From positions 1 through 37,269 of the forward strand of contig JACQWL010000590.1 in assembly GCA_016209255.1 (NCBI GenBank): a stretch of DNA of 37,269 bases, given 5' to 3'. Of this stretch, positions 1 to 37,269 are shown piece by piece. Numbering within the stretch: position 1 is the first letter of the stretch; each line of letters begins with the position of its first letter. Both the position numbers and the translations under genes were made by a program. This DNA is from Verrucomicrobiota bacterium (GTDB lineage: Bacteria > Verrucomicrobiota > Verrucomicrobiia > Opitutales > Opitutaceae). The notes beneath the pieces are model-generated. The model saw only the letters and a list, made by a program, of their open reading frames with translations, made no database searches and was not told the origin of the DNA.

Positions 1-1
1 G

Positions 2-393
2 ACGTTCTCCCACCGCTTCAATCCCGCCTGGACGTTTCGCTGGTCGGCCTTTCTCACCGACAATAATCTGAACGACAACGACCCGCGAATCGGCGATCGA
101 AGATGTTCGGCATGTATAAATTCAAAACCGGCCCGGCGAAGGGCCTGAGCGTCAATCTCGGGATGATCCACCTCTCCAACCGCGCGCTGGGCTCCTACCA
201 AAACATCCCGGAAACGCTGCCCGGCTATACGATTTGGGGCGGAGGCGGCAGCTACCCGTTGTCCCGGCAGTGGTCGCTCTCGGCGCGCGTCGACAATATC
301 CGCGATACGCGCTACTATGTCAGCGGCAATACCGTCCGCGCCCTGCTCGCCCCCCCGCGCACGTTCTCCTTCAGCGTCCAATATACGAAGTGA
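2..393 (+). pseudogene. TonB-dependent receptor, C-terminal fragment (5' end outside window), apparent -1 frameshift near nt 99
   Basis: Frame from nt 2 reads TFSHRFNPAWTFRWSAFLTDNNLNDNDPRIGDR; after nt 99 the sequence continues in another frame as KMFGMYKFKTGPAKGLSVNLG...WSLSARVDNIRDTRYYVSGNTVRALLAPPRTFSFSVQYTK*, a typical TBDR beta-barrel C-terminus with terminal aromatic strand. Confidence 0.75.
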
Positions 394-424
394 CGAACCC
401 CGCGCCGAACACCCCCTCGAAGCA

Positions 425-451
425 GCGCTGAGCGCGCGCGGCCCTCAGCGC
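425..451 (+). other. Intergenic inverted repeat / stem-loop (GCGCTGAG - 11 nt - CTCAGCGC)
   Basis: Perfect 8-bp arms at 425-432 and 444-451, between the TBDR stop (391-393) and the DapA-like start (469); no T-tract follows. Confidence 0.6.
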
Positions 452-468
452 CCAGCTTCCCGGCCATC

Positions 469-1368
469 ATGCTCGAAGGAATCTTTCCGGTCATTCCGAC
501 GCTCTTTACCGATCGCAATGCGCTCGATCTCGACGCGCAACGCCGCGTGATCCGCTTCGCCCTCAATGCCGGGGCCCATGGGCTGGTGTTTCCAGGCGTG
601 GCGAGCGAATACAGCCACCTCTCACTGCCCGAGCGCGAGCAACTGCTCGCGCTGGTGGCGGTGGAGGCGGCCGGCAGGGTGCCGCTGGTCGGGGGGGCGA
701 GCGCGACGACCGCGGCTGAGGTAATCGCCGCCGGCTCCATCGCAATGAAGCATGGCATCCGGCATCTCATGATCATGGCGCCGGTGGGACTGGGATCGGA
801 CGCTGCGGCGCATCGGGCTTTTTTTCAGCAAGTCGCCTCCGGATTGCCCGGAGCGGAGATCATCTTGCAAAACGCTCCGGTCCCGACTGGCGCGGGTTTG
901 GACCCGCAGGCAATTATAGCGATCGCGGCGGGCATCCCGGCCATCACCTATATCAAAGAGGAAACACTGCCTTCGGGTCCCGCCATCACGGTGATTCGCG
1001 AGGCAAGGATCCCGAGTCTGCAGGGCGTGTTTGGCGGCGGCGGTGCGCGTTATATCATCGATGAGCTCGATCGCGGCGCCTGCGGAGCGATGCCCGCAGT
1101 GGAGCTGACGGATCTGCATGTAGCGTTGTGGAGATCCTATGCAGCCGGTGATCAGGTGCAGGCGCGGCGGCTTTATCGGCTGAGCCTGCCGCTGCTGGTG
1201 GCACAGGCGATTTATCGCATGAGGCTGACCAAACATGTGCTCGCGAAACGCGGCATCGCCGATGCCCGTCACGTGCGCGCAACGTTGCCGGCGATGGATG
1301 CGTTTGCCCAGCGCGATGTGGACACGATGCTCGCGGACTTGCTGGCCGAATTTCCCGCGGAGAAATGA
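469..1368 (+). CDS. Dihydrodipicolinate synthase / N-acetylneuraminate lyase (DapA) family aldolase
   Basis: 299 aa; MLEGIFPVIPTLF start, Schiff-base Lys in AITYIKEE, overall DapA/NAL TIM-barrel pattern. Confidence 0.88.
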   Translation: MLEGIFPVIPTLFTDRNALDLDAQRRVIRFALNAGAHGLVFPGVASEYSHLSLPEREQLLALVAVEAAGRVPLVGGASATTAAEVIAAGSIAMKHGIRHLMIMAPVGLGSDAAAHRAFFQQVASGLPGAEIILQNAPVPTGAGLDPQAIIAIAAGIPAITYIKEETLPSGPAITVIREARIPSLQGVFGGGGARYIIDELDRGACGAMPAVELTDLHVALWRSYAAGDQVQARRLYRLSLPLLVAQAIYRMRLTKHVLAKRGIADARHVRATLPAMDAFAQRDVDTMLADLLAEFPAEK

Positions 1369-2612
1369 CCACCCGCATCCCTCATCTGCGCTGGGGGATT
1401 GCCGCGCTGCTGTTCTTTTCCACGGTCATCAACTACGTCGACCGGCAGACACTCTCGGTGCTCGCGCCTGTGCTGACCAAGGAGCTGGGCATCTCGGATA
1501 TTGAATATTCGAACATTCTCACTGCCTTTCTCGCGGCCTATACAGTGATGTATGTCGGCTCCGGGTTTCTGGTGGATCGCTGGGGCGCGCGGCTGGCGCT
1601 CAGCGTTTTCATCGTGTGGTGGTCGCTGGCGAACATGTCGCATGCGCTCGCGGTGGGGGTGTGGTCGCTGGGCGCGCTGCGCTTCCTGCTCGGCTTGGGT
1701 GAGTCGGGGAACTTCATGGCGGCCTTCCGGGTGGTGAGCGAATGGTATCCGGCGAGGGAGCGCGCGCTGGTGCACGGACTCATCCAGGGCGGCGCGGCCA
1801 TCGGCGCGATCATTACGCCGCCGGTCGTCACCTGGATCAATGCCCACTACGGCTGGCGGCCCGCGTTTGCGATCACCGGGGCGCTCGGGTTCGTGTGGGT
1901 GACACTTTGGCTGCTGTTGTATCACTCCCCGGCCCGGCACCCGCGTATCACCGATTCCGAGCGGGCGCTCGTGCTCGCGGAGACAGTGCCGGCGGCCAAG
2001 GCGGGGGACGTATCGTGGCGGCAGCTCGCGCGGTATCCGCAGATGTGGGGATTGATGGCGGCGCGCTTTCTCTCGGATCCCGTATGGTGGTTTTATCTTT
2101 TTTGGCTGCCCAAGTATCTTGTGGAGCAGCGCGGTTTCACGATGATCGAGATGGGCATGCTCGCCTGGATTCCGTATCTGGCGGCGGATCTCGGTGCGCT
2201 TTGCGGCGGTTGGCTCAGCGGTCGCTTTGTTGCCCGAGGCACACCGGTGCTATCGTCGCGGCTGCGCGTGATGTTGCCGTGCGCCGTTATCATGCCAGTG
2301 TCATTGGCGATTCATCATGCGCCGTCCCGCGCGGTGACCATCGGACTGATTTGCGTGGTGACGTTTGCGCACATGGCTTGGAAGACGAATCAGAACACGC
2401 TCACCAACGATCTCTTCCCCAAGCACCTCATCGGAGCCACGTCCGGTCTGCTCGCCTTCGGCACGGGGCTCGGCGGCACGCTCTTCGTTTGGATGACCGG
2501 TCATGTGGTGCAGCGATTCGGCTACGGCGCGATCTTCGTCATCATGGGCCTGCTGCATCCCGTTTCCTATCTCATCACGCGTAAATTCGTGCGCCAGCTT
2601 CTCGCCGCCTAG
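1365..2612 (+). CDS. MFS transporter, anion:cation symporter (hexuronate/galactonate-type) family
   Basis: 415 aa, multiple hydrophobic helices, INYVDRQTLSVLAPVLTKELGIS and LLGLGESGNFMAAFRVVSEWYPARERA motifs; ATGA overlap with upstream gene. Confidence 0.9.
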   Translation: MTTRIPHLRWGIAALLFFSTVINYVDRQTLSVLAPVLTKELGISDIEYSNILTAFLAAYTVMYVGSGFLVDRWGARLALSVFIVWWSLANMSHALAVGVWSLGALRFLLGLGESGNFMAAFRVVSEWYPARERALVHGLIQGGAAIGAIITPPVVTWINAHYGWRPAFAITGALGFVWVTLWLLLYHSPARHPRITDSERALVLAETVPAAKAGDVSWRQLARYPQMWGLMAARFLSDPVWWFYLFWLPKYLVEQRGFTMIEMGMLAWIPYLAADLGALCGGWLSGRFVARGTPVLSSRLRVMLPCAVIMPVSLAIHHAPSRAVTIGLICVVTFAHMAWKTNQNTLTNDLFPKHLIGATSGLLAFGTGLGGTLFVWMTGHVVQRFGYGAIFVIMGLLHPVSYLITRKFVRQLLAA

Positions 2613-2616
2613 TGCC

Positions 2617-3765
2617 ATGCGCATAAAATCCGTCCATGCCGTCGCGGTTCGATTGCCGCGTGATGTCGCCCAGTCACGCGGCACTGCGCGCTCGCCCACG
2701 TCGCTGGTCGGCGAAGGCGGATACCGCTGGTCGACGGCCTATCCGGTCCTCTACTCGGTGAACTTCGAAACGGCGCTCGTGCGCGTAGAGCTGGCGAATG
2801 GCCTTGTGGGGTGGGGCGAGGCGCAGGCGCCGCTCGCACCGGAGGTGGCATGCAACATCGTGGAGCATCTGCTGCGACCGGCGCTCGAGCACGAGGACTT
2901 CGACGGCACCCCCGCGCGCATTTCCGCGCTGTGGGACCGCATGTATTCCACCATGCGCGTGCGCGGCCAGAGCGGGGGCTTCATGTTCGATGCGATGAGC
3001 GGCGTGGACATCGCGCTCTGGGATCTCGCGGGAAAAATGGTCGGCAAACCCGTTTGCGCCCTGCTGTGCGCCGACCCAAAGTTCCGCATTTCCGCCTACC
3101 TCAGCGGCACCGCCGGCAACACTCCGCAGGAACGCGCCGCCTTTGCTGCCCGCTATGCCGATGACGGCATCTCGGTCGTGAAGCTCTACTACGAGAGCGA
3201 ATGGCAGGATGTTCTGGCCATCGCTGATCGGTTGCCGGACACGATGCAGTTCGCGGTCGATGCCCTATGGCATCTGCCACCGGGCAACGCCATCGCGATG
3301 GCGCGGGAGCTCGATGCGCGAAACGCCCGCTGGCTCGAGTGCCCGCTGTATCCCGAGGAAGTCGAAGCCCACGCCGCGCTCGCCGCTGCCATTCGCACGC
3401 CGCTCGCGCTCGGCGAGAGCTACCGCAGTCTGCGTGAGCTGCAGCCGTTCCTGGGCATCGCCAAAATCCTTCAACCCGATCTCGGGCGTTGCGGCATCAC
3501 GGGCTCCCTCGAAATCGCGCAGGCGTTCGAAGGCGAAATCATCCCGCACCTCAGCATCGCCATGGGTCCTCAGATCGCCGCCGCACTGCACTTCGCCGCC
3601 GCCGCGAAGAACTGCCTGCTCTGCGAGTTCAACCCGCACGTCCTCGCCATGGCGAACGCCTTCCTGGCATCCCCGATCATCCGCAGAGGTGGTGAGTATC
3701 TTCTCTCCGATGCACCCGGACTGGGGATCGAGTGGAACGCGCGTTTTGGCGAGTTCGTCCGGTAG
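2617..3765 (+). CDS. Mandelate racemase/muconate lactonizing enzyme (enolase superfamily) sugar-acid dehydratase-like protein
   Basis: Start at ATG 2617 (ORF track extends upstream into the MFS gene). Residues in the expected order: Lys (VVKLYY), metal ligands D (FAVDALW), E (WLECPLYPEE), E (LALGES), then D (QPDLGRCG) and H (IPHLS). Confidence 0.85.
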   Translation: MRIKSVHAVAVRLPRDVAQSRGTARSPTSLVGEGGYRWSTAYPVLYSVNFETALVRVELANGLVGWGEAQAPLAPEVACNIVEHLLRPALEHEDFDGTPARISALWDRMYSTMRVRGQSGGFMFDAMSGVDIALWDLAGKMVGKPVCALLCADPKFRISAYLSGTAGNTPQERAAFAARYADDGISVVKLYYESEWQDVLAIADRLPDTMQFAVDALWHLPPGNAIAMARELDARNARWLECPLYPEEVEAHAALAAAIRTPLALGESYRSLRELQPFLGIAKILQPDLGRCGITGSLEIAQAFEGEIIPHLSIAMGPQIAAALHFAAAAKNCLLCEFNPHVLAMANAFLASPIIRRGGEYLLSDAPGLGIEWNARFGEFVR

Positions 3766-3874
3766 GCGCGCGAGCTGATAAAGCCGCGCGATGATGCGCC
3801 CTGTTAGTTGCGCCGCCTTCGGCGAGTCAGTCAGCGCTTTTGAGCCTGACCCAGTGCTCAAGACTAATGCGCGC

Positions 3875-3890
3875 GGTGAACGAATTCACC
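3875..3890. promoter_or_regulatory. Candidate operator site 1, GGTGAACGAATTCACC
   Basis: Palindrome with 6-bp arms; same 16-mer pattern recurs at 15575 and 23520; 115 nt upstream of ATG 4006. Confidence 0.7.
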
Positions 3891-4005
3891 AAAATGAGAT
3901 TCGCCAGGCCATCGTTAGTTTCGTCCTGTGATCGCGGGCGAACCGGCGCCTTCGGTCGTCTGGGCCGCACCGGTTGCCTTAACCCCCGCCGTTTCCTCCA
4001 CCCTC

Positions 4006-4797
4006 ATGAAAACCGTTGCGCGTTGGCTAGGCTCTACCGCCCTCTCCGGGCTTGTGTCGTCGGTCACCCTCCTGGCGGCAGGCCCCGGCGCGCCACGCGA
4101 CGATCTTGTTTGGCTCAAGTCCCAGGGCACGCTGTTGTTTGAGGACTCGTTTGAGCGCGAAGAGACCGGCACTGGCCTGAAAGACATTGGCAACGGCTGG
4201 GAAAATGCCACCGCCGATCGGGCCAAGGGCATCAAACAGGCCGACTTGGATCAGGGCATCCTCAAGGTCAACTCCGCCACCAAGGAGGCCGGACACATGT
4301 CCCACATTCACCACGACGCGGGTTTCCGGAACGGAGGCGTCTACCTTCGTTTCCGGTTCCCCGAGTCCGCCAAGGGCGTGCGCCTTCAAGTCGGGTTTGT
4401 GGATCGCGAAGTCAGTTCAAGCATTCACGCCGGGCACCTCTGCTACGCCTTTGTGTCCGAAGACTCCGTCCTCCTGAAGGACTCCGGCACCGGGTTCCAC
4501 AGCCTCGCGATCCAAAAGCGAATTGAGGAGGGCAAGAAGGCGAACAGCGGAAAAATGCCCGAGAAGATCGCAGCCTTCCTGAAGTCGAAGGAGGTGACCG
4601 TGCCGTGGAAGGGCGATCGGGAGTGGCATGACCTCGTGCTGGTCACCGACGGAGACGCGATGCGCCTCAGCATCGATGGAAAGCTCCTGAAGGAATTTCG
4701 CTCGGAGGGATTTGCCCACCCGGCGAAACGCTGGGTCAGTCTGCTCAGCGCGAACTCGTTCTGGGTGGATGACGTGAAAGTCTGGAAAGTTAATTGA
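4006..4797 (+). CDS. Secreted concanavalin-A-like/DUF1080-like protein of unknown function (paralog A)
   Basis: Signal peptide from internal ATG 4006 (MKTVARWLGSTALSGLVSSVTLLAAG); strongly similar to the product of 28693..29457 (GNGWE.ATADRA, KQADLDQGILK, HIHHDAGF, WHDL, MRLSIDG, SEGFAHP.KRW). Confidence 0.7.
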   Translation: MKTVARWLGSTALSGLVSSVTLLAAGPGAPRDDLVWLKSQGTLLFEDSFEREETGTGLKDIGNGWENATADRAKGIKQADLDQGILKVNSATKEAGHMSHIHHDAGFRNGGVYLRFRFPESAKGVRLQVGFVDREVSSSIHAGHLCYAFVSEDSVLLKDSGTGFHSLAIQKRIEEGKKANSGKMPEKIAAFLKSKEVTVPWKGDREWHDLVLVTDGDAMRLSIDGKLLKEFRSEGFAHPAKRWVSLLSANSFWVDDVKVWKVN

Positions 4798-4807
4798 AGC
4801 GGAACTG

Positions 4808-7531
4808 GTGTCCATGCTCCCGCGCCTGCCCCACAGACTTGTTCGCCTTGAGTTGCTGCTCTTCGCCGCAGGCGCGCCACTCGCCCGGTCCGCGCCAGCG
4901 CCGCATGCCGCAATGCCCGAACGCCACCGCGCGTTCCTGGAGCAGAACTGCCTTGGATGCCACGGGCCCGAGAAACAGAAAGGAAAGTTCCGGGTGGATG
5001 AGTTGCCCCTCACGATTTCCGATCTTCCCACGGCGGAACGCTGGCAGAAGGTGCTCAATGCGCTGAACGCGGGAGAGATGCCGCCCGAGGATGAGGCGCA
5101 ACCCGCGCCCGAATTGAAGGCGGACTTCCTGGAGGATCTGTCTCATGTGATGGTCGCCGCGCGCAAGCATCTCGGCGATCAGCAGGGCGTGATTACCCTT
5201 CGGCGGCTCAACCGGCGTGAGTATCGCAACACGCTGCGCGACCTCCTCGGAGTCGACGTGGACGTGAGCGCTCTGCCCTCGGATACGGGTGGCCCGGGCT
5301 TCGATACCGTCGGGGCCAACCTTTTTCTCACCGGCAATCAATTCGAACAATACGAGGCACTGGCGCGCGAAGCACTGGAGGACGCCTTCACCGCCGGCGC
5401 CGCCGCCCCGGTGGCGAAAAAATTCCGCTACGAAGCCGAGACGATTCATCCGACCTTCGTGAAACGAAATCGCGAGTCGCTGGACGCCATGGATCGGGCT
5501 AACCGTTGGATAAAAGCGGTGGATGACGCCGCTGCACTCCCCGAAAACGCCGCCCTCGTGGCGACGCTCCGCGAGATCGCCGCGACGGACGATGCCCTGC
5601 GTTACCACTGGAAGAAGATTCCCGGCGCTCCCAGCCCCATGACCTTCGGTTTCAATGAGACGGCGGAGGTGAACCCGGCCACGGTGTATTTGTTTCGCGA
5701 TCGCACGGGATTCATTCGCTACGACGAGTATTATCTGCGGCTGCCCCGTTTGGACCAGGGCTCCTACCTGACCGTGACCTCGGGCTATGGCGGAACCGGT
5801 TTTGCCGCGACCCAAGGTCTCTCGATTCCGCGGGATTTTCCGCCGGGTGACTACGTGGTCCGGATTCGCGCGGGCACTGCGCCGGGGACTCCCGCGGACC
5901 GTCGCTTTCTCGAGTTCGGACTGAAAGGGTTTGCCGGCGCAGGCACCCCCGCGCTCAGCACGCATCACATCACCGGCACGATCGAGTCCCCCGACGTGAT
6001 CGAAATCCCTTTCACCTTCAACCGTCAGAGTGCCGAACGGAATCATCGCAACCTTTTCATTCGCGAGCGGGGCCTGAACGACGGGGGCAAGGTGCAACGT
6101 CGAGTCCAGGAAGCCGTCGAACGCAACGGCTCCGGGCCCGAAGTCGCGATCTGGATCGACTGGATGGAGATCGAGCGAATCCCCGCCCCGCCGGGAACGA
6201 TGGCGCCCGGACTTCGTGCGCTGGACATCGGGTGGGACGACCGCGCCACCGGGATTCCGAAGGAAAAGCTCCGGATCGCACTCGAGAATTTTGCGCGGGA
6301 GGCCTACCGCGGAGTCCCGGCGCCCGACGGCCTGGTGGATCGCCTGGTGCGGATTTACGACTCCCACCAAGCGACGGGCGGCACGCATCGCGACGCGCTC
6401 AAGCAGGCCCTGGCGGCGGTGCTTTCCTCGCCCCGTTTCCTTTATCGCGCTGAACCCGATGCGAACACGGCCCATCGCCCGCTGGATGGCCTCGAACTGG
6501 CCACACGCCTCTCATATTTCCTCTGGGGCGCCCCGCCGGACGGCACCCTGCGCGACCTCGCGGACAGCGGGAAACTCCAGGAGCCGCAGGAACTCGCCGC
6601 CCAAACGGAACGGCTCCTCAGCCACCCTCGCTCGGCGCACTTCGTGCAACCCTTCCTGACCCAATGGCTGGCGCTGGATCGGCTCGATCTCTTTCAATTC
6701 AGCCGGAAGCTTTATCCCCGGTTCGATGATGCGGTGAAATCGGCGGCGCGGCAGGAGGTCTACGAAACGTTCGCCTCTTTGCTTTGCGAGAACGGCCGAC
6801 TGGGCGATCTGCTTAACGCCGATTACGTGGTGATCAACGCCCTCCTCGCCGATTATTACGGGATCCAGGGCGTGGCCGGGGACGCGTATCGCAAAGTAGC
6901 TTTGCCGGCTGGCTCTCCCCGCGGAGGGCTCCTGGGCATGGCGGCCATCCTGGCGATGGGCAGCAACGGCCAGCGCACAAACCCGGTCGAACGCGGCGCG
7001 TCGGTGCTGCGCAAACTGTTGCACGATCCCCCTCCGCCCGCGCCAGCGAATGTCCCCGAGATCGAGCGCCTTGCGGGCCAAGTGGTGACCACCCGCGAGC
7101 GCTTTCACGCCCACCAGTCGGACCCGCAGTGCGCGAGCTGCCACCGCAAGATCGACCCGATCGGATTTGGCTTGGAGAACTTCGATGCGATCGGCCAATG
7201 GCGCACCACCGACCGCTATGAAGCCCTCGACGAGTCCGGCGCGCCCGTGCCGCACGCGAGCAAGACGTGGATCATCGAGCCCAGCGGCGCCCTGCACCGG
7301 GGGCCCGCGTTCAGGGATTACTTCGCACTGCGGGAGCTCATCGCCGGAAAAAAGGAAGATTTCGCCAGAGGGTTCACCGTCGCACTGATCGAATACGCCC
7401 TCGGGCGCCCCTGCGGTTTTAGCGACGAGCCCCTGATCGCCGGCATCGTCGCGGAGGCCGGCGAGGACTCGTTCGCGACCCGCGCGTTCATGCACGCGTT
7501 GGTTCGCAGCAAAGAATTTCACTCCAAATAA
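4808..7531 (+). CDS. Planctomycete/verrucomicrobial-type cytochrome protein with DUF1587/DUF1592/DUF1588/DUF1585 domains
   Basis: 907 aa; N-terminal CLGCH heme motif, [21 protein letters not shown] (DUF1587), [25 protein letters not shown] (DUF1588), C-terminal [14 protein letters not shown] region (DUF1585). GTG start or ATG 4814. Confidence 0.9.
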
Positions 7532-7545
7532 AGCCCGCCCCCGCC

Positions 7546-8850
7546 ATGAACGCTCCCCTGAACCGCCGCCACTTCCTGCGCACCAGCACCGCCCTCATCG
7601 CACTGCCGATGCTCGAATCGTTCGGCTTTCGCCGATTCGCCTCGGCCGCGCCCGCGTCGACCCTCGCCGCGCGCCCCAAACGGATGATCTTTCTCGGGTT
7701 CGGCTGGGGCGTGACCCAGCAGTCGTGGTATCCGTCCATGCTCGAAAAGGGTCCCGATTACATCCTGCCCTCCGGCCTGGCACCCCTGGGCCGCCACAAG
7801 TCCGACTTCACGATCGTGCAGGGGCTCGTCAACAAGCACGTCTCCGGCGGCCATTCCGGCAGCACTTTCTGGCTCACGGGCGCAAACGAGTTCGGCGAAC
7901 CCGGACAAAGCTTTCACAACAGCATCTCGGCCGATCAGGTGGCAGCCGGGGCTCTGGGGAAGGAAACCCGCTTTGATTCGTTCATTATGGATTGCGGCGC
8001 GGCCACACAGCCGTCCGGTCATGGCCAAGGGCTCTCCCTCTCATGGGACTCCCGCGGCAAACCCATGTCCGGGCCGAGGACGCCGGTCGAGGCGTTTCAC
8101 CGCCTTTTTTCGCGGGACACCACGCCGCTGGACCAGCAGCAGGCCATGTTTCGCCAGCGGCGCAGCGTGCTGGATAACGCCCTCGAAAGCGCCCGGGAAT
8201 TGCAGCGCCAGCTCGGCAAGACCGACAACGCGAAACTGGATGAATATTTTCAAGGCATCCGCGATCTTGAGACCCGGTTGAGCCGCGACGAGCAATGGCT
8301 GGGCGTGCCGCAACCGACGCCGGACCTCGCCGAGCCGAAGTCCAGTCTGGCCGGTTACGAGGAAATCGAGTTGATGTATGACATCATGATCGCAGCCCTG
8401 CGAACCGACAGCACGCGGGTGCTGAGTTACCGGCAGCCGGTGACGACGCTGCTCGCCAGCCTCGATGTCCGCATCGACGCCCACACCATGAGTCATTACC
8501 CCGGCAAGGGCCCGGAGTATTTGGAAGCCTCCGAAAAGCGCGACCGCGCGCAAAGCGAGCTGCTCGCCGGCCTACTGGACAAACTCAAGGCGACCCGGGA
8601 GCCGGATGGCAGCACCCTCTTCGATCACACGACCGTCGTCTACGGGAGCAACATCAGGACCGGCCACAATCTCGACAACTGCCCCACGATCCTCGCCGGT
8701 CGCGGCGCCGGCATCCGGCTCGGACACAATCTGGTTGTGCCAAAGGACACGCCGCTCTGCAACGCGTGGCTGACGCTGCTGCGCGGATCGGGTGTCCCGG
8801 TTGAACGGCACGGGGACAGCAGCGGAGTCATCCCGCAACTACTCGCCTAA
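7546..8850 (+). CDS. DUF1552 domain-containing secreted protein
   Basis: 434 aa; Tat-like NRRHFLRTSTALIALPML, FLGFGWGVTQQSWYPS, LDYRIDAHTMSHYPGKG-like C-terminal region; next to a DUF1592-type gene, as usual for this family. Confidence 0.88.
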   Translation: MNAPLNRRHFLRTSTALIALPMLESFGFRRFASAAPASTLAARPKRMIFLGFGWGVTQQSWYPSMLEKGPDYILPSGLAPLGRHKSDFTIVQGLVNKHVSGGHSGSTFWLTGANEFGEPGQSFHNSISADQVAAGALGKETRFDSFIMDCGAATQPSGHGQGLSLSWDSRGKPMSGPRTPVEAFHRLFSRDTTPLDQQQAMFRQRRSVLDNALESARELQRQLGKTDNAKLDEYFQGIRDLETRLSRDEQWLGVPQPTPDLAEPKSSLAGYEEIELMYDIMIAALRTDSTRVLSYRQPVTTLLASLDVRIDAHTMSHYPGKGPEYLEASEKRDRAQSELLAGLLDKLKATREPDGSTLFDHTTVVYGSNIRTGHNLDNCPTILAGRGAGIRLGHNLVVPKDTPLCNAWLTLLRGSGVPVERHGDSSGVIPQLLA

Positions 8851-8861
8851 GCCACCCAAGC

Positions 8862-11162
8862 ATGATGCGCCACGTGATTCTTCTGGCCGCTGCAGAGGTA
8901 GCGGTGCGCGCCGGCCTGTCGGCGGCGGCCCCGCCAGTCCTGCACTACAACGCCCCCGCGGCGAACTGGAACGAGGCGCTGCCCGTCGGCAACGGGCGCC
9001 TCGGCGCGATGGTGTTCGGCACCGTCAACCGCGAGCACCTCTCGCTCAACGAGGACAGCATCTGGTCGGGCGAATACCACTACACCCCGAGCCCGCAAAT
9101 GCGTGAGGCGCTGCCGGAGGTGCGTCGGTTGCTGTTCGCGGGCGACTACGCCGCGGCCCACGCCCTCGCGGAGAAGACCTTCGCCTATCCCAACGACCCC
9201 CGCTACGGGCACTATCAACCGCTCGCGGATCTGTGGATTGATTTCCCCGCGTCGGTCGGCGTCGCGGCCGGCAATTACCGGCGTGAGCTCAACCTTGAAG
9301 AGGCGGTCGCCGAGACCCGCTTCACGCAGGACGGCGTGCAATTTACCCGCACGGTCTTCGCCAGCGCGCCGGCTGCGGTGCTGGTCGTGCGGCTTACCGC
9401 CAACAAGCCCGGCCGGATCACGTGCGCAGTGGAGCTGACGCGCGGCCGCGACGCGCTCGTTCAGGCCGAGGGGCCCGGCCGGATTGTGCTGACGGGCTCG
9501 ACGCCGTATGGCGGCGTGCGCTTCGCCACGGTGCTGGAGGCGCGCGCCGACGGCGGTCGCGTGCGCGTGAACGGATCGCGGCTGCAAGTCGAGGGGGCGG
9601 ATGCCGTGACGCTCGTCCTCGCCGCGCAGAGCACGCTTCGCCACCAAGATCCGCTCGCGATCGCGCGCGAGCAGGCTGCGCGGTCCGTCGCACAGCCATG
9701 GGAGGAACTGCGCGCCGCCCACGTGCGGGATTACCAGCCGCTCTACCGTCGCGTGACGCTCAGCCTCGGCCCGGACCCCATGGGGAGCGTGCGAACGGAC
9801 GAGCGTCTCGCGCGGGTGAAAGCCGGCGCCGGCGATCCCGCGCTGGCTGCGCTGTTTTTTCAATTCGGGCGCTATTTATTGATCAGCAGTTCACGTCCCG
9901 ACGCGCTGCCCGCCAACCTGCAGGGCATTTGGAACGACAGCTACAAACCGGCGTGGTTTTCCGACTACACGATCAACATCAACACGCAGATGAACTACTG
10001 GCCCGCCGAGCCAGCGAATCTCGCCGAGCTGACCGAGCCGCTGTTCGCTCTGATCGAAAAATTGCGGCCGGTGGGCCGCCAGGCGGCGCGTGATCGCTAT
10101 GGCTGCCGGGGCTGGGTGCTGAGCACGCGCACGGCACCGTGGGCGACCTCGGAACTGCGCGGGACCGCGTCGCTGCTGTTCAACGACGCCGCCGCTTGGC
10201 TCAGCTTGCACCTCTGGGATCACTATCTTTTCGCGCCCGACGGTGAGTTCCTCGCGAAGAGGGTTTATCCCGTGCTGAAAGAAAGCGCGGAATTTTATCT
10301 CGATTTCCTCGTGGCCGAGCCGAAGCACGGCTGGCTGGTCGCGGGTCCGGCCGGTTCCCCGGAGAACAAATTCAAGGCCCCAGACGGATCCAGCGGCGCG
10401 CTGACGATGGGGCCGACGATGAGCCAGCAGATCGTGCGCGAGCTGTTCACGGCGTGTCTCGTCGCCGGTGAGACCCTTGGCGCGGATGAACCGTTTCGCG
10501 CTGAGTTGAAGGCCCGCCTGGCGAAACTCGCCCCGATGCAAATCGGCCGGCATGGCCAGTTGCAGGAGTGGCTGGAAGATTTTGAAGAAGTCGAACCGCA
10601 GCACCGGCATGTTTCCCATCTCTTCGGGCTGCATCCCGGCACCCAGATTTCGCCCCGCCTTACGCCCGAACTCGCCGCGGCGGCCCGGCGCACGCTCGAG
10701 CGGCGGGGCGACGGCGGGACGGGCTGGAGCAAGGCGTGGAAAATCAATTTCTGGGCGCGGCTGCTCGATGGAGACCATGCGCACAAGATGCTGCACGAAC
10801 TGCTCGCGCAGAGCACGCTGCCGAATCTTTTCGACAATCATCCGCCGTTCCAAATCGACGGCAATTTCGGAGCCACCGCCGGCATCGCGGAGATGCTGCT
10901 ACAGAGTCATCTCGGCGAACTGCACCTGCTGCCGGCACTGCCGTCAGCGTGGCCGACCGGGTCCGTAACGGGGCTCCGTGCTCGCGGGGGCTTCACCGTC
11001 GATCTCGCCTGGAGCGATGGAAAACTGACGCGGGCCACCGTGCGCGCGACCGCCGCGTCCCGCGCAACCCTGCGCTGGGGTGAGCGCACGCGCGTCCTTG
11101 AGTTCGAGCGCGGCGGCGCCAAGACCATCGAGGCGGATTTCTTCACCGCACCCGCTCCGTGA
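8862..11162 (+). CDS. Glycoside hydrolase family 95 (alpha-L-fucosidase / alpha-L-galactosidase type)
   Basis: 766 aa; NEALPVGNGRLGAMVFG, LSLNEDSIWSG, NINTQMNYWPAEPANL (catalytic Asn region), QIDGNFGATAGIAEMLLQSH (catalytic Asp region). Confidence 0.93.
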   Translation: MMRHVILLAAAEVAVRAGLSAAAPPVLHYNAPAANWNEALPVGNGRLGAMVFGTVNREHLSLNEDSIWSGEYHYTPSPQMREALPEVRRLLFAGDYAAAHALAEKTFAYPNDPRYGHYQPLADLWIDFPASVGVAAGNYRRELNLEEAVAETRFTQDGVQFTRTVFASAPAAVLVVRLTANKPGRITCAVELTRGRDALVQAEGPGRIVLTGSTPYGGVRFATVLEARADGGRVRVNGSRLQVEGADAVTLVLAAQSTLRHQDPLAIAREQAARSVAQPWEELRAAHVRDYQPLYRRVTLSLGPDPMGSVRTDERLARVKAGAGDPALAALFFQFGRYLLISSSRPDALPANLQGIWNDSYKPAWFSDYTININTQMNYWPAEPANLAELTEPLFALIEKLRPVGRQAARDRYGCRGWVLSTRTAPWATSELRGTASLLFNDAAAWLSLHLWDHYLFAPDGEFLAKRVYPVLKESAEFYLDFLVAEPKHGWLVAGPAGSPENKFKAPDGSSGALTMGPTMSQQIVRELFTACLVAGETLGADEPFRAELKARLAKLAPMQIGRHGQLQEWLEDFEEVEPQHRHVSHLFGLHPGTQISPRLTPELAAAARRTLERRGDGGTGWSKAWKINFWARLLDGDHAHKMLHELLAQSTLPNLFDNHPPFQIDGNFGATAGIAEMLLQSHLGELHLLPALPSAWPTGSVTGLRARGGFTVDLAWSDGKLTRATVRATAASRATLRWGERTRVLEFERGGAKTIEADFFTAPAP

Positions 11163-12691
11163 AGCCGCCGCGTCGTCTCCTTGCTTTCGTCCTCCCGATG
11201 GTCGGGTGGATCGCGCTCTACAGTTCACCGGCGCAAGAGGCGCGTGAGCGCACGGTGCGACTCCCGGATTCGGATGCCAATTGGAAGCGGGCGCGGCTCT
11301 ACGTGGAGGAGACGCCGGATGCGGATTACCGGCATGCTTCGGCCGCGGCCCATGAAGCGTTTCGTGATCTGAAGTTCGGCGTGCGCGTTCATTGGGGACT
11401 CTACTCGATCGGCGGGCGGCCGGCCGAATCGTGGCCGTTTCTCTCCATGTCGAACGAGGAGCGGCAGCGCTATCAGCAGCTCTACCGGACGTGGAATCCT
11501 TCCCGCTTTAATGCCGAGGAATGGGTGGCGCTTTTCGAGCGAGCGGGAGCGCGGTGTTTCGCGTTCACGGCGAAACACCACGAGGGATTCTCCATGTTCG
11601 ACACGCAGACCCGCGTGCGCCGCCGCGTAAACTGGACCGCCGCCGGAGGCCCCGCGATCGAGGAATGCGATCTGGCCTACAGCATCGCCGAGACTCCGTT
11701 CCGGCGCGACGTGGTGCGGGAACTGGCGGACGCGTCCCATCGCCACGGCCTCAAGATCGATCTCTATTTTTCCCACCCCGATTGGTATGACGCGGATTTC
11801 CGGCCGTGGGGGTTTCATCCCCTGCAACGGCCGGGCGCCCCGGATGCGGAGGCCGTTGCGAAACGCCAAGGCCGGCCGTTGGCGTTCGCCACCGAACCCA
11901 CGGACGCGGAGGAGGGCAGGATGCTGGCGCGGCACCGCGACCAGTTGCGCGAGCTGCTGACCAACTACGGCACCATCGACATGGTGTGCCTGGACATCAG
12001 TCTCGGCGCCAGAGTCTGGCCCCAACTCAAGGCCACGCTGAAGGAACTGCGGGCCCTTCAACCCGACGTGATGTTCCGCGCGCGCGGCATCGGCAACTAT
12101 GGCGACTATTACACTCCGGAGGGATTTGTGCCGGGTTCCAAGGAACCCACCGCAATGCCGTGGATGGTCATCTCGGCGCTCGGGCGCTCGTTTTCCTACG
12201 AGCCCGAGGCCACCAAATACAAAGGCGCCCAGTGGATCGTGCGGAACCTGATTGAGACCGTCGCGAAGGGCGGAAATTTCATGGTCGGGGTCGGTCCGGA
12301 TGCCACTGGCAGCTTTCATCCCGCCGCCGCGGCGCAGCTGGAGCAAACCGGTGCGTGGCTGCGCACCAACGCCGAAGGCATCTACGCCACACGCCCCAGG
12401 GATGGCGACGACTGGCGCGAGGGAGATAATATCCGCTTCACCCGCTCAAAGGACGCAAAAATTGTTTACGCGTTTGCGCAGGCGTGGCCCGGCGACGAGC
12501 TGACGCTTCGCACCGTGCGCACTCGGGCCGGCTCGACGGTGCGACTGCTGGGATATCCCCCGGCCCTCGCGTGGCGCCACGACGCCGAACGCGGTTTGAT
12601 CGTCGCGCTGCCGCGTGAACTGCAGGAGACGGCGCAACGCCCGTCGCCCTTCGCCCACACTTTCCGGATCGAAGTCGATTCGTCACCCTGA
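11159..12691 (+). CDS. Glycoside hydrolase family 29 alpha-L-fucosidase
   Basis: 510 aa; FGVRVHWGLYSIGG, AKHHEGFSMFDT, IDLYFSHPDWY, GTIDMVCLDIS (candidate nucleophile Asp), NLIETVAKGGNFMVGVGPDATG. GTG start overlaps the GH95 stop. Confidence 0.92.
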   Translation: MKPPRRLLAFVLPMVGWIALYSSPAQEARERTVRLPDSDANWKRARLYVEETPDADYRHASAAAHEAFRDLKFGVRVHWGLYSIGGRPAESWPFLSMSNEERQRYQQLYRTWNPSRFNAEEWVALFERAGARCFAFTAKHHEGFSMFDTQTRVRRRVNWTAAGGPAIEECDLAYSIAETPFRRDVVRELADASHRHGLKIDLYFSHPDWYDADFRPWGFHPLQRPGAPDAEAVAKRQGRPLAFATEPTDAEEGRMLARHRDQLRELLTNYGTIDMVCLDISLGARVWPQLKATLKELRALQPDVMFRARGIGNYGDYYTPEGFVPGSKEPTAMPWMVISALGRSFSYEPEATKYKGAQWIVRNLIETVAKGGNFMVGVGPDATGSFHPAAAAQLEQTGAWLRTNAEGIYATRPRDGDDWREGDNIRFTRSKDAKIVYAFAQAWPGDELTLRTVRTRAGSTVRLLGYPPALAWRHDAERGLIVALPRELQETAQRPSPFAHTFRIEVDSSP

Positions 12692-12734
12692 CGCGCGGCG
12701 CTGGCCGCCACCCTCCGATCAAAGCATACTCCTC

Positions 12735-14777
12735 ATGATCAATAAAACGTCCCTGGTTCTGGGCGTGCTGCTGGCCCTGTGCTGGCCCGCCGCCGCCCGT
12801 GCTCAAACAGGCGCCACCGCGGCGCCAACGGATTCGGCCGCCGACGTCCGCCGCCTTTCCCTGAACGGCCTGTGGAAATTCTCGGCCGACTACCAAAACT
12901 GGGGCGACAAGGCCCAGTGGTTCTCGCCGAAGACCGGCGACGGCGGCTGGGACACTTTGAAAGTGCCGGGCACATGGTCACATGACCCGCGATTCATCGG
13001 CTTCATCGGCGCGGGGTGGTATCGCCAGCGGTTCACACCGCCAGAGGTGAAGCCAGGCGAGCACGTGCGGCTCGCCTTCGGCGCGGTGTTTCGCCGCGCG
13101 CGGGTCTGGTTGAACGGCGAACTGCTCGGCTCACATGACTTCGGCTACACGCCCTTCGAGTTCGACGTCACCGACCGGCTCAAGCCCGGCGTGCCCAACT
13201 TGGTCGTAGTGTGCGCCGACAACAGCTGGACGAAGCTTTCCGGGCAACCGGTCGTCGCGTGGTGGGACGACGGCGGGATCATCCGCGACGTCGAGTTGCT
13301 CGTCGGCCCCGGCATCTATGTGGCACGGCAAAAGGTCGAGGCGGCGCCCGATCTCGCCGCCGGCACGGCCGCGGTGCGACTGCGGGCGTGGGTGCGCAAC
13401 ACCACGAAATCATCGCAGCGCGTGCGCGTGCGCGCGGAAATTTCCCGGGAGGAAACCTGGCTGGCCCTGCCGCCCGCCGCCGCCGAGACGGAGGTCGCGT
13501 CCGGCGCCACCGCGACCGTCGAACTCAACTTCACGCTCGCCAAAGACCAGGTGTCGCTCTGGCAACTCGACGCCCCGGTCCTCTACCAGATGCGCACGAC
13601 CGTCGACGGCCACGCGCGCGACACGGTGCGCTTCGGGCTGCGCCGTTTTGAGACGCGCGGAACGCAACTCCTGCTCAACGGCCACCCCATCCGGCTCGCC
13701 GGGGCCAACCGCCACGCCAGCTATCCCGGCGGCGGCCAGGACGAGCCGACGGACGTGATCGTGCGCGATCTGCAATTGATGAAGGCAGCCGGCCTGGTCT
13801 TTCAGCGGTTGATTCACTATCCAGTCCCGCCCGCCGTCCTCGACTGGGCCGATCGCCACGGCATGCTGATGATCGCCGAGGCCAGCCACACCCATTTTCC
13901 GGAAAACGACCTGGATTCGCCGGAGATGCAGAGCACGTTTCAGCGCCAGCACCGCGAAATGATGGAGCGCGACTGGAACCACCCCTCGATCATCGCGTGG
14001 AGCGTGGCGAACGAGATTGCGGCCGACACTCCGCCGGGCGTGCGGTGGGTGAAAACCATGCGGGACTTCACGCTCGGGCTGGACCCGACGCGCCTCGTCG
14101 TGTTTGCCAGCAACACGGTGAGCAAGGCGAAGCTCATGCCGGAGGGCGAAGGTTCCGTCCATGCGGATTTCGTGTGCCTCAACACCTACGGCGCGACGCC
14201 GCAGCAAAACGCGGCGAACATCGATCGCGCCCACGCGCTGTTTCCCGACAAGCCGCTCATCGTGACCGAATACGGCCTGCGGCGCAACTGGGTGGAGGAC
14301 GAGGTGGAGCGGGTGGACTGGTTTCGCGAGATGCTCGCGATCTTCCGCGCGCGTCCGTTTGTCTCCGGTGCGTCGATCTGGAGCTTCAACGATTACCGCA
14401 GCCGTTATGTCGGCACGAGTGCGAACGGCTGGCGCGAATGGGGCATCGTCGATCCCGAGCGCAAGCCCACCGCCACCTACGATGCCCTCCGCCGCGAGCA
14501 CTCGGGCTTCGTCGTGCGCGAGGCGACGGTCGCGGCGGGCTTCGCCACCATCCGGCTCGAGCCGCGCGTCGATTTCCCCGTGTTTCCCCCGGTCGCATGC
14601 GAACTGCGGGTGAATTTCATGGACGCACAGTATCGGCTGATCGAAACGAAGTCATCGCCGCTGCGCACCGATGCGCCGATGAAACTCGCCGCTCCGCCGG
14701 GCACGAGCGCCCTTCGCGCGGAAATCTGGCGCGGAGGTTTCCGCACCGGGACGTTCGGCCTGGTCCCGCCAAACTGA
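12735..14777 (+). CDS. Glycoside hydrolase family 2 (beta-galactosidase/beta-glucuronidase-like)
   Basis: Signal peptide from ATG 12735; LSLNGLWKFSAD, GWYRQRF, acid/base IIAWSVANEIA, nucleophile PLIVTEYG. Confidence 0.92.
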   Translation: MINKTSLVLGVLLALCWPAAARAQTGATAAPTDSAADVRRLSLNGLWKFSADYQNWGDKAQWFSPKTGDGGWDTLKVPGTWSHDPRFIGFIGAGWYRQRFTPPEVKPGEHVRLAFGAVFRRARVWLNGELLGSHDFGYTPFEFDVTDRLKPGVPNLVVVCADNSWTKLSGQPVVAWWDDGGIIRDVELLVGPGIYVARQKVEAAPDLAAGTAAVRLRAWVRNTTKSSQRVRVRAEISREETWLALPPAAAETEVASGATATVELNFTLAKDQVSLWQLDAPVLYQMRTTVDGHARDTVRFGLRRFETRGTQLLLNGHPIRLAGANRHASYPGGGQDEPTDVIVRDLQLMKAAGLVFQRLIHYPVPPAVLDWADRHGMLMIAEASHTHFPENDLDSPEMQSTFQRQHREMMERDWNHPSIIAWSVANEIAADTPPGVRWVKTMRDFTLGLDPTRLVVFASNTVSKAKLMPEGEGSVHADFVCLNTYGATPQQNAANIDRAHALFPDKPLIVTEYGLRRNWVEDEVERVDWFREMLAIFRARPFVSGASIWSFNDYRSRYVGTSANGWREWGIVDPERKPTATYDALRREHSGFVVREATVAAGFATIRLEPRVDFPVFPPVACELRVNFMDAQYRLIETKSSPLRTDAPMKLAAPPGTSALRAEIWRGGFRTGTFGLVPPN

Positions 14778-14802
14778 GTCGCAATCACCGCTTCACTCCA
14801 CG

Positions 14803-15540
14803 ATGAAAATTCAAAACTGCCTGTTGCTCGGCGTGCTCGTCGGACTGATCGCCAATGGCACATCGGCCCAGAATCAACCGCCGCCACCGCCCGCGGCAAA
14901 AGTCGATCCAGCGTATGCGCCCGTCGCTGACGATCCCAAACTGCCGCGCGTGCTGCTCATCGGCGACTCGGTCTCGGTCGGCTACACCCTTGCGCTGCGC
15001 AAAGAACTGGCCGGCACGGCCAACCTCCATCGCCCGCCGGCCAATTGCGGGTCGACGAAAACCGGCCTGCGCGACCTGGACAAATGGCTGGGCGAGGGCA
15101 GGTGGGATGTCATCCACTTCAACTGGGGCCTCCACGATCTCGGCTATCGCTTCACCGAAGACTCGAACCGGGACGCCAACGGAACCTACGCGCGCCCCGA
15201 CAACGGCGGCCACCAGCACGTGCCGCCGGCCGAGTATGAAAAGAACCTCCGTGCACTCGTCTACCGTCTGAAGCGGACCGGCGCGAAACTCATCTTTGCA
15301 ACCACCACACCAGTGCCGGCTGACCTGAACGCATACGTCAAGGCGTCGGAACTGCCCTACAACGAGGTCGCGAAAAAAGTCATGCGCGAAGAGGGAGTGA
15401 CGACGAACGATCTGTGGGCGTTCGCCACGCCGCAACTCGGCCAGATCCAGCAAGGCGGCAACCCGCACTTCACGGCCAAAGGGTCGGCGGCATTGGCCCG
15501 TGAAGTGGCGCGGGCGATCACGGCGGCCCTCGCAAATTAG
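14803..15540 (+). CDS. SGNH/GDSL-family hydrolase (possible carbohydrate esterase)
   Basis: 245 aa; VLLIGDSVSVGY (block I), IHFNWGLHDL, GGNPHFTAKGSAALA (His block); signal peptide. Confidence 0.82.
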   Translation: MKIQNCLLLGVLVGLIANGTSAQNQPPPPPAAKVDPAYAPVADDPKLPRVLLIGDSVSVGYTLALRKELAGTANLHRPPANCGSTKTGLRDLDKWLGEGRWDVIHFNWGLHDLGYRFTEDSNRDANGTYARPDNGGHQHVPPAEYEKNLRALVYRLKRTGAKLIFATTTPVPADLNAYVKASELPYNEVAKKVMREEGVTTNDLWAFATPQLGQIQQGGNPHFTAKGSAALAREVARAITAALAN

Positions 15541-15543
15541 GCA

Positions 15544-15561
15544 CAAAGGACCGCTCCTTTG
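15544..15561 (+). other. Inverted repeat / possible terminator-like hairpin CAAAGGA-CCGC-TCCTTTG
   Basis: Perfect 7-bp arms and 4-nt loop, directly after the SGNH stop codon (15538-15540), upstream of operator site 2. Confidence 0.45.
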
Positions 15562-15574
15562 CATGGCGCCGTTT

Positions 15575-15590
15575 GGTGAACGTGTTCACT
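15575..15590. promoter_or_regulatory. Candidate operator site 2, GGTGAACGTGTTCACT
   Basis: GTGAAC-GT-GTTCAC palindrome; same pattern as 3875 and 23520; 114 nt upstream of ATG 15705. Confidence 0.72.
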
Positions 15591-15678
15591 AACGAGTTCG
15601 TTGCATGTATTGCCCGGAGACTACTTTTCTCATGCCGCCTCGGGTCCGTTGTGGACCTCACGTTCGCCGTGCCCTTTA

Positions 15679-15695
15679 AAAGAATCGTATTCTTT
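15679..15695 (+). promoter_or_regulatory. AT-rich inverted repeat AAAGAAT-CGT-ATTCTTT next to the TBDR1 start codon
   Basis: Perfect 7-bp arms with 3-nt loop, ending 9 nt before ATG 15705. Confidence 0.5.
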
Positions 15696-15704
15696 ACCAA
15701 GCCC

Positions 15705-18650
15705 ATGAAATCAGTGTCCCATCACCGTAGCGTTTGCTGGCACTCTGCCATCTCGGTCGCCGCCGCCCTCGCCCTCGCCAACGTCATGCCGGCCCAAACC
15801 GTCGCGACCGTGCCGCCCGCCACGTCCGCCAAATCCAGCGACGTGGTCCAATTGTCGCCCTTCGAAGTCATCAGCGACGCCACCGACACCTACGAGGCCA
15901 CCAACACCGCATCGCTCACCGGCATGAGCACGTCGCTGAACAAGGCGCCGCTTGATGCGCGCATCCTCAACCGCACCCTCATATCCGAACTCGGCGGTGG
16001 CGATGTCTTCAAGATGCTGTCGGACTTCGGCGGACTCGGGGCGATGTTGTTCGGCGGCGGCAACGAGGACCAACGCGGGATGCAGGACGGCGATCAGGCG
16101 CAGCCCGGCGGCCTTAGCAGCCGCGGTTTCACGATCAGTGAGCCGCGCCGCGATGGTTTTCTGCGATCATCGACGTCGATGTTTAACTCGTTTGACGTGG
16201 AGAGCGCGGAGGCGATCAACGGCTCCAATAATCTACTTTACGGATCGGGTGAAGCGGGCGGAGTCGTGGTGATCAACTCCAAGCGCGCCCGGGTGAAGCA
16301 GAATTCCTTCAAGTTCAGCGCCATGATGGATTCCGAGGGGACCCAGCGCTACACCGTCGATCTCAACGCGGGAACCCCGCGCTTTGGGATCAGGGTCAAC
16401 GGACTGAAGAGCCAGGACAAGTATTGGCGTCCCATCCTCAGCCTCGACCAGGAGGGGCTGCAAACGGCCGTGACGCTGCGGCCCTATCGTTGGCTGAACG
16501 TGTTTGCCGACTACCGGCACTACCAAAGGGCGGCAGTGCATTCCCGGGAAGCCACGATTCGCGCCCCGACAAATCTGCTGCTCACCACCGGTGAGCGTCT
16601 CGACAACCAGCCCTCGCGCTACATCACGGGGGTCGGTGGTTCCGCACTGACAAACAACTTCGTCACGATGACCACGGACTCTTCGCTGATCGGCGCGCTG
16701 CCCCGGCAGCATTGGGTTAATGAATCCAAGTCGATCACCGTCGATGTCACTCCCAGGCCAGATCTCGCGTTCCAATTTCGATATGGGCATGATGACCGCG
16801 TCAATAACGGCATCAATGCCTCGAGCACGACCGTTTATCACCCGGATTCACCGTTGAACTTGTTCGTCGACAGCACCGGTGCACCAAAACGCGAATGGGC
16901 GATCTTTGCGGCGCCAAACGTCGGGCCGTTCTGGACTGGCGCACATGGCTACAAGTTCACCGCCGTTGGCTCGCGGAATCTCGGCCGGTGGGGCGATCAC
17001 AAACTGAGCGGATTCTATTCGAATCAGGAATCGTGGTCGAACCGGCAGGAGTATCGTTACTACGAGGTCGATGCCACCGGGAACACGATTCAGAACATGG
17101 CAAACATCACGAATGGTGATTCTGGGCGGAATCTGATGCCCGCTGCGTGGATGCCGGCTTTTTCCCCCACGCTCTTCGGCGGCATTCCCTGGCCGACCAC
17201 CGATCTCGTTCATCCGAACAGCGGCAAACGATATCGGCTCCATCCAATGGTTTACGCCGGCGCGGTGCCGGCCACCGCCGCGAACCCGATGGGTATGTCC
17301 GGCCCCATCAATACGACCGCCACCACGCTGCCGATCGGCGCACCCAGCTCGACGATTTACACGCTCGATGACACGAGCGAGAAAAGCACCGGCTTCAGCC
17401 TGGCGAGTTCCTTTTGGAAAGGCCGAATCGATACGATGGTTGGCCTCCGCACCGAGACCGCCGACACCATCCGCGTGACGACGCTCGTGCAGCGGGGCCC
17501 GATCAGCTACGACAGCCGCACCTACGGCATGGTCGTCGATACGCCCGTGCCCGGCATCCGCGCCTACGGCAGCTACTCGACCAATTCGAAAATCAACTTC
17601 GCGACCGACCGCGACGTCTTCAACAACATCCTGCCGCTCGGCCAGGGCAACACGCGCGAGGGCGGCCTCAAGCTCTCCCTGTGGGACCACCGCGTGTCAG
17701 GCAATATCACTTACTACATCACGGAAGCCGAGAACTTCACCGCGGGGCTCGGGACGGTGCGCAACGACGTCGATCCCGACGGCATTAACGGCCGCAACGG
17801 CGGCGGCAGCTTCGTGTTCAACAAAGTGTCGGACGGTCTCAGCGCGAGCCTTTCGGCGCGGCCGCTCAAGCCCTGGCAGGTCACGGTCAGTTTCACGCAG
17901 TCGAACGGGTCGGAGCGCAGCAACATCAGTCTGCCCGTTTTCTACAACGACGAGTTCAACACGACGACCGTCAACGGCCAACAGGTCGTAGCGATCAAGA
18001 GCGGCACCGGCACGTTCACGCCGCTCTTGGTGCCGAGCGATCCCGCCAATCCAGCGTCGGCGCAGATTCCGCTTTCGATCGCGATGATGAAGGATTCAAC
18101 CAGCCCGTATTTCGCGACGCTCGATCCGGATTCCGGCCAGATCGTCAACGCCCAAAACCTTGGCCTGCGCACCACCGGCGTCGGCACGCTGCGCACGGGC
18201 CAGCCCATTGCGGGCCACCAACTCGGCTTCGTGCCGCCCGTGAATCCAATCATCGTGCGCAAGGCGGGCGAACCCACGACAGGTTACGCCGAAAACTCCT
18301 TCAGCTTTATCAACCGCTTCCAAGTGAGCGAAGGCCGCCTGCGCGGCCTCGTGCTGGGACTGGCAACCGTTTATCAAGTCGGTTTCCGCGCCTATGCCTA
18401 TACCGACGCCGCCGACGGCGGAAAGCGAAAGATCTATTACTATCCCGACAAGTTCGAGAACAACGCCTTCATGGTCTACAATTTTCGCCCGACGAAGCGC
18501 GTGCAGGCATCGGTGCAGCTCAACGTCTCCAATCTCTTCGACAAGCAAGAGGTGTTGAAGCTGCTGCGCAACACAAACGGCACGGTGCGCTACTTCACCT
18601 ATCAATATAACCCGCGAAATATTGCGCTCACCATGAACCTCACGTTTTGA
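15705..18650 (+). CDS. TonB-dependent receptor (paralog 1)
   Basis: Signal peptide from ATG 15705; DVVQLSPFEVISDATDTYEATNTASLTGMSTSLNKAPLDARILNRTLISELGGG plug region; C-terminal NVSNLFDKQEVLKLL...NPRNIALTMNLTF. Confidence 0.92.
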   Translation: MKSVSHHRSVCWHSAISVAAALALANVMPAQTVATVPPATSAKSSDVVQLSPFEVISDATDTYEATNTASLTGMSTSLNKAPLDARILNRTLISELGGGDVFKMLSDFGGLGAMLFGGGNEDQRGMQDGDQAQPGGLSSRGFTISEPRRDGFLRSSTSMFNSFDVESAEAINGSNNLLYGSGEAGGVVVINSKRARVKQNSFKFSAMMDSEGTQRYTVDLNAGTPRFGIRVNGLKSQDKYWRPILSLDQEGLQTAVTLRPYRWLNVFADYRHYQRAAVHSREATIRAPTNLLLTTGERLDNQPSRYITGVGGSALTNNFVTMTTDSSLIGALPRQHWVNESKSITVDVTPRPDLAFQFRYGHDDRVNNGINASSTTVYHPDSPLNLFVDSTGAPKREWAIFAAPNVGPFWTGAHGYKFTAVGSRNLGRWGDHKLSGFYSNQESWSNRQEYRYYEVDATGNTIQNMANITNGDSGRNLMPAAWMPAFSPTLFGGIPWPTTDLVHPNSGKRYRLHPMVYAGAVPATAANPMGMSGPINTTATTLPIGAPSSTIYTLDDTSEKSTGFSLASSFWKGRIDTMVGLRTETADTIRVTTLVQRGPISYDSRTYGMVVDTPVPGIRAYGSYSTNSKINFATDRDVFNNILPLGQGNTREGGLKLSLWDHRVSGNITYYITEAENFTAGLGTVRNDVDPDGINGRNGGGSFVFNKVSDGLSASLSARPLKPWQVTVSFTQSNGSERSNISLPVFYNDEFNTTTVNGQQVVAIKSGTGTFTPLLVPSDPANPASAQIPLSIAMMKDSTSPYFATLDPDSGQIVNAQNLGLRTTGVGTLRTGQPIAGHQLGFVPPVNPIIVRKAGEPTTGYAENSFSFINRFQVSEGRLRGLVLGLATVYQVGFRAYAYTDAADGGKRKIYYYPDKFENNAFMVYNFRPTKRVQASVQLNVSNLFDKQEVLKLLRNTNGTVRYFTYQYNPRNIALTMNLTF

Positions 18651-19501
18651 ATCGGGACGCACCCAACCGCCCTCGCCCGTCGCGGCCCCGTCCAATTGCG
18701 AAACGCGTCGTTACATCGTGGCTGCTTTGCGCAGGCTCCGCCCTGTCCGCGGCCGGGCCTGTCGCCACATCCTCCCCACCCATCCCGCGCGAGGGGCTCG
18801 CGCTCTGGCTGGCCGCCGAGGACGTGGTGCTTGAGCAGGGACGCGTCGCCGCGATCCGGGACCGCAGCGGCCACCACAACGATGCCGTCCGGCAGCTGGA
18901 TGCCAGGATCGCCGCGGGCAATCCCACCGTCGTCACCCACGAGGCCGCCGGGTTGCCCGTGCTGCGTTTCAACGGGGCCTTCGTGGGTTACGAGTTCAAA
19001 CCCATCGCCAACATCCGGACCGCGTTCTGCGTCGTCTCCAAACATCCGGCCGCCTTCAAGCAGTTTGCGGAGCGTTTCGTGCTCGGTGGCCGCCGCAAGC
19101 CGGACGTCGATTTTCACGTCGGCGCCCACTGGACCGACACCATCATCGAACTCGGGATGTTCAAGCACGGGAAGGTGTGGTTCAACGGCCTGCCCTGCGA
19201 TCCCGCGCTCAGCGAATTCGCCCCGAAGCTGGCGGTGATCTCCTACGCGGCCGGCCGCGATGTGCTGGCTGAGCAGCTCGCCCGCGACCGCGACTTCATC
19301 GATCGCAGCTGGTGGGGCGACATCGCGGAGGTCATCCTTTACACGGCGCCCCTGGCTGATCCCGACCGCCGCACTGTGGAGGACTACCTGATGCGCAAAT
19401 ATTCCATCACGCCCTTTCCGCCCGTCGTTGTCAGCCGCGAGTCGGTGATGCCGGGCCACACCAAGCCGCCCGCTGACGTCTCGCCAAGGACAAAAAAATG
19501 A
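18647..19501 (+). CDS. LamG/concanavalin-A-like domain secreted protein
   Basis: GLALWLAAEDVVLEQGRVAAIRDRSGHHNDA, LPVLRFNG, WWGDIAEVILYTAPLADPDRRTVEDYLMRKYSI; TTG start overlapping the TBDR1 stop is assumed. Confidence 0.7.
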   Translation: MNRDAPNRPRPSRPRPIAKRVVTSWLLCAGSALSAAGPVATSSPPIPREGLALWLAAEDVVLEQGRVAAIRDRSGHHNDAVRQLDARIAAGNPTVVTHEAAGLPVLRFNGAFVGYEFKPIANIRTAFCVVSKHPAAFKQFAERFVLGGRRKPDVDFHVGAHWTDTIIELGMFKHGKVWFNGLPCDPALSEFAPKLAVISYAAGRDVLAEQLARDRDFIDRSWWGDIAEVILYTAPLADPDRRTVEDYLMRKYSITPFPPVVVSRESVMPGHTKPPADVSPRTKK

Positions 19502-20862
19502 AAGCAGCCTGCGCGAGCACCCGGAAGAGCAGGCGGTCGTTTCTCAAGCTGCTGACGGCTTCCTCGACCGTCATTGTCTTCCCCTCCATTGTCCGGGCTC
19601 AGACGCTCGGGCTCGGCGGCGGGATTGCTCCCAGGAACCGCGTCGCCATCGGCAGCCTCGGGGTCGGCCTGCAGGGCACCGGTCTGCTGAACAATCTGTT
19701 CAACCGGCCCAGTGCGTAGGTCGTCGCGGTGTGCGACGTCGACCGCGCCCACCGGCAGGTCGCCCGCAGGTTAGTCGAGGACACCTACGCCACACAGGCC
19801 GGCGCCGCTCTCTATCGCGGCTGTGCCGAATATAACAACTTGGAGGAAATTCTCGTCCGCTCGGATATCGACGCGGTGGTCGTCGCCACGCCGAACCACT
19901 GGCACGCCCTCGCCACCGTGCTTGCGGCGCAGGCCGGCAAGCACATTTACTGTGAAAAACCCGCCGCGACCAGCATCCCCGAGGGGAGGGCCATGGTCGA
20001 AGCCGTGCGTCGCGCCGGCGTGGTCTGCCAGATTGGCAGCCAGCAGCGCTCGTGGCCCTCTTACCAGCACGGCATCGACCTCATCCGCAACGGCTACCTG
20101 GGGACAATATCCCGCGTGCGGGTCCACATGCCCGGAGGCTACAACACGACTCACTCTACCCCAGTCCCCACGGGGCCGGAAACCATTCCGGACGGCTTCG
20201 ATTACGACCGCTGGCTTGGACCGATCGCGGAGCTGCCCTACCGCGCCGCCCGTTGCCATTACAACTGGCGGTTTTCCTTTGAAACCTCCGGGGGCGACAT
20301 GGAGGACTGGGTGGGCCACAACTACGACTCCATGACTGTGGCGCTGGGCCTCACCGCCACCCAGCCAGTGGCCATCCGGAAGGCTTCAGCGACGTTCATC
20401 ACAAACCACCCCATCTACAACACCGCCGCCAGCCTCGAGTTCGAGGCCGTCTATCCGAACGGCACCGTCGTCGAGTGCAGCAACCGCTTCCGCGAAATCC
20501 GCATCGAGGGCACGGAAGGATGGGTGGAAATGTCACGGGGCGGCAACACCTACAGCAGCAAGGCGCTCCAGCAGGTGGTGATTCCGCCGAACCGCCAGAT
20601 TCTGGGCGCGGGCAACAAGCTGCCTGCCCACTACGAGCACATGGAAAACTTCCTGACCTGCGTGCGCAGCGGAGCCCGCCCGCGTTGCCCCATCGACGAG
20701 GCCCACAACAGCGCCGCCGTGTGCCACCTCGCCAACGCCGCGTTCCGCAGCGGGTGCAAGGAGTTCGCTTGGGACCCGTTCTCTGAGACTGTGATCGACG
20801 CCCCCGCGGTGGGCCGCCTTCTCACCCGCACGTTTCGCAGCCCTTGGACGTTGCCCACCTGA
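19498..20862 (+). pseudogene. Gfo/Idh/MocA family oxidoreductase with Tat signal, interrupted by in-frame TAG at 19717-19719
   Basis: Same frame on both sides of the TAG: RRSFLKLLTASSTVIVFPSIVRAQ...VAIGSLGVGLQGTGLLNNLFNRPSA-*-VVAVCDVDRAHRQ...VVVATPNHWHALATVLAAQAGKHIYCEKPAA...GGDMEDWVGHN. Confidence 0.88.
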
Positions 20863-20870
20863 CTGATCCC

Positions 20871-21412
20871 GTGGAGAAGGTCAGATGCCCATCCCGAAGC
20901 CGGCTGCTCGCAGCCGCGGTCTGGTTGTTCGCCGGCACCCGTCTCGCCACCGCCGGGGGCGAACCCGCCGGACTCTGGCAGGGCCGGCGCGAAGACTGGC
21001 AGATGATCACGACGGAGACGCGCGTCATCGAGACCGACCACCGCTTTGGTTCCGCGGAGCTCTGGCGCTGGAGATTCAACGATGCCAGGCGCCCCAAGCC
21101 GCCGATCGTCGCGCCCAAGCTCTGGACCGATCTGGCCGCCACCGCCAGACCTCCCGACGGCGCCATCGTGCTCTTTGCGGGCACGAACACCGATGCCTGG
21201 CAGTCGCCGGCAGGGAGGATCGAGGACGGCTGTCTCGTCGCCGACCGCCGGAACGGAGATCTCGTTTCCAAGGAAGACTTCGGTTCCTGCCAGCTTCATG
21301 TTGAATGGCTGGCGCCATCCGGTGCCGATGAACCGAACAAGGGCAGGCCCCGGAGCGAGAGCAGCGGCATCCTGCTCATGAGCACCTACGAGGTCCATGT
21401 TCCTGAAAGCGT
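20871..21412 (+). pseudogene. DUF1080 / 3-keto-disaccharide hydrolase family domain, truncated by internal deletion and frameshift
   Basis: GAIVLFAGTNTDAWQSPAGRIEDGCLVADRRNGDLVSKEDFGSCQLHVEWLAPSG...SSGILLMSTYEVHV matches the first half of DUF1080; the C-terminal AYAAHPDRLPLRIRMRHAQVRFRNIWVEPL resumes in another frame directly afterwards. Confidence 0.75.
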
Positions 21413-21466
21413 CCGGGCCGCCGCGCCTACGCCGCCCATCCCGACCGGCTTCCGCTCCGGATCCGG

Positions 21467-23458
21467 ATGCGTCATGCGCAGGTACGCTTCCGCAACATCT
21501 GGGTCGAGCCACTGGTCGACCATCCGCCCGTGATCGCGGCGGCATCCGGCGAAGTTTCGCCTTCCGTCGCGCACGTTCCCCGGCTGCACGCCGCCACAGC
21601 CGAGCGAGACCGCTCCGATCCGGACGCCCTGTTGGCAGGCTTTGCCGGATACGACGACGGCCAGCCGATGGCTGCCCTGGTTCGCATCGAGCAGTTCCTG
21701 CGCAGCGAGAGCCCCCCGGGACGGGCGGCCTTCGAACCCAAGCTCGTCGCCCTCCTCGAGGAGCCCGCGATCACGCCCGCCGCCCGCCGCATCCTTGCCG
21801 GCTGGCTCCGCTGGGTGGGCTCGGCCCGCGCCGTGCCCGCGCTGGAGCGGCTCGCCGCCAGCACGGAACTGGCCGCTTCCACGTCCATCGCGGCGCTGGC
21901 CGACATTCCCGACCCTTCCGCCGAGACCGCGCTGCTCCGGCTCCTTGCCACGGCGCCCGAATCCAGCCGCGTAACCGTCATCAACGCCCTAGGCCAGCGC
22001 CGCGCCGCCGCCGCCCTGGCACCGCTGGGCCGCACCGCCGACTCGGCGAACCCGGCGCTTGCCACGGCCGCACTCGAAGCGCTGGTCCGGCTTCGCACCA
22101 CGGAATCCTTCTCGACCCTCGAAAAACTTTATGCAGCGAATCCCGGTTCACAGCCCCGCGGCCGCGCGCTGCTTGAAGCCGCCGGGGAACGCCTCCGCCA
22201 GCCGCCCGCCCAGGTGATCGCACCGGCTCGGGCACAGGCGCTTGCCGCGATCGCGGCCGTGCTGGACTCGTCGGCAGCCACACCGCTCCGCACCGAAGCC
22301 GCGGGCATCCTGATTGCCGCCGATCCCGCCCGGGCCGGAGAACGCCTCATCCCACTCTTGAACGGCGGCGACGTCAGCTTGGCCCGGCATATCGCCCGGC
22401 AGTTGGTGCTGAGCGGCCAGCCGCACGATCTTTCCACCCTGCTGATGGGCTTTGCCCGCCTGCCTGTTCCGATCCAGCAGGCACTCGCCGACGCAGCCGG
22501 CGCCCGCGCCAAACCGGACGCGCTGCCCCTTGCCCGCGCGGCCTTCGGTTCCACCGATTCAGCCGTGCGTGCGACCGCGGCCCTGGCCGTCGGACGGTGC
22601 GGCGATGAAAGCGCCGTCGCCTGGCTCGTTCCGCTGCTCACGGCCGATCCGGCGCTCGCCAGCTCGGGCCGGCAGGCCCTCGGGCTGCTGCCGTCCGGCC
22701 CGACCGACGAACGGCTGCGTGACGAGTTCCACGCCGCGGCCGAGCCCGCAATGCGCGCCAGCCTGCTGGGGGTGCTGGCCGACCGCCAAGATTACACCGT
22801 GTGGCCGCTCGCCGCGGCGCTGTGCGCGGCGTCCGACGCACGGCTGCGTTTCGCAGCCCTCGACGCCGTGGTCCGGCTGGCGCGACCCGGCAATTTTGCC
22901 GGGCTCCTCGCCCTGCGAGCCCGCCTGCGGCCGGACGACGATCTCCGCGGCTGGAGCCAGGCAGTCGTCGCCACCGCCGCCAGCGACCCCCGGCCTGACG
23001 ACTGTGTCCTGGTGATACAGCGGGCCCTGGCCGAGCCCGGGGCCGAGCGCCAAGTCCTCCTCGGTGCCCTCGCCTCCCTGCGCTGCGACCAGGCCGCCGT
23101 GGTCCTGCGGGGCCTCCTGTTCTCCACCGATCCCGCGGTGCGCCAGGAGACGATCCGGGTGCTCGCGGCTTTTCGGGGTGACACCGCCTTTGTGCTGCTC
23201 CGGGAGGCGGCGCAACGTGCGTCGGAGTCCGATGAACGCATCCTGTCCTTTCGTGGATTCCTTCATCTCATTGCCGCCTCGCGCCAGGGCGAGCCGCCCG
23301 CACCACTGTCGTCCGTGCTCGAGCACTACCGCGTGGCCTGGTCGCTCGCCCTCCGCCCGGAGGACAAAGCGGCCGTCCTAGCGGCACTGCGGCCGATCAA
23401 GAGCAAACCCGCTCAGGAGTTACTGAACGAGTTGGCCGCCACCGCGACCCAGCCGTAG
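21467..23458 (+). CDS. HEAT-repeat protein; 5' end is the residual C-terminus of the upstream DUF1080 domain
   Basis: Many ~30-aa helical repeats (e.g. AVRATAALAVGRCGDESAVAWLVPLL, AVRQETIRVLAAFRGDTAFVLLREA); begins MRHAQVRFRNIWVEPL, a DUF1080 C-terminal strand. Confidence 0.7.
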   Translation: MRHAQVRFRNIWVEPLVDHPPVIAAASGEVSPSVAHVPRLHAATAERDRSDPDALLAGFAGYDDGQPMAALVRIEQFLRSESPPGRAAFEPKLVALLEEPAITPAARRILAGWLRWVGSARAVPALERLAASTELAASTSIAALADIPDPSAETALLRLLATAPESSRVTVINALGQRRAAAALAPLGRTADSANPALATAALEALVRLRTTESFSTLEKLYAANPGSQPRGRALLEAAGERLRQPPAQVIAPARAQALAAIAAVLDSSAATPLRTEAAGILIAADPARAGERLIPLLNGGDVSLARHIARQLVLSGQPHDLSTLLMGFARLPVPIQQALADAAGARAKPDALPLARAAFGSTDSAVRATAALAVGRCGDESAVAWLVPLLTADPALASSGRQALGLLPSGPTDERLRDEFHAAAEPAMRASLLGVLADRQDYTVWPLAAALCAASDARLRFAALDAVVRLARPGNFAGLLALRARLRPDDDLRGWSQAVVATAASDPRPDDCVLVIQRALAEPGAERQVLLGALASLRCDQAAVVLRGLLFSTDPAVRQETIRVLAAFRGDTAFVLLREAAQRASESDERILSFRGFLHLIAASRQGEPPAPLSSVLEHYRVAWSLALRPEDKAAVLAALRPIKSKPAQELLNELAATATQP

Positions 23459-23519
23459 CGGATGGAGACCCGGCCGCATGCAGCGCCGCCGCCTCTTCCC
23501 GCCGGGAGAATCGACCTTT

Positions 23520-23535
23520 GGTGAACGAGTTCACC
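23520..23535. promoter_or_regulatory. Candidate operator site 3, GGTGAACGAGTTCACC
   Basis: Perfect GGTGAAC-GA-GTTCACC palindrome (7-bp arms); same pattern as 3875 and 15575; 109 nt upstream of ATG 23645. Confidence 0.75.
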
Positions 23536-23644
23536 ATACGGACCCTTGCCAGCCTGCGCGCTGGATTTCCTGCTGGCTCCACGTTGAACCCATCAAGGGA
23601 CACGCCGGACCCCCGGCCTAGATCTGTCAACCCACCCCGAATCC

Positions 23645-26593
23645 ATGAAAACATCCCCCCATGCCTGTCGCGGCCGCCGGACCCTTCTCCTGCTGGCCGC
23701 GGTCGCTGCCGCACTTCCCCGTTCCGCGCCCGCCCAGATCGCCGCCCCGCCGCCGCCCGCCGCGCCGGCCGCGCCGGCCCACACGGGGGACGTAGTCCAG
23801 CTCTCTCCCTTCGAGGTCGTCAGCGACACGACCGACACCTACGAGGCCACCAACACCGCGGCGCTCACGGGCACCAGCACCCCGCTCAACAAGGCGCCGC
23901 TCGACGCTCGCATCCTCAACCGCACCCTCATCTCCGAACTCGGCGGCGGCGACATCTACACGCTCCTGTCGGATTACGGCGGGATTGGCCCGATGATCTC
24001 GGGCGTAGGCTCCGAGGGCCAGCGCGGCCTGCAGGACGGGGATGGAGCGCAGCCGGGCGGACTGACCTCCCGCGGCTTCACGATCAGCGAGCCGCGCCGC
24101 GACGGTTTCCTGCGCTCCTCAACCTCGATGTTCAACGCGTTCGATGTTGAAAGTGCCGAGGCGATCAACGGCTCCAACAACCTGCTCTACGGATCTGGCG
24201 AGGCGGGCGGCGTCGTCGTGATTAACTCCAAGCGCGCACGCGTCCAGCAGCGGTCCTACCAGTTCAATTACAAAATCGACTCGGAAGGCTCGCGTGAATT
24301 CACCACCGATCTCAATGCCAGCACGCGGCGCTTCGCCGTCCGGCTGAATCTCCTGAAGAGCGAGGACAAATACTACCGGCCGCTGCTCGGCCTGAATCAG
24401 GAGGCGATCCAAGGAGCCGTCACGTTCCGTCCGTATTCCTGGCTGAGCATTTTCGCTGACTACCGCCACTACATCCGGGACGCCCCCAGCTCGCGCGACG
24501 GCACGATCAACGCTCCGTTGAATCTCCTGCTGAACACCGGCGAACGGCTGCACAATCAGTCGACGCGATATATCGTCGGCGTGGGCGGCACGGAGCTCAC
24601 GAACGGGTTCATGAACCTCACCACCATGGACTCGCTGTGGGGCAAGATGAACGGCCAGTATTGGGTCAACGAGTCGAAGTCAGTCACGGTCGATGTGACC
24701 CCCCGGCCCGACCTCGCGTTTCAGTTCAAGTATTCCGACGACAGCCGGATCAACAATGCGCTGTCGGCCGGGCTCGGGACCATCTACCACCCGGACTCCA
24801 CCGCCAATCTCTATGTCGACGCCAACGGCGTGCCCAAGCGCGAGTGGGCGATCCTCATGCAGCTGAACAGCGGCCCCTTCTGGACGGGTGCGCGCGGTTA
24901 CCGCGCAACCGCGGTCGGGAAACGAAATCTCGGACGCTGGGGCGAGCACACCTTGAGCGGATTTCTCTCCTACCTCGAATCGTGGAACAACCGCCAGGAG
25001 CACCGCTTCTACGAACTCGATGGCTCGGGCCGGGTGATTCAAGATCTGGCCAATATCACGAACGCCGACTCCGGCCGAAATCTGATGCCGGCGGTCTGGA
25101 TGCCCGCGTTCACGCCGACGCTGGTCGCCGGCGCCCGTTGGCCGGCCAATGAGGTCCTGCATCCCAACGGCAAGCGCTACCACCGCCTGCCGGTCGCCTA
25201 CGCTGGCGCGGTGCCTCGGACCGCTGCGAATCCGATGGGAATTTCCGGTCCCATCAACACGACTTCGACCGCCCTGCCAATTGGCTCCCCCACTTCTTCC
25301 TACACCCTCGACGACACCCTGGAGGAGAGCTTCGGATTCAGCCTCAACAGCTCCTACTGGCGTGGCCGGATCGACACGATGGTGGGCATGCGGTTTGAAT
25401 CCGCCGAGACGGTCCGAGTCTCGACGGGCGCGGCGAAAGGGCCGATCGATTACGACAGCCACACGTTCGGCGTCGTGGCCGACACTCCGATCAACGGCAT
25501 CCGCGCCTACGGGAGCTACTCGACCAACTCGAAGATCGCCTTCAACACGGACCGCGATATCTTCAACCAACTCCTCCCCATCGGCAAGGGCAACACGGTG
25601 GAAGGCGGACTGAAACTCGCGCTGTGGGACCACCGGGTGTCGGGCAACATCACCTACTATGTCACCGAGGGCGAAAACTTCACCGGGAGCCTCGGCACCG
25701 TCCGAAACGACGTCGACCCCGACGGGATCAACGGTCGCAACGGCGGCGCCGGTTTCATTTACAGCAAGATCTCGGACGGCCTGAGCGCGAGCATCTCGAT
25801 GCGCCCGCTCAAGCCGTGGCAGGTTACCGTGAGCTTGACCCAGGCCAATGGCTCGGAGCGCAGCACCGTCTCCCTGCCGATCTTCTACAACGACGAGTTC
25901 AACACCACGACGGCCGGCGGGCAGCAGGTTGTCGCGATCAAGGGCAGCACGGGCGCACTGTCGGCGTTGTTGGTGCCGAGCGTGCCCGGCAACCCGGCAT
26001 CCGCACAAATCCCGCTCTCGATCGCGATGCTGAAGGATCCAACCAGCCCCTATTTTGCGCAGCTCGACGCCGAGTCCGGCCAGATCCTCAATGCCGTGGC
26101 CCTCGGCATGAAGACGACCGGCGTCGGCACCACGCGCACCGGGTTGCCGATCACGCAGCATCAGCTCGGCTTCGCGCCCCCGGCCAACCCGATCATCGTC
26201 CGCCAGAAGGGCGAAGCCACCACCGGCTACGCCGAAAACCAGTTCAGCATGATCAACCGATTTCAGATCAGCGAAGGCCGTTTCCGGGGCCTCGTCCTCG
26301 GCGTCGCCAACGTCTACCGCCGCGGGTTTCGCGCCTACATGTATACGGACGCCGCAGGCGGCAATAGGCGGAAAATCTATTACTATCCCGACAAGCTCGA
26401 TACGAACGCCTATGCCATTTACAGCTTCCGCCCGATGAAAGCCATGCGGGCGGCCGTGCAGGTGAACGTTTCCAACGTCTTCGATCGCCAGCAGGTGATC
26501 ACGCTTCTGCGGCAAACCAACGGGACCGCCCGATTTTTTCAGCACTACTACACGCCGCGCAAAATTCAATTTACCACCAGCCTGACATTCTGA
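23645..26593 (+). CDS. TonB-dependent receptor (paralog 2)
   Basis: 982 aa, closely similar along its length to 15705..18650 (shared DVVQLSPFEV, NKAPLDARILNRTLISELGGGD, GFTISEPRRDGFLRSSTSMFN.FDVESAEAINGSNNLLYGSGEAGGVVVINSKRARV). Confidence 0.93.
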   Translation: MKTSPHACRGRRTLLLLAAVAAALPRSAPAQIAAPPPPAAPAAPAHTGDVVQLSPFEVVSDTTDTYEATNTAALTGTSTPLNKAPLDARILNRTLISELGGGDIYTLLSDYGGIGPMISGVGSEGQRGLQDGDGAQPGGLTSRGFTISEPRRDGFLRSSTSMFNAFDVESAEAINGSNNLLYGSGEAGGVVVINSKRARVQQRSYQFNYKIDSEGSREFTTDLNASTRRFAVRLNLLKSEDKYYRPLLGLNQEAIQGAVTFRPYSWLSIFADYRHYIRDAPSSRDGTINAPLNLLLNTGERLHNQSTRYIVGVGGTELTNGFMNLTTMDSLWGKMNGQYWVNESKSVTVDVTPRPDLAFQFKYSDDSRINNALSAGLGTIYHPDSTANLYVDANGVPKREWAILMQLNSGPFWTGARGYRATAVGKRNLGRWGEHTLSGFLSYLESWNNRQEHRFYELDGSGRVIQDLANITNADSGRNLMPAVWMPAFTPTLVAGARWPANEVLHPNGKRYHRLPVAYAGAVPRTAANPMGISGPINTTSTALPIGSPTSSYTLDDTLEESFGFSLNSSYWRGRIDTMVGMRFESAETVRVSTGAAKGPIDYDSHTFGVVADTPINGIRAYGSYSTNSKIAFNTDRDIFNQLLPIGKGNTVEGGLKLALWDHRVSGNITYYVTEGENFTGSLGTVRNDVDPDGINGRNGGAGFIYSKISDGLSASISMRPLKPWQVTVSLTQANGSERSTVSLPIFYNDEFNTTTAGGQQVVAIKGSTGALSALLVPSVPGNPASAQIPLSIAMLKDPTSPYFAQLDAESGQILNAVALGMKTTGVGTTRTGLPITQHQLGFAPPANPIIVRQKGEATTGYAENQFSMINRFQISEGRFRGLVLGVANVYRRGFRAYMYTDAAGGNRRKIYYYPDKLDTNAYAIYSFRPMKAMRAAVQVNVSNVFDRQQVITLLRQTNGTARFFQHYYTPRKIQFTTSLTF

Positions 26594-26663
26594 GCGCACC
26601 CCGGAGCCCCGAGTCCCGGCTGGCAGATCACTGTCCGCGCAATCGCAACCGCGTCGCGCCTCT

Positions 26664-26691
26664 GCCCCCGCCGCTCCGCGGCTGCGGGGGC
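26664..26691 (+). other. Strong GC-rich intergenic stem-loop
   Basis: GCCCCCGC...GCGGGGGC perfect 8-bp arms with additional inner pairing; in the 164-nt gap between TBDR2 and the next gene; no T-tract. Confidence 0.6.
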
Positions 26692-26757
26692 GCACCCGAC
26701 TGGAACCTTCATCCATTTTCCCCACACCCACGAACCCCTTCCGTCGCACCGCACCCC

Positions 26758-28617
26758 ATGGCAATCAAACCCTCCCTTCCACTGGTCGCCCTCTTGCACG
26801 TCTTGGCTTCCGTGCGGGCGGCGACTGGCGCCAGCCTCGTCCCCGACACGCCCAACACCGCGCCCGACTACTTCTGCACGTGGAACGTCCAGGGTTATGT
26901 CACCAGCTACACCAATCCCAGCCTCCAGGCGGACGCAATGATCGAGGCCGACCTCTTCGGCCGCGGCCCGCTCCAGAATTGGGCGGAGTTCTACGCCGGG
27001 ATTCGCGGCGATCTTTATTTTGTCCTGGACGATACTTGGGACATCCCGCTCGGCGGGGGCCGCTCCCACCAGATGCGCGGCAGCATGGAAATAGACGGGG
27101 AGCGTTTCCCTTCCTTTCAAGGCAGCCCGGCCGAGCGGCTCGCCAGACTGAACCGCGACTTCCGCGCCCGCGGCTGGCGCGGCGTGGGACTGTGGATTTG
27201 CTCCGCGCGCGCCAGAGCCCGGCGGGATCCCGCGATCAACGACCATGATTACTGGGCCGAGCGCATGCGTTGGTCCGCCGACGCCGGCATCGACTATTGG
27301 AAAGTCGATTGGGGCGCGATGAGCGACATCGATGTGTGGCGGTTGAACCAATGGTCCCACGCGCTCGCCCCCCGGCTCTGGATCGAGCACGGCGGCCTCG
27401 ATCGCTCCGGCGCCCGGTTGTGGCTGCCCGACAAGATCGACATCTTCCGGACCTACGATGTGAACATCAGCGTCGCGATCCCGGAGACAATCCGTCGGAT
27501 TGCGCAGGTGCTGCGCTTTCCCCGGGAGGACAAGGCGTCGCGGGGCCTGATCAACTGCGAGGACGAGGTCTACATCGGCGCCGGCCTTGGCTGCGTTTAC
27601 GGCGTGATGCGACATCCCTTCGCCGGCGACATGCCGAACGGCTCGCCGGATCGCGTTTTCCCCGCCGGCTTCCGGGATCTGAAGCGACGCCTCGACGAGG
27701 TCACGCGCGCCGTGCGCTGGCATCGCATCGCCCAGCCTTTCGGTGTCACCGACCACGAGGTCGTCGATACCATCACGGTGAATGAAACGCAGCACGGAGG
27801 TGGCGCCCCCGCCCGCATCGCCCGCGGCGGCCTGGCCCTGCCCGAGGTGAAAATGCCCGCAGATCAGGAGCCGCCCTATGTGTTGTGCTCGCGCCATCCG
27901 ACCGGCGAAATCGCGATCGCCACCGTCGGCCGGAAGCAAGGCTCGTCCGTCGTGATCCCGCGGGCCGACGTCTCCCTGGCGGTCGGCGCCCTGGATCGGC
28001 CGGTGGGCATCTTCGGCGAATATGCGAGCCTCACGCTAGTCACCACCAGTGCACTGGGCGGACGGCGCATCCTCGCGCAGGACCTCGCCGGCTCCACTCC
28101 CGTGGACATTACGGGGGAAGTCACGGTCGCCGGCGACCGGCTCACCCTTCCCGGCGCACTCATCCATCGTGTGGGCCTGATGGCGGCGACCCCTGGAGAT
28201 ATTTCCGATCCGGGACTGGTTCTCGTGATCGACGGTCTCGCCGCGTTTATCCCGAAGCCGGCGATGACTCCGGCTGGGCCGCCTGTGCGGCCGCAGGTGA
28301 CTGTCGAGCCCGGCAGCCGTCTGACGGTGGCGCGCGCCATGTGGGGCCCGGTTTACGGCGGCACCGACCTCACGCCGCGAATCGCCGCGCTGGTCCGCGA
28401 CAACGCGCTGGTGGTCGACGCGACGGCCGAGAACCTCGGCGCCACCGGCATCCCCGATCGCTACAACCGGTTGGAGCTCGTCTACACCCGGCTCGGCCGC
28501 ACGACCACCGTGCTGGCTGTCGCAGGCGAAAGGGTGATCATCGACTCTCAAGGAAATTTCCGCACCGAGCGCGCGCCGCGCCCGCCCGCCAAAGCCCCGG
28601 CCAGCCCCAAGCCGTGA
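26758..28617 (+). CDS. Putative glycoside hydrolase, clan GH-D-like (alpha-galactosidase-type TIM barrel)
   Basis: 619 aa, signal peptide; YFVLDDTWDIP and GIDYWKVDWGAMSDID resemble the GH27/GH36 nucleophile strand; exact family not assignable by eye. Confidence 0.6.
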   Translation: MAIKPSLPLVALLHVLASVRAATGASLVPDTPNTAPDYFCTWNVQGYVTSYTNPSLQADAMIEADLFGRGPLQNWAEFYAGIRGDLYFVLDDTWDIPLGGGRSHQMRGSMEIDGERFPSFQGSPAERLARLNRDFRARGWRGVGLWICSARARARRDPAINDHDYWAERMRWSADAGIDYWKVDWGAMSDIDVWRLNQWSHALAPRLWIEHGGLDRSGARLWLPDKIDIFRTYDVNISVAIPETIRRIAQVLRFPREDKASRGLINCEDEVYIGAGLGCVYGVMRHPFAGDMPNGSPDRVFPAGFRDLKRRLDEVTRAVRWHRIAQPFGVTDHEVVDTITVNETQHGGGAPARIARGGLALPEVKMPADQEPPYVLCSRHPTGEIAIATVGRKQGSSVVIPRADVSLAVGALDRPVGIFGEYASLTLVTTSALGGRRILAQDLAGSTPVDITGEVTVAGDRLTLPGALIHRVGLMAATPGDISDPGLVLVIDGLAAFIPKPAMTPAGPPVRPQVTVEPGSRLTVARAMWGPVYGGTDLTPRIAALVRDNALVVDATAENLGATGIPDRYNRLELVYTRLGRTTTVLAVAGERVIIDSQGNFRTERAPRPPAKAPASPKP

Positions 28618-28658
28618 TGCCCTGCCTTCCCCGTTTCCAAGCTGGACCGAATTCAAGC
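28605..28658 (+). repeat. Imperfect direct repeat copy A (54 bp)
   Basis: 42 of 54 positions match 29462..29515 by manual ungapped count, including identical CCCCAAGCCGTGATGC and CGAATTCAAGC ends. Confidence 0.7.
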
Positions 28659-28692
28659 CACCGCTTCACCTGACAATAACCATGAAGAACTC

Positions 28693-29457
28693 ATGAAACC
28701 CGCCCTCATCCTCCTCCCTCTTCTCCTCATCTCACCCCTCGCTGCCGCCGAACCATCAGGCCGCAACGACGCCGGGTGGCTGCAGCAAAACGGCGTGCGG
28801 ATTTTTCAGGATACCTTCGACCGTGAGGAGGACGGCAACGGCCTGAAGGCGATCGGCAACGGTTGGGAGAGCGCCACGGCCGACCGCGCTCCAAACGTCA
28901 AGCAGGCCGACCTCGATCAGGGCATCCTCAAGATCGCCAGCGACGGCAAGGCGGCCGGGCACGGTATTCACATCCATCACGACGCCGGATTCGCCGACGG
29001 CGGCACGACGTTGCGCTTTCGTTTCCCCGGCCTCAACAAAGGCGAGGCCCTCACCGTCGGGCACGTGGACCGCGAGATGATAGGCGTTCACGCCGGCCAC
29101 CTGGGCTACGCCATCCTGTCGCCAACCAGCATCATGCTGCGCGACCACAAAACCGGCATCAGCGAAGAGAAGCTGCGGGCCCGCCGCGCCGTGTTCCTCG
29201 AGCGCAAGGAAAAGCTGCCCGCCGACCTCGACGCCTTCCTCCAAACCAAGGAGAAAACCGTTCCGTGGAAAGCCGACAACGCGTGGCACGACCTGACCCT
29301 CGCCTTCGACGGCGACGAGATGCGCCTCAGCATCGATGGCCGGCTCGTCGTCTCGCACCGCTCCGAAGGTTTCGCCCACCCCTCGAAACGCTGGCTCAGC
29401 TTCTCGGCCGCGAGCACGGTTTGGATCGACGAGGTGAAGATTTGGAAAGTGAAATGA
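28693..29457 (+). CDS. Secreted concanavalin-A-like/DUF1080-like protein of unknown function (paralog B)
   Basis: 254 aa, signal peptide; paralogous to 4006..4797 over nearly full length. Confidence 0.72.
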   Translation: MKPALILLPLLLISPLAAAEPSGRNDAGWLQQNGVRIFQDTFDREEDGNGLKAIGNGWESATADRAPNVKQADLDQGILKIASDGKAAGHGIHIHHDAGFADGGTTLRFRFPGLNKGEALTVGHVDREMIGVHAGHLGYAILSPTSIMLRDHKTGISEEKLRARRAVFLERKEKLPADLDAFLQTKEKTVPWKADNAWHDLTLAFDGDEMRLSIDGRLVVSHRSEGFAHPSKRWLSFSAASTVWIDEVKIWKVK

Positions 29458-29461
29458 CCAA

Positions 29462-29515
29462 CCCCAAGCCGTGATGCTCCCCGTCGCACGATTCAAAGCC
29501 GGCACGAATTCAAGC
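29462..29515 (+). repeat. Imperfect direct repeat copy B (54 bp), spanning the start of the downstream gene
   Basis: See copy A; encodes MLPVARFKAGTNSS at the N-terminus of the fusion protein. Confidence 0.7.
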
Positions 29516-32500
29516 GGAACGCTGGCCTTCGCTGTCGTCCTGTCACTCGCCGGCATGCTGTTCGGCGCCGCGACCGCCGTCGCCGCGGAACCGTGGGCGC
29601 ACTTCACGGGTGCGCCCGGTTTCGGCGGGTCCGGCAAGCACGTCGTCCTCATCTCCGGCGACGAGGAGTATCGCTCCGAGGAATCGCTGCCCATGCTTGC
29701 ACAGATCCTCGCCGCGCGCCACGGCTTCGATTGCACCGTGCTGTTCGCGATCAACCGGCAGACCGGCGTCATCGATTCCAACCAGCGTGACAACATCCCC
29801 GGCCTCGCCGCGCTCGACCGCGCGGACCTCATGGTCGTTTTCACGCGCTTTCGCGTGCTACCGGACGAACAGATGAAGCACATCGCCGACCACCTCGAAT
29901 CGGGCCGGCCCGTGATCGGCGTGCGCACGGCCACGCATGCGTTCGGCAGTTTTTCCGCGGCGACGCATCCGCCCGGCGCGTCGACCACGTATGCAAAATA
30001 CGAGTGGAACCATGCGGGTGCGGATTACCCCGGCGGCTTCGGCCAGCAAGTGCTCGGCGCCACGCATCGGAACCACTGGGCCCTCCACGGCAGACAAAGC
30101 ACACGCGGTGTCTTCGCGCCCGGCGCTGCGGTTCACCCGATTCTCCGGGGCATTCACGACGGCGAAGTCTGGGGGCCGACCGACGTGTATGAGGTTTTGC
30201 TGCCTTTGCCCGCGGGCTGCCAGCCGCTGGTGCTCGGGCAGGTCCTGCAAGGCATGACGCCTGACTCGGCGCCGGTGGCGGGCGAGCAGTTGAATCCGAA
30301 ATGGCAGCGCATGATTCGGCCCAATGACCCGATGCTGCCGATCGTCTGGACGACGACACGCCCCGTCGGCCAGGGCGGACGCGTCGTGACGATGACCAAT
30401 GGTGGCGCGATGGCCGGCACGGGCGACTTCGCCAACGCCGCGCTGCGGCGGCTGTTCGTGAACGCCTGTTACTGGGCGGTCGGCCTTGAGGCCCAAATCC
30501 CGGAGCAGGCCGACCTCACGCCGGTGACGGCCGTGAACCCGTTCAAGCTGGGCGTCACGCCGCAGGATGCGATGCGACTGATCGCACCGGAATTCACGCT
30601 GCGGGCCGGCGACACGTTTTTGTTTTTCGGCAACGCCATGGTCGAGCGCCTTCTTGAATCCGGCGAACTCGAGGCGCGACTACAGCTCGCGCATCCCGAC
30701 AAGAAACTTCGTGTGCGCAGCCTCGCGTGGACGGGCGACGAGGTCGGCCACCGGCTGCGCCCCGAGGGTTATGCAGAGCACATGAAGACGCTGCTCGCCG
30801 CCTGGACGGCCAACGTCGTCGTGTTGGGCTACGGGATGAACGAGTCGTTCGCCGGCGCCGCGGGGCTCGGGGCGTTCCGGTCGCAGTATGAGACTTATCT
30901 GCGCGAGATCCGCCGGCTGCACCCGGCGGCGAAAATCGTCCTACTGGCCCCGATTGCGGTCGAGCGGCGCACGGCCACCGACGCCGACGCTCGCAACCGT
31001 GATGTCGCCGTCTACGCCGCGGCGATCGGCGAGCTGGCCCGGATCCACGGGGCGCAGTTCATCGATTTGTTTGCCGCCAGTCGCGAGGCCTACGAGCGCG
31101 GCGCGCAGCCCCTCACCACGCACGGCATCCATCTCAACGCCGCGGGCACGCGGATCATCGGCGCCACCGTCGCCCGCGCGCTGCTCGGCGCCTCGGCCCC
31201 GTCCCTCGTCGAGTCGCCCCGGCTGGCCGACGTCGCGCGCGCGGCCGCGCTGAAGCACAGCTACGTCGCGGAACTGGTGCGACCCAAAAACGGGGCGCTT
31301 TACTACGGCGTCCGCAAGCGGCCCGAGGAAAACGCCGCTGAGATTCCTCGCTATCATCAACTGATCGAAATCGCCGACGGCATTCTGCACGACCTCGCGG
31401 CCGAGCCAGGCCGGCGCTTTGCGGACTATCCCGCGCCTTCGCTCCCTTTGCTTCCGCCCGGGAAAATGACAAAATACAACCATCTGGGCGGCACGCTTAA
31501 GCCATCCGCCGAGATGCAGCAGGATCTGGTCGCGGCCCCGGGCTACGCCGTCAACCTCTTCGCGTCGGAAGAACAGTTCCCCGAGCTGCGCAATCCGGTG
31601 CAACTGAGTTTCGACGCGCGTGGGCGGCTCTGGGTCGCCACGATGCCCTCGTTTCCGCACACGATCCCTGGCGAACAACCGCACGACAAAATCCTGATCC
31701 TCGAGGACACGGATCGCGATGGAAAGGCGGACAAGTGCACGGTCTTCGCCGACGGCTTCGACGCGCTTGACGGTGTCGCCTTCCACGAACGCGGCGTGAT
31801 CGTTTCCGCCCAGCCGCGGCTGCTGATTCTCAACGACACCGATGGCGACAGCCGTTCAGACACCCGCACCGAGTTGCTGCGCGGCATCGACGTGACCGAT
31901 TCTCACCACGGCGGCATGGTCGCGAGCGATCCGTTTGGTTTCGTGATTTTCGCCGACGGCGTGTTTCATCGCTCGCAGTTTGAAACCCCATTCGGCGTGG
32001 TGCGAGGCATCGACTCGACGACGTTCCGACTCAATCCGGCGACGGGCCGCATCGAATCGGAGTGGCAGAGCATGACGCCCAACCCGTGGAAGGTCTCCTG
32101 GGATCGTTACGGCAACCTCTTTCAGCGCTTTGGCGGCGGGCATGTGCTCGAGGCGCTGCCCCTGACGTGGACCCCGCTCGGCGTCTATCACCCGTATGGC
32201 AACGGCACCGTGCTGAACTACGCGAAGGGCTCGGCCCTGAGCGTGATCTCCAGCCCGAATTTCCCCGACGAATTTCAGCAGGGTGTGGCCTCGGCCACGC
32301 TGCTGGGCAGCTACACCGTGTCGCTCTCCGCCACCACCGCCGACGCCGGACCCATCGTGGCGGCGAATCGGCTCGACGTGCTGACGTCGAAGAACAGCAC
32401 ATTTCGGCCGGTGGACGTGGAGTTCGGCTTCGATGGCGCGCTCTACGTGTCGGATTTTTCCAGCCTGATCATCGGCCACGCGCAGCACGCCATGCGCGAC

Positions 32501-33916
32501 CCCCAGTGGAATCACGAGCGCGGCCGGATCTGGCGCGTGGTGCACACCGCCAAACCGCTGGTCAAGGACTGGCCGCGGATCGAAGGCGCGACCGTGCCGG
32601 AGCTGCTGGCGCTGCTCAAGCACTCGCAGAACATCATCCGCCATCATGCGCGCCTGGAACTCCGCCGGCTCGGCGCGAAGGCGGTGCCCGCGATCGATGC
32701 CTGGGTGGCGTCGCGGCCGCGCGTGCAGCCGGATTTCGATCAAGCGCGCCTCGAAGCCTCGTGGGTGCTGGCCGCCGCGGGCGAAGTCCGGCTGCCATGG
32801 ATTACAGGGTTGATGGAATCGGCCGACCCCTTTTTCCGCGCGGCAGCGGTGCAACTCACCCGGTTTTCGAGCGACCGTCTGCCCGACGCCGCGGGCCTGT
32901 TGACTCAAGCGGCCGCCGATCGGCATCCCCGCGTGCGGATGGCCGTGATCAATGTCGTCTCACACCTGCGGCCCACGCGACCTGAGATCGAAATGGCGAT
33001 TGCCCACCTGCATCCGGCGGAAACCGCCGTGAAACAGATGCTGGGCGATCTCCAAGCCGGCACGCAGCCGCACAAGGGGCGTTCGGTGCCCGTCCTGGAG
33101 ATCCTGCCTGCCACCCAGGTTCGCCAATGGTTGGATCTCGGGCAGACCGGCCAAGGCGATTTGAATCCCTACGCGACGAGCGAGCAGAAACGACAGGCCC
33201 AAACGACGCCGCCGGCGACCCGCGCGTTTCGGACCTTCGTCGATGTCACGACGCCGCAGACCGCATTGCTCAGCGTGAAACACGGCTATCTCGATGTGTC
33301 GGCCAACGGCGTGCAACTCCTCACCGCCGACAGCCCTTACAGCTCCGAGCAGCAGGTGGCACTGGAACTGCGCCCGGGACTGAACTCGATCGAGATTGCT
33401 TATCGGCGTCTGAAAAATGCGCCGCCACCGGTCTTCGTTTTCGATTCCCTCGGGCAGCCATTGGGCGGTGCGCGCTTCTCGACCGATGCCGCCACCTTGA
33501 AGTCCTTCGCGGCAGCGTGGACCAGCGCCCACGCCAACGACGCGAGTGCGCTCCGCGTGCAGGCTGTGCCGAACCTTATGCAGTTTGCGCCGCGGGAACT
33601 GCACGCTAAGGCCGGCCAACCCGTGCGGATCGTTTTCGAAAATCCGGATTCGATGCCCCACAACTTTGTCCTCGTGGCGACGGGTGCGGAGGAGGAAGTT
33701 GGCCTGCTCGCCGACCAAATGGCCGTCGATCCCGCCAGCCTCGCGAAAGGCTACGTGCCCGCTTCCCCGCTCGTGCTCCACGCCACCGCGCTCGTGAATC
33801 CCAACGCGCGGGAGGAGCTCAACTTCACCGCACCGGCCCAACCCGGAAGGTATCCCTACCTTTGCACGTTCCCCGGGCACTGGCGGATCATGCGCGGAGT
33901 GTTGATCGTCGATTGA
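29474..33916 (+). CDS. ThuA-like + SGNH + PVC-type membrane-bound dehydrogenase (beta-propeller) + HEAT + C-terminal cupredoxin fusion protein
   Basis: 1480 aa from ATG 29474; KHVVLISGDEEYRSEESLPMLAQILA (ThuA-like), FLFFGNAMVERLLESGELEARL...HGIHLNAAGTRIIG (SGNH), DLVAAPGYAVNLFASEEQFPELRNPVQLSFDARGRLWVATMPSFPH and LILEDTDRDGKADKCTVFADG (PVC dehydrogenase), SMPHNFVLV...YPYLCTFPGHWRIMRG (type-1 Cu ligands H, C, H, M). Confidence 0.85.
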   Translation: MLPVARFKAGTNSSGTLAFAVVLSLAGMLFGAATAVAAEPWAHFTGAPGFGGSGKHVVLISGDEEYRSEESLPMLAQILAARHGFDCTVLFAINRQTGVIDSNQRDNIPGLAALDRADLMVVFTRFRVLPDEQMKHIADHLESGRPVIGVRTATHAFGSFSAATHPPGASTTYAKYEWNHAGADYPGGFGQQVLGATHRNHWALHGRQSTRGVFAPGAAVHPILRGIHDGEVWGPTDVYEVLLPLPAGCQPLVLGQVLQGMTPDSAPVAGEQLNPKWQRMIRPNDPMLPIVWTTTRPVGQGGRVVTMTNGGAMAGTGDFANAALRRLFVNACYWAVGLEAQIPEQADLTPVTAVNPFKLGVTPQDAMRLIAPEFTLRAGDTFLFFGNAMVERLLESGELEARLQLAHPDKKLRVRSLAWTGDEVGHRLRPEGYAEHMKTLLAAWTANVVVLGYGMNESFAGAAGLGAFRSQYETYLREIRRLHPAAKIVLLAPIAVERRTATDADARNRDVAVYAAAIGELARIHGAQFIDLFAASREAYERGAQPLTTHGIHLNAAGTRIIGATVARALLGASAPSLVESPRLADVARAAALKHSYVAELVRPKNGALYYGVRKRPEENAAEIPRYHQLIEIADGILHDLAAEPGRRFADYPAPSLPLLPPGKMTKYNHLGGTLKPSAEMQQDLVAAPGYAVNLFASEEQFPELRNPVQLSFDARGRLWVATMPSFPHTIPGEQPHDKILILEDTDRDGKADKCTVFADGFDALDGVAFHERGVIVSAQPRLLILNDTDGDSRSDTRTELLRGIDVTDSHHGGMVASDPFGFVIFADGVFHRSQFETPFGVVRGIDSTTFRLNPATGRIESEWQSMTPNPWKVSWDRYGNLFQRFGGGHVLEALPLTWTPLGVYHPYGNGTVLNYAKGSALSVISSPNFPDEFQQGVASATLLGSYTVSLSATTADAGPIVAANRLDVLTSKNSTFRPVDVEFGFDGALYVSDFSSLIIGHAQHAMRDPQWNHERGRIWRVVHTAKPLVKDWPRIEGATVPELLALLKHSQNIIRHHARLELRRLGAKAVPAIDAWVASRPRVQPDFDQARLEASWVLAAAGEVRLPWITGLMESADPFFRAAAVQLTRFSSDRLPDAAGLLTQAAADRHPRVRMAVINVVSHLRPTRPEIEMAIAHLHPAETAVKQMLGDLQAGTQPHKGRSVPVLEILPATQVRQWLDLGQTGQGDLNPYATSEQKRQAQTTPPATRAFRTFVDVTTPQTALLSVKHGYLDVSANGVQLLTADSPYSSEQQVALELRPGLNSIEIAYRRLKNAPPPVFVFDSLGQPLGGARFSTDAATLKSFAAAWTSAHANDASALRVQAVPNLMQFAPRELHAKAGQPVRIVFENPDSMPHNFVLVATGAEEEVGLLADQMAVDPASLAKGYVPASPLVLHATALVNPNAREELNFTAPAQPGRYPYLCTFPGHWRIMRGVLIVD

Positions 33917-33976
33917 ATCAACGCCGGCTTAACTTTCCCCGCCACCGCGTCCGTCGTTCGTTTCCTTTTTCTACCC

Positions 33977-34843
33977 ATGAATAACTCGATCCGCTTCTTC
34001 TTTGCCGCGCTCGCCCTGACGGCCTTCGCTTGCTCGCCGCTCGCGGCCGCAGCGGCCAAGCCCCTGAAAATCCTGCTCGTCACCGGCGGCTGCTGCCATG
34101 ACTACGTTCGACAGAAGGACATCCTCAAAGCGGGTCTCGAACAGCGCGCCAACGTGCTGGTCGATCACCTGCACACGCCCGACAAGAGCACGAAGCCGCC
34201 GCTCGCGTCGCTGACCAATCCCAATTACGCCAACGGCTACGACCTGGTGATTCACGACGAGTGCGCCGCCGGCATCGACGACGTCGCGCTCGTGCTGAAC
34301 GTGCTCCAGCCGCACCTCAACGGCGTGCCCGGGGTGGCCCTGCATTGCGCGATGCACAGCTTCCGGGTCGTAAAGGATTACAGCCGGCCCCAAAAACCGG
34401 GTTCCGAGGGTGCGCTATGGTTCGACTTCCTCGGCCTCCAGTCCGCCGCCCACGGCCCGCAGGAACCCATCGCCGTCACTTACACCGATTCCGCGCATCC
34501 CATCACCAAAGGCTTCCGCGCCTGGACCACGATCAAGGAGGAACTCTACAACAACGTGCAGCCACCGGCCGTGTTTTCCGCCCATCATTCCCTTGCGACC
34601 GGCCGACAGACAGTGACGAACAAGAAGGACAGTTCCACCAAGGAGGTCGAAGCTGTGGTCGTCTGGACGAACGAATTCGGTCCGAAGAAGGCCCGCGTTT
34701 TCTGCACGACCCTCGGCCACAACAACGCGACCGTCGAAGATCCGCACTACCTGGATCTCGTCACGCGCGGCGTGCTCTGGGCAGCCGGCAAGCTCAACGC
34801 CAACGGCAAACCCATCGCCGGTTACGAGGCGCAAAAGCGCTGA
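33977..34843 (+). CDS. ThuA-like domain protein (glutamine amidotransferase-like fold), secreted
   Basis: 288 aa; KPLKILLVTGGCCHDYVRQKDILKAGLEQRA, GVPGVALHCAMHSFR, AHPITKGF, VFCTTLGHNNATVEDPHYLDLVTRGVLWAAGK. Confidence 0.87.
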   Translation: MNNSIRFFFAALALTAFACSPLAAAAAKPLKILLVTGGCCHDYVRQKDILKAGLEQRANVLVDHLHTPDKSTKPPLASLTNPNYANGYDLVIHDECAAGIDDVALVLNVLQPHLNGVPGVALHCAMHSFRVVKDYSRPQKPGSEGALWFDFLGLQSAAHGPQEPIAVTYTDSAHPITKGFRAWTTIKEELYNNVQPPAVFSAHHSLATGRQTVTNKKDSSTKEVEAVVVWTNEFGPKKARVFCTTLGHNNATVEDPHYLDLVTRGVLWAAGKLNANGKPIAGYEAQKR

Positions 34844-34874
34844 ACCGGAACCATCCTTCTGCCCCCAACCCATC

Positions 34875-37269
34875 ATGGTGGATTCGCTCCGCATGCCCTG
34901 GCTATCTCGTCTCGCCGCCCTCCTCGCCGTGCTGGTCCCGAACTCCCTGCCGGGCGCGGCTCCCGCCACCCCACTCACGCCGGAGCAGATCCTGCAAAAG
35001 GTCACCTATCCGCCGGAATTCGCGGCCACCGTGTTCGCCGCGCCGCCGGACGTCTCGTATCCCGTCTTCCTCAGCGCCGCGGCGGACGGCACCCTGTTCA
35101 TCGCCAGCGATGAGAACGGCTCCCTCGGACGCGAACCCAACCGCGGCCGCGTGATCCGGGCCCGTGACACCGATGGCGACGGTCGCGCGGATCACTTCAC
35201 GACGTTTGCAACGATGGACAGCCCGCGCGGCGTCGCCTGGGACCAGAGCACCCGCACCCTCTACGTGATGCACCCGCCGGATCTCACGGCGTATCATGAC
35301 GACAACGATGACGGCGTGGCCGATCGTTCGACCACGCTGATTGCCGGCCTCGGCTTCGGTCTCGATTTTCGCGGCGCGGACCATACGACCAACGGCATTC
35401 GCCTCGGCATCGACGGCTGGATCTACATCGCCGTAGGTGATTACGGCGCCGTCAGGGCGACGGGCCGCGACGGGCGCACGCTCTCCCTGCGTGGTGGCGG
35501 CATCGTGCGCGTGCGGCCGGACGGCAGCGGCATGGAGCAGGTCTCCTCCGGCCAGCGCAACATCCTCGCGGTCGCGGTGAGCCCCACGCTTGATCTGTTT
35601 ACGCGCGACAATACCAACGACGGCGACGACTGGAATGTCCGCCTGAGCCACGTGCCCGTCGGCGCGCAGATGGGGTATCCCACGTTGTTTCGTAATTTCA
35701 GCGACGAAATCATCCCGCCGATGGTCGATTACGGCGGCGGGTCTCCCGTCGGCTCCATTTTCATCGACGAGCCCTCGTTGCCCCGCGCCTGGTCGCAGGG
35801 ATTTTATTCCGTCGAGTGGGGCAGAAACGAAATCACCCTGCACCCGTTGACCCCCGCCGGCGCCTCGTGGAAGGCGGATGCGATTCCTTTCATGAAGATG
35901 ACCCGCGCCAACGATCTCGAGGTCGATGGCGGCGGTCACCTCTACGCGGCGAGTTGGGACGGGGCGTCCTTCAACTTCGCGGGATCCAATGTGGGCTACT
36001 TGATTCGCCTCGTCGGAAAAAGTGCGCCGGTCGTCGCCGTGCCGGACTTCGCCGGATTGACTGTGCCGGCGCTGGTCGGCCACATCGGCGCTGGCAGCGG
36101 CATGTGGCGGCTCGCGGCCCAGCGGGAATTGCTCAAACGCGGAACCTCGGCCGCCGCCGTCGACGGACTGCGCCGCATCGCCGAAGCGCACGCGCTGCTC
36201 GCTGCGCGCGTCGCCGCGATCTTCACCTTGAAACTGCTCCAGGGCGCCGCCTCTCATCCGGCGCTTGTCGCGCTCGCCCGACAGGAGGCCGGGCGTGAAT
36301 TTGCGCTCAAGGCCCTCGCCGACGACCCGCGGGTGGCCGACGCTGTGCCGGCCGAGCCCTTCGTCGCGGCCCTGGCAGATACCAACCCCCGCGTGCGCCT
36401 TCAGGCCGCCACAGGTCTGGGCCGTCTCGGCCAAGTCGATGCCGCGCCTGCGCTGCTGAAACGCACGGCCGATGCCGACCCCACGGTCGCGCACATTGCG
36501 GTGCAGGCCCTGCGCACGCTGCGCGCCACCGAGGCCTGTTTCGCCGCGCTCGACGACGGACCGGCGAATGTCCAACGCGGCGCCTTGCGCGTTTTGCAGG
36601 CGTTGCCTGAACCGGCGGTTGTTGACGGGCTGTTGCGGAGGCTGCCAACGGCGACCGGGGACCGGCGGGTCGGAATTTTCACGACCCTCGCCCGATTGAA
36701 CACGAAAGAGGCTCCCTATACGGAGCCAAAGATGTGGTGGGGCACACGCCCCGACACGAGCGGACCGCTCTTCAAGCCGGAACGCTGGGCGGAAAGCGAT
36801 CGCATCGAGGCGGCTTTGAAACAGCAGCTCGAAGCCGCGACCGGCGCGGAGGCCAGGCAATTCGTCAGCGTGGTTGTCCGCACGAAGGTGAATTTTCCCG
36901 GCCTGCTCGAACTCATGCTGGCCAAGGCGGGCGAAAACACTGCCGCGCGCCTCAATCTCATTGCCCCGATGATTTCGCCCAAGGCGCCCCTGCCTGAAAA
37001 CCTGCTGGCCATCCTGAACAAGGTCGCCGGCAATCCCGGGGAGCCGGTTGAGCTGCGGGCGCGTGCCCTGCGGCTGCTCGTCAGCACCGTGGACCGCAAC
37101 CTCGAGGCCGTCGTCGCTGCGCTTGCACCATTCGCGCGGAGCGCAGGACCGGCCCCGCTTGTCACCGTCTGGGAGGAATTCGCGCGCGACCCGCGACACG
37201 CCAAGCGCGTCAATGTTTACAGCGGGCTGGCCCGCGACCCCGTCGCCTCCAAGCGATTCGTCGGCACCA
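34875..37269 (+). CDS. PVC-type membrane-bound dehydrogenase with HEAT repeats (3' end outside window)
   Basis: Open reading frame from ATG 34875 to window end, absent from the ORF track because no stop is reached. MVDSLRMPWLSRLAALLAVLVPNSLPGAAPATPLTPEQILQKVTYPPEFAATVFAAPPDVSYPVFLSAAADGTLF, RARDTDGDGRADHFTTFA, GLGFGLDFRGADHTTNGIRLGIDGWIYIAVGD, TEPKMWWGTRPDTSGP. Confidence 0.85.
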   Translation, partial: MVDSLRMPWLSRLAALLAVLVPNSLPGAAPATPLTPEQILQKVTYPPEFAATVFAAPPDVSYPVFLSAAADGTLFIASDENGSLGREPNRGRVIRARDTDGDGRADHFTTFATMDSPRGVAWDQSTRTLYVMHPPDLTAYHDDNDDGVADRSTTLIAGLGFGLDFRGADHTTNGIRLGIDGWIYIAVGDYGAVRATGRDGRTLSLRGGGIVRVRPDGSGMEQVSSGQRNILAVAVSPTLDLFTRDNTNDGDDWNVRLSHVPVGAQMGYPTLFRNFSDEIIPPMVDYGGGSPVGSIFIDEPSLPRAWSQGFYSVEWGRNEITLHPLTPAGASWKADAIPFMKMTRANDLEVDGGGHLYAASWDGASFNFAGSNVGYLIRLVGKSAPVVAVPDFAGLTVPALVGHIGAGSGMWRLAAQRELLKRGTSAAAVDGLRRIAEAHALLAARVAAIFTLKLLQGAASHPALVALARQEAGREFALKALADDPRVADAVPAEPFVAALADTNPRVRLQAATGLGRLGQVDAAPALLKRTADADPTVAHIAVQALRTLRATEACFAALDDGPANVQRGALRVLQALPEPAVVDGLLRRLPTATGDRRVGIFTTLARLNTKEAPYTEPKMWWGTRPDTSGPLFKPERWAESDRIEAALKQQLEAATGAEARQFVSVVVRTKVNFPGLLELMLAKAGENTAARLNLIAPMISPKAPLPENLLAILNKVAGNPGEPVELRARALRLLVSTVDRNLEAVVAALAPFARSAGPAPLVTVWEEFARDPRHAKRVNVYSGLARDPVASKRFVGT

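Follow-up and report, generated by a model that had tools for sequence, protein, structure and literature searches.

Candidate LacI-Family Operators in TonB-Receptor Glycan Loci of an Opitutaceae Genome and Its Relatives

Introduction

Polysaccharide utilisation loci of Bacteroidetes are controlled by hybrid two-component systems, by SusR or by anti-sigma systems. Little has been published on how TonB-receptor glycan loci are regulated in Verrucomicrobiota, and Verrucomicrobia are absent from the main text of the LacI/GalR regulon survey (Ravcheev et al. 2014, PMC4052901). In that survey most known sites lie 30–140 nt before start codons, and CG occupies the exact center of nearly all even palindromes (1173 of 1251), with 78 regulators listed that lack it (PMC4052901). 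Sites of the LacI-family protein CcpA that lie upstream of the −35 element activate as a rule, lev being a known exception, and those in the promoter are linked to repression (PMC3463425). No account of the regulon analysed below was found in the open-access literature searched, which also yielded no usable work on LacI regulons of Verrucomicrobia or on promoter maps of Akkermansia.

How does an Opitutaceae locus of this sort compare with these systems? In the window (the whole 37,269-nt stretch of DNA analysed here) an initial annotation had noted three copies of a 16-bp palindrome and proposed them as a locus-wide operator. This proposal is borne out: they appear to be the sites of a LacI-type regulator and extend to other contigs of the same genome and to its relatives.

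Genomes and Searches

The window belongs to a 6.78-Mb MAG of 647 contigs that is 85% complete with 4.6% contamination, and this genome was scanned by pattern matching. Relatives were taken from a set of 189 genomes (G numbers) and from another set, of named GTDB genomes, which comprises MAGs of Opitutaceae and of other Opitutae and in part contains the same genomes; individual loci carry L numbers. The operator matrix was trained on the lacI-proximal operators of 15 other genomes, the genome of the window contributing nothing to it.

Results

Gene Units and Palindromes of the Window

The window's genes, as classified by Pfam, form units that all lie on the + strand. Positions 103–3765 hold the end of a TonB receptor gene followed by DHDPS-family, MFS and MR/MLE genes, whose orthologs in relatives are 74–92% identical and whose own operator would be placed beyond the contig start. 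Unit 1 (4006–15540) encodes a 263-aa protein, a PSD/PSCyt cytochrome protein, an HXXSHH protein, GH95, GH29 and GH2 proteins and a GDSL esterase. The TBDR1 unit (15705–23458) encodes a TonB receptor, a 284-aa protein, an interrupted Gfo/Idh protein, a 3-keto-disaccharide hydrolase and a HEAT protein, and the TBDR2 unit (23645–34843) a TonB receptor, two proteins without a Pfam match, a ThuA/GDSL/HEAT/cupredoxin protein and a ThuA protein. The Gfo/Idh gene (19498–20862) has an in-frame TAG at 19717–19719 (codon 74) in an otherwise intact frame, which is either a genuine nonsense mutation or an assembly error. By resemblance, fucose (or L-galactose) residues are suggested by GH95 and GH29, and sugar-acid catabolism by the DHDPS, MFS and MR/MLE genes; because of these glycosidases and the aldonate-type genes, we would guess at a deoxy-sugar or a sugar acid as the ligand.

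The palindromes have the even, 16-bp form GGTGAA-N4-TTCACC, all on the + strand. Operator 1 (GGTGAACGAATTCACC, 3875–3890) precedes unit 1 by 115 nt (ATG 4006), operator 2 (GGTGAACGTGTTCACT, 15575–15590) precedes TBDR1 by 114 nt (ATG 15705), and operator 3 (GGTGAACGAGTTCACC, 23520–23535) precedes TBDR2 by 109 nt (ATG 23645). These coordinates and distances agree to the base with the initial annotation, as do the pentamers found exactly 12 nt 3′ of operators 1, 2 and 3 (GCCAG, GCATG and GCCAG, respectively), and the window indeed contains no further full palindrome match. Operator 2 is one mismatch from GGTGAANNNNTTCACC because of its terminal T. With the matrix built from other genomes the three operators take the first three ranks in the window (28.5, 24.9 and 21.6 bits; operator 3 is first and operator 1 second), the next unrelated match scores 14.0 bits, and 0.01 hits are expected per window.

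As in LacI-family operators, the palindrome is even, within 16–22 bp and close to a start codon. The central CG that had been claimed for it does not hold up: the conserved CG (C7 G8, in 26 of 27 operators) is off center, in the gene-distal half, the center being between positions 8 and 9, so the typical LacI-family central CG is missing. This does not exclude the LacI family, since 78 regulators without a central CG are listed in the survey (above).

Sites Elsewhere in the Genome and the Candidate Regulator on Contig C5

Exact GGTGAANNNNTTCACC occurs at just three places in the 6.78-Mb genome, window positions 3875 and 23520 and C39:3174, the last of which also precedes a TonB receptor gene; when one mismatch is allowed there are 59 places, compared with 7 for the reversed-pattern control. 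The core GTGAACGNNTTCAC has nine exact matches: the three window operators and one each on C5, C39, C98, C265, C502 and C637. The C265 and C637 matches are without TTG at +11 (below) and were not taken as sites. Outside the window the targets in this genome are the C39 receptor, an F5/8-type-C protein on C98 (71% to the corresponding target in G023) and a FAD oxidoreductase on C502 (72% to that in G008), where TTT replaces TTG.

The C5 site identifies a candidate regulator. The initial annotation had observed that the regulator is not in the window and had advised looking for further sites beside a LacI- or GntR-family gene; a LacI-family gene lies on this separate short contig (C5:3946–4974, minus strand), and the same operator, at C5:4975, directly abuts its start codon. 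It is the only one of the genome's seven LacI helix-turn-helix genes with an operator in front. Its product, P0001, has an N-terminal LacI helix-turn-helix above the cut-off (PF00356, E 3e-13, 56 bits) and the invariant hinge leucine L61; its sensor domain has no Pfam match by sequence. The structure model (pLDDT 78) matches RbsR, CcpA and LacI, the closest solved structures, over full length with E down to 3.7e-13, with TM-scores of just 0.4–0.5 and a poorly modelled hinge. The conserved-Leu hinge and the periplasmic-binding-protein-like fold of the predicted sensor place P0001 in the LacI/GalR family. Residues 174–182 of the sensor part form an invariant histidine-rich ELHHxGHxH motif, a possible metal or ligand site.

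Of the two operator types first suggested, LacI or GntR, the former therefore stands; no GntR-type regulator is linked to the sites. The linked gene is of LacI type, which rules out GntR membership for the assigned regulator. We regard it as very probable that the window palindromes are operators, with motif GGTGAACGNNTTCACY, of the LacI-family regulator P0001.

C5 also carries (308–2755; L044) a TrwC-type relaxase/helicase gene, so lacI may have a mobile element integrated next to it in this genome. The contig could in principle be foreign; its G+C of 0.65 matches that of the genome. For a join of C5 to the start of the window's contig, which would give the relatives' order of lacI, receptor and DHDPS, a contig with the missing N-terminal piece of the receptor was looked for and not found.

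Regulator and Operator in Relatives

Across the 189 relatives, operator matches lie a few bases 5′ of P0001 orthologs specifically. The named GTDB set contains 29 orthologs of at least 54% identity. In 27 of these the start codon, ATG or GTG, follows the operator directly, and in the other two (L262 and L294) an operator abutting the lacI start was not seen. Most paralogs at 50–53% identity carry the different palindrome TTTGAAACCCTTCAAT instead, so the operator would seem to go with the type of protein. In one paralogous LacI group (L276–L289 and L295) the conserved TTTGAAACCCTTCAAT is followed by TTGC at a fixed +9 offset, about 60 nt before the LacI gene itself, and these sites may form another operator family that is similarly arranged.

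In seven relatives (G003, G010, G015, G016, G091, G114 and G024) the lacI ortholog adjoins, mostly divergently, a DHDPS/MFS/MR/MLE operon whose genes are orthologs of those at window positions 103–3765 (DHDPS 74–85%, MFS 87–92% and MR/MLE 79–81%), and a TBDR1-like receptor gene is usually present in it; by this synteny in relatives the regulator belongs to the window locus. In some relatives the interval from lacI to the receptor gene holds two operators, ~70–190 bp from each other.

The Predicted Regulon

An operator with TTG was found in all 17 genomes that have a close ortholog of P0001 (57 matches) and in 25 of the 172 others (29 matches), for which Fisher's test gives 4e-13 when relatedness is ignored, the orthologs being concentrated in one genus. 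G023 has six such elements on one strand within 57 kb, and G086 has four within ~60 kb of one contig. The genes directly downstream encode TonB receptors of the TBDR1/TBDR2 and C39 types, GH16/LamG proteins, MFS permeases, FAD oxidoreductases (PF12831), F5/8-type-C proteins and a ThuA/GDSL/HEAT protein. A ~816-aa family without a Pfam match is a repeated target in three genomes (L200:2128–4575, L204:942–3398 and L213:1072–3519) and is a candidate for an unknown carbohydrate-active protein.

Most TBDR2-family receptor genes in ortholog-bearing genomes have an operator, and those of G009, G012, G017 and G020, which lack a close ortholog, have none. G026, G001 and G014 have operators, and a close ortholog was not found in them, which may reflect gaps in the MAGs or regulators that are more distant. 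No operator lies within 1.5 kb of the unit-1 cytochrome orthologs of G015 and G016 (72–73%), and unit 1 is therefore not under conserved control there. Overall, the two outcomes that had been named as contradicting a regulatory element, sites scattered at random inside genes and palindromes not conserved at orthologous loci, were not what the scans returned.

Position of the Operator Relative to Predicted Promoters

Counting from the operator toward the target gene, positions +11 to +13 read TTG in 26 of 27 target promoters, the sole exception being operator 1 (TCG). In GTDB loci that were not chosen for TTG it is at +11 in 36 of 43 sites, and at any other offset in at most 3 of the 43. A T at +39, the last base of a −10 element if the spacer is 17 nt, is present in 19 of the 27 promoters and in 16 of 27 held-out ones. 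A 16S search across many MAGs yielded only three rRNA promoters of relatives, which in our alignment by eye (n = 3) read TTGAC-N17-NNNNNT; TTG is taken as the −35 element because these are of the same form, and TTG-N17-T looks like the lineage's ordinary promoter.

By the fixed +11 offset, the predicted −35 elements in the window are TCGCCA (3901–3906, + strand) for unit 1, with TCG for TTG, TTGCAT (15601–15606, +) for TBDR1 and TTGCCA (23546–23551, +) for TBDR2. With the 17-nt spacer and T at +39, the predicted −10 of unit 1 is TCCTGT (3924–3929, +; start ~3936) and that of TBDR2 is CCTGCT (23569–23574, +; start ~23581); the operator 2 promoter has no T at +39. The spacing of the GCCAG reported after operators 1 and 3 is thus real, and GCCAG is part of the −35 region (TTGCCAG) rather than an extra operator element. 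A poor −10 was dropped as proof of activator dependence, as the relatives' rRNA promoters themselves keep little beyond the last T of the −10 (a weak comparison at n = 3).

At targets the operator is thus predicted at about −61 to −46, centered near −53.5 and a fixed 10 nt upstream of the −35, and at none of them does it reach into the predicted −35, −10 or start. G006 and G008 have one fully symmetric operator, GGTGAACGCGTTCACC, shared between divergent FAD-oxidoreductase and TBDR1-like genes, with TTG at +11 on both sides.

Promoter overlap occurs at the regulator's own gene only. There TTG precedes the operator by 20–21 nt in 22 of 27 cases, which puts the predicted −10 (TGAAAT or TGAACT) within the operator and the predicted transcription start at most ~3 nt from the start codon. 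The lacI message is probably leaderless or nearly so, and no Shine-Dalgarno sequence can precede its start codon because the operator fills that place.

Discussion

Activation or Repression of the Targets

In this genome, as in 27 of 29 relatives at or above 54% identity, the operator abuts the regulator's own gene, a position that agrees with the autoregulation usual for LacI-family proteins. A P0001 dimer bound there would cover the −10 and repress its own gene. At the targets a dimer near −53.5 would leave the promoter free and could touch RNA polymerase, and with a sugar-derived ligand present P0001 would activate, coupling outer-membrane uptake, fucosidases and sugar-acid catabolism. The operator-to-TTG spacing is fixed to the base over dozens of promoters in which the spacer sequence is not conserved, which suggests contact with RNA polymerase, and activation is favored because CcpA sites upstream of −35 usually activate. 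Taken as a whole, this model of operator and C5 regulator, with lacI autorepression and activation of the targets, seems to us probable.

The substrate-induced repression first proposed for the locus is possible and not favored in that form, as an operator 10 nt upstream of the −35 is off the promoter. It would have the same regulator act as a classical repressor that, when free of ligand, blocks the targets from −53.5 until substrate releases it, by polymerase contact, exclusion of another activator or looping between sites. Most LacI-family members are repressors (PMC4052901), repression is to be expected at lacI, whose promoter the operator overlaps, upstream contact sites can also repress, and the paired operators between lacI and the receptor gene in some relatives (above) would permit looping. 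At targets, however, the sites are clear of the predicted −35, −10 and start, those in the window are 8–12 kb apart, and a blocking or looping repressor needs no base-fixed spacing to the −35, yet dozens of promoters have it. We therefore hold classical repression to be a serious but doubtful alternative to activation.

Could the operator belong to another regulator of the genome, with the C5 LacI gene a bystander or a contaminant? The MAG is fragmented, 85% complete and 4.6% contaminated, and C5 also bears the relaxase gene; against this, C5 has the same G+C as the genome, the other six LacI genes have no operator, and in nearly all relatives the operator abuts the orthologous lacI start between lacI and the same operon, which makes such an arrangement very improbable. 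Least credible, indeed barely conceivable, is chance likeness or functionless shared descent of duplicated receptor promoters: as TBDR1 (15705–18650) and TBDR2 (23645–26593) are 71% identical paralogs in one locus, operators 2 and 3 may not be of independent origin, but operator and TTG have stayed unchanged where the flanks and the 10-nt spacer have diverged, the element also precedes unrelated genes (GH16, MFS, FAD oxidoreductase and F5/8C), and a matrix from other genomes ranks the window operators first to third.

Returning to activation by P0001, we give about even chances to a broader proposal, that an Opitutaceae LacI subfamily consists of true activators that act on TonB-receptor, glycosidase and sugar-acid operons from a base-exact operator at −53.5, made directional by its off-center CG, and repress themselves at a leaderless lacI, the TTTGAAACCCTTCAAT paralogs having a similar layout. 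The fixed geometry offers a clean test of LacI-type proteins as dedicated activators outside Firmicutes and enterics. Motif, regulator, promoter geometry and targets can be named from sequence across ~30 uncultured Opitutaceae. Loci that respond together can be predicted from the motif, which may also serve to mark degradation genes not yet recognised, the 816-aa family among them.

Comparison with Known Systems

The locus resembles the SusCD-type polysaccharide utilisation loci of Bacteroidetes in having TonB receptors and glycosidases under one control, and differs in that no SusD was found by Pfam among the annotated genes. With the local LacI/GalR regulons (PMC4052901) it shares an even 16-bp palindrome, sites 109–115 nt before starts, autoregulation and sugar catabolic targets; unlike theirs, its CG is one step off center and one-sided. 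Bacillus subtilis CcpA (ackA, pta and ilvB cre sites; PMC3463425) is likewise a LacI-family protein with sites upstream of −35, but it is a global regulator that works with HPr-Ser-P, its spacing is not one fixed value and cre has a central CG. Cra/FruR and the predicted PckR (PMC4052901) are, similarly, LacI-family dual regulators whose mode was predicted from site position, but they govern central metabolism through another motif, whereas the targets here are TonB-receptor glycan loci. For the LacI family, then, there is nothing out of the ordinary in autoregulation, in the length of the palindrome or in its distance from start codons; an off-center CG and a constant position upstream are less common, and the palindromes would define a new regulon of a kind already known.
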